A DNA stretch of 64,000 nucleotides, from assembly GCA_035275405.1 (NCBI GenBank), contig DATEMU010000014.1, forward strand, positions 1-64,000. Reading direction: 5' to 3'. The stretch's first letter is position 1; every line of letters begins with the position of its first letter. Origin of the DNA: Phycisphaerae bacterium (GTDB taxonomy: Bacteria > Planctomycetota > Phycisphaerae > UBA1845 > UTPLA1). This document shows, one piece after another, positions 1 to 64,000 of the stretch. The translations under genes were made by a program, and so were the position numbers. Under the pieces are notes generated by a model. That model ran no database searches and was not told where the DNA came from. It was given only the letters and a program-made list of their open reading frames with translations.

Positions 1-1
1 C

Positions 2-1471
2 GGGATGAAACACAAGCGGGTGGATGGCGCGGCGATTCGGCCCTCCCTGGTCCTGATCGATGACCCGCAGACGGATGAATCGGCGAAGTCACCCTCCCAG
101 TGCGCCACGCGAGAGCGCATCCTCGCCGGGGCCATCCTGGGTCTGGCCGGTCCCGGCAAGAAGATCGCCGGCCTCATGACCCTGACCGTCGTGCGGCCGG
201 ATGACCTGGCCGACCGCATCCTCAACCGGGATCTGCACCCGCAATGGCAGGGGGAGAGGACAAAAATGGTCTATGCCTTCCCCACGAACGAGAAACTCTG
301 GTCCAAGTACGGGGAGTTGTGGAAGGAGGGCATGCGGACGGAAAAAGGCCTCGCCGCGGCGACGGAGTTTTACAGCGCCCACCGCGCGGCGATGGATGAG
401 GGCGCGGTCGTCTCCTGGCCGCAGCGCTACGAGCCTGGCGAATTGTCGGCCCTCCAGCATGCCATGAACCTGCGGCTGGGCCGGGGCGAGGCGGCGTTCT
501 GCGCCGAGTATCAGAATGAGCCGCTGCCCGAAGACGAGGTCGACGTCGATCTGCTCACCGCCGACCAGATCGCCGCCAAGGTCAACAGGATGAAACGCGG
601 GATAATTCCCAAGGAGGCCACGAGCCTCACGATGTTCGTCGATGTCCAGGGCAAGGCGCTCTTCTACATGGTCGTCGCCTGGGGGCAGGACTTCACCGGC
701 TACATCGTCGACTATGGCACGGAGCCCGATCAGAAGCGGCAGTATTTCGCGCTGCGGGATATCCAGCGGACCCTGGCCCAGGCCATGCCGGGAGGCGGCC
801 AAGAAGCGGCGATCTATGCCGGTCTGGAGCGATTGACCGACGCGACGATTGGTCGGGAGTGTGTGCGCGAGGACGGGACGATTGCGCGGATTGACCGCTG
901 CATCATCGATGCCAACTGGGGGCCGATGACCCAGGTGATCTACCAATTCTGCCGGCAGAGCAAATACGCCAACGTCCTGATGCCCAGCCACGGGCGCTAC
1001 GTCGGGGCCGCCAGCCATCCTTTCACCGAGTACAAAAAGCAGCTGGGAGATAGGATAGGTTTGAATTGGCGTATACCCGGGACCAGCAGGCGCGTCTGCC
1101 GCTACGTGATCTTCGACACCAACTTCTGGAAGAGCTTCATTCAATCGCGCCTGGCCGTGGCCAAGGGCGATGCGGGCGCGCTGACGCTCTTTGGCCGCAA
1201 GCCGGAACTACACCGTCTCCTGGCCGAACATCTGACCAGCGAGTATCGCGTAACCACCGAGGGCCGGGGCCGGACCGTCGAGGAATGGAAGCTCCGGGTG
1301 GATGGCAGCGACAACCATTGGCTGGATGGCGTGGTCGGCTGCGCCGTCGCCGCGTCCATCCAAGGCGTGGAGCTGGCGGAGATGAAGATTCACCAGCCGG
1401 TACGTAAGCGAATCAGCTTCGCGGACATGCAGCGGATGAACGAAGAACGGCGGGCGATGGCAAGGGAATAG
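2..1471 (+). CDS. Phage terminase large subunit, 5' end cut by window edge
   Basis: Motor and nuclease subunit of phage DNA packaging. The frame is open to the left edge; the first ATG at 5 is internal, because the full-length relative at 40527-42854 continues about 285 residues further upstream. Visible: a Walker-B-like LVLIDDP near residue 17, the nuclease-domain strand LTMFVDVQG near residue 210, and a C-terminal block with DGSDNHWLDGVVG. The ATPase P-loop lies outside the window. From about residue 178 (nt 537) onward it is almost identical to the 40.5 kb copy, while the preceding part is clearly diverged, so the two copies are mosaic. Relics of other terminase 3' ends follow directly. 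The protein reads cleanly to its natural end, so it may be functional if the left part is intact. Confidence 0.9.
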   Translation, partial: GMKHKRVDGAAIRPSLVLIDDPQTDESAKSPSQCATRERILAGAILGLAGPGKKIAGLMTLTVVRPDDLADRILNRDLHPQWQGERTKMVYAFPTNEKLWSKYGELWKEGMRTEKGLAAATEFYSAHRAAMDEGAVVSWPQRYEPGELSALQHAMNLRLGRGEAAFCAEYQNEPLPEDEVDVDLLTADQIAAKVNRMKRGIIPKEATSLTMFVDVQGKALFYMVVAWGQDFTGYIVDYGTEPDQKRQYFALRDIQRTLAQAMPGGGQEAAIYAGLERLTDATIGRECVREDGTIARIDRCIIDANWGPMTQVIYQFCRQSKYANVLMPSHGRYVGAASHPFTEYKKQLGDRIGLNWRIPGTSRRVCRYVIFDTNFWKSFIQSRLAVAKGDAGALTLFGRKPELHRLLAEHLTSEYRVTTEGRGRTVEEWKLRVDGSDNHWLDGVVGCAVAASIQGVELAEMKIHQPVRKRISFADMQRMNEERRAMARE

Positions 1472-1478
1472 TGACCCA

Positions 1479-1621
1479 CTCCTCGACAATGCGGAACTCG
1501 ACTTAGACCCAGCAAGAAGAAGGGCACCGAGCGGATCGACGGCATCGTGGCCACGGTCATGGCGCTGGGGAGGGCGATGCGCGACAAAGGCGAGGGATTG
1601 CCGGGCATCATTGTCATCTAG
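1479..1621 (+). pseudogene. Relic of the C-terminus of a second, HK97-type terminase large subunit
   Basis: Starting 7 bases after the preceding terminase stop, one frame encodes LLDNAELDLDP (1479-1511). A second frame from 1511 continues with SKKKGTERIDGIVATVMALG and ends at a TAG (1619-1621). The ERIDGIVAxxMALGRA pattern is the usual ending of Terminase_1 (HK97-like) large subunits and is unrelated to the neighbouring terminase. The two parts are out of frame and there is no start codon, so this is a frameshifted fossil. The family call comes from remembered C-terminal motifs. Confidence 0.7.
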
Positions 1622-1636
1622 TAAGGTGAGCGACTC

Positions 1637-1750
1637 CCCTGAGGGCTGGAGCCGGACGGTGGAAGCATGGAAACTCTGCGCGGATGGCAGTGACAATCAC
1701 TGGCTAGACTGCCTCGTCGGCTGTGCCGTCGTGGCGCCGATCCAGGCGCG
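1637..1750 (+). pseudogene. Terminase 3' fragment (scar C)
   Basis: The stretch matches the terminase C-terminal region around the WKLRVDGSDNHWLDG block, reading here as GWSRTVEAWKLCADG and then SDNHWLDCLVGCAV. Similarity stops at about 1750, before the natural gene end. There is no start codon of its own. It is one of at least six short copies in this window, all on the plus strand. Confidence 0.85.
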
Positions 1751-1824
1751 ATCCTATTCAGCGCCGATGCAAGGCCTGCTCCGCGCCCGCGAATCAAGCT
1801 GCCTACTCTGCAGGGGGTTCGGCG

Positions 1825-2007
1825 ATGATTCCACACCCTCTCAAGCCTAAAGAGAAGTTTCAGAAACAGCGCGGCCTGCGCTACCCAAAGTGCGGCTGTG
1901 AGCATTTCCGGGTCATCTATAACCGCGCTTGGGGTGGCAATTTGCGTCAACGGCGCGAGTGCCGATATTGCGGACACCGGACCACGACGGCGGAACGAGC
2001 GCAGTGA
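1825..2007 (+). CDS. Small NrdR-like zinc-ribbon protein
   Basis: A 60-residue basic protein starting at the ATG at 1825 (MIPHPLKPKEKF). The frame is open further upstream, but that part runs through the terminase scar. It has CGCEHFRVIYNRAWGGNLRQ followed by RECRYCGHRTTTAE. The layout of C-C, an aromatic/basic strand, R-R-R-x-C-x-x-C-G-H-R-x-T-T is the zinc-ribbon pattern of NrdR and of many phage zinc ribbons. It lacks the ATP-cone domain of true NrdR (about 150 residues), so it is probably a stand-alone DNA-binding ribbon carried with phage modules. The role is inferred only. Confidence 0.6.
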   Translation: MIPHPLKPKEKFQKQRGLRYPKCGCEHFRVIYNRAWGGNLRQRRECRYCGHRTTTAERAQ

Positions 2008-2119
2008 ATATCGAATCCGTCGTGTGTGAGTGTCTTAAACCTTTAAACCGCAGTCGAAGTTCTTGTGTAGAGCGACCAAAACGACCGATTGTCTCATTTG
2101 GCGCGAAGCCCTAAGTTTA

Positions 2120-3484
2120 TTACTTCTTCATCAGCGTGTATGGCCCGGAAATCTCTAATTCTAGTTTCCCCTCTTTGCAAGTGTTGTTCCGAATCTTATC
2201 ACGGGTAATGCTATCAAAAATATCGGCCTTGTACTCCCGCGTCCAGAAGACAACAGGGATCGTCGCTCGCACGCGAACCCGCTTCTCTACTTCATCAAAG
2301 ACATCAAGGTTGCACGAGGCGGGAGCGTCTGGTTTTTCTTCAAGAAATATGATACCATCACCATTGGCCGCATAATAAGACTTGGAATGTACGTTTTTGC
2401 AAGTGCGATTTTTGTATGATAGCCCATCACCACTAAAGCCGAGTACTAAAATGAGGGAGTACTCCGAAACGTACCGCTTCCATTCCTCCTTATCCTTTAG
2501 AGAAAATGCTTGTAGTGACAAGAAACCGTCATAGACGATTAATGCTGTAATTGCTCGCTTCGCGGCCTCGTTAGATGCGGATCTCCACTCGTCTTCAATA
2601 AGTAGTATGGGTTTTCGGTAAGATCTATATTCTCGCATGACATGTGATACACAGCCGGAACCCCGCACAATAACCTTAACCGTGCCTTTTACTTTCTCTT
2701 TTTCCAGCGCAATCTGCTCTTTCTGTAGCTCTTCGTCAAAGCGACAGTCAAGTAGGGTGCGATAGGCTGTCATCGCAGCGTCGTATTCTTTTTCCTTGCC
2801 CAACCGGCGAGCCAAGGACACTAGGTCGTCGCGGCTTTTCGTTGCAAGGTGGCGAAGCTTTTCTTCGCGCGACATCTGGAGCACACTTGCGAGTTCGTCG
2901 GCACCAGCTCTTGTCGCCCCACTGTCTGCGATGTAGACGTCTGCGGACTGCACGACAATTCCCGAATTCACTTCAAGCAGCCTGGCAGAAATGTAAAGCC
3001 CTTCAATTCTCGCGACGTTTCCAACAACCAGGTAATCAATACCGCTGAGCTTCTTGCCTTTGAGTGCTCCTACATCCGAAATTACGTCAGCGAGCACAAG
3101 ATCATGTTCGGCCAGGATTTTGGTGATTTGCGTTCGTTCCACAATTCGATACCGATTCTCCAAGCGCGAAATCAGCATGTCTGAAATCGACCTGCCCAAG
3201 TCAGGCTCCTGCACACTCTCAGAAACATCAAACTCTGTTACGGCAAGCAATTTTTTTTCAGCGGAGAATGCGGGGCTGGGCATCGATACCCCAATAGCGA
3301 TTGAACCTACTAGTAGCAGCGGGCTCAAGTGACAGAACGACAGGGAGAATTTTCTCGCCCGCTCAAACCTGATAGCAATATTCCCAACCTTATGCACGCT
3401 ATCGCGGAACTCCTTGCTGACGCTGGCGATCTCGGTGGCTTCATAGGCCTGCGTGGTTCTAGATTTGGTGGCCATGTTGTGCAC
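2120..3484 (-). CDS. Exported protein with CsgG/LpoB-like domain
   Basis: The 454-residue protein has a basic cytoplasmic leader of about 48 residues, a hydrophobic segment (LSPLLLVGSIAIGVSM, about 53-68) and then AFSAEKK, a signal-anchor or late signal peptide. Residues 75-190 resemble the CsgG/FlgO/LpoB fold: KLLAVTEFDVSE, ISDMLISRLENRYRIVERTQ and YLVVGNVARIEG. A helical linker at 210-270 is rich in K and E. The last 170 residues are unassigned and carry several cysteines. The start is GTG 3484 or ATG 3475; an AGGAAAGGAG lies just upstream of both. It stands alone between terminase and transposase relics. Expected location is periplasm or membrane; substrate unknown. Confidence 0.75.
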   Translation of the reverse strand: MHNMATKSRTTQAYEATEIASVSKEFRDSVHKVGNIAIRFERARKFSLSFCHLSPLLLVGSIAIGVSMPSPAFSAEKKLLAVTEFDVSESVQEPDLGRSISDMLISRLENRYRIVERTQITKILAEHDLVLADVISDVGALKGKKLSGIDYLVVGNVARIEGLYISARLLEVNSGIVVQSADVYIADSGATRAGADELASVLQMSREEKLRHLATKSRDDLVSLARRLGKEKEYDAAMTAYRTLLDCRFDEELQKEQIALEKEKVKGTVKVIVRGSGCVSHVMREYRSYRKPILLIEDEWRSASNEAAKRAITALIVYDGFLSLQAFSLKDKEEWKRYVSEYSLILVLGFSGDGLSYKNRTCKNVHSKSYYAANGDGIIFLEEKPDAPASCNLDVFDEVEKRVRVRATIPVVFWTREYKADIFDSITRDKIRNNTCKEGKLELEISGPYTLMKK

Positions 3485-3575
3485 TCTGCTCCTTTCCTAA
3501 GATCCTAAAAAACTGTTTCACCGTATGAATCGCTGATGAATAGGGCGCTGCCTCGGATAGCGCGGAGGCGATATC

Positions 3576-3707
3576 ATGGCATTCACGATAGTTCCCGACA
3601 AACCGTGGAGCGAGATCGAACCGCTCCTGCCGCGACAGTGGCACAAGCCCAAGAGCGGCCGACCGCCTTCTTTGCCAGCGAGTGGCGAATATTCAGGCAG
3701 CGTCTGA
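3576..3707 (+). pseudogene. IS5-type transposase, N-terminal relic
   Basis: Reads from ATG 3576 as MAFTIVPDKPWSEIEPLLP and then KPKSGRPPS, ending at a TGA after 43 codons. The W-x-x-I-x-P-L-L-P...GRPP pattern is the start of IS5/IS1031-group transposases (DUF4096-like). The DDE catalytic domain is missing. No terminal inverted repeats were recognised. It sits between the CsgG-like gene and a terminase scar. Confidence 0.6.
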
Positions 3708-3795
3708 TGTAGGCACCTCGGTCGGTCGCGCCTTATTGCATGGTCATAGGTTACTTATTCGTACGATTTTTCCAAGGCGGGAAATCGGTTAGGGG

Positions 3796-3995
3796 ATGAC
3801 GGTGGAGGAATGAAAGCTTCGCGTCGATGGGCAGCGCCAGCCATTGGCTGGACGGCGTCGTCGGCTGCGCCGTGGCTGCCTCCATCCAGGGCGTCGAGCC
3901 GCTGGAGATGAAGATCTCCCAGCCCAATCGCCGGCGGGTATCCTTCGCGGAGATGCGGCGGCGGCGGGAGGAGGTGCGGCGGGCGGCACCCTAAG
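3796..3995 (+). pseudogene. Terminase 3' fragment (scar D)
   Basis: Corresponds to the last ~65 codons of the terminase: GTGGAGGAATGAAAGC (an in-frame TGA where the parent has TGG), then the GTCGTCGGCTGCGCCGT core, the GAGATGAAGAT segment and GCGGAGATGCGGCG up to a stop near 3994. One extra G relative to the intact copies near 3829 shifts the frame. It reaches the natural 3' end of the gene. Confidence 0.85.
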
Positions 3996-3999
3996 AGAA

Positions 4000-4011
4000 T
4001 AGGGAAAACCC
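4000..4011. promoter_or_regulatory. Inverted-repeat motif TAGGGAAAACCC
   Basis: GGG-AAAA-CCC inverted repeat lying right after terminase scar D and 360 bases before the gene at 4373. The same 12 bases, extended to TAGGGAAAACCCTA, occur at 51688-51701 upstream of the RHS gene, also shortly after a terminase scar. It could be an operator. No regulator is identified. Confidence 0.35.
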
Positions 4012-4372
4012 CTTAGGCCATTTGACTGGCAGCCCCAGCCCCCTTTTGGTGTTCTCAGGGCCCCGGGGTATGCGCGAAAAGGAATTGGAAAAATACATTT
4101 GCGCAGCGGAAAACAAAATGTGGACTTGGGGGGCGGAATCGCCCATACTTTGCAGTTAGCTCGGCTGGCGTCGGCCTAGGACGTTGAAAACCAAGGACTT
4201 GTGTTCCCGGGCGGCCGTCTCCCCGACAAGAATTCCCCACAAATGTTCGCCAGCAGCAAAAAATCTCGACTGTAGGCGTAGTTGTAGTGTGTATGATAAA
4301 TTTTCGCTGACCGCGGCGCTACTTGGCTAGTTTGTCTAATTGAATTGCATTGGATAACTCGGACGAAGGACC
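4012..4372. other. Intergenic stretch, no gene seen
   Basis: I see no convincing coding frame on either strand. The minus-strand frames here have no recognisable motif and run across the upstream region of the next gene. It presumably holds the promoter of the two-gene operon starting at 4373; no clear -35/-10 pair was identified. Confidence 0.4.
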
Positions 4373-5227
4373 ATGACATCAAGAATTAGCCCCGAACCAC
4401 GCGCGGCACTAGAGATTCGAACGGGCGGCGGCGCCAAATGGCTCGGGCCCGATATCTGGGTCGTGCCCGGCTCCGATCCGCTTGCCAGCCCGAATCGCCC
4501 CATCGCGGGTCTGCCAAACTATGTGTGGGCGCGCGTGTGGCATCGGCGCGGAATCGCCGTGCAAGGTGCTCAAGTCCGCTTTTACGTGTCTCCACCACAT
4601 ACGGCACCGCGAAGATCGACCGTCAAACATGTCGGGACTTCCGTTGTAGACTTGGAACCAGGGGAACATTATGAAATCTTATGCCTTACCCATTGGGAGC
4701 CACCCTTACTTATCGGTGGGCACTGCTGCATCGTCGCTGAGGTCGATCACCCCGATGCACCGCTCCGTTACCCCTCGACGGATGAGTTCCATGTTGGAGA
4801 AGATCCGCAAGTCGCACAAAGAAATGTTAATCCGGCATTCCTCCCCGAAGTTACGAGCGACGTTCCTTACGCTTCACTACCCATCTTTGTAGCTACCCGT
4901 CCATCAGACCCTCCTCATTCGCAAGTGCGCATCAGGACACAAATCAGGGATCAGTCGCTGTCGGAAGAGCTTCTAGTTTCGCTCGGCGTTTCCGAACCAA
5001 GAGCCAGTGCGAGCGCACTTGAGTTTGGTCTGGGTTCCGCTCCAACCTGTAGCCCAAACGATTTGGGACCCAACACGTTAGATGTTCAAATGGACCCATC
5101 AGATTCAATGGTGCTTTACCTTCGAGCACGGGCCCTCAAGTCAAAGGCCGGATATAGTCCCGTTGACATAATAGAGACAGTCGCGGGCGTCGTCGTCGGC
5201 GGATATACATACATCCTGATAACATAG
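4373..5227 (+). CDS. Ig/CARDB-like protein of unknown function
   Basis: A 284-residue protein with no signal peptide. Residues about 35-125 have a CARDB-like strand pattern: NYVWARVWHRRGIAVQGAQV, then VDLEPGEHYEI and a W-x-P-P-L...GHCCIVAEVDHP ending. This resembles adhesin- and protease-associated domains that read 'vRVrNrG...v.FY...lpPG....W.p...gH.C..A.vd'. The rest is unassigned beta-rich sequence ending in a hydrophobic stretch. The start ATG follows GGACGAAGGACC. It is followed after only 8 bases by a second beta-rich protein gene, so the pair is an operon. Flanked on both sides by terminase and IS relics, hence probably acquired cargo. Confidence 0.6.
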   Translation: MTSRISPEPRAALEIRTGGGAKWLGPDIWVVPGSDPLASPNRPIAGLPNYVWARVWHRRGIAVQGAQVRFYVSPPHTAPRRSTVKHVGTSVVDLEPGEHYEILCLTHWEPPLLIGGHCCIVAEVDHPDAPLRYPSTDEFHVGEDPQVAQRNVNPAFLPEVTSDVPYASLPIFVATRPSDPPHSQVRIRTQIRDQSLSEELLVSLGVSEPRASASALEFGLGSAPTCSPNDLGPNTLDVQMDPSDSMVLYLRARALKSKAGYSPVDIIETVAGVVVGGYTYILIT

Positions 5228-5235
5228 GTGCCATC

Positions 5236-6780
5236 ATGCTAGTTGCTCCGGTTGACATTCCGCGACGCCCGTTCGCGATCGAACCAATTACAAGCATAAT
5301 GCTGCCTGACGGTATTTTTGACACTGCAATTTTTGAACTAAATATTACCTGCCGTCTGGTAAACACCGGCCCTGACGTGCTCTCGGGGAGTACTATATAC
5401 GTCGAAGGCATCGACGACCCTTCCATTTACGTCGACTTGCAAACGCATGTGATTCCATCGCTTACACCTGGTGCGTCATGCCAGATCCATTGGGCGGCCA
5501 ATTTCCGGAATGCTAGCGCTGGGAAAAAACGCATTTCTTTCATTGCCAAGTTGCAGGGATGCGAGCCGAAACGCATGATCAAGACTATCTTTGTCACGCG
5601 GACAAGCTTTGACCGCATGCACGAGGTCTTCCGGTGCGAGGCCGATGGCGGCGCGATGGAACTCGCGATACACTCAGTTATCGGATCTGCTCGTCGCGGT
5701 CAGGCGGACCCCGAAGATCCCAAATCTCCCTACGAATCTGGCCCATGGATTCCGACACGTTTTTCGATGAAGCTCGTCCCCACAATTCCATACAGGGGGC
5801 AGTACGGTCCATTGGCATTCGATGACCCTTGGTGGAAAGTCGTCGCCTGGATTGTCGCAATTGTGTGTGGCATTGCGGCCGCGGTCGCCGCCGCACTAGG
5901 GAAAGGCAAGGCCTCTATTCAAGTGGATGGAGAGTTCGGTTCCTCCGATCCAAACCTGAAGATATGCAATCCAACGCCGACCGCTAGTGCTAAGGAATAC
6001 TTTACAGTCGCAGGCGTACTCTCGGCGATTACTGCCGGTGCTATTAGGGTTGGCTGCGCAGATGAGCAAGATCCATTCCGCCGCGGACAAGAGATAACGC
6101 CACCCGAATCGCCCTCCGAACTAACCCTTGGAGAGGATGTAACAGTTGACTTCGAGTTCGGCCTTGACCAGCCAACTGGAGCTGGATTAGGAATGCCAAG
6201 CTCCGGTCCATATAAAATGGGCGTAAAATGGATCTATCGCCGACAAACTGATAAGAAGATATACACAAGCACACTCGTATCCGAAATTCAGCAGAATACA
6301 GATTTTGTCCACTCCTTGAATGTCGATACGCCAGCTGAAGTTGTCTTAAGAACCGACCAATTCTACATTAATGCTTCGTTATCGAAGTCCGGTGGCGCAC
6401 TTTACGCAGGCGATGAATTGTACGTATTTGCTCTCTTGCGGTCCCCGGGCGTTGACGGTGATGCATTTCTCGTATTACTTGAAGACAATGGGCTGGGCCG
6501 CGACCCTGCTGCCGGAGACGGCATCTTTTCTGGAATCTTCGACCTGCTACGTGCGGCCGGTCAGCTAAGCGAACGGCATAAACCAGTGTTTGGTGAATGG
6601 CAAGTGTTCATTTTTGCTCAGAACATTAACCCCCTAAGGGGCGATAGTCCACTTTCCCCAGAGCAGGCGGCTGCTTATATTGGTGGTTCCGTTGTGAGGA
6701 GCCCGCTAAGCAGGATTCTAGAAGCCGGCAAGTGTGAGCAGCGTTCCAAAGCGGACAAGATAGTGCCTGTTAAAAAATAG
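5236..6780 (+). CDS. Beta-rich protein with one central membrane segment
   Basis: A 514-residue partner of the preceding gene. The N-terminal 120 residues look like an Ig/CARDB domain (CRLVNTGPDVLSG, IPSLTPGASCQIHW). One strong membrane helix, WWKVVAWIVAIVCGIAAAVA, lies at about residues 199-218, preceded by an FDDPWW motif. The C-terminal half is again beta-rich, with LRSPGVDGDAFLVLLEDNG and AAGDGIFSGIF resembling a domain found in secreted proteins that describe load or drug testing. The helix sits mid-protein without an N-terminal signal sequence. I do not recognise the family. The two genes probably make a membrane-associated complex. Confidence 0.55.
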   Translation: MLVAPVDIPRRPFAIEPITSIMLPDGIFDTAIFELNITCRLVNTGPDVLSGSTIYVEGIDDPSIYVDLQTHVIPSLTPGASCQIHWAANFRNASAGKKRISFIAKLQGCEPKRMIKTIFVTRTSFDRMHEVFRCEADGGAMELAIHSVIGSARRGQADPEDPKSPYESGPWIPTRFSMKLVPTIPYRGQYGPLAFDDPWWKVVAWIVAIVCGIAAAVAAALGKGKASIQVDGEFGSSDPNLKICNPTPTASAKEYFTVAGVLSAITAGAIRVGCADEQDPFRRGQEITPPESPSELTLGEDVTVDFEFGLDQPTGAGLGMPSSGPYKMGVKWIYRRQTDKKIYTSTLVSEIQQNTDFVHSLNVDTPAEVVLRTDQFYINASLSKSGGALYAGDELYVFALLRSPGVDGDAFLVLLEDNGLGRDPAAGDGIFSGIFDLLRAAGQLSERHKPVFGEWQVFIFAQNINPLRGDSPLSPEQAAAYIGGSVVRSPLSRILEAGKCEQRSKADKIVPVKK

Positions 6781-6979
6781 AATGGGCTGGAATAAATTGC
6801 GATTCGTGACACATCATAAGCCGTACCGATCGTCGACTCTAATTCGTGCAATTCAAGTGCTCACAAGGGTTTGTTGACCAGAGTGCGCTGCGAAAAAAAA
6901 CTCAGGAGATCCATACGACTTTTTGTCCAACGAGTTCTCCATCGGCAAGCAAGCTTTGCAGAAGAGACTAAAACCGGTT

Positions 6980-7112
6980 TCAAAACTGTCGTATTATATT
7001 GAGTATACAGGCCACGTGAACGAACGCCTTGTGTGTTCTGAGGTTGCGGTCGTGACGGGTCGCAACCCGGCGGAAGTTCGTCAGCCAGGTGATGGTTCGC
7101 TCGATGGACCCG
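6980..7112 (-). pseudogene. IS5-type transposase, C-terminal relic
   Basis: On the minus strand the frame reads GSIERTITWLTNFRRVATRH, then DRNLRTHKAFVHVACILN and stops at TGA (6980-6982). This matches the standard end of IS5-family transposases (WVVERTFAWLxRFRRLxxRYD...AFxHxACxxI), including the catalytic-region Glu of the E-R-T-x-x-W-L signature. The rest of the gene is absent. It lies about 45 bases from a terminase scar. Confidence 0.75.
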
Positions 7113-7154
7113 CCGGCGCATGTATCGTCGCAGTGCCCGGCCATCCTGCTGCGA

Positions 7155-7270
7155 AGGCTTCATCCGGCCCGATGCCCGGGGCCGGCCAGGAGGCGGCCAT
7201 CTATGCCGGGCTGGAAAGATTGACTGAGGCGACGATCGGCTGCGAGTGGCTTCGTGAGCCGTGGATTCGG
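7155..7270 (+). pseudogene. Terminase internal fragment (scar E)
   Basis: ATGCCCGGGGCCGGCCAGG through GAGTGGCTTCG reproduces the terminase segment MPGAGQEAAIYAGLERLTEA and TIGCEWLREP. It comes from the middle of the nuclease domain rather than the gene end, unlike the other scars. It abuts the stop of the HAF/PEP-CTERM gene on the other strand and may have supplied the extra 3' codons of that gene. Confidence 0.85.
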
Positions 7271-7280
7271 TTTGCCGTGT

Positions 7281-8486
7281 CTACAGCGCGCTAATGCGGA
7301 GCAGGAAAAGGCCGTTCGAGACTACCTTGGGCTTATTCCAAACCCGTTGCGGGTGATTCACGCGACGTTGATTAGTAGCGATAGCGAGAATCAAAAAAGC
7401 CAGGCAAGCACTTGAAGGCTCTGGAACGTGTGCAATCCAACCCTCCGAGAATCCTTGCGGGTTTCGCGCAGTCCCCACAAGAGTCATGCCGTCTGCGGAG
7501 ATGTCATTGACTTCCTGAAGGAACCAACCGTCAAGGTCTAGCCCAAAACCATTCACAAGTAAGTCCTGTACGCTCCTCATTCCATGACCCGCGTCCCAGA
7601 TAAACGCTCGCGCACCACCCGGCAATGTAGTTGCGGCGCTTCCCACGACAATCGATCCATCTGCGGAAACTCCCTTCGCAGAACTACCGACAGGTTCACC
7701 TGGTAGTCCTCCAAGCCCCGTCATTATGCCATTGACCCATCGAAAGGCTTGTGTACCCCCGCTCGGTAAAGTGTTGCTTCGCCCAACAATCACCGATCCA
7801 TCGTCCGACACGTCACGTGCCTCGCTTTCGAAGCCGTCGTTTAGGAATCCTAGGCCGACCATTACGTCGTTTTCCCAGCGGAATGCCTGCAAACCACTAG
7901 CTCCGACGATCACCGATCCGTTCGAAGAAACGGCGTATGCGAGGCTGTGATTGGTGCCGCCTGCGAGATAGCCAAGACCAACCATGCCCGAGACTTGAGA
8001 CCATCGGAAAGCCTCATCATTTGCAGCGGATGGAGATTGTGTTGCGCCGACGACGACCGAACCGTCAGCCGACACTCCCCACGCTTCGCTGTAGCCATTC
8101 AAAGTCAACGCTCCAAGATCGCTCAGAACGTCCTTCTCCCATCGAACGGCACTTCCATTGGATTGACTCTGACCCTGACCAACTATCGCAGAGCCGTCAG
8201 CTGAGATATCCAATGCGATGCTGGAGAAATTGCCGCCTGATAAGTCACCCAAGCCAATCATGCCGCCTGCCTGAGTCCAACAAAAAGCCTCAGCGCCCGA
8301 TGCCGATTCGGCTCGCCCGACGACAATCGTTCCGTCTGGCGACACCGCGTAGGCGCTACTTACAATTGTACCCCCAGGCAAGTCTCCTAGCCCCATGAAA
8401 GAAGGCGCATCAGCACGCACAGTACTCAATGATAAAAAAATGAGAACGCACAAACCGCCAGCCATTCCGGTGAATCTCTTGCGCAT
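7281..8486 (-). CDS. Exported HAF-repeat protein with PEP-CTERM tail, extended C-terminus
   Basis: A 401-residue secreted protein. Signal peptide at residues 1-25 (MAGGLCVLIFLSLSTVRA). About six repeats of some 50 residues carry the HAF hallmarks: FMGLGDLPGG, SAYAVSPDGTIVVGR and AFCWTQAGGM. The tail VPEPSSACLAFLILAIATNQ followed by RR is a PEP-CTERM sorting signal, which normally ends the protein. Here about 26 further residues follow, running to within 11 bases of terminase scar E, so the original stop was probably lost at that junction. GAGGGG lies 11 bases before the ATG. A paralogue is at 59700-60893 with a normal tail. Likely anchored or released at the cell surface by an exosortase-type system; function unknown. 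Confidence 0.8.
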   Translation of the reverse strand: MRKRFTGMAGGLCVLIFLSLSTVRADAPSFMGLGDLPGGTIVSSAYAVSPDGTIVVGRAESASGAEAFCWTQAGGMIGLGDLSGGNFSSIALDISADGSAIVGQGQSQSNGSAVRWEKDVLSDLGALTLNGYSEAWGVSADGSVVVGATQSPSAANDEAFRWSQVSGMVGLGYLAGGTNHSLAYAVSSNGSVIVGASGLQAFRWENDVMVGLGFLNDGFESEARDVSDDGSVIVGRSNTLPSGGTQAFRWVNGIMTGLGGLPGEPVGSSAKGVSADGSIVVGSAATTLPGGARAFIWDAGHGMRSVQDLLVNGFGLDLDGWFLQEVNDISADGMTLVGTARNPQGFSEGWIAHVPEPSSACLAFLILAIATNQRRVNHPQRVWNKPKVVSNGLFLLRISAL

Positions 8487-8534
8487 GTTCTTAACCCCTC
8501 AAAATGTTTGTTCTGCTTCTTTTAAGGGTCCATT

Positions 8535-8765
8535 CTACCCATCCTCCAAGCCGATTCCAACGGCCTTCGCCAACTCACAGACCGCCTCGTACTCGCCGTT
8601 CGCCGGAGCCCGGACGATGAACTCGTGCCCGTCGAAAGTATCCACGGCGTCCAGGCAGATCATCAGAAGGCCAAGCTGGAAGTCGCAATAAAACGCGCGG
8701 CCGGTGTTGTATCCGAGGCTCCGGATATGGTCGAGCATGACCGAACAAAGCCGGGTGTTGTCCAT
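8535..8765 (-). CDS. Hypothetical small protein
   Basis: A 76-residue soluble protein (MDNTRLCSVMLDHIRSLGYN...), mixed alpha/beta in appearance, with no motif I recognise. It starts 5 bases after the end of the gene at 8771-9070, which is the main evidence that both are real and co-transcribed. Confidence 0.5.
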   Translation of the reverse strand: MDNTRLCSVMLDHIRSLGYNTGRAFYCDFQLGLLMICLDAVDTFDGHEFIVRAPANGEYEAVCELAKAVGIGLEDG

Positions 8766-8770
8766 GTCGG

Positions 8771-9070
8771 CTACGCTCCAAGAATTGGATAGCCCGCCCC
8801 CGCCGTAGCGCCGGGGCGATGGTAATCCCGGAATCGCAGTTTTCCCTTCTCACCCGTCGCCACATAGTACGCGACGACCGCGCCGGCGTCGGTGTGCATC
8901 GACCATCCGACGATCATTGTCGGCGTGAGTGGATGGGGCGCGAGTCGGATTCGGAGCCCTTGGAGTGGGCCGTTAACGCAAACGACGTACACGCAAGCGC
9001 CCTGCCAGGGCCGTCGGAGGGATGCGAGGACGCATTCGCGCAACTCTTTGACTTGTGATGCCGTCAACAT
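8771..9070 (-). CDS. Hypothetical small protein
   Basis: A 99-residue protein starting MLTASQVKELRECVLASLRR. No signal peptide or known motif. First gene of a two-gene operon with 8535-8765. Its start lies about 27 bases from a relic of a zinc-ribbon membrane gene on the other strand, the same divergent layout as seen at 10.65 kb. Confidence 0.5.
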   Translation of the reverse strand: MLTASQVKELRECVLASLRRPWQGACVYVVCVNGPLQGLRIRLAPHPLTPTMIVGWSMHTDAGAVVAYYVATGEKGKLRFRDYHRPGATAGAGYPILGA

Positions 9071-9096
9071 CGGTCCGCGCCCTCCAAACGTCTGAG

Positions 9097-9156
9097 GATA
9101 TCATACCGCCGCGGCTCGGATCGTTGACCCCGTCAAACTCCGCCGACGCCGGCGGA
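9097..9156 (+). repeat. 60-bp repeat: 5' relic of a zinc-ribbon membrane gene
   Basis: Matches 10645-10704 over about 60 bases, sharing TATCATACCG, then GGCTCG and CGCCGACGCCGGCGG. The plus-strand frame reads ARIVDPVKLRRRRR against ARTVDPIKLRRRRR of the intact gene; similarity then stops. This is the broken 5' end of a paralogue. Confidence 0.7.
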
Positions 9157-9213
9157 TTTGCATTAACCATGAGCCGCTGAAGAGCGTTCAAGTCCGGCTC
9201 GGCGCCCGGCCCG

Positions 9214-10374
9214 CTACATTCTCCAATCCACGGCGTCCACGTCGTGGAGCACAATTACCCCGTTCGGGAGCGCATACCCGCGACCGGAAAGTTCTAATCG
9301 CTGGCGCCGAAATCCAACCAGGGACCTCATTACTGAGGCACGAAGCGATCGATTGGAATTCGCGAATAGTGACTTTAAGGTTGGACCGTAGAGACCGACA
9401 AGGTCTCCAAACGGAGATTTGCTCAGCGGCAAGAATGGGATCCCGTTAGATGAAGGAAGTCGTTCTTCCTCGTCGATATTCGGCAACTCCTGGTGAAACA
9501 GCAATCGCTCCGCGAAGGCATCTTGCTGCATGAAACGAAACGCCTTGGCATATGCGACGCGAAGCAATTCGTCGGCGTCGTCATCGGCGACTTCGGGTCG
9601 CTCACCATCGGGGTCCTTTATGAGGGTCGTCGTCTCGGACTTCGGATGAATACCCGCGATACACACATGCGTCCCGAGAACAACACGAGAGCACGTTTGT
9701 CGCAACGGCTGCCTTGTCGGTCGAACATTTTGCACCTGCGACCACCCCTTCGGCTCGATCTGCCGCGTGATATCGCTTCTCGTTCCGACGGTTCCTTTGC
9801 TTTCCGCAATTACAGTTAACCCCGACGCATCCTCGCAGAAGTAGTCGGGGCGGACTTCGGAATCGGGATCAACGTATTCCAGTTCACCCCGCTGAATGCA
9901 TGGAAAAACGTCGGCGATGTGATCCAGCCCAAAATGCTCGCGAAGAAGATAGCAGGTCACTCCAGTCGCAACCTCCTCGGCAGCGACTGCCGAGTGACGC
10001 GGATCCTTGTCGGTTACGCCGCCGTAGAATCGCAGGCTCGGTTCGGTTCCGGCGAAGTCACTTCCGTAGCGATAGAGCGCGAACCATGATCTTGGGTCCC
10101 ATGACGACGTTGCCGGCGTAAGCGCGATACCTGTTTCTATTAGGATACGATGCAGCCCGACGCGGAGCGTGCCGTTGTCTGGTAGCGGTGTGGAAAGCTT
10201 CGTTCCCGTGGGGTCGATTTCGACCTTCCATTCTCGCACATCGGTCGGCGAGGGCGCGAATGGCAGCGGAAACGGTGCGAGTCGGTCGGCAACGCGAAAC
10301 TCGGGCACAAAGGGCATGTGGACCAAATGCCACACGTATTCGCGGATTCTCTCGATTGACCACGATCCCAACAT
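9214..10374 (-). CDS. PD-(D/E)XK nuclease-like protein
   Basis: The 386-residue protein has RPDYFCEDASGLTVIAESKG at about residues 172-191. This is the spacing of a PD-(D/E)XK nuclease core (P-D, a strand, then E-x-K). A beta-strand-rich region precedes it and an alpha-helical C-terminal part follows. No signal peptide. Its start lies 17 bases after the stop of the small gene at 10392-10652 on the same strand, so they form an operon. Restriction or repair roles are possible, but no methylase partner is adjacent. The motif is seen; the activity is inferred. Confidence 0.55.
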   Translation of the reverse strand: MLGSWSIERIREYVWHLVHMPFVPEFRVADRLAPFPLPFAPSPTDVREWKVEIDPTGTKLSTPLPDNGTLRVGLHRILIETGIALTPATSSWDPRSWFALYRYGSDFAGTEPSLRFYGGVTDKDPRHSAVAAEEVATGVTCYLLREHFGLDHIADVFPCIQRGELEYVDPDSEVRPDYFCEDASGLTVIAESKGTVGTRSDITRQIEPKGWSQVQNVRPTRQPLRQTCSRVVLGTHVCIAGIHPKSETTTLIKDPDGERPEVADDDADELLRVAYAKAFRFMQQDAFAERLLFHQELPNIDEEERLPSSNGIPFLPLSKSPFGDLVGLYGPTLKSLFANSNRSLRASVMRSLVGFRRQRLELSGRGYALPNGVIVLHDVDAVDWRM

Positions 10375-10391
10375 GCTGTGCGTCTTTCCGA

Positions 10392-10652
10392 TTACCTTAC
10401 CTCGGTCGATTCGAACTCAAACCCCAACTTATCCGCGACGGCCCACACGCCGAAGACGCCGATGTGTTTGCTGATGCTCTCCAGTACGGACCGCTCGTCC
10501 GTTCTCTGCTGCGACAGATCGATGAGTGACTGGACCGCGCGCTTGAATAGTTCGTGCCGGCGGACGCCGTTGAGGTCGATGTACTCATCGACGTTACGAT
10601 CGTCGCCGCCCTTGCACACGTACATGATCGCGGGAACATAGGCCGTTATCAT
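10392..10652 (-). CDS. Hypothetical partner of the PD-(D/E)XK-like protein
   Basis: An 86-residue protein (MITAYVPAIMYVCKGGDDRN...), mostly helical with charged residues, and no recognised domain. It is first in the operon with the nuclease-like gene. Its ATG is only 6 bases from the proposed GTG of the divergent zinc-ribbon gene, so one of the two starts is probably further inside. Confidence 0.5.
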   Translation of the reverse strand: MITAYVPAIMYVCKGGDDRNVDEYIDLNGVRRHELFKRAVQSLIDLSQQRTDERSVLESISKHIGVFGVWAVADKLGFEFESTEVR

Positions 10653-10658
10653 ACCGTC

Positions 10659-11150
10659 GTGGCTCGCACCGTAGACCCTATTAAACTGCGCCGACGCCGG
10701 CGGCTCTGTCTCGCCGGGTTGGCCTTCTGCGCCCTCATGGCGATGGCGAGCCTGCTAAGCTTCTGGACAACCGCGCTTTATATGGGGGTCAAGCACCAGG
10801 TCTTTTTCGTTGGCGGCGGGTTATTGATCCAGCCTTCGCCCGCCCCCGTGTACGGCGGATTTCATCTTGCCGACGCCGACATCCCCGACCGAGGCGTCAT
10901 CCCCCGAGTCATAGGCTGGTTTACGTTCCCGCAACGAGTGGGAGGCGGATCGCTTTTTATCCCGTTCGGGCTCCTGACGGTCATCCCCGCGATCGTGTTC
11001 ATCCTCTTGTATTCGTTTTGGTCGAGGCGACCGGAAGGGAGGCTGTGTCCGAAGTGCGCGTACGATCTACGCGGGGCGGATCACTTTGTCTGCCCAGAGT
11101 GCGGGACCCCGGTTTCCGAATGGCTCGAAGCGAATGCGACGAAATCATGA
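10659..11150 (+). CDS. Two-helix membrane protein with C-terminal zinc ribbon
   Basis: About 163 residues from the in-frame GTG at 10659; the frame stays open upstream, but overlap with the divergent gene makes that unlikely. A basic N-terminus (KLRRRRR) precedes helix 1 (LCLAGLAFCALMAMASLLSF). An extracytoplasmic loop of about 60 residues and helix 2 (FGLLTVIPAIVFILLYSFW) follow. The end is CPKCAYDLRGADHFVCPECG, the zinc ribbon typical of many planctomycete membrane proteins. The stop overlaps the next ATG (ATGA), so the three genes are translationally coupled. Confidence 0.7.
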   Translation: MARTVDPIKLRRRRRLCLAGLAFCALMAMASLLSFWTTALYMGVKHQVFFVGGGLLIQPSPAPVYGGFHLADADIPDRGVIPRVIGWFTFPQRVGGGSLFIPFGLLTVIPAIVFILLYSFWSRRPEGRLCPKCAYDLRGADHFVCPECGTPVSEWLEANATKS

Positions 11151-11626
11151 GCGCGAACACAAAAACCAGACGATCCAAGGCCCTGCGTGTCGCCCTCCTG
11201 GGTCTCATTGGTGCGTACGTCTGCGTTCACGCGGCATTCACAGTATTCGCCTTGGCCAAACAAAAAGGACATTGGTTCCTGTGTCTGGAAAGCGGCGCTT
11301 TTTATGCCGTTTACATGTCCCACCCTTACTCAATTGATTGCGAGAACTGGTCCCTGCGGCGCGCAAACGTACCCCCCGCAATCGCGTGGTGGCCCCGTTA
11401 TCGGAGTTACTCGGACAGTGGACAAACAAGTCGAGTTTTTTTCATTCCTCTATGGATTCCCCTGCTTCCTCTTATTGCGCTAGCCGCTTTACTTTTTTAC
11501 CGCGACCGAACGCGCCGCGTGCCCGGCTTCTGCCGTAAATGTGGCTATGACCTGCGCGCGATAACCGCTCCGCGCTGCCCCGAGTGCGGAACGCCGACGG
11601 TCCCCGAAACCCCAATCGAAGCATGA
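11147..11626 (+). CDS. Two-helix membrane protein with C-terminal zinc ribbon, paralogue
   Basis: 159 residues from ATG 11147, chosen because it overlaps the previous stop as ATGA and gives MSANTKTRRSK before helix 1 (LRVALLGLIGAYVCVHAAF). A loop, helix 2 (FIPLWIPLLPLIALAALLF) and the zinc ribbon CRKCGYDLRAITAPRCPECG follow. Same architecture as the preceding gene but clearly diverged. Inner-membrane location expected; function unknown. Confidence 0.75.
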   Translation: MSANTKTRRSKALRVALLGLIGAYVCVHAAFTVFALAKQKGHWFLCLESGAFYAVYMSHPYSIDCENWSLRRANVPPAIAWWPRYRSYSDSGQTSRVFFIPLWIPLLPLIALAALLFYRDRTRRVPGFCRKCGYDLRAITAPRCPECGTPTVPETPIEA

Positions 11627-11844
11627 GCCGAGATGACAGAACCTATCCGGTGGCTTTCCCATGCCCGCACTGTGGCTTCGATTGCCGCGTACAGGCAAAG
11701 AATGGGATCACGCGTTGCCCTGAGTGCGCAGGGCAACTTCCTGACGTTCATGGAATCGGAAGCCCGCTCGTAGCATGGAAACTAATGAGCGCCCGCTTCC
11801 TCACACCTCAAACACCTTCAAAACCTCATCCCCGTAATGGTTGA
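11623..11844 (+). CDS. Small zinc-ribbon protein
   Basis: 73 residues from ATG 11623, again overlapping the previous stop as ATGA. CPHCGFDCRVQAKNGITRCP then EC gives two C-x-x-C knuckles; there are no membrane helices. Its last 44 bases overlap the 3' end of the convergent methyltransferase gene. It may have arisen by truncation of a full-size neighbour. Confidence 0.6.
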   Translation: MSRDDRTYPVAFPCPHCGFDCRVQAKNGITRCPECAGQLPDVHGIGSPLVAWKLMSARFLTPQTPSKPHPRNG

Positions 11845-14506
11845 TCACCTTCACTGCGATCTTGCCGGTCTGGGGCTTGGCGAAGGGGCGGCTCGTCGTA
11901 CTGTAGAGGCTGGACCACGCCGCCTCATCGATCTCGGCGCGGAGGGCGCGCTTGAGTTTGTCGTAGGGGCCGTCGTCGCCCTTGGCCGCGCCAGTGAAGT
12001 AGGCGTGGCGGACGAAAAAGCTCTCGCCGTTGTAGTCGGTATCGATGAACCAGCACGCGATGTCGTCCGTCGACGATGACCGAATCGCGCCGGTCGTCGG
12101 GTCGTACACGTCCAGCCCGCGGATCTCCGCGACGAGCGTCCCATCCTTTTGCTTCTGAAGGTCGATGTCCGGCTCGCCGAAGACCATAAACAGGTTGCCC
12201 GCCCCGGTTTTCTTGAGCAGCTCGTCCCCCATCGCGAGGTCGGGGTTCATCTTGGCCGCGAGCACCGTCAGCTTGCCGTAGCGCTTGGCTTCCTCGGCGA
12301 CATGCGGATCAAACGCGAAGCCGCAGACGATCAGCAGGTCGTGACCTACGCCCTGCACGGCCTCCTTCGCCGCCTCCTTCACCTGCATCGGGCCGACGGT
12401 CCCATGCTCCGGGCCGATGGAGACCGCAACGCGCCGCATCACGACTTCGCCGGCAGGTTGACCGAGGCCCCGGGCGGTGCCGCCCTCTGGCATTTCGGCG
12501 TACTCCCCTGTCGCGTGAATCCACGTGCCCGCGTGCGGATCGAGCCGCTCGAAGACAAGCCTTTCTCCCTTCTTCGTGTTCTGGACGCCCGCCTTGCGGA
12601 GGTTGTCGAGGATCATCGTGGCGAAGTCCTGCTGCTTGCGGGCCTCGGTCTCGCTGACGGTCCCGTCGAGGTTGTCATCGGCGGCGGCGAGGACGCGGTG
12701 CGGCGACAGGCTCTCGACCGTGAACGGGCCAGAGACGCGGATGCGCTTGAAGTCCAGATACGGTTTGTCGAATAGCGTCTCGGTATCGGCGTGGCGGGCA
12801 ATGGCGGCGTCGATCTCGGCGCGGCTCATCCCTTCGCGGATGTCCGGGTTGTTGGCAATAGATTTGAGCGTGACGTGCGGCACACGCTCGTACACGAAGC
12901 CCTTCTTGATGTCGCCTTCCGTCGCGTGCGCCGGCGGCGTCTTCCCGGAGAGTTCAGCTTCCTTGGCGACCCCCTCGGCTGAATCGGCGAGCAAATAATA
13001 GGGATATTTCGCGGTCATAAGCCGCGTTCGCGCCAGCGCCAGCGCGACGCGGCTGGTGTCGACTGTAATCCAACGGCGGCCCCACTGTTCGGCGACGAAT
13101 GCGGTTGTGCCGCTTCCGCATGTCGGATCAAGTACGAGGTCTCCCGGATCGGTGGTCATGAGGAGGCAACGCTCGATGACTTTCGGGCTCGTTTGCACGA
13201 CGTAAATCAACCCGGTGCCCAGCTGCACGGAATCCCAGCGGTCATTCAGAGGTACGACCGGAAAGTCGTCGACGAGACGCAGATAACGCAACGTTTGCCC
13301 GGCGGGTTTCGCTCTACCAGCCGCAACAAGTCTCGTCATCCCAGCATCGTCGGTCTTGAATGTCCCTCCGCCCGGTGTGTACGTAATACCGTTGAATTTG
13401 AACTGCCGAAGGTCGCCTTCGCCCAACGGGCGAGCGCTCGACAAGGATGTCAACTGAGCCCTGACACCGCCACCCCGCACCTCGTTAGATTCGATTTCTT
13501 CGGCCGTGAGTCTTCGCAATGCCCCATCCTTCTCCAGGACTTGGTCGTATCGCTCGAGCGCCAAGGTTCCGCGCATGCGCTCTTGGTACAGCTGCCGGTA
13601 CTTCACAATCTCCTTGTTCTTGGCATAGAACAGTAGGTAGTCGATGGTCTGTGGGACGAGCAACTGATCTGTGGAGCCTGTTTTCTGTACACAGATTGTT
13701 GCGATTTGGTTCTCGCTCCCCAAAATCTCGTCCAGCACGCAGCGGACAAGGTGCACGTTTTCATCACTGATTTGGACAAAGATACCGCCGGTTTCGGTGA
13801 GCAACTCGCGAGCAACGGTGAGGATGTCACGGATGTACGCGAGGTAGGAGTGGACGCCGATACGCCAGCAGTCGCGAAAGGCCCGAATCTGTTCCGGTTG
13901 CCGCGTGCAGTCCTCGGCCTTTCCATCCTTGACGTCACGTTTGCGGGTGCTGACCTGCCAGTTCGAGCCAAACTTGATGCCGTAGGGCGGGTCGAAGTAG
14001 ATTGTCTGGACCTTGCCCTTCAGACCTTCTTTCTCGGCGAGGCTGGTCATTACCAGCAGCGAGTCGCCGAGGATCATGCGGTTGGACCAGCTTCGCTGCC
14101 GGTCGTCGCGCTGGCTGTAGAAATCGACGCGGGCCTCGAAGTCGTCGCCGATCCCGTTGAAGTCCGTGCGGAAGAGGTCGAGCTGTGGACCGACGCCCGT
14201 GTCGGCAGCCTTCCGGTCCTCCGTCCGCCTCCGCAGGTCGTCGATCAGCCGATGCGGCGAGACGTGCTCCTGAACGTAGATCGGAACGACCGGTACGGCG
14301 AGGTCCTTAGCGTCCTGATCATCCTTGCCCTTCCAGACGAGTTGCGGATCGAGCGACGGATCGCGCGGGTAGAGCATGGTCTTTGGCGCCTTCTCATCCT
14401 CAGCCACAAAGTCGCGCAGCTCCTCGGTGGGGATGTTGGCGCGCTTGTCCTTGTGGCGGATGGACGCTACGGGCGCATGGAGGTTATTTGGTTTCTTTGC
14501 TGCCAT
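11801..14506 (-). CDS. mod: Type III restriction-modification DNA methyltransferase (Mod)
   Basis: 901-residue beta-class adenine methyltransferase. Catalytic motif IV TIYFDPPYG is at about residue 170 and the SAM-binding motif DPTCGSGTTAFVAEQWGRRW at about 460, the beta-class order with a target-recognition region between. The C-terminal 440 residues are a long extension of the kind found in large Mod proteins. A 110-residue N-terminal region precedes the MTase fold. It is the last gene of a minus-strand operon led by a type III-type helicase-nuclease (16613-19597), with two membrane protein genes between; its start overlaps the upstream gene by 23 bases. Recognition sequence cannot be read. 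Confidence 0.9.
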   Translation of the reverse strand: MAAKKPNNLHAPVASIRHKDKRANIPTEELRDFVAEDEKAPKTMLYPRDPSLDPQLVWKGKDDQDAKDLAVPVVPIYVQEHVSPHRLIDDLRRRTEDRKAADTGVGPQLDLFRTDFNGIGDDFEARVDFYSQRDDRQRSWSNRMILGDSLLVMTSLAEKEGLKGKVQTIYFDPPYGIKFGSNWQVSTRKRDVKDGKAEDCTRQPEQIRAFRDCWRIGVHSYLAYIRDILTVARELLTETGGIFVQISDENVHLVRCVLDEILGSENQIATICVQKTGSTDQLLVPQTIDYLLFYAKNKEIVKYRQLYQERMRGTLALERYDQVLEKDGALRRLTAEEIESNEVRGGGVRAQLTSLSSARPLGEGDLRQFKFNGITYTPGGGTFKTDDAGMTRLVAAGRAKPAGQTLRYLRLVDDFPVVPLNDRWDSVQLGTGLIYVVQTSPKVIERCLLMTTDPGDLVLDPTCGSGTTAFVAEQWGRRWITVDTSRVALALARTRLMTAKYPYYLLADSAEGVAKEAELSGKTPPAHATEGDIKKGFVYERVPHVTLKSIANNPDIREGMSRAEIDAAIARHADTETLFDKPYLDFKRIRVSGPFTVESLSPHRVLAAADDNLDGTVSETEARKQQDFATMILDNLRKAGVQNTKKGERLVFERLDPHAGTWIHATGEYAEMPEGGTARGLGQPAGEVVMRRVAVSIGPEHGTVGPMQVKEAAKEAVQGVGHDLLIVCGFAFDPHVAEEAKRYGKLTVLAAKMNPDLAMGDELLKKTGAGNLFMVFGEPDIDLQKQKDGTLVAEIRGLDVYDPTTGAIRSSSTDDIACWFIDTDYNGESFFVRHAYFTGAAKGDDGPYDKLKRALRAEIDEAAWSSLYSTTSRPFAKPQTGKIAVKVINHYGDEVLKVFEV

Positions 14507-15146
14507 TCATTGGGTCCGCGTCATTGGTCTTCGGGTCTTGAGGTTCACTTGTCATGCCCAGGAGCGTTCGGAATTCTTTTTCCAACGCATCCAAAGCCGG
14601 ATCAATCGATTCTTTGATTTCGTCGAATCTCTCGTCGAGATCGAGGCTGGCGTTTTCCGGTGCGGGCCTTTGAAGCCTAGTGAACGTGTTCGCCAAGGTG
14701 ACGATCGTGTTTGAAACGTCGGTCACACGTTGCGCCGTATCCGCCGGCAAAAAGATACGGCGAGGGAAGTAATAGTCTCGAAAAGCGTCATTTGCTCCGA
14801 AGACTATTTTTCGTTTGGTTTCCAAGTCCGGTTCGTCCCCCATCGTGAGAAAACGAGCATAGTTAGCAACAGCAGCGTGCAGTTCCGACAATTTTTGATA
14901 GGTACGCGCGATAACCATCGCCTGACGCTCATACACGGAACGGAATCTCACCTCGTGCTCGATCGCGACAAGTTGCAGATCATTTCGCAACCTTTCCATC
15001 TCGATATCGTGTGCATGCCCCAGTTCAACCCTATACTTTGCGACATCTTTATTCAAGAAGTGGACGACGATCGTTCGGGTAAGCCATCCTATCGCGGCGA
15101 CTCCGATTCCAAATCTACCAAGTTGGGCGAAAATCTCAAACCACAT
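14484..15146 (-). CDS. Membrane-anchored coiled protein in the type III R-M operon
   Basis: 220 residues. A single N-terminal hydrophobic segment (IFAQLGRFGIGVAAIGWLTR, about 4-23) is followed by a long helical cytoplasmic part rich in charged residues (HDIEMERLRNDLQLVAIEHE) and a flexible polar tail. Family not recognised beyond the common 'one helix plus coiled body' plan. It overlaps mod by 23 bases and lies 12 bases after the gene at 15159-16571, so it is firmly in the operon. Possible roles are a membrane sensor or a scaffold for the restriction complex. This is inference from position. Confidence 0.65.
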   Translation of the reverse strand: MWFEIFAQLGRFGIGVAAIGWLTRTIVVHFLNKDVAKYRVELGHAHDIEMERLRNDLQLVAIEHEVRFRSVYERQAMVIARTYQKLSELHAAVANYARFLTMGDEPDLETKRKIVFGANDAFRDYYFPRRIFLPADTAQRVTDVSNTIVTLANTFTRLQRPAPENASLDLDERFDEIKESIDPALDALEKEFRTLLGMTSEPQDPKTNDADPMNGSKETK

Positions 15147-15158
15147 GGTGACGGCCTC

Positions 15159-16571
15159 TTAAGCCTTCTTCGATAGTGACTCGGCGAGGTCCTTAAGCGT
15201 CTCGATCAACGTCTTCGCAAGACCTGGTTCGATCGCAACCTTGGCGTCGTTGGCACTTTCGTCGCTTAACTCCCCAGGTGGCCGAGGACTCTGTGCCATA
15301 AACGCAGCGATAACCGAAGCGCGCTCGGCTGACCCGTGGGCGAGGCCTTTATAGGCAAGATAAAAGCGCCGGACTTCCAAATCATCGCGCTCTGCGCGAA
15401 GTGTCTCAAGAAAATGGTTGCGGTAGATTCCGGCAATGTACCTTAGAATTGCCAGAAAAAATGAGCTAACGACAATCGCGATGACAAACCGCTTTATTAG
15501 CTCGGGTATCCGGCTCCCGGGATTTTCAAGTGAGCGCCTCGCTTCAAGAACTAGTCCATCCAGGGCCTTTGCAGTCGGGCGCAGCGCTTTCTCGCTTTCC
15601 GACTCCGCAACCTCGGCTCTATCAATCGCTGAGCGGACTGCAGTTAACGACGTTAAGTACCTCCTGTCGTCGTCGTTGTCGATTTTGAACCCCTTTTCTG
15701 CTTCGCTGAAGGCATTACTCAGCGCCTTCAAATCATGCGTGGTTTGCGATTCTTCAATCGCCCTCTTTATTTCAGCTTTAGTCTGCGAATTGCCAACACT
15801 GGGAGTAGGGTACTGCAAATCGCGAAGCGCCTCACTCGCGGCGCTGTGGGTGGCAGCGGCGTAAACAGTGGGACGAATTCGTTCGAGAGATACATTTACT
15901 GTACCGAGTGCATCATCGATGCGGGCAAGGATTCTAGGAGCACCTGCTGCTTCGTCGTTCACCAATAGGTAACCAAAATACGTGACGATAACTCCTGATA
16001 CGGCCCCGACTAGAAGCGTCAGGACAAGAAACCAGTTCGTTGCGAAAGCGAATCTCCTCCTCCGATCGTTGATCTTGTTAATAATGTAGGGTAGGTAATC
16101 GAGACCATATTCCGCATCATCCGCACCTCGCGGCAACGCTTCGCCAAGGGCCGTAAAAAAACGGTCGGAGTGAATGATCCGTTTGACGGCATCGCGTAGA
16201 ACAGAATCATCGTCAAGCCTAGACAATTCACTTACACTTCTCGATGTCGGTGCAACAATTTTCCATACTAACCAGACACCAAATGCAACCATAGCGATAT
16301 TAGCCACCGAAGACAGCGCGCGCAATATTGGAAGGAGTATTTCATGCCAAACACGAGGTGAAAGGTCATATTGATAAAAGAAACGCTCGGATTCGCGAGA
16401 GTATTCGATCTCGGAAAGCAGTATATAACCTGCAAGGAAGGCAGGGGCAATAATGGTGGCTAAATTAGGGAGTTTTAGGCGTCGAAGAAAAAAGAAAGTC
16501 AGTCCTGCAGCTGCGATACTGCAATAAAGGGCTACTTGAAACGGGAATTGCGGAAGCATAATTGACTCCAC
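15159..16571 (-). CDS. Multi-helix membrane protein in the type III R-M operon
   Basis: 470 residues from GTG 16571, or 466 from ATG 16559. Five or so predicted helices: VALYCSIAAAGLTFFFL, LATIIAPAFLAGYILL, VANIAMVAFGVWLVWKI, WFLVLTLLVGAVSGVIVTYF and a C-terminal FVIAIVVSSFFLAILRYIAG. Between the last two lies a 140-residue loop with heptad-like helices. A 90-residue charged tail follows. No enzyme motif seen. Position between res and mod is unusual for type III systems. It could be an abortive-infection-type membrane effector or a sensor; alternatively an unrelated passenger. Confidence 0.65.
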   Translation of the reverse strand: MESIMLPQFPFQVALYCSIAAAGLTFFFLRRLKLPNLATIIAPAFLAGYILLSEIEYSRESERFFYQYDLSPRVWHEILLPILRALSSVANIAMVAFGVWLVWKIVAPTSRSVSELSRLDDDSVLRDAVKRIIHSDRFFTALGEALPRGADDAEYGLDYLPYIINKINDRRRRFAFATNWFLVLTLLVGAVSGVIVTYFGYLLVNDEAAGAPRILARIDDALGTVNVSLERIRPTVYAAATHSAASEALRDLQYPTPSVGNSQTKAEIKRAIEESQTTHDLKALSNAFSEAEKGFKIDNDDDRRYLTSLTAVRSAIDRAEVAESESEKALRPTAKALDGLVLEARRSLENPGSRIPELIKRFVIAIVVSSFFLAILRYIAGIYRNHFLETLRAERDDLEVRRFYLAYKGLAHGSAERASVIAAFMAQSPRPPGELSDESANDAKVAIEPGLAKTLIETLKDLAESLSKKA

Positions 16572-16612
16572 ATGATTATGTTTCGTTGAGATCGCATAAG
16601 TGCTGTACCGTT

Positions 16613-19597
16613 TTACTTCGCAATTTGTTTCTGTACTGACAGGCCGAGCAAATTAATCGCATCCCATGGATCGCCAATCTCGACAAACGCCCACCGTCCG
16701 AATCCGCCGTGATTATTGACCGCCGGCACCCAAAGCGTCCGAGCCGTGGCGACCTTTGCGGCCTTGTCCTTTTTGGCCTCGCCGCTGACCTCGATGATGA
16801 GGTTCATCGGATCGTCCGGCCCGTGCCCGTCGTCGAGCACCGCGATAAAGTCTGGATGGTACTGCCGCTCCTCACCGTTGAGGGTATAGGGAATCGTAAA
16901 GCCCAGATTGTGGTTTTTCACGTACCGCATGACGGGCAGGTCTTCGCCCTCTAAGACCTCCGCCATTTTCTGCTCCCATGACTCCGTGTCCGCCACGACG
17001 TGGGAGATGTGGCACTTGTCCCCCCGCGTGACAAAGACAGGGCGCGTTGTGTCGAAATCGACGTACCGCGTCGAGCCGACCGTATCGTACGGCCGCAGGA
17101 TCGGTTTAAGGGCGGGCGAGCCGTTGGTCGAGGCGACGACGGCCTTGTAAATGCGGTCCGCCGCGTCGTGCGTCAATTCGTGGAGCAGGAGCATCTGCTT
17201 GAAACAGTTATCCTTCACATGGACGCACTCGTCTATCCAGCGCCGAGTAATCCCAAGGAGTTGCGGAAAAAGCCACGGCTTGGAGTTGCCGTCGTCGTCG
17301 CGGAAATACTTCTCAAGCGTACGGCGGGCGACCACGAAGGCGACGGTACTTTCGCGTTCGTCACGGAGGTCATCCAACTTGTGGACACTCCGCTCGCCCA
17401 CAATGGGGTCCAAGTCGGTCCGCGTCGGCACGATCTGCGTACTGAGCGGCAGGCGAGACTCCTCGGAGAATTTGGCACTGATCCGCTCCCCGGCAATGTC
17501 GTAGCGATACCCGAGCAAGCGCGGAAACGTAATTTCACAGGTGATGCGGTTTTCCAGGGCGCGGACGCGCGTCGGGATCGGGCCAGGCTTGGGGTCCTTG
17601 GTCGAGCCGCTGCACGGGATGAACGAGAAAGGAACGCCGTACACCTCGGCGTATTCGGGATTGAACCGGCCCTCTTTGTTGGGGGCGTAACTCATGCGGC
17701 GGAGGGCGCGGCCGACGACCTGCTCGCAGAGGAGCTGTGTGCCGAAGGCGCGAACGCCGAGGACGTGCGTGACGGTATTGGCGTCCCAACCCTCCGTAAG
17801 CATCGAAACGCTGACGACGCACTTAACTTGCTCGCCGAGCTTGCCGGTCTTACCAACCGTGTTCATGACCTCGCGGAGGAGGTCCTCGTCGGTCAGAGCC
17901 TCCACGTCGCGGCCAGGGAAGCGGAGGCGATACTCGGACTTGAATTCCTCGACCTCGCGCGCGGCGATCTTCTTGAATTCGTCGCTCATAGCCTCGCCGG
18001 ACTCGAGCTGCTCGCTATCGACGAGGATCGTGTTGGGCCGGTGCAACCAGCCGCCGTTGCCGTCGTCATTACGAAAAATGTCGAACGCTCCAGCTTGGGC
18101 GACTATCTGATCGCCAATGGGCTTTTCCCAGCCGGAAATGTATTCAAAGACCAGCTTGGAGACGTTGGTGTTGTTACAGACGACGATAAACACCGGAGGC
18201 GTAAGTCCCTTGGCCCGGGCCTCGGCATTGTTCTCCCAAACGCGGTAATACTTTTCGTAATTACCGTAGAGACTGTGAAGCGCGCCTTGCAACTCGACCG
18301 GCAACTTCGGCTCACCGCTGACGGCCTCGGTCTTGCGGCCTTTTTTGGGCAGGTGTTCCCGGATGCGGAGCCAAAGGTCACGGTAGGTCGGCTGGTCGCC
18401 GGTCATCGAATCATCGGCGACGGGGACGCGGGGGACTTTGACGATGCCGGCCTCAATCGCGTCGATGAGCGAAAAATCCGACACCACCCAGGGGAATAGC
18501 GTGCCCTCGCTGTAGCCGGAGCCTCGCAGGAAGAACGGGGTGGCAGATAAGTCGTAGATCGCCCTAACGCCGAGTTTTTTATTCACGGCCTCGATGCCGG
18601 AGATCCAAACACGGGCCTCTTCGTCGCGCTTTTGAGCCTCTTTGCGCTCCTCGCCGGAAAGCCCCTCTTCTTCGCCGTCGGGCTTGCGACGATAGCAGTG
18701 GTGGGCCTCGTCGTTGATGACGATGATGTTCTTCTTGTTGCCCAGCGCCCGGCATACTCGGCGGATCATCTTGTCCGGTGATTCCCGATTGATGCCGGTC
18801 TGGGTTTGACCGGAAATGATCTTCGTCAGTCTGGCGCCTTCGGACTTTTCCCGTAACAGAAAAGCGTGGAAGTTTGTAATGATAATCTTGGCCTGTTGAA
18901 GGCGTTCAAGTTCCTCCGCTGAGATGATATCGCGCTGGCGGTAGTAATTTTGCGGGTCGTTGGGGAGGAGCACGCGTAGGCGATCGCGAATGGTGATGCC
19001 GGGCGTGACGATCAGAAACGTATCGGTGAACCGGGCATCCTGCTGGTGGGCGAGCTTATTCAGGGCATGCCAAGCCATGAGCATCGCCATGACGACCGTC
19101 TTGCCGGAGCCGGTCGCCATTTTGAAGGCCATACGCGGCAGGCCGGGATTCGACGTGTCGTTGGATTCACGGAGGGTGTTTTCGATCCAGGCGTCGCCGT
19201 ACTTTTTGGCGACCTCGGTGATGTAGATCGCCGTCTCCAGCGCCTCGATCTGACAGTAGAAGAGCTTCTTCTCGCGATCGGGATTCGTCCAATAGGTCAG
19301 CAGCCGGCTCGTCGTGGGCGTCACCCCGACGTACCCGCCCTCACGCCACATATTGACTCGGGCGCGGATCTGGTTGACGAGCTTATTCTCCTCGATCCGG
19401 TCCTTGGTCCACTCCGTCTCGAATTCGAGTTGCTTGGCCCCCTTCTTACGCGGCCGGGCGATCGGGACGAAGTAACTGCTCGGCCGGCGACCATCGAGGA
19501 TCTTGTCGGTGATACCCTCGTCGGTAAAATCGAAGTGTCGCCCCGGCTCGCTAAACGGCGAGTTAATAACGGGGTTTTCGATAACGACTTGGCTCAT
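16613..19597 (-). CDS. res: Type III restriction enzyme helicase-nuclease subunit (Res)
   Basis: 994-residue SF2 translocase. Walker A MATGSGKT is at 160-167, motif II VINDEAHHC at about 295 and motif III LSATPFF at about 350. Motif VI is suggested by QVVGRALRR. The C-terminus carries a PD-(D/E)XK nuclease core, HPDFIAVLDDG followed by LIIEVSGEAK near 935. Length and order match type III Res proteins. It is the first gene of the operon res - two membrane proteins - mod. The neighbouring TPR gene is divergent, with a 282-base gap that must hold both promoters. All key residues are present, so it looks functional. Confidence 0.9.
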   Translation of the reverse strand: MSQVVIENPVINSPFSEPGRHFDFTDEGITDKILDGRRPSSYFVPIARPRKKGAKQLEFETEWTKDRIEENKLVNQIRARVNMWREGGYVGVTPTTSRLLTYWTNPDREKKLFYCQIEALETAIYITEVAKKYGDAWIENTLRESNDTSNPGLPRMAFKMATGSGKTVVMAMLMAWHALNKLAHQQDARFTDTFLIVTPGITIRDRLRVLLPNDPQNYYRQRDIISAEELERLQQAKIIITNFHAFLLREKSEGARLTKIISGQTQTGINRESPDKMIRRVCRALGNKKNIIVINDEAHHCYRRKPDGEEEGLSGEERKEAQKRDEEARVWISGIEAVNKKLGVRAIYDLSATPFFLRGSGYSEGTLFPWVVSDFSLIDAIEAGIVKVPRVPVADDSMTGDQPTYRDLWLRIREHLPKKGRKTEAVSGEPKLPVELQGALHSLYGNYEKYYRVWENNAEARAKGLTPPVFIVVCNNTNVSKLVFEYISGWEKPIGDQIVAQAGAFDIFRNDDGNGGWLHRPNTILVDSEQLESGEAMSDEFKKIAAREVEEFKSEYRLRFPGRDVEALTDEDLLREVMNTVGKTGKLGEQVKCVVSVSMLTEGWDANTVTHVLGVRAFGTQLLCEQVVGRALRRMSYAPNKEGRFNPEYAEVYGVPFSFIPCSGSTKDPKPGPIPTRVRALENRITCEITFPRLLGYRYDIAGERISAKFSEESRLPLSTQIVPTRTDLDPIVGERSVHKLDDLRDERESTVAFVVARRTLEKYFRDDDGNSKPWLFPQLLGITRRWIDECVHVKDNCFKQMLLLHELTHDAADRIYKAVVASTNGSPALKPILRPYDTVGSTRYVDFDTTRPVFVTRGDKCHISHVVADTESWEQKMAEVLEGEDLPVMRYVKNHNLGFTIPYTLNGEERQYHPDFIAVLDDGHGPDDPMNLIIEVSGEAKKDKAAKVATARTLWVPAVNNHGGFGRWAFVEIGDPWDAINLLGLSVQKQIAK

Positions 19598-19879
19598 GGC
19601 CCGCTCGCCCGGATCGGCCCTTGATAGGCCTCAAAAACAGCGAGGGTTATTCTACAGGTGAGTCGGTGAGGTGACCAGAAGAGCTCTTCCCCGACGGATC
19701 TCACCAATAACCTCGACGTACCGGGCCGGCTCCTGGCCTCAACAGAAACCAGATTCCTTATAATAGATTGCAACGATTTGGGCCCCTAAAACACCGGACA
19801 GACCGAACATATTGAGATCCTCGTTCGGCCCCCAGCGGAGAAAAACCAGTCTGCGTAGGCGACACCGGAGGAGCGTAGG

Positions 19880-22753
19880 ATGGTTGAGATGAATGACAAT
19901 AGCTATTCCCGACGTACTTTTGTACCGACGACCGTTCTCTTAGCGGTCTCGCTTGGCTTGGTTGGGCTGGTGATGGCATTTCTGATCGGTTCACGAACAT
20001 GGGCTGTGGTCTTGCCCGCTGTCTCTGCGGGTGCCGTTCCGCTATGGGCGCGGCGACGCCAGGTCACGCGTGTTGCGGCGATGGCCGCCGACACTCTATA
20101 CGACGACGATGCGCAGCCCACGCACTCAATACTCGTGCGTTTTACTGTTCCGGCGGTGCTACTCCTCTTGGCGGCGTTCATCGTGGCTTGTCAGTTTACG
20201 CGCGGGCAGGAGCAAGGTTGGTGGATTGTGGTAGCCTGTCTGCCGATGGCAGTGATGGCGTGGTATTGCGCCCGCCAATGGTTTAAGGCTAGGACGCTCC
20301 CGCGCGCCCTCACGTTAGCATTGGCCGCATGGTTTGTCGGCTTATCTGGCAATCTCGCAGCAAGCGACGTCGATCGAATCAGGTGTAGTGTCAATGCCGA
20401 AACGGTTCTTGCCGATGCGCTCAATCCGATCTCAGAGAAGCTCGACGGTTTGATAGCGAGATTTAATATCCTCGAGCGCGAAATCGGATTCATAAAAGAG
20501 AAAGACGGCGTAATTCTAAGGCAACTCGATATAGGGATTCTCATAGTAGACCTAGATCCCAACGTCAAAGTAGATGATCCCATTCGTTTCCAGGCCATCT
20601 TGCACATGTCGACGCCTCAGGCGGGATCGGCTAATGATACACCGCGGCGGATTGAGCTTACCCCACCTGCGCGTCAGCTTGTCACGCGCTTAGCCGTCAA
20701 TGCTTCAATTATCGACCAGATACGTTCGGAAAACGCGTTAGGCAACTTGTCAAAGGCCAAGGAACTAGGCAAAGTATATTTTGCACAGCAAACGGCTCAG
20801 CGTCTCGAGCAGGATTATGCCGCCTTCATCGCGACCGGCGACACGTCTTGGCTAACTGAAGAATTCGACGAAGCGTCCGTCCTATTCGGTAAGGCCCTCG
20901 ACATACGTGAGGACGACTTTGCAGTAGTGAGCAAAGCCGCATTGTCGCTCATGCGATCACGCTCAGCATCGCAATATGGCCAAAACATCTTAAGGGCCGA
21001 GCGCCTCTTTGCGCGAGCGATGGAGTTGGCCCAATCGAAAGGTTCCGACGATCATCGCGCGGTGGCTCTGGCGCAATACAACCTTGCAGCCGTGCTCCAG
21101 GCACTTGGTCGCGCAGCGGAGGCCGAATCTCATTTTGTTAAGGCATTAGAGATTAACCAAGGCCTATTCAGGGGCAATCATCCCGACGTTGCGGCGAGTC
21201 TAATTGGCTTGGCATCTGTGCGTCATGAACTCGGCCGTATTGGTGAGGCCGAATTGTTGGACTACCAGGCGCTTGAAATGTGCAAGACACTGTTCAGCGG
21301 CAATAACGCTTATACGGCAAGGGCATTGAATAACCTCGCGCGCGATCAAGAAGCCTTGGGCCGCGCTACTGAAGCAAAACCGCGCTACCTCCAGGCTCTT
21401 GAGATGCGCAAAAAAGTGTTCACGCGTGATCACCCTGAGGTTGCGGAGAGCTTAAACAATGTCGCGGCAGTTTGGCTGACGCTAGGCAAATCTCCTAAGG
21501 CTGAGCCCCTCAATCGGGAGGCCCTGGAGATGAACCTGCGATTGTATAAGCATGACCACCCCAAAGTGGCGACAAGTCTTAACAACCTAGCGCATGTTTG
21601 GTGTGCTCTAGATCGTGCGTCGGAGGCCGAACCACTTTACTTCCAAGCCCTGGAGATGAATCAACGACTGTTCAAAGGCGACCACTCCATTGTAGCGATG
21701 AGTCTAGGCAACGTTGGGGGAGTACTTCAAACCCTGGGTCGGGCGGCGGAGGCCGAACAGTTTTTCGTGCTGGCCCTTGAGATGAACCAAAGACTATACA
21801 TTGGAGACCACCCTGAGATCGCGAGGAGCCTGAACAACCTCGGATCCGTAAAGGATTCTCAGGGCTCAGCGGATGCCGAACCTCTCTTCCTTCAGGCTTT
21901 GGGGATGCGTCAACGTTTGTTCGAGGGCGACCACCCCGACACAGCGATGAGCTTGTCAAACGTTGCAGGGTTTTGGCAATCGCATGACCGCCCAGCAGAG
22001 GCCGAACCGCTCTTTGTCAAGGCTCTAGAAATGCGCCAGCGTCTATTTGTAGAGGCTCACCCTGATGTTGCAGCCAGCCTGACCCGTCTTGCGAAGGTAC
22101 TTCAGGATTTGGACCGGATACCAGAATCCGAGTCATATCTCATTGAAGCTCTGGAGATGAACCAACAGCTCTATAGGGGCTTCCACATTAATGTGGCCGC
22201 AAGCCTGAGCGACCTCGCGGGGGTGCGTAGTTTCCTGGGTAGAGCAAATGAAGCCGAACCACTCGACGAACAAGCCCTTAACATGTATCAGGAATTATTC
22301 AATGGTTATGGGGACCTAGTCGCAAGTAGCCTGTGCCATCTTGCAAATGACCGCTTGGATTTGGGGCGCCCGAAGGACGCCGAGCCGCTCCTAGTGAGGT
22401 CATTGGAGATGTGCAAACAAATCAACCATGGCGATCACCCCGGAATTGCGATGATTTTTGCTAGTCAGGCGCGCGTGCAACATGCCTTTGGAAAGGTTGC
22501 AGAGGCGAGGCAGTTGTTCAATGAGTCGCTAGATATGTTGCGCCGTTTGTTTCCTCAGGGTTCCCCCACTTTGGCTCGAGTCCTCTGGCGGTCGGCCAGC
22601 CTTTATCTTGCTGAAGGAAAGTCGATCGAAGCCCTCCATCAGCTGGAGGAGGCCGTTGTGATGGCTGAGCAAGCATTTCCACCTAATCGTACTCGACTAA
22701 TGGAATACCGTGAGACGCTCGTCAAATGTCGGGCGACACTGGATAAGAAGTAG
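19880..22753 (+). CDS. Membrane-anchored tetratricopeptide-repeat protein
   Basis: 957 residues. Four N-terminal hydrophobic segments (about residues 13-160: VLLAVSLGLVGLVMAFLIGS, VVLPAVSAGAVPLW, AVLLLLAAFIVACQF, WWIVVACLPMAVMAWY). A linker follows, then about 13 TPRs of 42 residues from about 400, each with the kinesin-light-chain-like pattern LGRAAEAESHFVKALEIN and a following DHPxVAxSLNNLA. These are TPR_10/TPR_12-type repeats. The start ATG follows GGAGGAG at good spacing; a second ATG is 9 bases inside. Cytoplasmic or periplasmic scaffold for protein partners; function not evident. A terminator lies 125 bases after the stop. Confidence 0.85.
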   Translation: MVEMNDNSYSRRTFVPTTVLLAVSLGLVGLVMAFLIGSRTWAVVLPAVSAGAVPLWARRRQVTRVAAMAADTLYDDDAQPTHSILVRFTVPAVLLLLAAFIVACQFTRGQEQGWWIVVACLPMAVMAWYCARQWFKARTLPRALTLALAAWFVGLSGNLAASDVDRIRCSVNAETVLADALNPISEKLDGLIARFNILEREIGFIKEKDGVILRQLDIGILIVDLDPNVKVDDPIRFQAILHMSTPQAGSANDTPRRIELTPPARQLVTRLAVNASIIDQIRSENALGNLSKAKELGKVYFAQQTAQRLEQDYAAFIATGDTSWLTEEFDEASVLFGKALDIREDDFAVVSKAALSLMRSRSASQYGQNILRAERLFARAMELAQSKGSDDHRAVALAQYNLAAVLQALGRAAEAESHFVKALEINQGLFRGNHPDVAASLIGLASVRHELGRIGEAELLDYQALEMCKTLFSGNNAYTARALNNLARDQEALGRATEAKPRYLQALEMRKKVFTRDHPEVAESLNNVAAVWLTLGKSPKAEPLNREALEMNLRLYKHDHPKVATSLNNLAHVWCALDRASEAEPLYFQALEMNQRLFKGDHSIVAMSLGNVGGVLQTLGRAAEAEQFFVLALEMNQRLYIGDHPEIARSLNNLGSVKDSQGSADAEPLFLQALGMRQRLFEGDHPDTAMSLSNVAGFWQSHDRPAEAEPLFVKALEMRQRLFVEAHPDVAASLTRLAKVLQDLDRIPESESYLIEALEMNQQLYRGFHINVAASLSDLAGVRSFLGRANEAEPLDEQALNMYQELFNGYGDLVASSLCHLANDRLDLGRPKDAEPLLVRSLEMCKQINHGDHPGIAMIFASQARVQHAFGKVAEARQLFNESLDMLRRLFPQGSPTLARVLWRSASLYLAEGKSIEALHQLEEAVVMAEQAFPPNRTRLMEYRETLVKCRATLDKK

Positions 22754-22877
22754 TTGAACCCAGTTAGACGTGAAACCGCCGTCGCTTTGCGCTCTCGCGG
22801 TTAACAGCGTGGCCTCCAAAACCGGTCATTTTGGCAGCTCCCCAAAGTTCGAGACGGTTGGTTTCGGGGAGGTTTCC

Positions 22878-22906
22878 AAGCCACCGTCAACCACGGTGGC
22901 TTTTTT
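22878..22906 (+). terminator. Rho-independent terminator after the TPR gene
   Basis: AAGCCACCGT, loop CAACC, ACGGTGGCTT: a perfect 10-bp stem followed by TTTTTT. Oriented for the plus-strand TPR gene; the reverse strand lacks a T-run. Confidence 0.85.
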
Positions 22907-23051
22907 GTTGACGGCGCACGCCAATCGGGCCGTTTTCATTGGCCGCCGTAACTCGCGACCCGTCCAAAACGTTAGCGCCGGTCAGGAGTTGGCGTTCCTC
23001 TCGGATTGTTTCGTCGTCCGCGACCGCCGCTTCTGCCACCGACGGTTATCG

Positions 23052-26000
23052 CTAGGCAAATGTCAAATCGACAACGGTCACGCAGATCTGTACTTTCGGG
23101 TTTTTTAGGCGGTATTCCGAAGCTCGCTGTTCAAGCGTGACCCTTAGCTGGTCTATTGGCGGTCCGGGAACTCGCCGGCTGTTTCTGGGCTTGCGAAACC
23201 TACCGCTCCATCCAACAAAGTAGATTCCGTGGGTGAGTTGCTGGGCAGTAAGGTAATCATCACCCAGTTGTTTCGCGAGGCTGTCGAGTACAGCCACGTT
23301 ATCCGACCACTTTATTTCAATAACGACAGTTGCTGGAGTGCCCGAAACCGTCGGCGCCTGTACCTTGATGTCGAGTCGCTGACTTTTCGCCCCCAAGGTC
23401 TCTCTATCAACAAACACAACCTTGGTGCCAACATCCAATACTCGATTAGGTAGACGATCATTAAGCCTGCAAAACAGATATGCCTGCAAAGCATCTTCAT
23501 TAAGCCGTTTGCGCCCTGCTTGTCCTTGTATTTTGCCATACAACAGCGGAAGATGCTTTTTGATATCGCGTACCAATACCTCAAGCTCGTCAAGGAGCAC
23601 GTGCTGCAGGTCTTCGCATGAGCGAATGACCCGATAGTATGGATTATCCATGAGTCGAAGCGCTTTATCCAGCGACAAGACACCGGACCACTCGTCTTCG
23701 GTGGAACGATGCGGCGAGATCCTCTTTAGGACCATTGCTGCACCTGCCTCGCTACGGTCCTGTCGCCATTCTTGGCTTATTGAGGGATGTGTCGAAGCGA
23801 GGCGTTGTAATGCACCCTCGCTTTCCGCCAATTCACGCCGAAGCAGCACGGAAAGAACCTGGGATCGTGACCTTCGAATATGATGATCGGCCGTTGGCGT
23901 AAAGGCATGGCCCACGGGATAAGTGTGATCCGTTTCAGGAGGATAGTATTTATGCAATAGATCGCACACCCGTTCAAGTGACTGTATATCCCACGCCGCA
24001 AAGTCGACTTTCTCGGTCCAATGCCGATTTCCGAGAGCTTCGAGGCGAAGGAGAAGATTGGGACCTGACGCCGCGACGACTGCTTCTAGGCAAGTAATTG
24101 CTTCGCGAGGCTGCAATGGTAGCACAATGTCTATACCTGTAAGGGTTCTCTCGAGTGTTGTATCATCGGTGAACCCCCTTGCTAACCATTGGTTAGCCAC
24201 GCGGATACCATTAATTGGAGCATGACGTGAAAGGACACGAACTAAAGCACAGCGCGAAGACAAATCGTTTTGGTCGTCCACAACCAGATTTTCCACTCGG
24301 AGCGCAAAGGCGTCGGTCCATTGTTCCTTTGGAACGTTAGATGCGATCACCATGTGGACGTGGGCCCGCCTAAGGTCTCGTGTAATTGCCTCGACTAAGA
24401 CGTCCTCAGTTGCTTGCCCGGAGTTTCTGGCGCAGAGCCCTAATAACTCGGCCCAGTCGCTAGTAGCAAATAGTGCGGCCGGCAGCCATTTACGAATCAG
24501 CGGCTCACCGAGAAACTCACCATCGCCCTGGACTACGCGTGCGAACGCTTCCGCTTCATAAGATATCGAGGCCGGATACGAGTCAGCACATGGAATTGGC
24601 GTCGGCTTGCATACCCGTAGGGCCTCTTGGCACTTGGTCAATACGCGTTGCTGTAGGTCGGCGCTCAGACCCTCCCACTCTCCCGTTACATTGGTTGGTC
24701 GAAAGTACTCCGTACAAAAGCAAAACCAGGATAAATCGTGTAATTGCTGCTGCAGCGTAATGTTTGGGCTGTCCAATCGGTCCTGTACAAGGGGTGCCAA
24801 GTCGTAGGTGTCCACAACCTGCGTCTTTTGTCCTTTCTTCCTGTTGTCCGACATTCGGTCATTCGCTCTCGCATACTGCTTCCGATTCTTATCAAAGTCC
24901 AGCAATTGTTTTTCCGCCGATCGCCTTACTAGAGCGCGAATCTTGTTGCGATGCTGCCGTTGAACATCCTGGTGATACGCAAGCATTAGTAATGAAGTAA
25001 AGAGCCACGGGCTTTCGCTACCGTGCGCGGCGGCAGCGTCGGCAAGCCAAGCAAGGTCCTCGGACATCAAAATCGATCGCCAGCTCCAACTCGGCGATTT
25101 GCCTGAGGGGTCCTTCGCTAGACCCGCAAGATAGGCCGAGCGTCGTGCCTGAGAGCTAGCTGCAAACCAATTGCGAAGAATCTTTGGATCCATTCTTAGA
25201 TCAATCTGGTCGCGGCGCGCGAGCAAAGCTGGGAGCAGCAATTCATAATCTCCATCACTTGGTATTTCTTGTTTCACGATTAGATTGATTGCCTGCTCAA
25301 CAACGCCAGAAGGCCAACCTCCCGTCGGGGACGCCCAGTCGACTAAGGTCATTATGGCGCGTGCGCTATCAACGGTGAGTCGTTCTCGTATCTCATGCCA
25401 TAGCAAATTTGTCGTTCCCGATTTTTCGTCTGTCCTTGGGACTTGCTGCAGAACATCCTCAAGTGACCAAACGTTTTGCTCAAGTAGCCCGAAGATAAGC
25501 ACGGATTTTAGCTCGCGTTGATCACGAGTTGTGGGCTGAAAGTTGATAGCGAATTGAGCGAGCCGGGCAACGTCCGCGCGGCCGCCAATTCGCTTTATTA
25601 CTATGGCCGAAAGACATCGAATGTGATCATCCTCGCTAGGATTGAGCACCATACGCTCTACAATCTCCAACGCACATGTCGCGCGGATTGCCATTATCAC
25701 GCGCAATAGGAGATCTTTTTCGTGAACTGTCGCTTTCTCGGCCAGTCGCCGTGTAATCTCTGCGTCCATCCCCGGAGCTTCGAAATTTTGCAGTGGCGCG
25801 TCAGCCCAGATTGAAAGTCCGAACGGCGAATCCCTTGCAAGTTCAAGTAACCTGGCGAGGGCGTGAGTGGCTCTTTCTGATGACCAAGGGGCGGCATCCG
25901 ACCGCGGTGGAAGGCCACCATAAACCTCTTCGAGCCAGCCCCTGACTTGATCATTTGCGGTCGTATCAATCAATAGTGCATGGACGCCCTGATGGTGTGG

Positions 26001-27131
26001 GATCGGTTGTCCGTGCACGTCGATGACGAACGGCCGCAGCTGGCTTATTTTCAGATCCGAGATCCCGAATGCGGAAAACCACTCTTGGACGTGTCGGTGG
26101 GCGAACTGCCAGCCGTCTTGTGATCGGCGAAATACGCCGGACCCGGTGGCATACTGGGCAGCCCTCACCATTTCCTCACAGCCGCCAAAGCTCAACGGGA
26201 ATAGCTGTTCAAGGGAAGGATGGTGTGACGATCCGGCCTCAGTGACAAAACGCGTTGTCCCACACATCATTAGGAGAGCGGCGACTCGGGAAACTGCCCT
26301 AAACTGAACATCAAGTCGCGGAGGAACTGGGAACACGGTTGGGGGTCTCTCCCTTTGGTTTGTGCGAAGAATCCTTTCCAACACCGCGCGCCATATATCG
26401 GCATGGGATAGCTTGGCGTGCGTGCCTATGCCCTTGAGGATGTCAACGACGGCTGGAAAACCGGCGACGGCATGAAGCTTGTTTGCCTTGATGAGGTCAC
26501 ATATTTTCTGAAAAACGTCTGAGTCGCCCGCGATTTCCGCGGCCGCGGATGCTGTCAGTGGCGCGAGACGAAGGAGTTCGATGCCAGGTCCGGCGTTGAT
26601 CCGCCTATCATAGATTTCTCTGAGCTTTTCATGAATCTGTTTGGGCAATTCGTTTTCGCGGCAAAAGAAAATGGCACACAGGCGTTCGCGTGCAGAGTCC
26701 GTAAGCTTTTCAATTTCCTCGAGGATAGTGAACGAAGCTTTTTCGCCTCGTTGAAAGTCCTCATCTATCGCGTCGACGATCCAGCAAGCTCGAGTCTTTC
26801 CCGTTTGCCACGATTCCCACCAATCAGGAGTAAATGGATGTCTCAGCCCGCCTTCCTCAAAAAATGTTGCACAAAAATACTTGCCAAAGCCTTCTCCGTT
26901 GGGGCACTCCTGCTCTCTTCGAAGCCGTTCCCTAAGGCGCTTTGCTAGAAAGGTTTTGCCCATCCAAGGAGGGGCAACTACTAGGGTCGCCTTTTGTCCA
27001 AGTATGTCTTCGACGCCAAGCGTATTTTGCGATTCTCGTTCCGATAGGAACCCATACTCGTCTCTGGCTGTGCTGACGTCCGGCGAACAAAACCGACGAC
27101 GTGGTAGGATGAGCGGCTCGTTTAACGTCAT
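23052..27131 (-). CDS. STAND/NACHT-like NTPase with C-terminal PD-(D/E)XK-like nuclease domain
   Basis: About 1359 residues from ATG 27131 (MTLNEPLILPRR). The frame is open another 204 bases upstream, but that part crosses the divergent HNH gene. Walker A VVAPPWMGKTFLAKRL is at about 51-66 and Walker B ACWIVDAIDED near 115; this is the D-x-x-D-E style of NACHT/STAND ATPases. A very long helical middle (about 350-1150) looks like repeat-type sensor helices. Near 1255-1285, QRLDIKVQ and VVIEIKWSDN have the D...E-x-K spacing of a PD-(D/E)XK nuclease. The plan resembles NLR-like antiphage proteins (Avs-type), except that the nuclease is at the C-terminus. Function inferred. Confidence 0.75.
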   Translation of the reverse strand: MTLNEPLILPRRRFCSPDVSTARDEYGFLSERESQNTLGVEDILGQKATLVVAPPWMGKTFLAKRLRERLRREQECPNGEGFGKYFCATFFEEGGLRHPFTPDWWESWQTGKTRACWIVDAIDEDFQRGEKASFTILEEIEKLTDSARERLCAIFFCRENELPKQIHEKLREIYDRRINAGPGIELLRLAPLTASAAAEIAGDSDVFQKICDLIKANKLHAVAGFPAVVDILKGIGTHAKLSHADIWRAVLERILRTNQRERPPTVFPVPPRLDVQFRAVSRVAALLMMCGTTRFVTEAGSSHHPSLEQLFPLSFGGCEEMVRAAQYATGSGVFRRSQDGWQFAHRHVQEWFSAFGISDLKISQLRPFVIDVHGQPIPHHQGVHALLIDTTANDQVRGWLEEVYGGLPPRSDAAPWSSERATHALARLLELARDSPFGLSIWADAPLQNFEAPGMDAEITRRLAEKATVHEKDLLLRVIMAIRATCALEIVERMVLNPSEDDHIRCLSAIVIKRIGGRADVARLAQFAINFQPTTRDQRELKSVLIFGLLEQNVWSLEDVLQQVPRTDEKSGTTNLLWHEIRERLTVDSARAIMTLVDWASPTGGWPSGVVEQAINLIVKQEIPSDGDYELLLPALLARRDQIDLRMDPKILRNWFAASSQARRSAYLAGLAKDPSGKSPSWSWRSILMSEDLAWLADAAAAHGSESPWLFTSLLMLAYHQDVQRQHRNKIRALVRRSAEKQLLDFDKNRKQYARANDRMSDNRKKGQKTQVVDTYDLAPLVQDRLDSPNITLQQQLHDLSWFCFCTEYFRPTNVTGEWEGLSADLQQRVLTKCQEALRVCKPTPIPCADSYPASISYEAEAFARVVQGDGEFLGEPLIRKWLPAALFATSDWAELLGLCARNSGQATEDVLVEAITRDLRRAHVHMVIASNVPKEQWTDAFALRVENLVVDDQNDLSSRCALVRVLSRHAPINGIRVANQWLARGFTDDTTLERTLTGIDIVLPLQPREAITCLEAVVAASGPNLLLRLEALGNRHWTEKVDFAAWDIQSLERVCDLLHKYYPPETDHTYPVGHAFTPTADHHIRRSRSQVLSVLLRRELAESEGALQRLASTHPSISQEWRQDRSEAGAAMVLKRISPHRSTEDEWSGVLSLDKALRLMDNPYYRVIRSCEDLQHVLLDELEVLVRDIKKHLPLLYGKIQGQAGRKRLNEDALQAYLFCRLNDRLPNRVLDVGTKVVFVDRETLGAKSQRLDIKVQAPTVSGTPATVVIEIKWSDNVAVLDSLAKQLGDDYLTAQQLTHGIYFVGWSGRFRKPRNSRRVPGPPIDQLRVTLEQRASEYRLKNPKVQICVTVVDLTFA

Positions 27132-27229
27132 GTTTCCAAACTCGGGGCGCTGCTTAGTCAAATAATAACGTGGTCTCAAATCTCGGATATTGTAAGATCG
27201 TGGGCCGAATAGCGTAACCAAGGCTAACA

Positions 27230-28009
27230 ATGCGGGATGACTTCGACAGGAATGTTCGGCAAAGCACGGCGGCGAGGGTCGGCCTACGTTGTTCGAATCC
27301 TTCGTGCCAAAGGCTGACCAGCGGCCCGGCGGCAAACCCCGCCCGCGCCATAAATATTGGCGTCGCGGCGCACATCACGGCGGCGTCGCCGGGAGGCCCT
27401 CGATACGACCCTACCAAAACCCAGGAGCAACGAAGTTCGATCGATAACGCGATCTGGTTGTGCGCCGCATGTGCCGCACTGGTTGATCGCGACACAGCCC
27501 GTTTTTCCGAAACGATACTCCGGGAATGGCGGAGTCGCGCGGAGACCGCGGCAGCGCAAGGCATCGCTGCTGGCACGAAGTATCGACCTGTCGCTGCCAG
27601 CGAAGTCCTTCAAGAACTTACGGTTGGGGAGATAGTTGCAGTCAAGGCTCTTGAGGAAGAATTTGGGTGTCATGTCGAAACCGAACTTCACGTAGCCGCG
27701 GGGGATAGGTGGATTCGCCTTGACGCTGCTGTAGTAAGAGGAGAAGACCTTATCGCCATCGACATTCGTGAACATCACGGGAAAGGCTTTCCAGTTTTTC
27801 AAATTGAATATCTCCTCGAAATCTGCACAACAATGAAACTGCAACGGTTTCAGAATTGGGTCTTGTACGTTGTCGTTGTTTCTGATGGGAGTCAGGAGGC
27901 CGACGTAGCGGTAGAATCTCAGTTGCGGCAACTCGCCGATGCGTCGGCGCTCGAGGTTCACGTTCGCATGTACCGGCTCAACGAACTGCGGGCAAAGTAC
28001 GGAGTGTAA
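27230..28009 (+). CDS. HNH-family protein with a C-terminal nuclease-like domain
   Basis: 259 residues. The N-terminal ~90 residues are a zinc-binding HNH domain: CSNPSCQRLT at 21-30, GVAAHITAASPGGPRY at 44-59 (catalytic His 48) and NAIWLCAACAALVD at 73-86. This is the common 'AAHI.AAS..GPRY...N.IWLC..C' subfamily. After a linker, residues 145-185 read ETELHV, RLDAAVV, LIAIDIREHHGKG, which could be a degenerate restriction-nuclease-like fold (no clear E-x-K). The gene is divergent from the STAND NTPase, 98 bases apart, suggesting shared control and joint function. Confidence 0.7.
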   Translation: MRDDFDRNVRQSTAARVGLRCSNPSCQRLTSGPAANPARAINIGVAAHITAASPGGPRYDPTKTQEQRSSIDNAIWLCAACAALVDRDTARFSETILREWRSRAETAAAQGIAAGTKYRPVAASEVLQELTVGEIVAVKALEEEFGCHVETELHVAAGDRWIRLDAAVVRGEDLIAIDIREHHGKGFPVFQIEYLLEICTTMKLQRFQNWVLYVVVVSDGSQEADVAVESQLRQLADASALEVHVRMYRLNELRAKYGV

Positions 28010-28334
28010 GGCGATCGCCCGCGTCGTTTGAATACTATGACGCAATGGCGCGATTGACTAATGTCGTCCTTCCATACCTTTTGAGCCCAAGAGCCCGTCG
28101 CGGTAAAACACCCTTGGATTGGTCTGCAGGCCTTGTGGTCGCGTGCTTTGTTACTCCGGAAAGAAGGCGCGGTGACAACGAGAATCGTATCCTTTGAGTT
28201 CGAGCCGATGGCGTTGGCGAAGGTCGGAAAGTGCGTCGGCCCCTTTAACGGAAATTCCAACGTAGGCGCGCCGAAACCTTCGACCATGCTACGGCCGTGG
28301 CCGCGATCGGTTATGCTTTGAGGTAGTGGAAACC
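28010..28334. other. Intergenic stretch, no gene seen
   Basis: Short frames on both strands lack recognisable motifs or credible starts. It presumably includes the promoter of the gene at 28335. Confidence 0.4.
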
Positions 28335-29099
28335 ATGTCCGGAGATATCGCTCACCAATTCAAGATGCTTGCTCTAGACTTCCTGGCGGTTGAGGAAGTA
28401 AGGCCAAAAGATCCAGGCGAAGCGAAAATGTTGTGGCTACACGACTCGAAGCTGCAGGGTCGGTTTGGGCAGCTTGTGATTCAAGCACATCGCGCCGGCC
28501 AGCTTGAACTGCAAGGGCTTGCGAAACTGGTTGCCTTCCATACGTCAAGAAAGAAAGCGATTGGCGCCCAAACGAAGCGAGTCGCGGTTTTAGTCCGGTG
28601 TCCGGAAAACCTATGCATCGAGGTCGTTGGGGCCAATCAGGTGGAGTTTCTGAATACGCAGCCGTTACAGGTTTCCCCACTCAGGAGCGGAGGCCTGTTG
28701 CCGCGCCTCGGCCTATTGCCTGAGTCCACGCCTTTGGGGCCGGAACGATTTGCGAAGGCGTGCGAGGTGCTGGCCGGACTGATCGAAGAAATGATGCGCG
28801 CCGTCTCAAAGCCTTTTTCGGAAATCCGTCTCGCTCAGCGCGAGCAGGATATTCTTGAATCGATGGCCGAGAGCAAAAATCGCGCGATGCTACTAGTCGA
28901 CACGATCATAGCAGCCAACTATTCCAAGGAAGCGACACGAGAATCTCTGAAACAACTACAGGTACTTGGCTTGGTGGCTAAACCAGAGGGCGCGCAACGC
29001 AAGGGATTCGTAATCACCGACCGAGGTCGAAAGTACGTTGTTTACCTCCGTGAGGCAGCACGTGAGGCCGACACGCGGCCGCGCGTTCGAGCAAGTTAG
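28335..29099 (+). CDS. Protein with C-terminal winged helix
   Basis: 254 residues from ATG 28335 (MSGDIAHQ; a GTG lies 9 bases upstream and a GAGG precedes both). The N-terminal 170 residues are unassigned alpha/beta sequence (VAVLVRCPENLCIEVVG). Residues 185-240 look like a winged helix: QREQDILESMAESKNR, ESLKQLQVLGLVAKPEG, KGFVITDRGRKYV, with the wing strand and 'T.rGr' ending of MarR-like domains. Likely DNA-binding. It follows the putative defence pair and precedes the integrase attachment region; it could regulate either. Confidence 0.55.
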   Translation: MSGDIAHQFKMLALDFLAVEEVRPKDPGEAKMLWLHDSKLQGRFGQLVIQAHRAGQLELQGLAKLVAFHTSRKKAIGAQTKRVAVLVRCPENLCIEVVGANQVEFLNTQPLQVSPLRSGGLLPRLGLLPESTPLGPERFAKACEVLAGLIEEMMRAVSKPFSEIRLAQREQDILESMAESKNRAMLLVDTIIAANYSKEATRESLKQLQVLGLVAKPEGAQRKGFVITDRGRKYVVYLREAAREADTRPRVRAS

Positions 29100-29240
29100 C
29101 CACCGGGCCCGTCGCTCCCGGGACGTGTACACTACACGAAACTGGCCGTTTTCTGGCGAAATGGGGCGAGATCGAGCGCGACCGTTGAAATAGGCGTCTC
29201 CCCGAGGTATAGACTTTGCCAAGGGTTACGGTTCCGAGGT

Positions 29241-29297
29241 AGCGGGCGACCGTGGTTCCCAAGCTGGACGTCGTGGGTTCGAATCCCATCGCCCGCT
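29241..29297 (+). other. tRNA-Gly(CCC) 3' end, probable integrase attachment site
   Basis: 29256-29297 matches the 3' part of a glycine tRNA: anticodon loop TTCCCAA, T arm GTGGGTTCGAATCCCAT and acceptor strand CGCCCGCT. An AGCGGGCG at 29241-29248 could pair with that acceptor, but there is no D arm and the anticodon stem does not pair, so this is not a normal tRNA gene. Its place 118 bases before a tyrosine integrase gene fits an att site made by integration into a tRNA-Gly gene. No second copy was found in the window. Confidence 0.65.
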
Positions 29298-29415
29298 ATA
29301 CTCGTAAATAACGCCGCCCCCAAGAGATCGGGAGACCTGCCGGCGTACGGCAGTGCGGCCTGGAACGCCAAATCGCGCGGTTTTACACCGCGCAAACGCG
29401 TCCGGGAGGTCGCAC

Positions 29416-30774
29416 ATGTCGTCAAAGTTTCGATTCCGTACCAAAGTTCCTTCGTATCGACACCGCAAAGGCTGCACGCAGGCGCTCGTGACGCTGACCG
29501 ATAGCGTTACGCGAAAGCGTCGTGACTATCGGCTTGGCGAACACGGTACGCCGGAGAGCCGGGAGGCCTATCACCGCGTCATCGCATCGTGGGAGGCCAA
29601 CGGTCGCCGATGGCCCGAACATGATTCGTGTGGCGATGCAACGATCCCCGGCACGGGACAGCCCATCTCCAAGGTGGTCCTCGAATACTGGCGGTGGGCC
29701 GAGGGCTACTATCGACCAAAACACATGCAAGCACTGGTCGGGGCGCTACGCCTTCTGAAGCATTACTTCGGACGCACCCCGGCTGCGCAATTCGGCCCGA
29801 ACAACCTCCGCCTCCTCCGCGACGCAATGATCCGGGGCGATCAGAATGCAGATCCGCCGCGTATGCCGTGGTCGCGGAAGTACATCAACTCGCAGATGCA
29901 ACGAATCAGGCACGTCTTTAAGTGGAGCGCCGCACGCGAGCTTGTTCCCGCATCGGTCCACCACGCCCTCTGCACGTTAGAGCCGCTACGTCGCGGCCGA
30001 TCAGGCGCCCGCGAGAATCCGAGGGTCGGCCCGGTGCCACAGCACTTGATCGACGCCGTCAGACCGAATCTGAGCGGACCGGTTCGCGCTGTCGTTGATC
30101 TTCAGCTCTTGACCGGAGCCCGGCCTGGGGAGTTGCTGGGGTTGCGTCCGATTGACATCGAGATGGACGATAAGACGAGCGTCTGGACCTATCGGCCAGA
30201 GGCTCACAAGAATGCTTTTCGTGAAAAAGATCGACTCATCTACTTCGGACCAAAGGCTCAGGATGTCATCCGTCCATTCCTGAGTACCCGGGCGACAAAC
30301 GCCTTTCTGTTCAGCCCCGCTGAGGCAGAGGCCGATCGCCGAGCAGCCCTTCACGCCAGTCGTTCAACGCCGCTCTCTTGTGGCAATCGTCCAGGCAGCA
30401 ACCGGCGAGAGAAACCGCAGCGCAAACCAAAGGACCACTACACGACCAGCGCCTACTGCCGAGCCATTCGATACGCCTGCGAGCGAGCCTTCCCGCCTCC
30501 CAAAGACGTCGCGCAACACGATGATGAGAATATCCTCCAATGGAAAGCGCGTATGAAGAGCGAGGGCGGCTGGGAAGACCTAATGGCATGGCGAAAAGCC
30601 CATTGTTGGCACCCCCATCAACTCCGGCACAACGCTGCGACGGCCCTGCGTCGTGAGTTCGGCCTTGAGGCCGCCCAACTTGCCCTCGGCCACGCCAGCG
30701 CCCAGATTACAGACGCCGTATATGCCGAGCGCGACCGGTCGAAAGTCATCGAGATCATGAGGAAGATCGGGTGA
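29416..30774 (+). CDS. int: Tyrosine recombinase / phage-type integrase
   Basis: 452 residues from ATG 29416 (GGGAGG upstream; MSSKFRFRTK). Site-specific recombinase acting at the nearby tRNA-derived site. Catalytic residues are visible: Arg in LTGARPGELLG (about 236), His-x-x-Arg in HPHQLRHNAATA (about 400), His in LGHAS (about 425) and the nucleophile Tyr in DAVYAERDRSKV (about 435). The N-terminal 80 residues are a basic strand-rich arm domain (RDYRLGEHGTPESREAYHRV) characteristic of planctomycete integrases. An insertion of about 90 residues separates the Arg and His-Arg motifs. All four motifs are present, so the enzyme is probably active. Confidence 0.9.
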   Translation: MSSKFRFRTKVPSYRHRKGCTQALVTLTDSVTRKRRDYRLGEHGTPESREAYHRVIASWEANGRRWPEHDSCGDATIPGTGQPISKVVLEYWRWAEGYYRPKHMQALVGALRLLKHYFGRTPAAQFGPNNLRLLRDAMIRGDQNADPPRMPWSRKYINSQMQRIRHVFKWSAARELVPASVHHALCTLEPLRRGRSGARENPRVGPVPQHLIDAVRPNLSGPVRAVVDLQLLTGARPGELLGLRPIDIEMDDKTSVWTYRPEAHKNAFREKDRLIYFGPKAQDVIRPFLSTRATNAFLFSPAEAEADRRAALHASRSTPLSCGNRPGSNRREKPQRKPKDHYTTSAYCRAIRYACERAFPPPKDVAQHDDENILQWKARMKSEGGWEDLMAWRKAHCWHPHQLRHNAATALRREFGLEAAQLALGHASAQITDAVYAERDRSKVIEIMRKIG

Positions 30775-31097
30775 CGGCGTCGTCGCCAAAAGAAAAACGG
30801 CTTACGATACTGATAAGCCCTGGCTGACACGCAGCTCATAGGCAACGCCGCGGCACTCGGCGGAGGAAGCCGCTCTCAGCAGGGCTGACGGCCAACTGGC
30901 GCAGCCTGCTTGATCAGATTAGGGCGGCAGGAGACGAAGCCGAGCGGCTGGGCCTTAAGCCGAAGGGCTGAGCCCGATAAATGGCGGTTTATGTAATTCC
31001 CGGCCGATTTCGGATACAATCGGATTCTCGAAATGCTTCAGCCGATGTTGATCCTAAACTTCCCTGAACACTGCGCTTGTGTTGTAAAGTAGTCCTA
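30775..31097 (+). other. Gap after integrase with a possible coding relic
   Basis: A frame without ATG ends at about 30972 with SLLDQIRAAGDEAERLGLKP KG. It looks like a true protein end but has no start and stops upstream; origin unknown. The rest is empty. Confidence 0.3.
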
Positions 31098-31844
31098 ATG
31101 GCCAAGAAAGGAAAGAGTTCACGAGCTTCAGAATCGGGGGCTGCCGCGCCTAAATATCCGAATTCGCCACTTGCGGAGGTGGTCTTTGAGATTCGCTTTC
31201 CAGGCGAGCCGGCTGTCGAGTGCCATCGAGACGAGTTCTTCGGCCTGATCCGAAAGGAATTTCCGAACGTATGGGTGCCGAACGCGGAACCTGGGAAACC
31301 AATGTCGATGCAGCCGTACCACTTCAAGTCGGTAGATGGCACCGAGACGGCGATGGTGGCAATCAACACGTTTGCCTATGCGACGCGGAAATACGGAGGA
31401 TTTGAGTCGTTTCGGCCGCGGGCTCTCGCGCTCGCCGAGAAGTTTTGCAAGCTGTACAAGATTGAAAAGCTCAACCGCACGGGTTTACGGTATATCAATG
31501 TTATTCCGTTCCTACGAGAGGGGGCGATGCTTCCCTGGAAACGGTACTTCACGGTGGAACTTACGTTGCCGGCCACGTCGGCGGATGACTTCTTGAATGC
31601 GAACCTCGCCTTCGAATCCCGATGCAAGGCGGGCGTCATTACGACACGAATACGGTGCGCGAAGACTGAGGAAGAATCTCGTGAGGTCTTCGTACTAGAT
31701 TTCGACTTCTCAAAGACGGAGTCGCTCACCGCGAAAAAGCTGGGAACATACATTGATGAGAGCCATACCCATACCAAGAAAGTGTTCGAGGGGATACTCT
31801 CCGAGAGCTACGAGGCTGTCATGCGCGGAGAGGTGATTGAATGA
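31098..31844 (+). CDS. TIGR04255-family protein
   Basis: 248 residues from ATG 31098 (MAKKGKSSR), preferred over an upstream TTG because the family starts with a KYPNSPLAEVVFEIRF block soon after the N-terminus, as here. The middle has YINVIPF and a beta-rich run. The end DESHTHTKKVFEGILSE, then SYEAVMRGE matches the conserved 'd..H...k..F...is......M.G' ending of TIGR04255, a sporadically distributed family of unknown function. Its stop overlaps the next gene (ATGA), starting a three-gene operon. The family call is from remembered motifs. Confidence 0.75.
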   Translation: MAKKGKSSRASESGAAAPKYPNSPLAEVVFEIRFPGEPAVECHRDEFFGLIRKEFPNVWVPNAEPGKPMSMQPYHFKSVDGTETAMVAINTFAYATRKYGGFESFRPRALALAEKFCKLYKIEKLNRTGLRYINVIPFLREGAMLPWKRYFTVELTLPATSADDFLNANLAFESRCKAGVITTRIRCAKTEEESREVFVLDFDFSKTESLTAKKLGTYIDESHTHTKKVFEGILSESYEAVMRGEVIE

Positions 31845-32248
31845 GTCTTGCCCCGACGATGTCACCTTGGTCCGTTTCCGAATACCAGTCTTCGGTTGGG
31901 ATCAAGCGCCCCGATCCACCAACCGAGACGGGGTATATGGTCGTCGAGCAATCGAGCCATCCAACGTTAGCCCCTACGGTGCTGTGGGATATTCAATCAG
32001 GACCGGTGCGGTTACGCGCTGCTAGACCGGTCACAGTACATCTTCGTGTTGATGGCGCGTATTGGTTTGCTGAAAACGAGACGCTTCGAGTGTTTGCACA
32101 TGGCGTGACCGTCGAAGAGGCCCTGCAAGACTTCCAGGAGCACGTGGCGTATTTTTACTCTCACTACGAGAAGTTACGCCCGAACCAGGTCGTCGGGGAG
32201 GGAGCTCGCCTGAAGCAAGTATTCGCGAACTCTTTCGTGCGAGGATGA
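31841..32248 (+). CDS. Small protein between TIGR04255 and HicA-like genes
   Basis: 135 residues. The N-terminal third is probably disordered (PTMSPWSVSEYQSS). Residues 60-130 form a compact alpha/beta domain: VTVHLRVDGAYWFAENETLR, FAHGVTVEEALQDFQEHVAY, then HYEKLRP. This resembles small antitoxin-like domains that follow TIGR04255 genes, but I have no firm family. Translationally coupled to the upstream gene and 1 base from the next. Confidence 0.6.
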   Translation: MSLAPTMSPWSVSEYQSSVGIKRPDPPTETGYMVVEQSSHPTLAPTVLWDIQSGPVRLRAARPVTVHLRVDGAYWFAENETLRVFAHGVTVEEALQDFQEHVAYFYSHYEKLRPNQVVGEGARLKQVFANSFVRG

Positions 32249-32249
32249 A

Positions 32250-32540
32250 ATGCCGGTCGAACGAAGGGAGATCGAAAAGTCGCTTTCCAAAAAGGGATTT
32301 GTGGAAGTAGAACAAGCTAAGCATCGCTACTTTCACCACGAGGTTGATGGGAGGCATACTGGCTTCTATACGTTTGTTTCTCGTAGTCCGGGCCACAAGA
32401 CGATCGATGACTCTTTGTTCAAGAGTATGAAGCAGCAATTGGGTCTTGATAACTCTAGCCAAGTCCGCGACCTCTTCCGGTGTCCGATCTCAGGAACTGA
32501 TTACGTTCGCATCCTGAAAGCGAAGAAGCTGTTGACCTAA
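32250..32540 (+). CDS. HicA-like mRNA interferase candidate
   Basis: 96 residues. EIEKSLSKKGFVEVEQAKHR followed by YFHHEVDGRHTGFYTFVSRS has the 'l.kkGF......gsHh.y....dGr.t.vp.Hs' layout of HicA-like double-stranded-RNA-binding-fold proteins. The candidate catalytic His lies in KHRYFHH. The tail is helical, with LFRCPISGTDYVRIL. It is longer than typical HicA (about 60-80 residues). It is the third gene of the TIGR04255 operon; together they may act as a toxin-antitoxin or defence unit. A terminator-like hairpin lies 405 bases downstream. Confidence 0.55.
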   Translation: MPVERREIEKSLSKKGFVEVEQAKHRYFHHEVDGRHTGFYTFVSRSPGHKTIDDSLFKSMKQQLGLDNSSQVRDLFRCPISGTDYVRILKAKKLLT

Positions 32541-32889
32541 TCCAATTGTCCGAGAATCCAAATGCACGCACATCAGCTTCGACCTTGGACTGAGATTGTG
32601 AGACTTCATGCCGATGTGGAATCGGGTGCGCGCTACTCGCCGGACGAACGCCCATAGCGAAACAAAACGGAAACCACGGCCACGCCTTCGCCTAGTTCGT
32701 CAAGAACTACAACTATTGCCGGTCGCACCACGCCTTGAACGAAAAGACCCCGGCGATGGCAGCCGGTCTAGCCGATCATGCGTGGACGTCGGACGATCTA
32801 ATCGTGAAAACTCCGTGAAACGCCGCCAGTACCCGGGTTAACTTCACGGTAGCCCGGTCCTTCGGACTCTCACGCGCAAGTTATGTTGA

Positions 32890-33075
32890 ATTCAAGAGTT
32901 CCAATGGTGTACGCCATCGGAACAAGTAGGAAATCAGAGTTACCGAGTTACCAATTTCGGTAACTCGATTTTTTCCTCAAATTATTTTCGACCGCGTAAC
33001 CGCATCCGAATTCAAGAGTTCCAGTGAATTGCGCATGATTGAAGGGTTGGTAACTCGGGTTACAAAGTTACCGTC
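32890..33075. repeat. Two repeated blocks with GTTACC/GGTAAC iterons
   Basis: GAATTCAAGAGTTCC occurs at about 32890 and 33009. Each copy is followed 20-45 bases later by a cluster of GTTACC/GGTAAC half-sites (about 32939, 32948, 32960; 33051, 33058 partial, 33068). The second block ends about 64 bases before the DUF1580 gene. This looks like a control or origin region of the element. From 32541 to 32880 I see no gene. Confidence 0.6.
32945..32975 (+). terminator. Terminator-like hairpin
   Basis: CGAGTTACC, loop AATTTC, GGTAACTCG: a perfect 9-bp stem followed by ATTTTTT. It could end the TIGR04255 operon transcript. The same bases belong to the GTTACC iteron cluster, so it may instead be a binding site. 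Confidence 0.6.
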
Positions 33076-33138
33076 CCAAAACATGCGGTAAAAGGACATG
33101 CAGATATTCCAGAGCCCAAGAGGGCGTGGGAGGTTTGC

Positions 33139-33510
33139 ATGCAAGAACAGTCTCAAGCAACTCCGGACTACATCAGCCTCACCGAGGTCGCCAAGATCGC
33201 GCCCGGCCGGCCATCTACCAACTGCGTTTGGCGTTGGTGTCGGCGCGGTGTCAGGGGCCGTGACGGCGAACGGGTTCGGCTCCAGCACGTGCGCATCGGC
33301 GGGATGATCTACACGACGCGCCATTGGCTGGACGAGTTCGGCCGCCGCCTCGCGGAGGCCGACGCGCGATACTTCGAATTGTGCGATGCTGCAGCAAATG
33401 TACAGAGAGCAGGCCAAAGGCGCCGACCACGCCCACCAACCCAATTCGAGCAGGATCACCGCACAGCGATCGACGAAACCGAGGTGGAACTCGCCAAGGC
33501 GGGCATTTGA
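33139..33510 (+). CDS. DUF1580-type small phage protein
   Basis: 123 residues with GGGAGG 11 bases upstream. The N-terminal ISLTEVAKIAPGRPSTNCVW, then RWCRRGVRGRDGERVRLQHV and RIGGMIYTTRHWLDEFGRRL, is the DUF1580 pattern, a planctomycete family resembling an excisionase or MerR-type helix-turn-helix ('recognises site, then screens by a strand and helix'). C-terminal tail polar. It is the first gene of the replication block, directly upstream of the primase, and could be the element's excisionase or replication regulator. Confidence 0.7.
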   Translation: MQEQSQATPDYISLTEVAKIAPGRPSTNCVWRWCRRGVRGRDGERVRLQHVRIGGMIYTTRHWLDEFGRRLAEADARYFELCDAAANVQRAGQRRRPRPPTQFEQDHRTAIDETEVELAKAGI

Positions 33511-33534
33511 TGCTCCGTTCGAGCTGCTTTCCGA

Positions 33535-36111
33535 GTGAGCGCACCGATGCCCGACGCATGCGTTGAAATGGATGCCGATTTGCTTGTACAGGTTGTACCG
33601 CCCTGCTTGCGCGAGCGCGCTCAGTGGGTCTGCTGGAGATACGTCGAGCGCGGCGGAAAAGAAACCAAATGCCCGATTAGCCCAACGAAGGGCGGACCAG
33701 CGTCATCGACCGACCCCGCAACTTGGGGCACGTTTGAACAGGCCGTCTCAGCGTGGCAGAGTTGCAGCGATCTCGCAGGCGTTGGGTTCGTATTTTCCGC
33801 CGACGACCCCTTCGCCGGCGTCGATTTGGACAAATGCATCGATGCATCGGGGAACGTCAAACCGTGGGCGCTGCCCATCATCCAACAGCTCGACAGCTAC
33901 GCGGAGATCAGTCCATCCAGCACAGGAATCAAAGTTTTCGTCCGTTCCAGAAAAAAAGGAGGCCGATGCAGTCGCGGGTACGAAGACGGCAAGATCGAGA
34001 TGTACGACTCAGCGAGGTTTTTCACCGTAACTGGCGAGCGACTTCCCAAGGCACCAACGGATGTGAATGAACGCCAAGCCCAGTTTGACGCGGTGTACGA
34101 CTTGGTCTTCCCAGCCACGAAAACCACTACGCCTCCGACCCCGACTGCCGATTACTCCGGCAATGGTCATCTGGATGACGAGGCGATTTTGCGTCTGGCC
34201 ACGAAGAGCCGGAGAGGCGGAAAGAAATTCACCGCCCTTTGGGCAGCACGCTGGAGTGAATACTTCAATTCGCAGAGCGAGGCCGACTCGTCAGTGGTCT
34301 TCACGCTTGCGTTTTACACCAAGGACTCCTCCCAGATCGACCGCCTCTTCCGCCGCTCTGCGTTGATGCGCGAAAAATGGAACGAGCAGCACGGCGCCCA
34401 AACGTACGGCGAGATGACTATCGCCCGCGCGTTGGAAAAAGTGACTTCGCAATACGTTCCCCGCAACACTCCCCTGAAAAGGAGGGCTGGTGCAAACCCG
34501 TCTTGCAAATCGGCTTTGCCGGACATCGTCACCACCGACCAGCAACTCCGCGATCTGACCGATGTCGCCATTGACGCGATGAACAAGTTCAACGATCCGC
34601 CGGTTGTGTACGTGCGATCGGGTTCGCTCGTTCGAGTCATCGAAGATGAAAAGCATATCCCGAAGATCGAGAGACTCGACCGGGCTCACGTGCGTTGTCG
34701 GCTGTCCGAGACCGCCAACTTCTATATCTCAAAGCGATCCGGCGACACCGTCTGTCAAATCTCGGTCTTGCCCCCATTGCCTCTGGCCGAAAATATCCTC
34801 GTTCAAAGCCACTGGCCCTTTTCGCCGCTCGCGGGCTTGGCCCGAGCGCCTATTGTACGGCCTGATGGATCGATTTGCGTCATTCCAGGCTACGACGCCC
34901 AGACAAAGCTGCTCTACGTTCCCGACCCCGATCTGAAACTCACCGAAATTCCCGAGTGCCCCAACATCCACGAAGTCCACGCGTGCGTCGACATCCTCAT
35001 GGCGGTGATTGACGACTTTCCCTTCGCCGATCAGGCGAGCAAGGCCAACGCGCTGTCGGTGTTGTTCTCCGTCCTCTTGCGAGCCGTCATCAGGGGACAT
35101 ATCCCCTTGGCGATCTTCGATGCGCCGGTGCAAGGCACGGGAAAGACGCTCCTCGTCATGGTCCTGGTCTTTATCGCCGTTGGGATGATCGCGAGCGAGT
35201 CGGTCCCTTCAAAAGTAAATGAGGACGAGTGGAGAAAGAAGATCACTTCCATTCTGATGAATTCGGCTCCGGTAATTTTGCTGGACAACATCCCCGACAA
35301 CACCGCCATCGACTCACCGATGCTGGCCTCGGCGCTGACGGCGCACGAATGGTCCGACCGGGTGTTGGGCCGCAGTGAGACCATCCGAGTGCCCTCCAAG
35401 GCGGTGTGGGTCGCGACCGGCAACAACCTCCGCGTCGCGGGCGACATGCCGCGGCGCAGTTATACGATTCGACTGGACGCCCAGGCCGAGCGGCCTTGGG
35501 AGCGCAGCGGGTTTCGCATCGCCGATCTCGAAGAATACGTTCGCCGAAACCGTGGAGAGCTACTGTCCGCGGCGCTCACCATCGTCCGCGCGTGGTTCGC
35601 GGCGGGATGCCCACGGGCACAGATGCGACCGTTTGGCAGCTTCGACGAGTGGGCTGGCGTCGTCGGCAGTGTGATGGACTACGCAGGTATCGAGGGCTTT
35701 CTCGACAACCTGGATCAGACCCGATCAGTCCAGGACGAGGACAATCGGCAATGGGCGGCGGTATTCGACGCGTGGTGGGGACGCTTCGGGGATAAGGTCG
35801 TCACTGTCGCTGAGCTGTTTAAGGCTTTCTTCGTGGAGGACGCGCCATACCCAGTCGACCTACCGGACGTCCTCTTGATTCAAAAAGACCGTGGGGATGG
35901 ATCACTGCGGCGGTCGCTCGGCAAGCAACTCTCGCGGCTGACTGGCCGCATTTTTGATGACCGGAAGCTGTGCGATACAGGCGAACATGCTCACAACAAA
36001 GTTCGCGCATGGGCGCTCCGGCCCGTTCGCGATGCGGAAACGGACACTCGAAACCCCGCAAACCCCGCACTTTGCGGGGTTTGTCAAAACGAAACCCCGC
36101 AGCGGGAGTGA
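33535..36111 (+). CDS. Phage primase-helicase
   Basis: 858 residues from GTG 33535, or 854 from ATG 33547. The N-terminal ~200 residues match the phage primase-polymerase-like start: WVCWRYVERGGKETKCPISP, then GVGFVFSADDPFAGVDLDKC with the D-D...D-L-D metal-binding pattern, and AEISPSSTGIKVFV. The C-terminal half has a helicase P-loop FDAPVQGTGKTLL at about 533 and Walker B VILLDNIPD near 580, then VWVATGNNLRVAGDMPRRSY, a sensor-like motif with an arginine finger. Replication protein of the mobile element. Its 3' end carries copies of a CCCCGCA repeat. Confidence 0.85.
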   Translation: MSAPMPDACVEMDADLLVQVVPPCLRERAQWVCWRYVERGGKETKCPISPTKGGPASSTDPATWGTFEQAVSAWQSCSDLAGVGFVFSADDPFAGVDLDKCIDASGNVKPWALPIIQQLDSYAEISPSSTGIKVFVRSRKKGGRCSRGYEDGKIEMYDSARFFTVTGERLPKAPTDVNERQAQFDAVYDLVFPATKTTTPPTPTADYSGNGHLDDEAILRLATKSRRGGKKFTALWAARWSEYFNSQSEADSSVVFTLAFYTKDSSQIDRLFRRSALMREKWNEQHGAQTYGEMTIARALEKVTSQYVPRNTPLKRRAGANPSCKSALPDIVTTDQQLRDLTDVAIDAMNKFNDPPVVYVRSGSLVRVIEDEKHIPKIERLDRAHVRCRLSETANFYISKRSGDTVCQISVLPPLPLAENILVQSHWPFSPLAGLARAPIVRPDGSICVIPGYDAQTKLLYVPDPDLKLTEIPECPNIHEVHACVDILMAVIDDFPFADQASKANALSVLFSVLLRAVIRGHIPLAIFDAPVQGTGKTLLVMVLVFIAVGMIASESVPSKVNEDEWRKKITSILMNSAPVILLDNIPDNTAIDSPMLASALTAHEWSDRVLGRSETIRVPSKAVWVATGNNLRVAGDMPRRSYTIRLDAQAERPWERSGFRIADLEEYVRRNRGELLSAALTIVRAWFAAGCPRAQMRPFGSFDEWAGVVGSVMDYAGIEGFLDNLDQTRSVQDEDNRQWAAVFDAWWGRFGDKVVTVAELFKAFFVEDAPYPVDLPDVLLIQKDRGDGSLRRSLGKQLSRLTGRIFDDRKLCDTGEHAHNKVRAWALRPVRDAETDTRNPANPALCGVCQNETPQRE

Positions 36112-36250
36112 TTGAATGACAAAGGTTTACAACACTATGCGGGGTTTGCGGGGTTACTTCTGCTTCTCTGGCGCACGCGCGCGCGCGGGCGCACGCGCGA
36201 GGCGCATTGAACCGACCAGAATAATCCCCGCAAACCCCCGTAACCCCGCA
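36051..36250. repeat. CCCCGCAAA iteron cluster around an alternating CG tract
   Basis: At least eight copies of (A)AACCCCGCA or its complement: 36051, 36061, 36073 (reverse), 36092, two at 36138-36157 (reverse), and two or three at 36225-36250. AAACCCCGCA-CTT-TGCGGGGTTT at 36060-36082 is a perfect hairpin. The clusters at 36138-36157 and 36225-36250 are inverted around a CGCACGCGCGCGCGCGGGCG tract. It overlaps the last codons of the primase gene. Candidate replication origin or regulatory array. From 36251 to 36650 I see no convincing gene. Confidence 0.65.
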
Positions 36251-36650
36251 GACAAGATCGTTGCCGCGCGTGGCCGATGGGCTGCGCGTTGGAGGATCGC
36301 ATGGAGTGCCCTGAGCGTGGCATCTTTGGGTTCAATGGTTCCTTCCCGGCGATGCTGCGCGCTGAGGGCGTTGGGAACCGTCAAGGGATTAGAAACACTT
36401 TCGCGCTGTCCGATTTTTCACAACCCGCGCCGCCGCCGTGAGTTGCGTGCGATCTGGCCCGGGCCGGCCTTGGCAAGTTCTAGGCGTCGGCCCACGTCGC
36501 GACCCGTTGGGCCGTGGGCGACACGGCGCGAGGCGGCGTACCGATCGTCGCCCAGGCCGCCCGGTCGCGACGTTGGCGAACGTGGCGCGTTGAGGGCGAG
36601 AGTTGGCGGCGGCGTGGGAGCCATGAGCGGTCGTCGCCGGAGTGACGGGC

Positions 36651-37232
36651 ATGGACCCTGAGGTCTTCAATCTGTCGCCCATGGAGGCGGGTTTTGGGCA
36701 CATCGCGAACGAGTTTGGTTCGTACTTGCGCAATGTGACCCTGCCGATCTTGGTCCGGCGTTCGAGCCAATTGCTTTTCGATGCCTTCGCCTTTTTCTCC
36801 CTCGAAGCCCTCCAGCAGTTTCAAATCCAATCAGCCTACCTTGCGTGGGGGATCGCCAGCATTTCCAACGCCGGCGGCTTGCTGCAGGTCGGGGTGATCA
36901 ACGAAGCGCTTTCGGCATCGGACGCCATGCTGTTTGCGGCGATCGGTGCCGCGACACCCCTCGCTGCCGACATTCCGGTCGTTGGCCCACAGGCGACGGA
37001 TCTGGCGTCGGTTATCGACGTCCTCCAAGCTTCGGCCCAAGCCGGTGGAGCGATCGGGTTGGGTTGGAGTTACGAGTTCGGCGCCGGCACCAGGCAGTGC
37101 ACGCTGGACGAGCCGCAGCTGATCATCGAAGCCACCCCTACGTTCAACCTCGCGACGATGGGTTCAGCGGCGATGTTCATGTTCAAAGCCGCCCGAAGGC
37201 GACGGCGAAGGGGCCGGCGACGGCGGAGATAG
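36651..37232 (+). CDS. Hypothetical element-encoded protein
   Basis: 193 residues from ATG 36651 (GGAG 8 bases upstream). Mostly small and hydrophobic residues: SLEALQQFQIQSAYLAWGIA, AMLFAAIGAATPLAADIPVV and ending in a run of about twelve arginines. Low-complexity helices and a basic tail might indicate a DNA- or membrane-associated protein; no family recognised. It precedes the ParB-methyltransferase gene by 25 bases and is probably co-transcribed with it. Confidence 0.55.
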   Translation: MDPEVFNLSPMEAGFGHIANEFGSYLRNVTLPILVRRSSQLLFDAFAFFSLEALQQFQIQSAYLAWGIASISNAGGLLQVGVINEALSASDAMLFAAIGAATPLAADIPVVGPQATDLASVIDVLQASAQAGGAIGLGWSYEFGAGTRQCTLDEPQLIIEATPTFNLATMGSAAMFMFKAARRRRRRGRRRRR

Positions 37233-37257
37233 CCCAGGGCTGACAGGACGTCGAACG

Positions 37258-38628
37258 ATGCAAATTGAAATGATGCCGATCGATGCGGTTCGCGAGTACC
37301 AGAAGAACCCGCGGGTCATCAGCGAGGAAGCCATCGCCGCCGTGGCCCAATCGATCAAGTCGTTCGGGTTCAAAGTCCCGGTTATTTTGGACGCCGACGG
37401 CGTTTTAATTGCCGGGCATTCACGGATCCGGGCTGCTCGGAGTTTGGGGCTGAAGGAGGTTCCTGCGATTCGCGCGACGGATCTGACGCCCGAGCAGATC
37501 AAAGCGTTTCGTATCGCAGATAATCAGGTCGGGACATTGTCCAAGTGGGACTTTGATTTGCTCCCGATCGAGATGGCCGAGTTGAAGGACGTCAACATCG
37601 ACTGGGGGTCGTTTGGATTTGACGCCGACCAGCTGGCCGTCATATTCGACCCGGGCGTGAAGCAAGGTTTGACCGATCCCGACGAAATTCCCGCGCCACC
37701 CGACGCGGCCACGACGAAGCCCGGCAACCTGTGGCTGCTGGGCGACCACCGCCTACTCTGCGGCGATTCCTCCAGCGCCGCCGACGTCGATCGATTGCTC
37801 GACGGCGCGCCCATCCACCTCGTGAATACCGACCCGCCATACAACGTCAACGTCGAGCCACGATCGAACAACGCTCGCGCCGCCGGTTCGAAGGCCCTTC
37901 CAGCCATAGCGAAGAAGAAGGCTCACCTCCAAGGGTTCGATGACGCCAGGCAGGGGAAGCCGAAGCCGACGACGAGCAAGATGCGGGCGAAGGACCGCGT
38001 ACTGGCGAACGACTTTATGTCGGCCGCCGATTTCGACAAAGTCCTGCTCGCATGGTTCGGCAACATTGGCCGCGTGCTGGTGCCGGGCGGATGCTTCTAT
38101 ATCTGGGGCGGCTTTGCGAATTGGGCGAACTATTGCCGAGCGTTGGCGACCTGCGGTCTTTACTTCGCGCAGGGGATCACTTGGGTCAAGGACCATCCGG
38201 TGCTGGGCAGAAAAGATTTTATGAACGACTGCGAGCACGCGTGGTATGGATGGCGGGAAGGCGCTGGCCACAAGTTCTATGGGCCAAACAATGCGAGAAA
38301 TGTCTGGCCCATCAAGAAGGTCAATCCACAATCGATGATCCATTTGACGGAGAAGCCGGTGGAGCTGGCGATTCGCGCCATGCAGTATTCCTCGCGCGCC
38401 GGCGAAAACGTTTTGGACCTCTTCGGCGGCAGCGGTTCGACGTTGATCGCGGCGGAACAGACCGGCCGCAAGGCGTATTTGATGGAACTCGATCCGCTCT
38501 ATTGTGATGTAATCGTTTCTAGATTTGAAGGCTTTAGTGGGACAAAGGCCAAGCAAATCAATGCCGAGGATAAATCTGCGTCAACTGAGAAGTTTGGTGA
38601 GCAAAGCGCCGAGAATCACGCCAAGTAA
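37258..38628 (+). CDS. ParB-domain / DNA methyltransferase fusion
   Basis: 456 residues. Residues 1-100 are a ParB/Srx-like nuclease-fold domain (IDAVREYQKNPRVISEEAIA, VLIAGHSRIRAARSLGLKEV with the G-H-x-R motif). From about 160 comes a DNA methylase of the N4/N6 class: GNLWLLGDHRLLCGDS, catalytic TDPPYNVN near 190, then LDLFGGSGSTLIAAEQTGRK near 385 (SAM-binding). This fusion is common in phages and integrative elements and may protect element DNA from host restriction, including the type III system in this window. Complete and apparently functional. Its 3' end overlaps the convergent gene by 48 bases. Confidence 0.9.
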   Translation: MQIEMMPIDAVREYQKNPRVISEEAIAAVAQSIKSFGFKVPVILDADGVLIAGHSRIRAARSLGLKEVPAIRATDLTPEQIKAFRIADNQVGTLSKWDFDLLPIEMAELKDVNIDWGSFGFDADQLAVIFDPGVKQGLTDPDEIPAPPDAATTKPGNLWLLGDHRLLCGDSSSAADVDRLLDGAPIHLVNTDPPYNVNVEPRSNNARAAGSKALPAIAKKKAHLQGFDDARQGKPKPTTSKMRAKDRVLANDFMSAADFDKVLLAWFGNIGRVLVPGGCFYIWGGFANWANYCRALATCGLYFAQGITWVKDHPVLGRKDFMNDCEHAWYGWREGAGHKFYGPNNARNVWPIKKVNPQSMIHLTEKPVELAIRAMQYSSRAGENVLDLFGGSGSTLIAAEQTGRKAYLMELDPLYCDVIVSRFEGFSGTKAKQINAEDKSASTEKFGEQSAENHAK

Positions 38629-39018
38629 TCCGATGACAGTACCCCACATCGCCATCCGTCGATCGCTCTTCGCTTCTCGTCGATCGGATTCACGGCGTTC
38701 AAGTTCCGCGGCCGCCGGAAAAAACATACCGGGGGTGTACGGATAGAAAAAGCAGGACTCCCCTCTTTCGGCACGGAGACGAGATTGTAAATCAGCGCCG
38801 ACACTGTCGTGTGGATTCGCGTCGTCCCAGACATTATGAAAGCATGCCAGATGATAATTCGACCCACATGCCATCATCGGGCCTACTCCACGCTCCAGAT
38901 CCTCTCGCATCTTCTGTGTGACGAGCATTTTGTTGTCTGCCCCCGTGGAGGGACGATCCCAGCGCATCAGAAAATGACATTTGAGACAGGAATGTCGCGG
39001 CGTCGGCGGCTGTTCCAT
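38581..39018 (-). CDS. Cysteine-rich protein with C-terminal membrane helix
   Basis: 145 residues from ATG 39018 (MEQPPTPRHS); the frame is open to 39078. HSCLKCHFLMRW near the start and MMACGSNYHLACFHNVWDD give paired cysteines and histidines that may bind zinc. A helical charged linker (AAAELERRESDRREAKSDRR) leads to a tail anchor (MWGTVIGLLGVILGALLTKL). No family recognised. It converges on the ParB-methyltransferase gene. Confidence 0.6.
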   Translation of the reverse strand: MEQPPTPRHSCLKCHFLMRWDRPSTGADNKMLVTQKMREDLERGVGPMMACGSNYHLACFHNVWDDANPHDSVGADLQSRLRAERGESCFFYPYTPGMFFPAAAELERRESDRREAKSDRRMAMWGTVIGLLGVILGALLTKLLS

Positions 39019-39119
39019 ACACCCCATTCTAATTGGATACACAGCGAATTCGAGAGTGATTATCAAATACCGGAGCAACGCCCCGCAGATCGCGAGGCGT
39101 TGGTGAAGGGGACGTGATG

Positions 39120-39344
39120 TCAGCGGCTTTGGACGATGGTCACCTGGAACTCCTGGCCGTCATCGGTGGTGATGACCAGCCCGGGGTCCGTCGTCATCAT
39201 GCCGACCTCCTCGTAGGTGGCGATCCGCCGCAGCCCCTCGACGTGGTCGGCCAAGTCGTTGGCGGGATCGTCGGCGTCGTCCCGGCCGCGCAGGACGTCG
39301 TCGAGCAGGTCGCGCAGTTGGTCTTGCAGGTCACGCGTCGTCAT
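39120..39344 (-). CDS. Small acidic phage-type protein
   Basis: 74 residues, rich in D and L: MTTRDLQDQLRDLLDDVLRG, then ATYEEVGMMTTDPGLVIT. No known motif. Last of a three-gene minus-strand set (40097 to 39120) with spacing of 3 bases to the gene before it. Confidence 0.55.
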   Translation of the reverse strand: MTTRDLQDQLRDLLDDVLRGRDDADDPANDLADHVEGLRRIATYEEVGMMTTDPGLVITTDDGQEFQVTIVQSR

Positions 39345-39347
39345 CGC

Positions 39348-39689
39348 CTACGCCCCCTTCCCAGTCGATGCGAACTGGCCGCGTTCCACCTTCTTGAACC
39401 GGGCGTCTTTGCCCTTGTCATTGATTTCCCGCAGCATCGCGGCGTAGAGCGTGGCGTGCGGCGTCTTGCCGCCCGGGCTCTTCCACAGGCCCTTCTCGGC
39501 CATCACCGTGATCAACTCCCCGGCCCGCATCGGCTTGGACGCCTTGGCCAGGACCTGCGCGGCCGCGTCCAGGGCGCTGACGCGCTTGGGCTTGGGCGCG
39601 GCCTTGGTCTTCGCCGTCTTGCCATTAGTCGCCGCCGTCGCCTTCGCGCCGGCCTTCTTGGTTGTCTTGTTCTTCTTGCTCGTACTCAT
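39348..39689 (-). CDS. HARE-HTH winged-helix protein with a Lys/Ala-rich arm
   Basis: 113 residues. The first ~40 are Lys/Ala/Thr-rich (KKNKTTKKAGAKATAATNGK), histone-tail-like. Residues 42-108 form a HARE-HTH domain: ALDAAAQVLAKASKPMRAGE, LITVMAEKGLWKSPGGKTPH, ATLYAAMLREI and RFKKVERGQFA, the 'HB1-ASXL-restriction endonuclease' fold seen in phage and R-M proteins. Probably DNA-binding and reactive to modified or invading DNA. Middle gene of the minus-strand set upstream of the divergent terminase genes. Confidence 0.75.
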   Translation of the reverse strand: MSTSKKNKTTKKAGAKATAATNGKTAKTKAAPKPKRVSALDAAAQVLAKASKPMRAGELITVMAEKGLWKSPGGKTPHATLYAAMLREINDKGKDARFKKVERGQFASTGKGA

Positions 39690-39746
39690 CGATCTACTCC
39701 TTACAAAAGGTCCTGCCGCGCCTACGCGGCGCGGCGTTGTTCACAT

Positions 39747-40097
39747 TCATTCGCCGTAGATGAATTCCGCCAGCCCCGCGGCCAGGAGGTCGACGATCTT
39801 CTGGGCGATCGGCGTGGCGGCGGGGACGTCCGCGCCTCTGTCCCAGTTGTAGACCACCTCGCGGTCGGCGATTCGCCGCAGCCACAACTTCGAGATGCGG
39901 CTGTCGTCCAGTTCGTAGGATTCCGATTGGGCATGCTCGGCGAAAACCAGCGCCTCGAAATGGTGTCCGGCAATCGCTCCTGTCACCCACGCCCCACCGC
40001 TGTGCGTGCGGCGCTGAATTTTCTTGATCTCCATCGAATCCATCAGGTCGAGGGCGTCGTCTTCGCGTTCGGTTGGGTTGGCGTTCTCGGTCATCAT
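39747..40097 (-). CDS. Hypothetical phage-associated protein
   Basis: 116 residues from the ATG ATG pair at 40097 (AAAGGAG upstream decides this start over the 40166 one). The N-terminal acidic part (MMTENANPTEREDDALDLMD) precedes an alpha/beta domain: TGAIAGHHFEALVFAEHAQS, YELDDSRISKLWLRRIADRE. Seen as a small gene beside planctomycete terminases, but no function known to me. First gene of the minus-strand set, divergent from the terminase block. Confidence 0.65.
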   Translation of the reverse strand: MMTENANPTEREDDALDLMDSMEIKKIQRRTHSGGAWVTGAIAGHHFEALVFAEHAQSESYELDDSRISKLWLRRIADREVVYNWDRGADVPAATPIAQKIVDLLAAGLAEFIYGE

Positions 40098-40300
40098 CGT
40101 TTGCTCCTTTGCATGTACGTCTATGGCGTACACCCACATGAGGGCAAGTTCGGCGACCGGAAGCAAGGCCCGGGGGCCATCATTCCGGCCGGAATTCGCA
40201 GAATCTTCTCTGGTTATTTACGCCAAACGCGACGCCGTCAGGCGCGCGAATTGCATGGCTGCGGCCGTTGGCCTAGGGCCCCGGCGCGGGAGGCGGCGTG

Positions 40301-40537
40301 ATGTCAGGACATGTCCTTAGCCCGCCTACCCAACCTAACAGGCCTGCGCTGAATCCCAATGCGCTGTCTGTGGCGGATGCGGCGCGCCTGCTCAGCGCCG
40401 GATGCGGCCAGTTGATTACGGCGGAGATGATCGAGGCCGACATCGCCGCCGGCGCGGCGGCCAATGGCGACGGAATGATCAACCTCGTGCACTACGCGGC
40501 GTGGCTGGTGAAGGAGATGGCCGGTTGTGGCGATTGA
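40301..40537 (+). CDS. Small protein preceding the terminase, possible small-subunit
   Basis: 78 residues from ATG 40301 (GGGAGG 7 bases upstream). NPNALSVADAARLLSAGCGQ and LITAEMIEADIAAGAAANGD look like a short helix-turn-helix followed by a repeat-like motif. It overlaps the terminase start by 11 bases, the place where a terminase small subunit is usually found. That role is suggested by position only. Confidence 0.6.
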   Translation: MSGHVLSPPTQPNRPALNPNALSVADAARLLSAGCGQLITAEMIEADIAAGAAANGDGMINLVHYAAWLVKEMAGCGD

Positions 40538-42854
40538 TCCCCGGCGTCTGCGCCCGACGCAGTTGGTCCAACTGCTCAACTCGACGCCGCTGGGAACCGT
40601 CACCAGCGAACGGCAACTCTATCGTCATCGCGAGCGGGCCGGCCTGCGGATCGTCGCCGCCGGCGATTCCTCCAAGCTTGATCTGCTTCGGTATCTGGCA
40701 TGGCTGGTCCTTGAGCGCCATCGTCCCCGCCCCGAATTCGATGGCCTGACCGGCTACGAGGCCCAGAAGGAACGGGCCCGCGAACGCAACCTCCTGCTCT
40801 CCCGCTCCGGCCGGGACATCGGTGAGCTGCCCGCCGTGGTGAATGTCGAACGGAAGGAGAAGGCCTCCCGCGACTTCCGGTACTTCTGCGAGCAGTATTT
40901 CCCCAAGACCTTCTGCCTGCCCTGGTCGGACGACCATCACAAAGTCATCGGCCTCATCCAGGTCGTGGTCCTGGAGGGCGGACAGTTCGCCATTGCGCTT
41001 CCCCGCGGCGGCGGCAAGACCGTCCTGGTCGAGACCGCCGCACTCTGGGCGATGCTGTACGGCCATCGCCCCTTCGTGGCCATCATCGGGCCGGATGAAG
41101 GCCATGCGGTCGAGCGGGTCAAGAACCTCCGCACCGAGCTGGAACACAACGATCTCTTGTTGGAAGACTTTCCGGAGGTCTGTCTGCCCATTCGTAGGCT
41201 GGAAGGCATCAACCAGCGGCGGCTGCTCTATCAGGGCGAGTACATCCACATGGAGTTCACCGCCAAGCGGATCGTGCTGCCCTCCATTCCCGGCAGCAAG
41301 GCGGCCGGCGCCATCATCGAGACGACCGGTCTCACCGGCCAGATCCGCGGCCTAAATTACAAAATGCGTGACGGCAGGACGCTGCGCCCGTCCCTGTGCA
41401 TCGTGGATGATCCGCAGACGAGGGAATCGGCGCACAGCCCCACCCAATGTCACCATCGCGAAAAGATCATCAACGGCGACATCATGGGATTGGCCGGTCC
41501 GGGCGCTTCCATCGCCGTGTTACTGCCCTGCACCGTCATCCAACCGGACGACCTGGCCGATCGGCTCTTGGACCCCGAGAAGAACCCCCAATGGAATGGC
41601 CAGCGGACCAAAATGGTCTATGCCTGGCCGAAGAACGAGGAGCTGTGGGCCAAGTACGTGGCCCTGCGGCGTGACACCCAGCGGTCCTGCGGCGGACAAC
41701 TGGGGAAGATCGCCGAGGCCTGCAACGCCTACTATGCGAAGCACCGCGAGGCGATGGATAAAGGGGCCGTCATCGCCTGGGCGCACCGCCACAAGGCCGA
41801 GGAGCTGTCGGCCCTTCAGCATGCCTGGAACCTCCGCATCGACCTAAAAGAGGAGGCCTTCTTCGCGGAATATCAAAATGAACCCTTGCCGGAAGGCCAA
41901 GTCGACGTCGATCTGCTCACCGCCGACCAGATCGCCGCCAAGGGCAATGGCCTGAAGCGCGGGATTATTCCGAAGGAGGCCACGAGCCTCACGATGTTCG
42001 TCGATGTCCAGGGCAAGGCGCTCTTCTACATGGTCGTCGCCTGGGGGCAGGACTTCACCGGCTACGTGGTCGACTATGGCACCGAGCCGGATCAGAAGCG
42101 GTCCTACTTCGCGCTGCGTGAAGTCCAGCGGACCCTGGCCCAGGCCATGCCCGGGGCTGGTCAGGAGGCGGCCATCGTGGCGGGGCTGGAAAGATTGACC
42201 GAGGCGACGATTGGCCGAGAGTGGCTGCGCGAGGATGGGACCATCGCCCGCATCGATCGCTGCCTGATCGATGCCGGCTGGGGGCCGATGACCCATACGG
42301 TCTATCAATTCTGTCGGCAGAGTAAGTACGCCCACGTGGTTGTACCCAGCTATGGGCGCTACGTCGGGGCCGCCAGCCTTCCCTTCACCGACTACCAGAA
42401 GCAGCCCGGAGACCGGATAGGCCTGAATTGGCGCATCCCCGCCACGTCTAAGCGGATTTGTCGGTACGTGATCTTCGACACCAATTTCTGGAAGAGTTTC
42501 ATTCAATCGCGCCTTGCCGTGGCCAAGGGCGATCCAGGTTCGCTGACGCTCTTCGGCCGCAAGCCCGAACTTCACCGCCTGTTGGCCGAGCACCTGACCA
42601 GCGAGTACCGCGTACCCACCGAAGGCCGGGGCCGGACCGTCGAGGAATGGAAGCTCCGCGTGGATGGTAGTGACAATCACTGGCTGGATGGCGTCGTCGG
42701 CTGCGCCGTCGCCGCCTCCATCCAGGGCGTCGAGCTGGCGGAGATGAAGCTCTACAAGCGGAAGTTTCGGCGCGTCAGCTACGCGGAGATGCGACACAGG
42801 ATCCTAAACGGGGATTCAGCCAGGCCGCCGACCAACGAGTCGCAGATGTCTTAA
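40527..42854 (+). CDS. Phage terminase large subunit, full length
   Basis: 775 residues from GTG 40527 (AAGGAG 10 bases upstream). The N-terminal ~110 residues contain helices for portal or small-subunit contact. ATPase: P-loop FAIALPRGGGKTVLVETAAL at about 153-172, Walker B SLCIVDDPQTRESA near 290. Nuclease: LTMFVDVQGKALFYMVV near 488, RIDRCLIDAGWGP near 575 and the C-terminal DGSDNHWLDGVVG block. It packages DNA into procapsids, but no capsid or portal genes are near, so a helper phage or loss of those genes is implied. It is the parent type of the scattered fragments at 1.6, 3.8, 7.2, 46.8, 48.7 and 51.5 kb. Confidence 0.9.
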   Translation: MAIDPRRLRPTQLVQLLNSTPLGTVTSERQLYRHRERAGLRIVAAGDSSKLDLLRYLAWLVLERHRPRPEFDGLTGYEAQKERARERNLLLSRSGRDIGELPAVVNVERKEKASRDFRYFCEQYFPKTFCLPWSDDHHKVIGLIQVVVLEGGQFAIALPRGGGKTVLVETAALWAMLYGHRPFVAIIGPDEGHAVERVKNLRTELEHNDLLLEDFPEVCLPIRRLEGINQRRLLYQGEYIHMEFTAKRIVLPSIPGSKAAGAIIETTGLTGQIRGLNYKMRDGRTLRPSLCIVDDPQTRESAHSPTQCHHREKIINGDIMGLAGPGASIAVLLPCTVIQPDDLADRLLDPEKNPQWNGQRTKMVYAWPKNEELWAKYVALRRDTQRSCGGQLGKIAEACNAYYAKHREAMDKGAVIAWAHRHKAEELSALQHAWNLRIDLKEEAFFAEYQNEPLPEGQVDVDLLTADQIAAKGNGLKRGIIPKEATSLTMFVDVQGKALFYMVVAWGQDFTGYVVDYGTEPDQKRSYFALREVQRTLAQAMPGAGQEAAIVAGLERLTEATIGREWLREDGTIARIDRCLIDAGWGPMTHTVYQFCRQSKYAHVVVPSYGRYVGAASLPFTDYQKQPGDRIGLNWRIPATSKRICRYVIFDTNFWKSFIQSRLAVAKGDPGSLTLFGRKPELHRLLAEHLTSEYRVPTEGRGRTVEEWKLRVDGSDNHWLDGVVGCAVAASIQGVELAEMKLYKRKFRRVSYAEMRHRILNGDSARPPTNESQMS

Positions 42855-42978
42855 GCAACACGTCGGAAGGCGTCGTCGCATAGTCTGAGGTGATTTTCTC
42901 CGGGCGACGCCTGGGCCACTATGGCCTCGATCGCTTCGCCGCCGACTGGGCCGTGGCGATCTCGATCTAGGTGTCGAG

Positions 42979-45660
42979 CTATGGGAGGTGAAGTTCACCC
43001 GACTCGCCGCCCGATTCACCGCGCAGAATTCTCACCACCTCGCCGGGATTAGCAGCGTGGAGAAGCGCGTCGCGGCTCGCATCCGTGGCCGCGATTTTCG
43101 CCAACTGTCCCAGCAATGCCAGTTGAGCCTCGGGTTGCTCAGCCGGAGTGACGAGCAGAAACAAAAGGCGCACCAGCTCTTGCGCCGCTGGCGAAAACAC
43201 GACACCTTCGGTCGAGCGACCGAAGACGACAAGCGGGGCGGCAAGCTTCGGACAGCGCGCGTGAGGAATCGCGATCCCGTTCCCGAGATCCGTGGAAAGC
43301 TCCTCCTCGCGCGCCAAGGTGAGGTTGACGATCTGCAACTTGGTAACCTCGGAGGGAAGCTTGTTGCGGGGAATCGCTTCGACGAGTTCACGAATACATT
43401 GCTCGCGCGTCTTGGCCACCAACTCCAACACGATTCCGCCGTTGGCCACGGCGTCCGCCAAGGAAACCCTGGCTTCGTGCGGATATTCGTCCTCAATTTG
43501 GCCAACGACCTGTTCGAGAATGTCCTCCAGGGTAATCAATCCAACCGGACGATCTCCATCTTCCACCACATACACGGTCGCGCCCTCTGCCTGCATGCCC
43601 GTCAAAGTGGATTCGATGCTTTCGTCCGGGCGGATGGCTTTTAGGGGGCGAAGCATCCGCGACCAGTCGGAATTCGACGCGTGCGCGATCAAGTCTTTCG
43701 TGAGCAGGTATCCGGTCGCTCGCCCCGTCTGGGGTTCGACCACCGGCCACCGGGAAAATCGCTCTTGTGCGACTTGCGCGAGCACGGCGTTAATGTCTGC
43801 GGATGCCGGCAACCATCGGACGCGAGGCCACGGAACCATGACGCTTCCCACGCGCTGGGAGCTGATGTTGGAGATGTTCTCCATAATGAGTCGGAGCCGA
43901 AGGTCCTTGATCTTTCGGTCCGCCGCCTCACGGTGCATACCAGTGTCCGCGAGAACGAGGCGCGCGAGCGCCACAGCGGCCTCCGCCTCTTCGAAGACTG
44001 CCGCACTTGCGCCGGCGCGCTCCAGGTCTTCTCGTTCCCGAAGATACCGGGCCCGTACCAGGATGCGGACGTTTGTATTGAAGTTTCGGGCTGCAGTTAC
44101 CACAGCCACCCGGTCCGACGAATGAGGAAGTGTCAGCACCAGGTGCGACGCCCGCCGCACGCCGGCTTGATCCAGGATGCTCTCGTTGGATGCATCCCCG
44201 AATATGGCGGTCTGGCCCTCGGCGTTTAGCGCTGACACGGTGTCCATGTTGAGATCGACGACGACCGTGGAAAGCTTGGCTTCCTGCAACAATCGATGAA
44301 CGGATCGGCCGACCGGACCGTAGCCGACAACGATGGCAAGTCGCTGATGGTCCCGGGAAGCACGCGCCACCACGTTGGAGGCTGCCTTGTTGATGCTGAG
44401 TACTCGCCGCTCCGCTCGGTTGTTCATCAGCCTCCACAAGCGGGGGCGCTTTCGCAGCCACGACTCTGCCTTCGGCAGTGACCGAAACAGCAGCGGGTTC
44501 AGTGTGATCGAGATGATCGCGGCGGCGACCAGGACGTTGTGCCCCGCCTCGGTCATTAACCCGTGGCGGCGCGCCAAGTCCGACAGGATGAACGAGAACT
44601 CCCCGATTTGAGCCAGACCGATCGCCACGGTGAGGGCGGTCCGTGCTGAATGGCCCAGTAGCGCCACGATAACGAGAGCCGCCGCGGGCTTTGCCAGCAG
44701 GATGATTCCCAACGCTGCGGCGACCATCAACGGCTTCTGAATCAGAAACGCCGGATCGAAGAGCATTCCGACCGAGACGAAGAACAGAACCGCGAACGCA
44801 TCCCGCAGGGGAAGCGCGTCTGCCGCAGCCTGGTGGCTCACGGGCGATTGCGCCACCACCATGCCGGCGAGGAAGGCACCCAGGGCCATCGACGCCCCGA
44901 AGAAGAAGTACGAGCCGGCGGCAACGGCGATGGAAAACACGAGGACTGTGAGGGTGAACAACTCGCGTGAACGGAGCTTTGCCACCCGCACCAGCACCCC
45001 GGGGACAATGCGGTAGCCGGCCAGCATTACTATCGCCACCAGCGCTCCGAGCTTCAGCATCGCTACGCCAAGCGTCCGCCACAGCGAAGACCCTGTCGCT
45101 GAAGCGGCGATCGCTCCGCCCTCAACTGCAGCGCTCTCGCTACTTTGACCAAGGACGGGAATCAGGACCAGCAGAATGACCGTGAAGATGTCCTCCACAA
45201 TGAGCCATCCAACTGCGACATGCCCTTGGGGAGAATTGAGCGCGTCGGCATCCATGAGAACCCGCATCAAAACGACCGTGCTGGCCACGGCCATAGCCAT
45301 CCCAATTACGGCTCCGGTCTTGATGGGAAGATCAAACGCCGCAAACACGGCGATAGCCAATGCCGTCGCGACCAGACTCTGTCCGATCGCCCCGGGGATC
45401 GCGACACCCTTCACCGCCAGGAGATCCTTCAGATGGAAATGGAGGCCGACGCCGAACATCAACAGGATGACCCCGACTTCGGCCAGTTGCTGCGCGAGGT
45501 GAACGTCGCCCACGAAGCCGGGGGTGTGAGGCCCAATCAGGACGCCGGCCAGGAGATAGCCCACAATCGGCGAGAGCCGTAGCCACTGGGTAAGCAGGCC
45601 CAGCAGCCACGCCGCGGTGAACGCCGCCGCGATCGTCGTGATCAGGGAAAGATCGTGCAT
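42979..45660 (-). CDS. Kef-type cation:proton antiporter with RCK, CBS and EIIA domains
   Basis: 893 residues from ATG 45660 (GAGG 9 bases upstream). Residues 1-390 are a CPA2-type antiporter with about 12 helices (SPIVGYLLAGVLIGPHTPGF, LMFGVGLHFHLKDL, VASTVVLMRVL, GLAQIGEFSFIL). A TrkA-N Rossmann domain follows (LAIVVGYGPVGRSVHRLL, about 440-560). Then come a CBS pair (PWPRVRWLPASADINAVLAQ, VEDGDRPVGLITLEDILEQV, about 620-745) and a PTS EIIA-type domain (GNGIAIPHARCPKL with the active-site His, about 750-890). Inner-membrane K+/H+ or Na+/H+ exchange controlled by nucleotide, CBS ligand and possibly phosphorylation. All domains look intact. Confidence 0.9.
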   Translation of the reverse strand: MHDLSLITTIAAAFTAAWLLGLLTQWLRLSPIVGYLLAGVLIGPHTPGFVGDVHLAQQLAEVGVILLMFGVGLHFHLKDLLAVKGVAIPGAIGQSLVATALAIAVFAAFDLPIKTGAVIGMAMAVASTVVLMRVLMDADALNSPQGHVAVGWLIVEDIFTVILLVLIPVLGQSSESAAVEGGAIAASATGSSLWRTLGVAMLKLGALVAIVMLAGYRIVPGVLVRVAKLRSRELFTLTVLVFSIAVAAGSYFFFGASMALGAFLAGMVVAQSPVSHQAAADALPLRDAFAVLFFVSVGMLFDPAFLIQKPLMVAAALGIILLAKPAAALVIVALLGHSARTALTVAIGLAQIGEFSFILSDLARRHGLMTEAGHNVLVAAAIISITLNPLLFRSLPKAESWLRKRPRLWRLMNNRAERRVLSINKAASNVVARASRDHQRLAIVVGYGPVGRSVHRLLQEAKLSTVVVDLNMDTVSALNAEGQTAIFGDASNESILDQAGVRRASHLVLTLPHSSDRVAVVTAARNFNTNVRILVRARYLREREDLERAGASAAVFEEAEAAVALARLVLADTGMHREAADRKIKDLRLRLIMENISNISSQRVGSVMVPWPRVRWLPASADINAVLAQVAQERFSRWPVVEPQTGRATGYLLTKDLIAHASNSDWSRMLRPLKAIRPDESIESTLTGMQAEGATVYVVEDGDRPVGLITLEDILEQVVGQIEDEYPHEARVSLADAVANGGIVLELVAKTREQCIRELVEAIPRNKLPSEVTKLQIVNLTLAREEELSTDLGNGIAIPHARCPKLAAPLVVFGRSTEGVVFSPAAQELVRLLFLLVTPAEQPEAQLALLGQLAKIAATDASRDALLHAANPGEVVRILRGESGGESGELHLP

Positions 45661-45708
45661 TATCAGCAACCTCGCATCGGCATACGAATCGTTCGAGAGC
45701 TAAACGGC

Positions 45709-46179
45709 CTACGCCAGTACTCCTGGAGGATAGTCCAAGTGGATCGCTACATTGGGCTCGATACCGCCAAGCCAGCCCAACCGCTGCCACCATCGCAGTG
45801 ACCGACGCCATCGATCGACTGCCGATTGAACGCGCGTCGCCCCAATATGAGAAGACGCCGGAATTTGCCGAAGGATATCGATGCATCCCGCAACATTCTG
45901 TAGAAGCAGTAGCACCGTCGCGTAGTTGATCAAATGCACGACCGGGGCATCGGGCTTTAGGGAAACACCTTGGCTAATACACAGACCGCGGTATACCTCA
46001 AGGGCTTTGGCGAACTCGCCGAGCCGCATGAGGCACACGCCATATGCGTTGCGTATCTCCGCATTTTTGGCCCCAAATCGCATAATCAGGTTGATCGCGT
46101 CGCCTGGCTTATCTTGGTCCAGCAAGTCACGGACTTGGGCAAGCGCCCGCTCTAATGTTGCAGGGTTCGATTTGCTCAT
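45709..46179 (-). CDS. TPR-like helical protein
   Basis: 156 residues from ATG 46179, preferred over the upstream one because the N-terminus beyond it is basic and has no motif. LERALAQVRDLLDQDKPGDA, IRNAYGVCLMRLGEFAKALE and TVLLLLQNVAGCIDILRQIP form two to three TPR-like helical pairs. The C-terminal WRRSLRWWQRLGWLGGIEPN is Trp-rich and unassigned. A monocistronic gene, 48 bases before the antiporter gene on the same strand and possibly co-transcribed. Confidence 0.6.
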   Translation of the reverse strand: MSKSNPATLERALAQVRDLLDQDKPGDAINLIMRFGAKNAEIRNAYGVCLMRLGEFAKALEVYRGLCISQGVSLKPDAPVVHLINYATVLLLLQNVAGCIDILRQIPASSHIGATRVQSAVDRWRRSLRWWQRLGWLGGIEPNVAIHLDYPPGVLA

Positions 46180-46299
46180 CGCTCTGTAATCTCTCAATGC
46201 TGCGCGCCGGCGAGACGCGAACCCGGTGCGCAGGGCCGGGCACGCATTCACGATTTTTCCGAAGGATAAAATTGGACAGGGAGAAATGAACGGCGCGAA

Positions 46300-46656
46300 T
46301 CAAATCAACCAGCGGCAGAGCGTGACACGCCGGTCGAGTGTGCCTGTGAAGGCGTGGCGCGGCTCGCCGTCGGCCATGACGAGGTGCAGGTCTAGGACCG
46401 CATCGTACGATGCCGCCAGTGGGACGACCGGTTGATAGCATTGTCGGTCGCGGAAATCACCGACGGAACTTGATTTCGAGGGAGTGATCGCAAGCATGTC
46501 GGCGGGGCCGGCGTGTGTGACCAGGACTCGATCGCCTGCTCCAGTTCCGCCGACGTCCGGGATCGGAAGCCGGGGTCTCGTCAGGAGGGCCAACGTCGCG
46601 ATCACTACAACGACCCGCGTCCAGAGTTTTCGCCAGGATGGCTGGAATCTGCTCAT
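46300..46656 (-). CDS. Hypothetical exported or membrane-anchored protein
   Basis: 118 residues. An N-terminal hydrophobic stretch (WTRVVVVIATLALLTRP, about residues 12-28) suggests a signal anchor; the remainder has no motif I recognise. It is about 120 bases upstream of the TPR-like gene on the same strand. Could be a chance frame, since the reading is not supported by any family. Confidence 0.4.
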   Translation of the reverse strand: MSRFQPSWRKLWTRVVVVIATLALLTRPRLPIPDVGGTGAGDRVLVTHAGPADMLAITPSKSSSVGDFRDRQCYQPVVPLAASYDAVLDLHLVMADGEPRHAFTGTLDRRVTLCRWLI

Positions 46657-46807
46657 CGCGCCCTGATTCTAATCGGGGCATCAACCGCTGCAACCAATAT
46701 ATGTCGCCGATTTGGCTTTGACGGTTGATGGCAACAACTATGACGCGCAGCAGTGAAAGTTACCGCTCGATATTGCTTCTGGGCAGCGTTTTCACGCCGC
46801 GTCTGAC

Positions 46808-46950
46808 ACCAAACGCTCGTTGACGCCGTCGCCGCGTCCCTGCAAGGCGTCGAGCTGCCGGAGATGCAACACTACCAGCGGAAGTTCCGGCGGGTCACCT
46901 TTACGGAGATGGGGCGCGGCGGGAAAGGGAGGAGCGGGCGATGGCGACAC
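46808..46950 (+). pseudogene. Terminase 3' fragment (scar F)
   Basis: GACGCCGTCGCCGCGTCC, CAAGGCGTCGAGCTGCCGG, GAGATGCAACACTACCAGCG and CGGAAGTTCCGGCGGGTCAC reproduce the terminase end AASLQGVELPEMQHYQRKFR. The end is degenerate (ACGGAGATGGGGCGCGGCG). The region 46657-46807 has no recognised gene; 46718-46785 holds an in-frame stop-broken stretch that reads like protein (LALTVDGNNYDAQQ) of unknown origin. 46951-47158 is empty. Confidence 0.85.
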
Positions 46951-47158
46951 ACATGTGGGAGGGTTTCGGCCCGCCAATAAACAAATTGACTTGGGATGGG
47001 CCTCGTGTCACACTGTTGCTGTCCCCCCAAGAGAGCCTCCTTTCTCTAACTCTCCGGCCCGAGAGCGGGGGGACGCTTGCGCGGTGATTGAAAGAGCATC
47101 AAAGAACCCGCGAGGTTACGACGGCGGCTTGTCCCCTCAACGATAGGCAAGGCAAGGC

Positions 47159-47533
47159 TCAAACGGTACTTGAGCCGGTCGGGGGCCCGGCAAAGCGGAC
47201 GACCTCGATGAGCAGTTCCGCCCAATCCAGCGAACCCTTCGGCACGTACGCGTCCGCTCCGGACAGGAGGGCCTGGTCCTTAAGAATCTGATCGTCGATG
47301 CTGAACATGACGACAGGGATGGCTCGCGATCGGGCTTCGCCGCGAATGGCCTTCAGCATGTCGAAGCTGCCGGAGACTCCGCAGTCGATGATAATGAGTG
47401 TGGGCGTTTGAAAGCGAACCCGCTTGAGCACCTCCTCCCCGCAGTCGAACTCCGTGACTTGGTATCCCTTGGCGGCGATCAGCGGCGCCAGCGACCGCCT
47501 TGTGTCCTGATGATTGGTTACCACCCAGATCAT
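47159..47533 (-). CDS. Single-domain response regulator
   Basis: 124 residues, one receiver domain. Phosphoacceptor Asp in LIIIDCGVSGSFD near residue 51, Thr/Ser position in PVVMFSIDD and Lys in YVPKGSLDW are present. The usual N-terminal acidic pair is weakened (WVVTNHQDTRRSL; one Asp only), so phosphorylation or metal binding may be altered. It has no output domain and no kinase is next to it. A related receiver lies at 47591-48577 on the same strand, 57 bases upstream, and the two are probably an operon. Confidence 0.85.
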   Translation of the reverse strand: MIWVVTNHQDTRRSLAPLIAAKGYQVTEFDCGEEVLKRVRFQTPTLIIIDCGVSGSFDMLKAIRGEARSRAIPVVMFSIDDQILKDQALLSGADAYVPKGSLDWAELLIEVVRFAGPPTGSSTV

Positions 47534-47590
47534 GGTATCTCCCTAGAATCGCGTAACACCGGTATCGAAAAGGAACGCGACCACCGAGCA

Positions 47591-48577
47591 CTAACCAACA
47601 TCCTTCGCGCGCGCGGGCGGAACGTCGGGCAACGACTTTCCCAACCTGCCCGGTCCGGCGAGCCGGAGAACCTCTCGCTGGAGGGTTTCCCAGTCCATCG
47701 AGGCTTTCTGAACGTAAGCATCGATGCCCGCTTGCCTAGCCGCTTTTTCGGCCACGTCGTTGGCGCTATACATGATCACCGGGACATCGCGAAGGCGCGT
47801 GTCCTTTCGGATCTGAGCGAAGAACATCAACCCATTCGTCTGGAGCATCGCGAAGTCAGTGATCACGAGCGACGGCTTGGTCTTTTCGAGAAACGCCAAC
47901 GCCTCCGCGGGACCGGGTGCAGTGACGGCGTCGTAGCCTTCACGTCTCAACAGGTGAGCGAGCACGTTTCGTGTGTCCTCGTAGTCGTCAACAATCAAGA
48001 TGATCGGAGTGTCTGGTTTTAAGATGGCCTTGTAGTCCTGAAGCCATTTTCGAGCCTCTGCCGTGGTCTCAAATACCCTCAACGCAATCCCATCGGGCGC
48101 AGCGGAGGCGAGCGCATTCACCGCTACCGCTGCGAAGTGCGCGGAAGACGCCGTATGGGCACCGGCCCGAAGCCCAGCCCTAATCGCACGGGGTATCCAA
48201 TCCTGAATGATCCAGGACTGGTCATCGGAGGCGATGGTCCGAAGGGCCGTGTCGTCGCAAAGAACCTTGCTGATGGCGTTCTTTTCGATAAGTTGCAGGA
48301 GGTACTCGTGAACGAAACGCAGTTGCCGGCTGTTCGCGTAGTTTCGCCATACGACGACGAGGCCGGGAAGAGAATCGTCCGACTCGATTGAACAGATGGG
48401 GTTATCCGTGGGCGAGGCGAGAAGCTTGCGGCTGTCGCTGGATTCTGCCTGGAGTTGGCTTCGAAGCTGCACCAGGACAGCACTTTCGTACTGAGCGGCG
48501 TCGGTTCCACCAATCTCTCTTTCGCGTGGCAAGGGATCTTCTCCGGCATAAGGCCACAACCAATTATAATTCGTCAA
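47591..48577 (-). CDS. Response regulator with an N-terminal sensory-like region
   Basis: 328 residues. The C-terminal receiver (about 188-315) is complete: ILIVDDYEDTRNVLAHLLRR, phosphoacceptor LVITDFAMLQTNG near 240, PVIMYSAND and YVQKASMDW. The N-terminal 180 residues have LVVVWRNYANSRQLRFVHEY and SWIIQDWIPRAIRAGLRAG and resemble STAS-like/SpoIIAA-like folds used as anti-anti-sigma or sensory modules; this assignment is weak. Paired with the single-domain regulator downstream. The pair may relay a signal whose kinase is encoded elsewhere. Confidence 0.8.
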   Translation of the reverse strand: MTNYNWLWPYAGEDPLPREREIGGTDAAQYESAVLVQLRSQLQAESSDSRKLLASPTDNPICSIESDDSLPGLVVVWRNYANSRQLRFVHEYLLQLIEKNAISKVLCDDTALRTIASDDQSWIIQDWIPRAIRAGLRAGAHTASSAHFAAVAVNALASAAPDGIALRVFETTAEARKWLQDYKAILKPDTPIILIVDDYEDTRNVLAHLLRREGYDAVTAPGPAEALAFLEKTKPSLVITDFAMLQTNGLMFFAQIRKDTRLRDVPVIMYSANDVAEKAARQAGIDAYVQKASMDWETLQREVLRLAGPGRLGKSLPDVPPARAKDVG

Positions 48578-48711
48578 CGAAACTGTTGCGCGAGCGCGCA
48601 GATAAATTATTGTTCAGGGTATTTGTTTCGACAGAGGCGAAGCTCAACGACGGCGCGGACCTAATCAGCCCCATCCCCATGCGCATCTCGAACTACCGGA
48701 ACATCGACGAT

Positions 48712-48845
48712 TAGCTGGGCGGAGTCGTCGGTTGCGCCGTCGCCGCGTCCATCCAGGGCGTCGAACTGCCGGAGATGAAGATCTCCCGTTCCAAGCGGCG
48801 GCGGGTTACGTTCGCGGAGATTTAGCAGCGCCGGGCAATGATACG
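48712..48845 (+). pseudogene. Terminase 3' fragment (scar G)
   Basis: GGAGTCGTCGGTTGCGCCGT, CCATCCAGGGCGTCGAACTG, GAGATGAAGATCTCCCGTTC and GCGGAGATTTAGCAGCG reproduce the terminase 3' end with an in-frame TAG. It abuts the stop of a frame that ends GADLISPIPMRISNYRNIDD (48655-48717), a protein-like end of unknown origin. From 48846 to 49110 I see nothing but the promoter region of the FG-GAP gene. Confidence 0.85.
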
Positions 48846-49110
48846 GCTGGATACTGATATGCCGACCTGACTAAAAAAAAGTACACCGAGCAGATTGCTC
48901 CGCGCTCCCATTCTTCCTCGCATTTCATGAACAGTAGTGTAAGTTGCTTTGAAACCAGGATTTGGAGGGCAAGCCAAGCGCTCGACCCGCGGCCGAAAAG
49001 TGCGAATCACAAGGTTTGAATCGGGAGTCGAAAGCACTAGGCGCGGAGGGGGTGTCAACCGGTATGATGGAGTTGTCGCTTGACTGCCGGTGACCAGAGG
49101 AGGACTCGCC

Positions 49111-51465
49111 ATGAAATTGGCCGTATTCCTGGGCGTCGTTGGAACCGCGCTATTCGTTGATTCAGCCGGCGCTCAAAGTCAAGTCCCGGACGGTCTCTCG
49201 GCCTCGGACTGGTCGGACATCCGCGCGGCATACGACGCGAATTGTCACTCGGCATTCGCCGTCGAGGGCGGCTATCAGGCGCGCAACCCCGGCCAGCATT
49301 GGCGGACTCGGTTTGACGGCCGCGGCTTCGTCACAACGCCGGATGCCGGTCAATGGTCTTGGGGGTTGGAGCTGGTGAGCTTCGGATTCGGAGGCTCTCA
49401 GCGGACGGTCGAGACGCCAATCTGCGCCGACGCTTCCGGACAACGCGTCGTGTATGAGTGGGACGAGTACCTGACGGAATGGTACGTCAACGACCAGCGC
49501 GGCCTGGAGCACGGCTACACGGTGCATCAGCGGCCCGACGGCGGCGTGGGGGAGCTGCGCTTCACGCTGGCCGTGCGCGGGAACCTTTGCCCGCAGATCA
49601 GTAGCGAAGGGCGCGGGGTGACGTTCATCGACAAGAACGGCGCAGCGGTCGTGAACTACACCGGCCTGACCGTCTTCGACGCCACAGGTAGGACGCTGCC
49701 CGCATGGTTCGAGCAGGAACGTGCAACGCCTGCTTCCGGCAGTCCTTTTGTAATTCGTAATTCGTCATTCGACATTCTCTCGATCGTCGTGGACGAGCGA
49801 GAGGCGGTCTATCCCCTCACCATCGATCCCATCGCCCAGCAGGCCTACCTCAAGGCCTCGAACACCGGGGTGGGGGACTTATTCGGCAACTCGGTAGCCG
49901 TGTCGGGTGACACCGTGGTGGTTGGCGCATACCGAGAGCGCAGTAGCGCCACGGGCGTGAACGGCAACCAGGCTGACAACACTCTTTCAGCCGCCGGCGC
50001 GGCCTATGTTTTTGTCCGCAGCGGGACGACCTGGAGCCAGCAGGCCTATCTCAAGGCGTCGAACACCGGTGCGAGCGATGAGTTTGGATACTCGGTGGCC
50101 GTCTCGGATGCCACCGTGGTGGTCGGGGCATGGCAGGAGGACAGCAACGCCACGGGCGTGGATGGCAACCAGGCCGACAACAGTGCCGCTGATTCGGGCG
50201 CGGCCTACGTCTTCGTCCGCAACGGGACGACCTGGAGCCAGCAGGCCTACCTTAAGGCGTCCAACACCGGTGCGAGCGACTTATTCGGCCACTCCGTCGT
50301 GGCGAGTGGCGACACAGTGATAGTCGGGGCGCTTCAAGAAGACAGCAATGCCACGGGCGTGAATGGCGACGAGAGCGACAACAGCGCTTCAAATGCCGGC
50401 GCGGCATACATCTTTGTCCGCAGCGGGACGACCTGGAGCCAGCAAGCCTACCTCAAAGCGTCGAACACCGATGTCGGGGACAACTTCGGCTCTTCCGTGG
50501 CCGTATCGAGCGACACGGTCGCGGTCGGGGCGTGGCTAGAAGACAGCAACGCCACGGGAGTGAATAGTAACCAGACCGACAATAGTGCTGTTGATTCCGG
50601 CGCGGCGCACGTCTTTGTCCGTAGTGGTACGACTTGGAGTCAGCAGGCCTACCTCAAGCCGTCGAATACCGGAGCGGATGACCGGTTTGGAATCTCGGTA
50701 GCGGTGTCGGGCGACACGGTGGCGGTCGGAGCAGTTAATGAGGACAGTAGCGGCACGAGTGTGGGCTGCAACCAAGCCGACGACAGTGCCGTTGCTTCCG
50801 GCGCGGCATATGTCTTCGTCCGCAGCGGCACAACCTGGAGCCAGCAGGCCTACCTAAAGGCATCGAATACCGACGCGGGGGATGCTTTTGGCCGGACGGT
50901 GGCGGTGTCGGGCGACACGGTGGTTGTCGCGGCGATCTTCGAAGCCAGCAACGCCACCGGCGTAAATGGAAACCAGGCCGACAACAGTTCAACAATTTCC
51001 GGCGCGGCATACGTATTCTCCCGTTTCGGCACAACATGGTTTCAGCGGGCCTACCTAAAAGCTTCAAATACGGATGCGTTCGATTATTTTGGTCATTTTG
51101 TAGCCGTCTCCGGCGACACAGTGGTGATCGGGGCGCCTTTCGAGGACAGCAGCGCCACGGGCGTGAACGGCGACCAGGCCAACAACAGCGCCGTATCTTC
51201 CGGCGCCGCCTACGTCTTTCTCATTCCGCCAGACTGCGACGGTGATGGTTGGGACGATGCCACAGACAACTGTCCGCTCACCGCGAACCCCGGCCAGGAA
51301 GACGCCGATGGCGACGGCGCAGGTGATGCGTGCGACGTGTGCCCCAACACGCCACCAGGCCTGCCCGTCGAGCCCAACGGCCGACCGCTTCGCGACTGCA
51401 ATAACGACTGCCTCGTCGACGGTTCTGACGTGCAGTGCATCGCCGATGAGATGCTGAATCAATAA
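49111..51465 (+). CDS. Exported FG-GAP repeat protein with calcium-binding tail
   Basis: 784 residues from ATG 49111 (AGAGGAGGACTCGCC upstream), giving a clean signal peptide MKLAVFLGVVGTALFVDSAG. Residues 25-230 are an unassigned N-terminal domain. Then seven FG-GAP repeats of exactly 67 residues follow, each with QAYLKASNT, a DxFG motif, SVAVSGDTVVVGA and AAYVFVRSGTTWSQ. The C-terminus carries DCDGDGWDDATDNCPLTANP and DADGDGAGDACDVC, a thrombospondin-3/dockerin-like calcium-binding region, then DCLVDGSDVQCIADEML. Surface or secreted beta-propeller protein. Unlike the HAF proteins it lacks a PEP-CTERM tail. Confidence 0.8.
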   Translation: MKLAVFLGVVGTALFVDSAGAQSQVPDGLSASDWSDIRAAYDANCHSAFAVEGGYQARNPGQHWRTRFDGRGFVTTPDAGQWSWGLELVSFGFGGSQRTVETPICADASGQRVVYEWDEYLTEWYVNDQRGLEHGYTVHQRPDGGVGELRFTLAVRGNLCPQISSEGRGVTFIDKNGAAVVNYTGLTVFDATGRTLPAWFEQERATPASGSPFVIRNSSFDILSIVVDEREAVYPLTIDPIAQQAYLKASNTGVGDLFGNSVAVSGDTVVVGAYRERSSATGVNGNQADNTLSAAGAAYVFVRSGTTWSQQAYLKASNTGASDEFGYSVAVSDATVVVGAWQEDSNATGVDGNQADNSAADSGAAYVFVRNGTTWSQQAYLKASNTGASDLFGHSVVASGDTVIVGALQEDSNATGVNGDESDNSASNAGAAYIFVRSGTTWSQQAYLKASNTDVGDNFGSSVAVSSDTVAVGAWLEDSNATGVNSNQTDNSAVDSGAAHVFVRSGTTWSQQAYLKPSNTGADDRFGISVAVSGDTVAVGAVNEDSSGTSVGCNQADDSAVASGAAYVFVRSGTTWSQQAYLKASNTDAGDAFGRTVAVSGDTVVVAAIFEASNATGVNGNQADNSSTISGAAYVFSRFGTTWFQRAYLKASNTDAFDYFGHFVAVSGDTVVIGAPFEDSSATGVNGDQANNSAVSSGAAYVFLIPPDCDGDGWDDATDNCPLTANPGQEDADGDGAGDACDVCPNTPPGLPVEPNGRPLRDCNNDCLVDGSDVQCIADEMLNQ
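49840..51246 (+). repeat. Seven tandem 201-bp units coding FG-GAP repeats
   Basis: CAGGCCTACCT-type starts at 49840, 50041, 50242, 50443, 50644, 50845 and 51046: seven units at exactly 201-base intervals with no indels. The later units (50644 onward) are visibly more diverged. Confidence 0.9.
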
Positions 51466-51504
51466 CTCCTCGCCGGCCGCCTTTGGAATCCCGAGAGCAC
51501 CATG

Positions 51505-51540
51505 CACTGCGTCGTCGGCTGCGCCGTCGCCGTTTCCATG
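51505..51540 (+). pseudogene. Terminase 3' fragment (scar H)
   Basis: GCGTCGTCGGCTGCGCCGTC and GCCGTTTCCAT, about 30 bases of the terminase CGTCGTCGGCTGCGCCGTCG core, 40 bases after the FG-GAP stop. This is the shortest fragment. The stretch 51546-51915 holds no gene but contains the motif at 51688. Confidence 0.6.
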
Positions 51541-51687
51541 AGGTTTGACCACGCACGTCTGATACTCATTCTTATGTTGCGGGCCCTTCCGCACCACAGC
51601 GCGCATTGGCGTCGGACGGATGGTTGACAATTGCCGCGGCCCACCTACGAATCCGGAGCGGTCCACTTTTTCCGCGCGTCCCTCAAA

Positions 51688-51701
51688 TAGGGAAAACCCT
51701 A
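51688..51701. promoter_or_regulatory. Inverted-repeat motif TAGGGAAAACCCTA
   Basis: Perfect 5-bp inverted repeat around AAAA. Shared with 4000-4011, both downstream of terminase scars and 215-370 bases upstream of large accessory genes. Confidence 0.4.
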
Positions 51702-52071
51702 ACCGCCCATTAGTGCTGGCGGGCAACGCATTTGACCTTCGGGGGCGAATGGAGCGGGGCTGTGAATTCTTTTCTTGTTAGGTTTCCACTCACAAAAACC
51801 CTGAACAAGCGATTGATTTCAAGCGTCCTCATTCGGTACGATGCCGAACATCTCGGGCGGGCCGAGAGCACTCCTTGATCAATAGCAGAGCAAGTTCAGC
51901 AGGGGAGGATCGAAGATGAACAAGCGGCCCTTAGCCAATGCAGGAATAGTTTCTATCCACGCCAGCTGCGCGTCGCGCCGATCTGCCTGGACCCAAAAGC
52001 TGGGTACGTCTCTTGCAAGTGAACGCCGTGAAACCGAATTCTCTGGTTCAGCAATTAATCGGAGTGCGAAG

Positions 52072-55000
52072 ATGTCATTAGGACCCTCCAGGAACCGATC
52101 CGTCGTCCAGTTTGTCGCAGGTATTGCCCTCCTAATGCTGTTCTCAAGTAGTGATCGGCTAAGCGCACAATGCCCGCCAGAATGGACCGAGGCATGTCCT
52201 TGCACTAACGATGGTGCGATGTTTGCGAGCATTTCGGGGCCTACTTCGTTGATGATAGGCCAACTGGGGAGCTATATTGGCAGTTCAGGGGATACAGACA
52301 CACAATGTGACCATGTGCAGCCGTTTCCGTCTCCCTGCACCGCTACGCCTAAACCCGACTGCCAATGCCCGCAAGACCCTCCTGTGTGCGGTTGCATCCA
52401 TACTTGGGTGGGACCCAACGGTGGCGCATCCGGAACGTGCACCGACTATTCCTTTACGCCTTGGTTTCCCGGGACCTACCAAGTAGCGCTGCTCGCAGTT
52501 GATAATTGCAGATGCGGTGCCAGCGAATCTGCAAATGACTCTAAGGATGTTACCGTTGAGGACCCAGAAGAAGAGATCCCGGATGAACCTGGGGGCGGTG
52601 GGGGCGAAGGTGGAACAGGTGGTGGCGGTGGAGGCGGAGGAGGGAGCGTTGGTGGAGAAGATGATGGCGGTGGAGGAGGGGGCGGGGAAGATGGTGGCGG
52701 TGGAGGCGGTGGTTCCGGCGAGGGCGGTAGCGGCGGAGCCGGCGGCGATGGTGACCATCCGTTTGAGGCGGAAAAGGGCTGCGGGGGCAGCGCCGATGGC
52801 AGTCCTCAGACCACGAAAGTGACGCTCTCCAATGTGGCCCCAACGGCCGAAGTCGAATACAAAATCCTTGGCGACAGTTTGGGCGCCTCGGTCGATCAGG
52901 ATGGAACAATCACGCCAGGCTCACAGTCAGGGTTTATTGTCGTTCGGGCCACGATCAAGGCGGATGATCCGCAGGTTCCCGCGCCTCCCGGAGGCTGGTA
53001 CTTCAAGGACATTCGCGTAAGGATAGGAGGCGACTCCGGCGGCTGTGCGGGCGGTCGATGCGGAGCTGGTTCCGGAAGTATACGTAACGGCGCCATCGAC
53101 ATCGGCTTCAATCTCGGCAAGGATGCAGATGGCCGGTCTGTCGGTGCGCTCAGGCTCTTTGCGGAAACTGCAGACGATCCCGATTTGGCGAAACCGAAGA
53201 GCCTCTACTACATCGTCAGGCGGCCCGGAATCACCGTCGTCGAACAGCCGGAAGGGACTATCCGGCAGGTGTTGGTCCACGAAGCCCTGGCGGATGTCGT
53301 GCCTCCGCCGCCTAACGACCCCAACCAAGACCAGTATACGATCAAGTTCTATCGCCGTGAAGATGTTCAGGCCGAGCAGCAGGGGGGACTTTTTGTTCCT
53401 AACATCGGCGCTTCTGCATTCGCAGAGTGGAATGTCGTCAAGACGTTGGGCGCCCCATTTACGCTCCTGGTTACGCGCAAAACCAACGGCTCTGTCAAGG
53501 GCCACTACGAGTACAGGAACACGGGCGGCGCGAACAACTGGGACCTTCGCATTAAGAACCCGGACCAAACCGACGTGCGCGTCGAAAAAGTGTACTGGAC
53601 GACTGGCAATGTGCGTCAATACTCTGTGGAGAATCCGAGTGGTGTCGTTTTGTATCGTGTGGACGAGACCTACGCGGCTCCATTTGGACTCGAAGAGGAC
53701 GAAGGCAAGGTCTGGGTCACCAGGATCATCGATCCCGGCGCGGGCCCGGACAACGCAAACCTCACCACGACGCGGGCGTTCTACACCGATCCCGCGGACC
53801 TCGGCCGCTTCAAGCGGGTCAAATCCATCCAGTACCAGAACGGCTCATGGGCGTGGTATGACTACGACAGCAATGGCCGTCCCACCAGGATCGTGAGTTC
53901 CTGGCTTGACGAATCGTTCCCAGCGTCGCTACCCTCTGTCGGCCAGACGCTTTACCGAGAAACTCAATACCTCTACACACCCGTCGATCCTGCCGATGTC
54001 ATCCCTCAAGGATTCGTTGATCGTCGCCCAAGGATCATCACTAAGCTCGCCAAGGGCGCGGTAGTCTCTAAGGCATTCCGCGCCTATAAGACCGAAACCC
54101 TGCCGGACCAGACCGTCCTCCAGGTCACGATCCAAGAGCGCGCGACCGAGACGAACTCGATGGGCTACGGTGACCAGGAGAACCTCCGCACGATATGGAG
54201 ATTCCGCGACACTGCCCGGCTGAAGCTGTACAGCGTGCAGTTCCCCGACAGCCGGCTTGACCTGCACGCAGAGGAACTTGGTGACTTCAATCCAGCAACC
54301 CGTACCTTCACGCCTAATTCGACGACCGGCACCTTTACTCAATCGACCGTCGATCACGGCTACCTGAGCGGTGGCGCAGTGACCTTCCTTGCCGACCAGT
54401 CAACTCGGAATATTTCGATCACTAACAAGAACCACGTCCTCGTCTATTCCGCGACACTCGTTTACGCCGGCAGCGCGTTCAACGCCGCCCAGCCGTTGGA
54501 ATGGACGCTTCGAACCGTTGACGCCGACGGACACGTGACGAACATCCTCCGGTCCGACACCAGCCAGGTCGACTACACCTGGAACTGCTGCAGCCTTGAG
54601 TCGATGACGGATGAGACCGGCATCCGAACGGAGTACGGCCCTCCGGACGTGCTCGGCCGAGTCACGACCATTACGAAGAAAGGTGTGGGCGCGAATGGAT
54701 CGTACCTTGCGCAGCAGGACATTGTGACGATGCGGACGATCGACGTGATGGGCCGGGTCACGGACGTGACGAGCGCTGGAGCCAGCGTTTCTCAAGATTA
54801 TCACACCATCTTTGATTTGGCCGGCCGAGTGACGAGGACCACCGATGATGCAGGCCTACAAACCAACTTCGCCTATTGCCAAGCCGCGGGAGGCGGCCGC
54901 AGAGTAGAGGTGACCTATCCAGGCGGCGGGACCGAGATCACCGAATACTACCGTGACGGGAGGATCAAGAGCGTCAGCGGCACCGGGGTGGTGGGACGCA

Positions 55001-58000
55001 CTTACGAGTACGGGGTGGAAGGTGCGAACCTGGCGCGAGGAGTTCTCTGGACAATCATCCGCACCGGCCACAGTGTCCGTTGGCACAAGCTGTGGATCGA
55101 CATGGTCAGCCGACGCAGCCATGAGGAAAGGCCGGAACCGACAAGTATGATGGTTGGGAGCGTCAACCAAACCCAATACTACTACAACACGAGTAGTCAA
55201 CTCTACCGCCGCAAGTCCAGCAACATCCGCCCGGGCGGCGGTGGAGGAGGCGGCGGAAAAATTGGACCGATTGATGACTGGACTTACGATGTAATCGAGG
55301 GGACCTTCATTAATGGAGAGGGACTGCGCTCGGCCGAATTCATTACTACTGGCGCAGCCGATGTTTTTTACGCTTATGACGAATTGGGTTCTGTCGTCCA
55401 GTCCGGGGCGAATCGTGACTACGATGATTCGCTAGACCCGGCTGAGCAAGACCGGGTGTCCGATACTGAATCTCGGTTTGTTCTGGCCAGCGGCTCTTGG
55501 TGGCTGGAGACAAAAACTTACGTCTATGCAACGGATGGCAGCTCGCAGCGGACGCGGACCAACACGTCGCGCCGCCAGTTCTCGACTGACGGCGTCGACC
55601 GGACCGAGTCCATTGACATCCACGACAACGTGACCACTTCGGCGCGGACGATCGTCCGAAGCGACAAACGCGTCACGGAGGCGACGCAATCGCCCGCCTC
55701 AACAGTCTCCGCTGAAACTGTCACAAGAAACGGACTGGTCCAATCGACGCGGACAACCTCGGACCTCACTTACCGTTACGAATACGACGGACTTGGCCGC
55801 CGCACAACGACCATCGATCCCCGGACTGGAACTTCGACTACGACTTACCATCCGACTACCGGCCAGGTCATGTCGGTAGCGGATGCGGCGAACAATTCGA
55901 CCATCTACACCTACGACGGTACGGGCCGATTAGCATCGGTTACCAACCCGGCCGGCAAAAAAACTTACTACACCTACAACCCCCGCGGCCAGATCACAAA
56001 CGTCTGGGGTGAGGTGCCGCAGCCTGTTGAATTGGAATACGACTCCGCGACGGCAGAACGGACGAAACTGAAGACCTACCGGATCGACACCGTGAACTGG
56101 ACGAGCCCCACTTGGCCAGGCTCCGGCGCACCTGCTGACACGACGACCTGGGCCTATGACGCCGCAGCTGGCCTTGTTACCAGCAAGACCTACGCGGACG
56201 GCAAGCAAGTGACGTACACGTACACCACTAGCGGTGCCCTTCTGACTCGTATCTGGGCTCGGAACACGGTTCAAGCCCCGGCGAAGACGACGTACTCATT
56301 TTCTCCGGCGACGGGGGAACTTGAGAGTATCACGTACAACCCAACAACGACACCGTCAACTTTCTTTTGGTACGATCGATTGGGCCGAAAGACCAATACC
56401 TTCGACGTCTGGGGCTATCACGACTACTACTATCGGCCCGATCTTCAACTCGATCGTGAACACTTGCACGGCAGCCCGCCGCTCACGATCAGCTACCAAT
56501 ATGAGGACCAGACTGACCCCCAGGCACTCACGATGAAGGGACGATATAAGGGCCTCACCGTGGGTCTGAACGAAGACCTGGACTCGCATTACGCGACAAG
56601 CTGGACCTATGATGAACAGGGCAGGCCGCACAGAGTTTACGGTCCCGGACTGCCAGCAGGCGGCGCCGCTTATCTTTACGTGGCGAACAGCGATCTAATC
56701 GACCGGACATATTTCGTAGGGGATTTCGACACTTTCCTCGCCGTGGCCATCCGTGAATACGAGCAGCACCGCGACCTCGTCACGGCGGTCGAGAATCGGT
56801 GGAATCCGAACATGGTCTCGAAATACGCCTACGCCAACGACAACCTCGGTCGCCGGACGAGCGTCACCCGGACCGGTCCGGCGTTCTCAGACACGGTCGG
56901 CGATCATGGGGACATCTACAGCTACAATACTCGGAACGAACTTCTGGCCGCCGAAGCCCGCCAAGGGGCAACGGTCCCGCCGGCCGGCAACCCGATCACC
57001 GCCCGCAACCGCGGGTACACCTATGATCCGATCGGCAACCGACTGACGAGCACGACGGGGAGCGATCCGACGGTGCACTACTGCTCCAGTAACGTGAACG
57101 CCTACACGTCGCTCGATGACGCGCAGAACTGCCCGAGCCCGACGCAGTCGTTTGCGTACGACTTCGACGGCAACATGCTCGGCGACGGGCAGTGGGCCTA
57201 CGTCTGGGACGGCGAGAACCGGCTGAAGGAAGTGATGCCGGCATCCAGTCCGGTAGAAGGCAATAAGAAAGTCTTGTTCCAGTACGACCACATGAACCGG
57301 CGGATTCGCCGGCAAATGTACACTTGGTCGAGCGGATCCTGGGGCAGCCCGACGCAGGATGTCCGCTACATCTACGACGGCTGGAACATGGTCGTGGAGC
57401 TGGAGGGCCGCGACCTCGATGCTAACGGCTCGCCGGACAATACGCCGCTGCGGCGGTTCACCTGGGGCCTGGACCTTTCCGGCACGCGGCAGGGCGCCGG
57501 CGGGATTGGCGGCCTTCTCGCCGTCGAGGACACGCTGGGCACAAGTTCCACGACCGACGACAAGCAATTAATTTACTTCGGCGATGCGAACGGCAACGTC
57601 GGGCAGCTTGTTGATATCGCCGACGGGTCGCTCGCGGCGAAGTACGAATACGACGCCTACGGGAATGCGCTTGTTGCCACGGGGACGTATTCGGCGCAGA
57701 ACCCATTCCGGTTCAGCACGAAGTACTGCGAAAGTGACCTCGAGGCGGCTGTGGCAAGCGACGATTTCTACTACTACGGCTATCGCAGTTACAAGCCGAC
57801 TACCGGGCGGTGGATGAGTAGGGATCCGCTTGCCGAATTCGCGGATTTTTTGGTGACCCGCTTTGGCTCAAATGACCCAGCAAATAAGCTAGACCCGCTC
57901 GGATTACGAGTATGCGGCCTTCTCCGCCCAGTTTTTGCTCTATTGAACCGCGCGTGCGAAAAGGCCAAGGCTGATTATGCATCTGGCCTCAATGATCCTA

Positions 58001-58458
58001 TAGTTAAAGAGATTCTCAAAGGCATCAAAGATTTGGGGTGCGAACCTCCTGGGCCCCCAGTATGCGACCTTTCGCTAAACGGCCCCGCCGCATTCAATCC
58101 GGAGACAGGGATTGTCCTGATCAATCCTTTGAAGACGATTGACAGCAATACGGTTGGGCATGAGCTCTACCATGCATTCCAAAAGTGTCGGCTCATGAAG
58201 ACCGGCAAGAGGCCGCCCGGAACCAACGACAACGCACAGAATTGTCAAAACCGCGCAGCCTCAGAATTTGAGGCATATTGGAACCAACCAAAATGTAGGG
58301 TACTCCAGAAGAAGTCCGACAGATGTCAGTGCGCCGAACGTGGATGTTATGCTTCAACTAAGTCGAGTGGGTGTAGCGGGCCGAATGCAAACGCCGCCTG
58401 CAGCATAGTAGGTTTTGAATACGGATGTGGTGTCATCGACATCCATGACGATGAATAA
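52072..58458 (+). CDS. RHS-repeat polymorphic toxin with HExxH metallopeptidase-like tip
   Basis: 2128 residues from ATG 52072 (GGAG 7 bases upstream), which places a signal peptide (VVQFVAGIALLMLFSSSDRL, cut after SAQ) at the N-terminus. A second start at 51916 with GGAGG also exists and would add 52 residues. Next come a Cys-rich secreted domain (about 35-160), a Gly/Asp-rich linker (about 180-240), many YD/RHS repeats (YEYDGLGRRTTTID, YTYDGTGRLASV) and the RHS core end (PTTGRWMSRDPLAEF ... DPLGL near 1940). The last ~187 residues hold TVGHELYHAFQ, a zincin HExxH motif with a following E-rich region, plus many Cys. Likely a surface toxin; the neighbour at 58660 may be its immunity protein. 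Confidence 0.85.
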   Translation: MSLGPSRNRSVVQFVAGIALLMLFSSSDRLSAQCPPEWTEACPCTNDGAMFASISGPTSLMIGQLGSYIGSSGDTDTQCDHVQPFPSPCTATPKPDCQCPQDPPVCGCIHTWVGPNGGASGTCTDYSFTPWFPGTYQVALLAVDNCRCGASESANDSKDVTVEDPEEEIPDEPGGGGGEGGTGGGGGGGGGSVGGEDDGGGGGGGEDGGGGGGGSGEGGSGGAGGDGDHPFEAEKGCGGSADGSPQTTKVTLSNVAPTAEVEYKILGDSLGASVDQDGTITPGSQSGFIVVRATIKADDPQVPAPPGGWYFKDIRVRIGGDSGGCAGGRCGAGSGSIRNGAIDIGFNLGKDADGRSVGALRLFAETADDPDLAKPKSLYYIVRRPGITVVEQPEGTIRQVLVHEALADVVPPPPNDPNQDQYTIKFYRREDVQAEQQGGLFVPNIGASAFAEWNVVKTLGAPFTLLVTRKTNGSVKGHYEYRNTGGANNWDLRIKNPDQTDVRVEKVYWTTGNVRQYSVENPSGVVLYRVDETYAAPFGLEEDEGKVWVTRIIDPGAGPDNANLTTTRAFYTDPADLGRFKRVKSIQYQNGSWAWYDYDSNGRPTRIVSSWLDESFPASLPSVGQTLYRETQYLYTPVDPADVIPQGFVDRRPRIITKLAKGAVVSKAFRAYKTETLPDQTVLQVTIQERATETNSMGYGDQENLRTIWRFRDTARLKLYSVQFPDSRLDLHAEELGDFNPATRTFTPNSTTGTFTQSTVDHGYLSGGAVTFLADQSTRNISITNKNHVLVYSATLVYAGSAFNAAQPLEWTLRTVDADGHVTNILRSDTSQVDYTWNCCSLESMTDETGIRTEYGPPDVLGRVTTITKKGVGANGSYLAQQDIVTMRTIDVMGRVTDVTSAGASVSQDYHTIFDLAGRVTRTTDDAGLQTNFAYCQAAGGGRRVEVTYPGGGTEITEYYRDGRIKSVSGTGVVGRTYEYGVEGANLARGVLWTIIRTGHSVRWHKLWIDMVSRRSHEERPEPTSMMVGSVNQTQYYYNTSSQLYRRKSSNIRPGGGGGGGGKIGPIDDWTYDVIEGTFINGEGLRSAEFITTGAADVFYAYDELGSVVQSGANRDYDDSLDPAEQDRVSDTESRFVLASGSWWLETKTYVYATDGSSQRTRTNTSRRQFSTDGVDRTESIDIHDNVTTSARTIVRSDKRVTEATQSPASTVSAETVTRNGLVQSTRTTSDLTYRYEYDGLGRRTTTIDPRTGTSTTTYHPTTGQVMSVADAANNSTIYTYDGTGRLASVTNPAGKKTYYTYNPRGQITNVWGEVPQPVELEYDSATAERTKLKTYRIDTVNWTSPTWPGSGAPADTTTWAYDAAAGLVTSKTYADGKQVTYTYTTSGALLTRIWARNTVQAPAKTTYSFSPATGELESITYNPTTTPSTFFWYDRLGRKTNTFDVWGYHDYYYRPDLQLDREHLHGSPPLTISYQYEDQTDPQALTMKGRYKGLTVGLNEDLDSHYATSWTYDEQGRPHRVYGPGLPAGGAAYLYVANSDLIDRTYFVGDFDTFLAVAIREYEQHRDLVTAVENRWNPNMVSKYAYANDNLGRRTSVTRTGPAFSDTVGDHGDIYSYNTRNELLAAEARQGATVPPAGNPITARNRGYTYDPIGNRLTSTTGSDPTVHYCSSNVNAYTSLDDAQNCPSPTQSFAYDFDGNMLGDGQWAYVWDGENRLKEVMPASSPVEGNKKVLFQYDHMNRRIRRQMYTWSSGSWGSPTQDVRYIYDGWNMVVELEGRDLDANGSPDNTPLRRFTWGLDLSGTRQGAGGIGGLLAVEDTLGTSSTTDDKQLIYFGDANGNVGQLVDIADGSLAAKYEYDAYGNALVATGTYSAQNPFRFSTKYCESDLEAAVASDDFYYYGYRSYKPTTGRWMSRDPLAEFADFLVTRFGSNDPANKLDPLGLRVCGLLRPVFALLNRACEKAKADYASGLNDPIVKEILKGIKDLGCEPPGPPVCDLSLNGPAAFNPETGIVLINPLKTIDSNTVGHELYHAFQKCRLMKTGKRPPGTNDNAQNCQNRAASEFEAYWNQPKCRVLQKKSDRCQCAERGCYASTKSSGCSGPNANAACSIVGFEYGCGVIDIHDDE

Positions 58459-58659
58459 ACATGCAGTCTGATGCGCCTTGTTGCACACTTCATTGCAAGA
58501 GCAATGTAATGCATCCTCCAATGGACGAGCTTCGCGTTTTTTTCGTGGCTATGGGAGTGGTCAGCACTTTTCATTCGGCCCTTTAGCGGCGGTCGGGATA
58601 AGAGGTGCTTGTCGGTATGAAGTGCGTGTTGGTGGTGAATTGAGCAAGTTGCGAAGACG

Positions 58660-59178
58660 ATGGCGACGCTGAACAATAGATCAGGACTGGCGAAACCGCT
58701 GGATTATTCTGGAGTTGGTCTGAGTTCCGGTCTCGACCAGTGGACCTCACTTGTGATTTTCGCTAGCCTTGTCCTGGGTGGCTTCCGTCTCGCATCCAAC
58801 GCCCTCGTCTTTTGGCCAGAATCCCTAAACGGACAAGCATTCCGCGATCTCCTGTCCACGGCGAAGCTCTACTACCTATTGTCATTAGCGGAGCCTGCGT
58901 CGCTCATCGCGTGCGCGGCCCTTGTCAAGACTTGCCCCTCACGCATTCGGCTAGTGTTTCTTGGAGGATTGGTATTCAGCCTGGCGGTGGTTTTCGTAAG
59001 AATCTCGTTTTATGCGCTCTTGTGGCCTGAGGGCGAAGCTCTGGTTTTTCAGATCACGCACGTATGGGGAATCCTCGTACGAGATCGGCCGGAGATTCCA
59101 GTCCTTTGGTACTTGATCGTCATTCTGCACGGACAATTGTGGAATTGGGGCCGGAGGAGGATGTCTCCGCCAGGTTAG
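58660..59178 (+). CDS. Four-helix membrane protein, candidate immunity protein
   Basis: 172 residues. Hydrophobic helices near 30-48 (SLVIFASLVLGGFRLASNAL), 68-85 (YYLLSLAEPASLIACAALV), 96-118 (LVFLGGLVFSLAVVFVRISF) and 147-160 (VLWYLIVILHGQLWN). No recognised family. It follows the RHS toxin by 201 bases on the same strand, where the immunity gene of polymorphic toxins is usually found. The region 58459-58659 shows no better candidate. This role is inferred from position. A minus-strand frame covering 58951-59304 is not convincing. Confidence 0.55.
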   Translation: MATLNNRSGLAKPLDYSGVGLSSGLDQWTSLVIFASLVLGGFRLASNALVFWPESLNGQAFRDLLSTAKLYYLLSLAEPASLIACAALVKTCPSRIRLVFLGGLVFSLAVVFVRISFYALLWPEGEALVFQITHVWGILVRDRPEIPVLWYLIVILHGQLWNWGRRRMSPPG

Positions 59179-59343
59179 GAGGAGCGTGATTCTGCGATAC
59201 GCTCTAAAGCAGTCGACCACGCCCTCGCGACGTGGTCGATCGATGTTGGAGTTGTGGATATCGGGGAGCTGGTAGTGTTCCCCATTCAACTGCGTCCAGG
59301 GCACGCTAAAGTTATGGTAGCCTGAATAGTACTGATCGCTTCT

Positions 59344-59590
59344 TCAACGACCGCTGCCGCTTCAACCCCCAGCTTCATGGACCTCGGCTACCTTTACCGC
59401 CAAGGGTCGCCGAGTGCCGCCTTCGGCGTCTCCGCTGACGGTTCTGTCGTTGTCGGTCGCAGCCGGAATTCGACTGGCAATGCTGCCGACGAAGCCTTCT
59501 GTTGGACGCAGGCGACAAGGGTGGTCGGCCTCAGCGACCTGCCCGGCGGGGAAAATCATGTATTTGCCGGCGACAACTCGTCGGATTGCT
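59344..59590 (+). pseudogene. 5' fragment of a HAF-repeat gene
   Basis: Reads FMDLGYLYRQGSPS, AAFGVSADGSVVVGRSRNST and VVGLSDLPGGEN, nearly the same as the first repeat and a half of the intact gene at 59700-60893. It then goes out of frame and ends. It is a tandem partial duplicate lying 110 bases upstream of the intact gene's start. Confidence 0.75.
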
Positions 59591-59699
59591 CGGGCGCAAG
59601 CGGGTGGATGTCCTTCTATTGGACCGAGCGGTCGATCAGGCTACGTTTTGGGACCTTACTGCTGGGCTGAGAATTGGAAATAGCGTATCATGCTAGGGT

Positions 59700-60893
59700 A
59701 TGGTTCAACATGGGGCGGAACTGCCGCAGGCTAGAGGGGATCACTTGACGCTGCCGTTTGACTCCAATGGGATCGGTCGCGTTTGCGTCTCGGGCACGCT
59801 AGCGATTGCGGTCGTATCGATGGCCTCAGCCGCCGCTACTCCCAGCTTCATGGGCCTCGGCTACCTTCACCCCCAAGGGTCGCCAAGCGTCGCATTCGGC
59901 GTCTCCGGCGACGGCTCCGTCGTTGTTGGCCGTTCCCGCAACTCCACCGTCAACGGACGCGGCGAAGCCTTCCGCTGGACAGAGGCGGCCGGCATGGTCA
60001 GCCTCGGCGACCTGCCCGGCGGCGATTTCAACAGCCAGGCGATCTCGGTTTCTGCCGACGGATTGACGATCGTCGGGTCGGGCAGATCGGTCCTTTCCGG
60101 TTCATTCGAAGAAGCCATGCGATGGACTCAGGCCACTGGCATGACTGGTCTCGGCTTTCTGCCCGGCGGCTGGAATTCGAGCTCAGCCGCCGATGTCTCT
60201 GCGGACGGATCGACCATCGTGGGATACAGCCACTCTCAGATCGGCGATCAGGCGTTTCGCTGGACCCCGCAAGACGGGATGATGAGTCTTGGAATCGCCG
60301 ACTCGAGCGCCACAGGAGTTTCTGATGATGGGAACGTCATTGTCGGATCTGTCGGGACTCCTCGCCGCCCTTTTCGCTGGAGCGCCCAGATGGGTTTCCA
60401 GAATCTTGGTCTTCCCCCCAATGGCGCCATCTCAGGCATCGCTGAAGACGTTTCGGCGGATGGAGCCACCGTGGTCGGATGGACCCGCAAACCGGTTGGC
60501 GATCTGGATGCATTCGCATGGCAAGAAGGCAGTGGCTACGAAATGCTCGGCTATCTACCTGGCGACACCGAGAGTGCGGCGCAGGCCGCCTCAGCCGACG
60601 GTTCGAGGATCGTCGGGTACAGCCGGCGAATTGAGTTCCGGGCAGTACTTTGGGACGGAGCCAACGGCATTCGTGACCTTAAGCAAATGCTGGAAGCCGA
60701 TTTCGAGCTCAACCTTACGGGTTGGAATCTAATCAGCGCATATGCAATCTCGAATGATGGAAATACGATCGTTGGCGACGCCTACAACCCTAACGGACTC
60801 ATCGAAGCCTACCGCGCCGTCATTCCCGAGCCCGCCTCGGCGCTGCTCGCCCTCGCGTCCCTCGCCTTCTGCCTCACCCGCCGCCGCCATTAA
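59700..60893 (+). CDS. Exported HAF-repeat protein with PEP-CTERM tail
   Basis: 397 residues. A hydrophobic signal sequence (VCVSGTLAIAVVSMASAAA) ends at about residue 47, unusually late, so the true start may be nearer 59760. Six or seven HAF repeats follow: FMGLGYLHPQGSPSVAFGVS, GDGSVVVGRSRNS, AFRWTEAAGMVSLGDLPGGD. The ending IPEPASALLALASLAFCLTR followed by RRH is a regular PEP-CTERM signal, so export and exosortase-type processing are expected. Paralogue of 7281-8486 and of the relic just upstream. Biological role unknown. Confidence 0.85.
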   Translation: MVQHGAELPQARGDHLTLPFDSNGIGRVCVSGTLAIAVVSMASAAATPSFMGLGYLHPQGSPSVAFGVSGDGSVVVGRSRNSTVNGRGEAFRWTEAAGMVSLGDLPGGDFNSQAISVSADGLTIVGSGRSVLSGSFEEAMRWTQATGMTGLGFLPGGWNSSSAADVSADGSTIVGYSHSQIGDQAFRWTPQDGMMSLGIADSSATGVSDDGNVIVGSVGTPRRPFRWSAQMGFQNLGLPPNGAISGIAEDVSADGATVVGWTRKPVGDLDAFAWQEGSGYEMLGYLPGDTESAAQAASADGSRIVGYSRRIEFRAVLWDGANGIRDLKQMLEADFELNLTGWNLISAYAISNDGNTIVGDAYNPNGLIEAYRAVIPEPASALLALASLAFCLTRRRH

Positions 60894-61452
60894 TGCCAGA
60901 CGTTTTATTGACTAACGCCCGTGATCGTGCCCCGCACCATCCCAGACGATAAGCTGCGGTCGATCCAGTTGAGCGTGACTCGCGCCTCATAACCCGATGG
61001 GGTTGGGTTCGCAGGAGGGAACCGGACTCGAAAAGTGTCTCTGTTGCGCGCGGGCCCGTTGTTCGAGGACGGTGTGGTTCCCTCTAGTTGGCGGTCGGTA
61101 GCGAAACTGGCGGACCCACAAATAATTAACGCACCACGCCCGGACGGAGACTTTCGGGCCGTTGGCGTTTTTACGCAAAGTGGGGCAAAGGTTTACAGCG
61201 ATCGCGGGGCGCAATGGGTCTCGGCGAAGGTCGCGCGCGACCCTTTTTAGGGTGCGATCCGGCCCACCGCCGCCCCGATCGCGTCAAAAGCCTCTGAGTC
61301 TCTGGCCCGTTCGGGCCGTCGGGTTATGAGGGGGTTGGGTTCGGAGGAAGGGGCCAAAGGCACACACCTTTGTTCGAGACCATCGCTAAGAATCTAACCT
61401 CAGCCTTCGCTGCGTAGCATCAACTTGGCGCATTAATACATAGACATCGGCT
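60894..61452. other. Intergenic stretch, no gene seen
   Basis: No convincing frame. GGGGTTGGGTTCG occurs at about 61000 and again near 61331 (330 bases apart), with a nearby GGTTATGAG. The minus-strand reading around 60904-60980 (GMVRGTITGVSQ, then stop) could be the end of a lost gene, not identifiable. Confidence 0.4.
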
Positions 61453-62880
61453 TCAAAGGATTTTGACTAGGTTGATCTGCGGAATCTTTCCATCGTCGAG
61501 ATCCTTCTCAATCTTCTTTCGAAAATCAGGCGTTGGGTTTTCGTATTCGGGCAAATCGCGAAAGCGGTTCGGAACGCCGCTTCCACTTAAGAGAGGCGAT
61601 TGAAGCGCTAGGTCCACCGCGGAAAGATGACCTCCGAGCGCGTCTTGGCACGTCGTCGACAAATTCAGATTGCCTCCAGTAAGCCAGGCCAGAACGTCCT
61701 GCGCGACTGCCGGAATATTCGGCAATCCGCCGTGTTCGCCCTCGACGTAGCGGGTCGTTACGTCTTCGATCTGCGCCGAAGCGAGCGGAACTCTTCCATC
61801 GCCTTCGTAATTCACGTCGCACTTCTGACGTGCGGTGATTTTCTTCGTGCGTTCCCAACTGCCCCACAGGATCGTATCGAACTCAAGCCGGAACAAGCCA
61901 TCCTGGCCGACGCCTGCGATCATCAGCATCTTGTCCTTGTATTCCTGCAGAAGATCGTCGTGCCAGTTGTACAGGTCGGTATAAAATTGACGAACCTCAT
62001 CGAGAATAACTTGTAAACGCACGGTCGCGTCGGCCTTTATCTCTAGCTTCCAATCACTCGCCTTGTAAAGGTCAAAATTTGCGCAGGGATGTTTCTCTCC
62101 ATTTCGTGTTCCGGGATAGACGCCTGCGGGCGCCGGCAGCAGGCTTAGCGCGCCTCGCATCGTGCGGAATGTCTCGCGGCTTAGAAACATCCCCACGATG
62201 GCAAGCTGCTCCCAGCCCCAGAGGTGGTTCTTGAGATACCCGGCAATCGAGGGCGAGCCGAAGTGCGGCGTACCGATGTAAACAATCTTGTCGATCTTCG
62301 GCCAAAGCTGCTGCCCGTGGATCATGAGCGCGGTGCGAATCATAAGCCCACCCATGCTATGACCGACCAAGTGCACCTTTTTTCCATAATCGGCATGGGT
62401 CTTAAGAATCACGTCGCGCATGGCGTCGGCCGATGCCCGCAATGACTTGCGCCAGTCGTACGGGAATTGAACGCTCCCGCCAAAGATACCGGCGGACGCC
62501 AGCGCCCGGCGGAACGGCTCATAGGACAGATCCACGGCGCCAGGCATGATCTCAGCAAGCTCGTCGACATCGCCTGTACCGTCATCTTTCAACCGGAGCT
62601 GGTCAAGCTTGTCGCGGGCCTGCGCGATATCGATCCACCAGACACCGCCCAATCCAATGCTTTGAAGCGTGCTGCCCATTATTCCCGGCGCGAAGACGAT
62701 ATTCTTCGGTCCGGCGCTGAGATAATGCGTATCAGGGAGCTGGCCCATCAATTCGCGGAAAGCGGCGGGGCCCATCCACTTCTCGACTGCAGCCTTCGTC
62801 TTCGTATCCTTCAAGAGACTGATCCGTCTCTCGTAGTCTGCAACCAGATATTCTTCGAGTAGAGTAAGCGAACGGCCCAT
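61453..62880 (-). CDS. LCAT-like alpha/beta hydrolase
   Basis: 475 residues. The catalytic triad pattern of lecithin:cholesterol-acyltransferase-type lipases is visible: nucleophile in LVGHSMGGLMI at about 173, Asp in EGDGRVPLAS near 358 and His in EGEHGGLPN near 380. Other family features are IVFAPGIMGSTLQSIGLGGV near 60 and VYIGTPHFGSPSIAG after the nucleophile. No signal peptide, so cytoplasmic action on lipids or esters is likely. It lies 10 bases after the CHAT-domain gene on the same strand, so the two should be co-translated. Substrate not known. Confidence 0.8.
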   Translation of the reverse strand: MGRSLTLLEEYLVADYERRISLLKDTKTKAAVEKWMGPAAFRELMGQLPDTHYLSAGPKNIVFAPGIMGSTLQSIGLGGVWWIDIAQARDKLDQLRLKDDGTGDVDELAEIMPGAVDLSYEPFRRALASAGIFGGSVQFPYDWRKSLRASADAMRDVILKTHADYGKKVHLVGHSMGGLMIRTALMIHGQQLWPKIDKIVYIGTPHFGSPSIAGYLKNHLWGWEQLAIVGMFLSRETFRTMRGALSLLPAPAGVYPGTRNGEKHPCANFDLYKASDWKLEIKADATVRLQVILDEVRQFYTDLYNWHDDLLQEYKDKMLMIAGVGQDGLFRLEFDTILWGSWERTKKITARQKCDVNYEGDGRVPLASAQIEDVTTRYVEGEHGGLPNIPAVAQDVLAWLTGGNLNLSTTCQDALGGHLSAVDLALQSPLLSGSGVPNRFRDLPEYENPTPDFRKKIEKDLDDGKIPQINLVKIL

Positions 62881-62890
62881 CTTGTCCTCC

Positions 62891-64000
62891 TTAGTTTCGC
62901 AACGCAGTCACTTCCTCCTCGGACGCGAGATACAACTCGTATTGATTGGTCATGCTGTAGAACAACCCACCAATATTCTTGTATTGGGTCCACAGGAACA
63001 TGCGTGCCTGGGTGAGCGCCTCTCCGGCCGCCATCGGCTTTTCATCAACGATGCGGTACAAGAAACGAAAGTACAGCCACGCGAACTTGCTTGCAAGTTT
63101 GATCGGCACTTTTGTTTCGGTGCCAATGAAGGCTCGAATGCCGCGTTGGAAAAAGGAGTCCTCTAGTTCGCTGGCCATATGAGGATCGGCCTGCACAGTC
63201 GTGCATGCATTCGCGAAGACGAGTGGTGCATCCGTAATTTCGGCCTGGGAAAGATCGGCTATCCCAAGAGTGTCTTCAACTTTGGAGGTGTTCCCAAAGC
63301 GCAGAACCGGCTGAGCGCCGTTTCCTACGCTGCAATGACAATAGAAATACAAGACGCCGACGGGAGAGGGCCCCGGTGAGTCCAGTGCGCCCATAATCTG
63401 GCGTTTGAAGTCCGGTTGGGTTCGATCGGGGAAGAGTTGTGATCGCTTCAGTTTTTTGTACTCGCCGGCCTGCCATCCGGATTCGACCGCGACCTCGTCA
63501 TCGGCCTTGTCTCCCCAATAAAGTAGATTCACTGAATGGACCGAATCCATGCCGCCGAGAATGACGGAGCCGTTGTTGACGGGCCAGGAATGCGTGCCAA
63601 TGCGGAATCGCAGACCCAGAAAGTTTTCCGGATTCGCGAACGTCTTACGCATTACGTCCACCGGCTCAGTGTACATCAGCGCCCACGGGACGTGTGCCAC
63701 CCAGCCGGCGCCGCCTTGACTGGTCCAGTGAAAATCGATTCTGCTACCAGGCTTAAGTTTTGCCAGCAGTATCCGGAGTTTCGACTGTTTGTCAAAGCAG
63801 GATTCAAAAAGTCTGTATCCCGCGCTGGCCAGGGCCTGCCATTCTTTGGATTTGAGGACTTCGTCGAACGACTTCTTGTGGGCGGCGTCGGCTTCTTCCG
63901 GGAGCGGTTGCCAACCGTTGCCACGAGCGTAATGTGGCTCCCATTTTCCGCGCTTCGAAAGCCGGCCGAGAATGTCGAAGTGATCGAGATCATTCAAATA
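62891..64000 (-). CDS. CHAT-domain caspase-like protease, 5' end beyond window
   Basis: At least 368 residues. The frame is open to the right edge (a TTG at 63997 could start it, but the gene may continue). The C-terminal part has CHAT/caspase-like features: His in LYFYCHCS (about residue 220 of the visible part), Cys in LVFANACTTV (about 265) and the flanking FFQRGIRAFIGTETKVP strand. The N-terminal 130 residues are unassigned (LRILLAKLKPGSRIDFHWTS). CHAT proteases act in stress and immune-type pathways, cutting a partner when activated. The partner is probably the hydrolase immediately downstream. Confidence 0.75.
   Translation of the reverse strand, partial: YLNDLDHFDILGRLSKRGKWEPHYARGNGWQPLPEEADAAHKKSFDEVLKSKEWQALASAGYRLFESCFDKQSKLRILLAKLKPGSRIDFHWTSQGGAGWVAHVPWALMYTEPVDVMRKTFANPENFLGLRFRIGTHSWPVNNGSVILGGMDSVHSVNLLYWGDKADDEVAVESGWQAGEYKKLKRSQLFPDRTQPDFKRQIMGALDSPGPSPVGVLYFYCHCSVGNGAQPVLRFGNTSKVEDTLGIADLSQAEITDAPLVFANACTTVQADPHMASELEDSFFQRGIRAFIGTETKVPIKLASKFAWLYFRFLYRIVDEKPMAAGEALTQARMFLWTQYKNIGGLFYSMTNQYELYLASEEEVTALRN

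What the first reader, a model, noticed from the sequence alone, without database searches (positions are those of the whole stretch)
1637..51540. One terminase gene leaves at least six partial copies across 50 kb, all in the same orientation
Besides two long copies (2-1471, 40527-42854), pieces lie at 1637-1750, 3796-3995, 7155-7270, 46808-46950, 48712-48845 and about 51505-51540. Most share the core GTCGTCGGCTGCGCCGTCGC and several run to the natural 3' end; all are on the plus strand. They sit between cargo genes, as if the gene end were the right boundary or recombination point of an element family that inserted repeatedly, leaving scars. Simple decay of one prophage does not explain so many copies of the same end.
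Basis: partly seen in the sequence, partly recalled or inferred. Interest (0 to 1): 0.75.

Follow-up and report, generated by a model that had tools for sequence, protein, structure and literature searches.

The report
Stacked terminase gene tails in satellite islands
Behind the DNA-packaging (terminase) genes of mobile islands in a planctomycete-like bacterium lie several short leftover ends of other terminase genes, which look like fossil joints left when one mobile element replaced or re-equipped another.

Summary
The repeats are real and above chance. The genome holds nine short 3' ends of a gpA-type terminase gene (six in the window), in the same orientation as the copy beside them, plus two internal pieces. 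They derive from different alleles, not one gene. The stack behind the first copy also contains the 3' end of a second terminase family (PF20441/"P27" type, 1502-1624). The region is a tandem array of three integrase-led islands in a tRNA-Gly(CCC) gene, bounded by four copies of a 42-bp tRNA end. Two islands carry terminase but no portal or capsid of the related phages, in most of which the gene is followed by portal and capsid. P27-type terminases of other genomes of the order show such stacks (G001: two tails starting 34 and 174 bp behind the intact stop); 160 gpA loci of relatives do not. Best explanation: the joint behind the terminase is where a mobility/packaging module and a cargo module are repeatedly re-joined, and off-register joints leave the last ~110-260 bp of a displaced terminase gene. 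How they are joined is not settled.

The parts
2..1471 (+). TerL copy of island I1 (gpA endonuclease domain PF20454); 5' part probably on contig C7, which shares an exact 134-bp overlap (C12 shares it too)
1502..1624 (+). orphan 3' end of a different terminase family (PF20441 / P27 type); last ~120 bp, ends in a stop
   Evidence: E 2.8e-13; E 3.2e-5; only PF20441 match in the genome, below the cut-off, E 0.087; 0 in 40 shuffles
1639..1827 (+). orphan gpA TerL tail (profile 2078-2270 of 2271)
3798..3965 (+). orphan gpA TerL tail (profile 2094-2263)
7170..7257 (+). internal piece of gpA TerL (profile 1601-1688), not a 3' end
11801..19597 (-). cargo of I1: type III methyltransferase (11801-14506) and ResIII/type III restriction-like helicase (16613-19597)
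29256..29297 (+). 42-bp tRNA-Gly(CCC) 3' end = joint between islands I1 and I2; identity to the C7 island start runs to 29319 (64 bp, 98%)
29353..30774 (+). tyrosine integrase of I2 (PF00589)
   Evidence: relatives at the start of I1 and I0
33535..36111 (+). NrS-1 polymerase-like replication protein (PF22763 domain)
37258..38628 (+). ParB-N / N6_N4 DNA methylase
40527..42854 (+). intact TerL of I2 (775 aa; PF20454, phrog_38, phrog_15)
42946..43006 (+). orphan gpA TerL tail piece 92 bp behind the intact stop
   Evidence: 77-79% to C15 tail, E ~1e-6
46823..46914 (+). orphan gpA TerL tail (profile 2162-2256)
48707..48833 (+). orphan gpA TerL tail (profile 2138-2264)
49090..51465 (+). cargo: FG-GAP repeat protein
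51509..51539 (+). 31-bp core-only TerL tail piece; a 31-bp sequence at 51552-51582 recurs behind a C13 tail
51916..58458 (+). cargo: giant RHS-repeat protein behind the last tail

Best explanation
These are tRNA-anchored, satellite-like islands: an integrase at the left, then replication and DNA-modification genes, then the large terminase (with no portal or capsid of the related phages), then cargo such as a restriction system and giant RHS or FG-GAP proteins, then the tRNA repeat. The boundary just behind the terminase stop is the recurrent joint between the mobility/packaging module and the cargo module. Each time one element's module was joined to another's cargo, the incoming terminase stayed whole, and the last ~110-260 bp of the displaced terminase (gpA or P27 type) was left in front of the cargo it used to precede. 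Later rounds stacked further tails. Shown: the stack, the two families, the recurrence in other genomes, the tandem tRNA array, the absence of that portal and capsid. Inferred: that each tail is the footprint of one replacement; that longer pieces are lost by homologous recombination with the intact gene; and that the joining is by recombination between co-resident islands or by lateral-transduction-like transfer of the right part.
For: Nine gpA tails and two internal pieces in the genome; no orphan 5'-end piece was found (the only 5' part, on C7, is cut by the contig end, and a weak 52-bp match at 40466-40517 lies directly before the intact gene). A second family's tail within the same stack. 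In relatives, intact P27-type TerL is followed on the same strand by orphan tails in 4 of 10 places scanned with the DNA profile (G001 two tails, G008, G027, G052_C111) and in 1 of 37 viral loci (L376). Orphan P27 tails with no intact copy in the stretch fetched: G003 (two), G055 (two), G049, G110, G001:C1, G090:C72. G052 has two copies of one left module that part at the end of a truncated integrase 3' end, one copy then running into an orphan tail. Tandem islands with 42-bp tRNA ends between dnaK-side and esterase/trehalose-side flanks. Portal and capsid-protease of the related phages are absent from the own-genome stretches held, and that portal from the whole genome (no positive control in that search), whereas in 17 of 23 gpA places the portal lies in the stretch behind TerL. 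Precedent: lateral transduction made a chimeric prophage joined at the packaging region, with a defence gene behind it (PMC12829572, abstract and section 14 read).
Against: Left edges vary (about 109-257 bp from the gene end for gpA; about 117-221 for P27). Random joints should also give longer pieces, which are absent beside intact genes and must be assumed lost. Six of the 10 intact P27 places and 36 of 37 P27 viral loci show no P27 tail. Two gpA places without portal in more than 17 kb behind TerL (G013, G043_C26) have no gpA tail either, so a lost capsid module and tails do not always go together. Outside this genome short gpA pieces show no clear 3' bias (my reading: four tail-only, three head-only), though one search is a lower bound: it missed 3 of the 12 own-genome matches. 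No replacement event was caught and no empty site found. Helper dependence and packaging are untested.
Confidence: 0.5

Rival explanations
1. Site-specific insertion into the terminase 3' end: elements integrate into the tail, restore the gene with their own copy of the end, and push the old end downstream, much as helper-embedded satellites integrate in late genes.
For: Sharp left edges. G090 body-only pieces end at profile 1102-1103, close to where many P27 tails begin. An integrase clade targets prophage late genes, with a Terminase_1 site (PMC10111431, abstract and passages). A truncated integrase 3' end lies between TerL and the tail in G052.
Against: Left edges are not at one position. 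Gaps of about 6-92 bp between stop and tail (G027, G001, I1, C13, I2) leave no room for an element. No relative of the islands' integrases in the window cargo. 179 gpA genes show no extra synonymous constraint in the tail (0.90-0.92 against a mean of 0.83).
Confidence: 0.15
2. Captured packaging signals: each tail is a pac/cos stretch of a different helper phage, kept so that several helpers can package the island.
For: Same orientation, mostly 110-260 bp, two families stacked. One PICI is reported to share a 258-bp, 90% identical cos-region stretch with its helper prophage (PMC10111431, passage).
Against: No synonymous constraint in the gpA tail; the constraint is at the 5' end of the gene (codons 1-20, 0.60). 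Several pieces are only 31-61 bp or degraded.
Confidence: 0.1
3. Lateral-transduction ends: packaging starts in or near the TerL tail of an integrated element and runs into the flank; the packaged end, beginning with a tail, is joined behind a resident TerL.
For: Tails head the cargo segments, all in one direction; cargo includes restriction genes; lateral transduction produces chimeras at the packaging region (PMC12829572, section 14).
Against: The paper ties it to pac phages; the packaging type here is unknown (that gpA-type terminases usually cut cos is recalled, not tested). No packaging site was located.
Confidence: 0.15
4. Ordinary decay of tandem prophages with no special joint; only the conserved gene part is still recognisable.
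For: Accretion at tRNA genes is common (general knowledge); left edges vary; gpA pieces in other genomes show no 3' bias.
Against: No pieces of other island genes in the cargo zones searched. The conserved part of TerL left of the tails is absent, not merely weak. Recurrence in a second family.
Confidence: 0.1

Closest known systems
Phage satellites / PICIs (phage-inducible chromosomal islands)
   Same: Integrase-led islands, here in a tRNA 3' end, with a replication zone, a late gene and defence cargo; no capsid found
   Different: Encode a large terminase without portal or capsid of its relatives; TerS, AlpA and helper dependence not shown; stacked terminase tails not described in what I saw of the papers
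Helper-embedded PICIs (PMC10111431)
   Same: Terminase and other late genes as integration targets; late-gene capture
   Different: No element or integrase of the island type sits between the terminase and the displaced tail here
Chimeric prophages made by lateral transduction (PMC12829572)
   Same: Joint at the packaging region, cargo behind it exchanged
   Different: Here seen only as fossils; packaging mode unknown
Phycisphaerae/Planctomycetota phages with gpA-type TerL
   Same: Homologous terminase (56-67% protein identity for the best-ranked loci), primase upstream in L300
   Different: In most of them TerL is followed by portal (phrog_21) and capsid-protease (phrog_4523); no gpA tails behind it
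Tandem accretion of genomic islands at tRNA genes
   Same: Identical 3'-end repeats between islands
   Different: Adds an internal record of terminase 3' ends

Membership tests
Phage satellite (PICI-like) | site-specific integration in a tRNA 3' end with own integrase | tested here: met
   repeats and integrase genes by sequence only; activity not tested
Phage satellite (PICI-like) | no complete set of virion genes | tested here: inconclusive
   portal/capsid of the relatives absent in the stretches held, that portal not found in the whole genome; unrelated capsids not excluded, not all ORFs scanned
Phage satellite (PICI-like) | mobilisation by a helper phage | not testable with these tools
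   needs induction experiments
Phage satellite (PICI-like) | AlpA/TerS signature genes | not tested
   not searched specifically
gpA-TerL phage of relatives | TerL followed by portal and capsid genes | tested here: not met
Helper-embedded PICI | element inserted inside a late gene with split halves at both ends | tested here: not met
   no separate TerL body half in the genome search and no island-type integrase between TerL and tail
Lateral transduction chimera | headful packaging from the integrated element across attR | not testable with these tools
   packaging site unknown
Diversity-generating retroelement (template/variable repeats at a gene 3' end) | reverse transcriptase beside the repeats | tested here: inconclusive
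   none among the window ORFs scanned with Pfam; not all ORFs were scanned

The most novel reading that the evidence does not exclude
Large-terminase islands of the planctomycete lineage use the terminase 3' end as a standing exchange joint: cargo, including defence systems, is swapped behind a packaging gene, and each swap leaves a datable terminase stump, so the stack is a fossil record of successive satellites from different phage families.
Probability: 0.35. Interest if true: 0.7.

Novelty: new variant of a known kind. Interest (0 to 1): 0.5.

Why it matters
If each tail marks one past replacement, these arrays let one read the order and kind of satellites that occupied a locus, and make it testable whether the packaging gene is the hinge at which mobile islands trade defence genes. 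They also show islands that carry a large terminase without the portal and capsid of its relatives, an arrangement I did not find described in the listings and passages seen.

Tried and rejected
I first read direct repeats at +220, +225 and +544 bp behind TerL in three relatives as attR. Rejected: in all three the phage portal follows them.

An embedded att/cos site in the gpA tail: synonymous entropy shows no constraint there.

A site-specific P27 breakpoint: the edges cluster loosely (181-221 bp for 9 of 15, my count; where that call aligned G027 and G001a to the intact gene itself, their edges are taken), but the cluster is not exact.

Longer origin of two tails: tblastn with the file holding both window terminases extended 3798 and 48710 weakly leftward; the left parts alone score no better than shuffles (one search was the same script failing on a file name).

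Empty site: homologues of the right-flank esterase in G040, G001, G023 and G008 have no tRNA-Gly within 1.5 kb; inconclusive.

The 31-bp repeat behind two tails occurs only twice in the genome with up to 3 mismatches (a 28-base form of it); no explanation found. A P27-like trace near 48877 and a GpA-like tail behind the G034 terminase were seen by eye only and not counted. Homing endonucleases cutting the terminase were considered (PMC10448857, abstract only) but not tested. One call included a permissive tRNA run whose thousands of hits were ignored. Pieces at contig edges (G023, G090 C33/C35/C31/C26, G049:C49) were left out of tail counts; split or permuted genes in L379 and L412 were not counted as tails. 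Of 13 long P27 matches, 10 were scanned with the DNA profile together with their flanks.
Full report
What was checked. A profile of terminase genes finds 1639-1827, 3798-3965, 7170-7257, 46823-46914 and 48710-48833 beside the two long copies, and nothing in 40 shuffled windows. The piece at 51509-51539 is only 31 bp (blastn E 6e-7). A seventh piece lies at 42946-43006, 92 bp behind the intact stop. One listed piece, 7170-7257, is internal. The long genes are gpA-type large terminases (PF20454, phrog_38/15).

Whole genome. The window is the first 64 kb of contig C14 of a 5.29-Mb, 19-contig genome. Further terminase copies are on C13 (intact), C12 (3' part at a contig end) and C7 (5' part at a contig end). 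Further tails are on C13 (two) and C15, and an internal piece is on C1. The end of C7 overlaps both the start of C14 and the end of C12 by exactly 134 bp inside the gene; including it, C12 and C14 are 87% identical over 1434 bp. In total there are nine tails and two internal pieces. Tails beside a terminase copy have its orientation. All nine tails overlap one 18-bp stretch of the gene (42704-42721 of the intact copy, from the coordinates; approximate for 42946-43006, whose alignment was converted by hand). Their left edges are sharp.

The islands. A 64-bp sequence before the integrase at 29353 recurs at C7:446415 (98%). Its first 42 bp recur at C7:396254, inside an intact tRNA-Gly(CCC), and at C14:70696. 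All are on the same strand. An integrase (PF00589) follows the first three in the order of the array, with 36-45% identity to each other. On the left flank lies dnaK; right of the last repeat lie esterase and trehalose genes. With C7 joined to C14 this gives three tandem islands, I0, I1 and I2, of about 50.2, 42.0 and 41.4 kb (computed from these coordinates). The join is supported by the 134-bp overlap and by the repeat order; C12 as the partner of C7 is not excluded. No gpA terminase was found in I0. Cargo includes a type III restriction system in I1, a restriction helicase/endonuclease near the end of I0 and FG-GAP and RHS proteins in I2. No pieces of the integrase, replicase or methylase were found in the cargo zones searched.

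Relatives. P0001 matches 58 of 114 genomes of the order at E 0.001, distant terminases included. Of 80 genome and 80 viral loci (the best 80 of 237 and of 487), 69 and 79 hold a relative of the phage portal somewhere in the locus. Portal identity rests on PHROGs for L300 and L253, capsid-protease identity on L300 and L219. Of 23 intact or nearly intact gpA places taken from whole genomes, two of them this genome's, 17 have the portal in the stretch behind TerL. The six without are the two own copies, G011_C30 and G050_C12 (little sequence behind the gene), and G013 and G043_C26 (over 17 kb, and no tails). This genome has no match to that portal. Two relatives' contig lengths and coordinates agree with records titled Phycisphaerae/Phycisphaerales (G034 with L289, G050:C32 with L267), so the host is inferred to be a planctomycete of that group.

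Tails are a wider phenomenon. Between the first terminase and the tail at 1639 lies the 3' end of an unrelated terminase family (PF20441), E 2.8e-13 with a DNA profile of that family. It is the only PF20441 match in the genome, and below the family's cut-off. In a search of 61 genomes 7 of 17 PF20441 matches were C-terminal stubs only, one of them at a contig edge (contig length). A whole-order search (114 genomes, 23 with matches) and a DNA profile show intact genes followed by tails in G001 (tails starting 34 and 174 bp behind the stop), G008, G027 and G052_C111: 4 of the 10 intact places scanned. One viral locus of 37 shows the same (L376). Left edges lie about 117-221 bp from the gene end. 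G090 has body pieces that stop at profile 1102-1103, near where many tails start. The gpA family outside this genome shows no such bias: no gpA tail behind TerL in 160 loci, and head-only as well as tail-only pieces, which scored few candidates per genome and missed 3 of 12 own matches.

How it may work. The common denominator is a joint just behind the stop of a working terminase and inside the end of a displaced one. In G052 two copies of one left module part at the end of a truncated integrase 3' end; one then runs into a terminase tail. This looks like module exchange, with the terminase at the hinge. Lateral transduction is reported to produce chimeric prophages joined at the packaging region, with defence genes behind it (PMC12829572: abstract and section 14 read). 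Satellites capturing or entering late genes are known (PMC10111431: abstract, section 21 and passages read). No conserved DNA site was found in the gpA tail (179 genes), so a specific recombination or packaging site there is not supported. The upper length limit of tails can be explained by loss of longer direct repeats through homologous recombination; this is inference.

Novelty. Full-text searches for fragment-type terms with terminase found nothing relevant, and searches on satellites, terminase, Planctomycetes and tandem tRNA islands showed no description in their listings. The library lacks most subscription journals. I rate it a new variant of a known kind: satellite-like islands and module exchange are known; the stacked, multi-family terminase stumps are, as far as searched, not described.

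Noticed in passing
G000:C7 last 134 bp, C14:1-134, C12 end; G090 C33/C35 starts: Assembly branches inside terminase genes: one left contig end shared exactly (134 bp) with two right contigs, and a 127-bp identical start of two G090 contigs that then diverge. May reflect population-level cargo switching or repeats.
   Followed up: partly
relatives' gpA phages, between TerL and portal (e.g. G029, G032, G050, G019, G002): A tRNA-Met(CAT) gene sits between terminase and portal in 10 of the 17 places with a portal, in an interval that varies from about 0.6 to 7.7 kb.
   Followed up: no
codons 1-20 of gpA TerL: Marked synonymous constraint at the 5' end of the gene (relative entropy 0.60), possibly a packaging site or overlap.
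   Followed up: no
40466-40517 and upstream of TerL in G002, G034, G039, L247, L248: A stretch just upstream of the gene weakly resembles codons ~23-68 of the gene itself.
   Followed up: no
G001:C4 and G008:C13 TerL; L379: TerL open frames of about 900 aa with an insert of roughly 335 residues after residue ~154 (intein suspected, not tested), and a ~280-bp insertion in L379.
   Followed up: no
51552-51582 and C13 (L044 reverse strand 3926-3956): A 31-bp sequence, 97% identical, follows truncated terminase tails at two places; a 28-base form of it occurs nowhere else in the genome with up to 3 mismatches.
   Followed up: partly
51916-58458; G055:C44; G082:C11: Giant RHS proteins lie within about 3 kb behind a terminase or an orphan tail in three genomes.
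   Followed up: no
62891-64000: CHAT-domain protein in the cargo of island I2.
   Followed up: no
G052_C111, G052_C140, G049_C24: 3' ends of a tyrosine integrase on the same strand as the terminase or tail; truncated in G052, not checked for length in G049.
   Followed up: partly

Follow-up and report, generated by a model that had tools for sequence, protein, structure and literature searches.

Organization of the locus

The DNA analysed here, referred to as the window, is a stretch of 64,000 nucleotides (G000:C14:1-64000) from a 5.29-Mb genome, and two genes lie on the reverse strand at its right end. The downstream gene (61453..62880, minus strand, ATG start) encodes a protein of 475 residues which, from its reading frame, profile match and structural model, is an LCAT/lysosomal phospholipase A2 (LPLA2)-like serine hydrolase and the predicted effector of the pair. 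The upstream gene is cut by the window's edge; it encodes a CHAT protein of which the C-terminal 369 of 777 residues are within the window (62891..64000, minus strand). The complete gene, taken from the host contig (C14:62891-65224; L002:2892-5225), runs on to position 65224 and has a GTG start after GGAGG. The CHAT reading frame ends at 62891 and exactly 10 nt (62881-62890) separate it from the hydrolase reading frame, as the initial annotation had stated for a caspase-like gene ahead of a hydrolase. A Shine-Dalgarno-like element for the hydrolase, TAAGGAGGA, can be read at 62885..62893 (minus strand); it overlaps the CHAT stop codon (62891-62893) and thereby suggests translational coupling of the two genes.

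The nearest same-strand reading frame upstream of the CHAT gene, coding for a small membrane/zinc-ribbon-like protein, is 187 nt distant, and the 560 bases 3' of the hydrolase hold no same-strand gene; the cassette is therefore considered a two-gene unit. A sensor gene had been anticipated beyond the right edge of the window. On reading the host contig up to position 79900 none was found, and the nearest upstream reading frame gave no match to a sensor or to a defence gene; in relatives it is the CHAT protein itself that carries candidate sensor modules, fused at its N-terminus. No known defence genes were found adjoining the pair, neither protein is covered by a PADLOC model, NCBIfam gave no informative match, and the viral contigs and phage collection searched contained no match to the cassette.

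The intergenic region 3' of the hydrolase (60985-61351) carries a 16-nt inverted repeat, CCTCATAACCCGATGG, with 315 nt between its arms and a 24-nt direct repeat adjoining it. The gene at 59700-60893 codes for a repeat protein whose C-terminus is PEP-CTERM-like (GSPS.AFGVS.DGSVVVGRSRNST), and the short reading frame at 59377-59670 partially duplicates the beginning of this gene in tandem.

The hydrolase

The hydrolase is a member of the LCAT family (PF02450, E-value 8.7e-14, 52 bits against a cut-off of 21). Its nucleophile is Ser175 in GHSMGG (codon 62356..62358), and the triad is completed by Asp361 in GDGRVP (61798..61800) and His383 in GEHGG (61732..61734), all on the minus strand. Each of these residues is invariant in a 14-row hydrolase alignment, and the triad is kept in every cassette pair with a complete hydrolase sequence; the L031 hydrolase, cut by a contig end, was left out of this count, and in the L100 hydrolase the His is kept and the sequence surrounding it differs. 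On comparing the hydrolase model with known structures, the closest was found to be lysosomal PLA2 (Z 20.2, 305 aligned residues, 3.8 A), in line with the LCAT-like enzyme and full triad that the initial annotation had recognized. Other structural matches were LCAT (Z 19.6) and the type VI lipase Tle4 (Z 16.1), the latter also matched by the hydrolase profile (4r1d, E-value 7.3e-8). With 12 rows and a mean pLDDT of about 69, the AlphaFold models are shallow, and the fold-level match alone was used; the relation to Tle4 is likewise at the fold level only, and orthologues of the hydrolase occur in Actinomycetota. The fold and motifs point to a lipid substrate, although esterase or thioesterase activity would be compatible with them too.

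By Kyte-Doolittle analysis no hydrophobic signal peptide or membrane segment was seen in the hydrolase, as had been remarked earlier, or in the CHAT protein, the best 19-residue means being 0.9 and 1.2 for the two proteins. At the C-terminus of the hydrolase (61453-61530) the last residue is Leu in all 17 aligned orthologues, mostly in endings of the type ...R[LI]L or KIL. The conserved tail suggests a fixed docking or latch role.

The CHAT protein and its catalytic residues

The CHAT domain assignment rests on a PF12770 match of 33-35 bits (cut-off 24), and this is the one CHAT domain in the whole genome. The catalytic positions are His630 in YFYCHC (63335..63337) and Cys674 in ANACTT (63203..63205), both on the minus strand. 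The full-length model was made for the 808-residue Acidobacteriota orthologue in L021, which is 67% identical to the window part in the CHAT region. It comprises a helical N-terminus of low confidence, a beta-sandwich at about 215-347 and a C-terminal CHAT domain, which resembles separase (Z 19.2) as well as Csx29 and Craspase TPR-CHAT (Z 18.9-18.1). The N-terminus of the window protein (about 180 residues) has no Pfam match and the same region is poorly modelled in the closest relative, so a sensor role for it would be assigned by analogy with the other members.

Among these members the N-terminal module is swapped. It is an NB-ARC STAND NTPase in L015, L026 and L030, a protein kinase in L027 and a set of WD40 repeats in L031, and short N-terminal regions with no assigned module are present in the window, L021, L024, L025, L029 and L014. 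The CHAT protein of L028 (6296-8995) begins with a phage-endolysin-like GH108 lysozyme, an unusual module for a receptor position. Such modularity resembles that of sensor-regulated conflict systems (Kaur 2020, PMC7159879; Kaur 2021, PMC8195603). In the Nonomuraea locus L029, a canonical CHAT protein of 1279 residues with an intact dyad is encoded 28 nt ahead of the cassette.

On examination of the catalytic dyad, Cys674 was found to be invariant in 17 of 17 CHAT partners. The His630 position is occupied by His in six (the window, L021, L022, L031, L029 and L014), by Gln in eight (Bradyrhizobium L025 among them), by Glu in two and by Lys in one. As a control, 22 proteins in which an LCAT-like hydrolase is fused to a CHAT domain (see below) and six reference CHAT domains were inspected, and both residues were present in 28/28; the loss of His is therefore specific to the two-gene family. 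The initial annotation had proposed that the CHAT protein cleaves the hydrolase. Since Gln, Glu or Lys replaces His in 11/17 pairs and the hydrolases of these pairs keep their triad, such cleavage cannot be the conserved mechanism. In the window clade (window, L021, L022 and L031) both residues are retained in 4/4 members, so the window CHAT protein may remain active as a protease and the proposal may hold there. Judging from these sequences, the CHAT partner is best read as sometimes a protease, often a pseudoprotease, that would regulate a phospholipase effector.

Linkage, spread and rarity of the gene pair

A tblastn search of both proteins against plasmids recovered the identical two-gene order on Microvirga and Streptomyces plasmids, and 12 close orthologues (L021-L032) emerged when an alignment of the hydrolase alone was used to scan 84,980 species genomes. 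Upstream sequence is available for 11 of the 12, each with a CHAT homologue immediately upstream; L023 starts at a contig end and so stands outside the linkage count, adding a Gammaproteobacterium. Three additional Streptomyces genomes likewise have CHAT upstream of the hydrolase. With the window, the two plasmids, the 11 scan loci and the three further Streptomyces genomes, the count comes to 17/17: every hydrolase orthologue whose upstream DNA can be read has the same CHAT protein directly ahead of it, and the conserved linkage on which the initial annotation had made its reading depend is thus present. Spacing, where clear, consists of gaps of 2-20 nt or overlaps of 4 nt. The CHAT and hydrolase gene trees have the same main clades, namely window + L021 + L022, an actinobacterial NB-ARC/kinase group, and L025 + L028. 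These pairs share a common ancestry, and the observations support the two genes as a real functional unit. A chance neighbourhood was considered and is ruled out by the 17/17 linkage.

According to record titles the hosts of the pair include Acidobacteriota, Bacteroidota (Niastella), Alphaproteobacteria, Betaproteobacteria (Variovorax), Magnetococcales and, within Actinomycetota, Streptomyces, Embleya and Nonomuraea. In five sampled groups the cassette was found in 1/294, 1/247, 1/347, 4/344 and 1/247 genomes, each count including the known member and the 294-genome count referring to ortholog-strength matches; the frequency is about one genome in 250-350 in most of these groups. Four more genomes of the 294-genome set have distant LCAT relatives only, and no other relative of the CHAT protein (P0001) was found in these 294 genomes of the window's phylum. 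Neighbourhoods differ from locus to locus, and the neighbours looked at in relatives are mostly non-defence genes. The cassette is rare and mobile, with a patchy spread.

Other couplings of LCAT and CHAT

The same scan detected 22 very long proteins (about 1300-2200 residues) in which an LCAT-like hydrolase is fused to an intact CHAT domain (L034, L037, L038, L041, L043, L047, L048, L050, L054-L058, L062, L063, L069, L072, L074, L082 and L085-L087). The domain order DUF7379-LCAT-CHAT-TPR-S (about 1800 residues) was checked on two of the 22, which thus also bear a DUF7379 alpha/beta-hydrolase and a TPR-S sensor domain. There are in addition LCAT-M17_N-CHAT fusions of about 1000-1100 residues, two of them next to SIR2-family genes: L009 (5238-9639), from a relative in the window's class, and L016 (5827-10325), on a Rhizobium plasmid, where the SIR2 protein has a pYEATS domain too. 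On an Agrobacterium plasmid (L019) an LCAT gene is followed by an overlapping CHAT gene, and in L064 and L079 one reading frame stands between the CHAT and LCAT genes. As the scan query held no CHAT information, the repeated coupling speaks for a genuine functional partnership between LCAT and CHAT.

Two further arrangements were observed. On a conjugative Rhizobium plasmid (L018:6109-11350) an LCAT gene overlaps the gene of a trypsin-like/MORN protease, a second protease type, and this pair stands just ahead of a Pycsar TIR effector and cyclase. On a Calothrix plasmid (L017:781-6642) a TPR-CHAT gene comes before the gene of a protein distantly related to the window CHAT protein, its His-Cys intact, and next a membrane-protein gene takes the place of the LCAT hydrolase, possibly as an alternative output.

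Proposed mechanism and alternative explanations

We propose, giving it about an even chance of being correct, that the cassette is a two-protein sensor-regulated module in which a CHAT regulator controls an LCAT/lysosomal-PLA2-like effector that damages membranes on a trigger. The hydrolase would be the constant, catalytically intact effector, probably deacylating membrane phospholipids from the cytosolic side, and the CHAT protein, with its variable N-terminal module, beta-sandwich and separase/TPR-CHAT-like domain, would be its dedicated regulator, keeping it silent or unassembled before the trigger. The N-terminal part would sense this trigger, most likely infection, upon which the CHAT protein would release or activate the hydrolase and the infected cell would stop growing as a result of the membrane damage. 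Where the His-Cys dyad is kept, as in the window's lineage, proteolysis may take part in activation; in lineages where the CHAT His is absent, activation would have to be non-proteolytic. The swapping of NB-ARC, WD40, kinase and GH108 modules is the pattern of sensor-regulated conflict systems and hence counts for such a module. More tentatively, a mainly non-proteolytic CHAT protein, its His lost and its Cys kept, may directly gate the LPLA2-like phospholipase, the swappable STAND, WD40 or kinase heads making it an inflammasome-like receptor with phospholipid hydrolysis as the output.

Among the alternatives, it is rather unlikely that an active CHAT protease switches the hydrolase on by cleaving it, in the manner of CHAT-activated gasdermins, the target here being a lipid hydrolase. 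The His630-Cys674 dyad retained by the window protein and the three other members of its clade would fit this, as would the intact residues of all 22 LCAT-CHAT fusions; yet the 11 pairs with Gln, Glu or Lys in place of His retain both the operon and the hydrolase triad, and no conserved cleavage site was identified. That His is dispensable would agree with a CHAT protein acting as an inhibitor or antitoxin, which would keep a toxic hydrolase silent by binding to it and be destroyed or titrated away upon infection, and the translationally coupled order of regulator before effector is suited to it as well. We nevertheless regard this as unlikely, in that sensor modules as big as NB-ARC and WD40 fit an activating receptor better than a simple antitoxin, and the invariant Cys674 would be needless in a pure inhibitor.

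The profile and structural matches to Tle4 raise the alternative of an exported antibacterial lipase related to this type VI effector, with the CHAT protein as immunity or adaptor protein. LCAT and lysosomal PLA2 outscore Tle4 structurally (Z 19-20), the hydrolase has no signal peptide, the CHAT protein bears sensor modules, and the cassette is present in Gram-positive Streptomyces, Embleya and Nonomuraea, which lie outside the range in which type VI secretion is known; such an export role is highly improbable. LCAT-family enzymes can be metabolic, and on this general ground, favoured by no tool result, the genes might form a housekeeping operon of lipid metabolism in which the CHAT domain has an ordinary processing role. 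A very patchy and rare occurrence with copies on plasmids, variable N-terminal sensors, neighbourhoods that vary between loci and the missing catalytic His in over half of the CHAT domains make this very doubtful as well.

Comparison with known systems

The cassette hydrolase has in common with lysosomal PLA2/LCAT and Tle4 the fold, the triad and a PG.MGS oxyanion-type motif, and differs from them in its lack of a signal peptide, its invariant Leu-ending tail and its CHAT partner. The LCAT-CHAT fusions, spread over many phyla, couple the same two enzyme folds; however, they do so in a single polypeptide, their dyad is always intact and their hydrolase is only about 25-30% identical to that of the window. 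They are not orthologous to the two-gene cassette. With TPR-CHAT (Csx29) of the type III-E Craspase the CHAT fold is shared (Z about 18-19), whereas the cassette has no Cas7-11/gRAMP or Csx30, a beta-sandwich and variable sensors replace the TPR, and no Cas gene was seen in the neighbouring reading frames scanned.

In VMAP (vWA-MoxR) ternary systems a caspase-superfamily domain likewise stands beside a hydrolase and many of the caspases are inactive. As described by Kaur et al. 2020 (PMC7159879), the caspase-superfamily domain in VMAP proteins always occurs with a neighbouring alpha/beta-hydrolase gene, the two are inferred to act together, and about 70% of effector-position caspases are inactive. 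The cassette, in contrast, stands alone, with its sensors fused to the CHAT protein, and its hydrolase is of LCAT/LPLA2 type, the VMAP partner being taken from its description as an alpha/beta-hydrolase. The reading frames adjoining the window pair gave no AAA/MoxR, vWA or VMAP match, and VMAP-C had no match in the whole genome in a search run with no positive control. The initial annotation had expected a lipid-acting hydrolase as the target to be new; the pairing of a caspase-superfamily domain with an alpha/beta-hydrolase is thus not wholly so. Of the stand-alone CHAT-LCAT cassette no description was found in the literature, covered in part, where an earlier mention is possible.

In the systems of a CHAT protease and a bacterial gasdermin, a CHAT gene lies beside the gene of a membrane-attacking effector. 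Assignment of the cassette to this type was rejected: the partner gene encodes an LCAT hydrolase, and the cassette is of two genes in 17/17 pairs. The effector is accordingly a serine hydrolase and not a pore former, and the CHAT His is often lost. If the proposed module is correct, bacteria would possess a compact cassette that places a phospholipase under the control of a caspase-fold receptor, and membrane-attacking immune effectors would extend past gasdermins and patatin-type lipases. Since nature offers both intact and His-less CHAT proteins in cassettes that are equivalent in other respects, it could further be tested directly whether caspase-fold regulators are able to act non-proteolytically.
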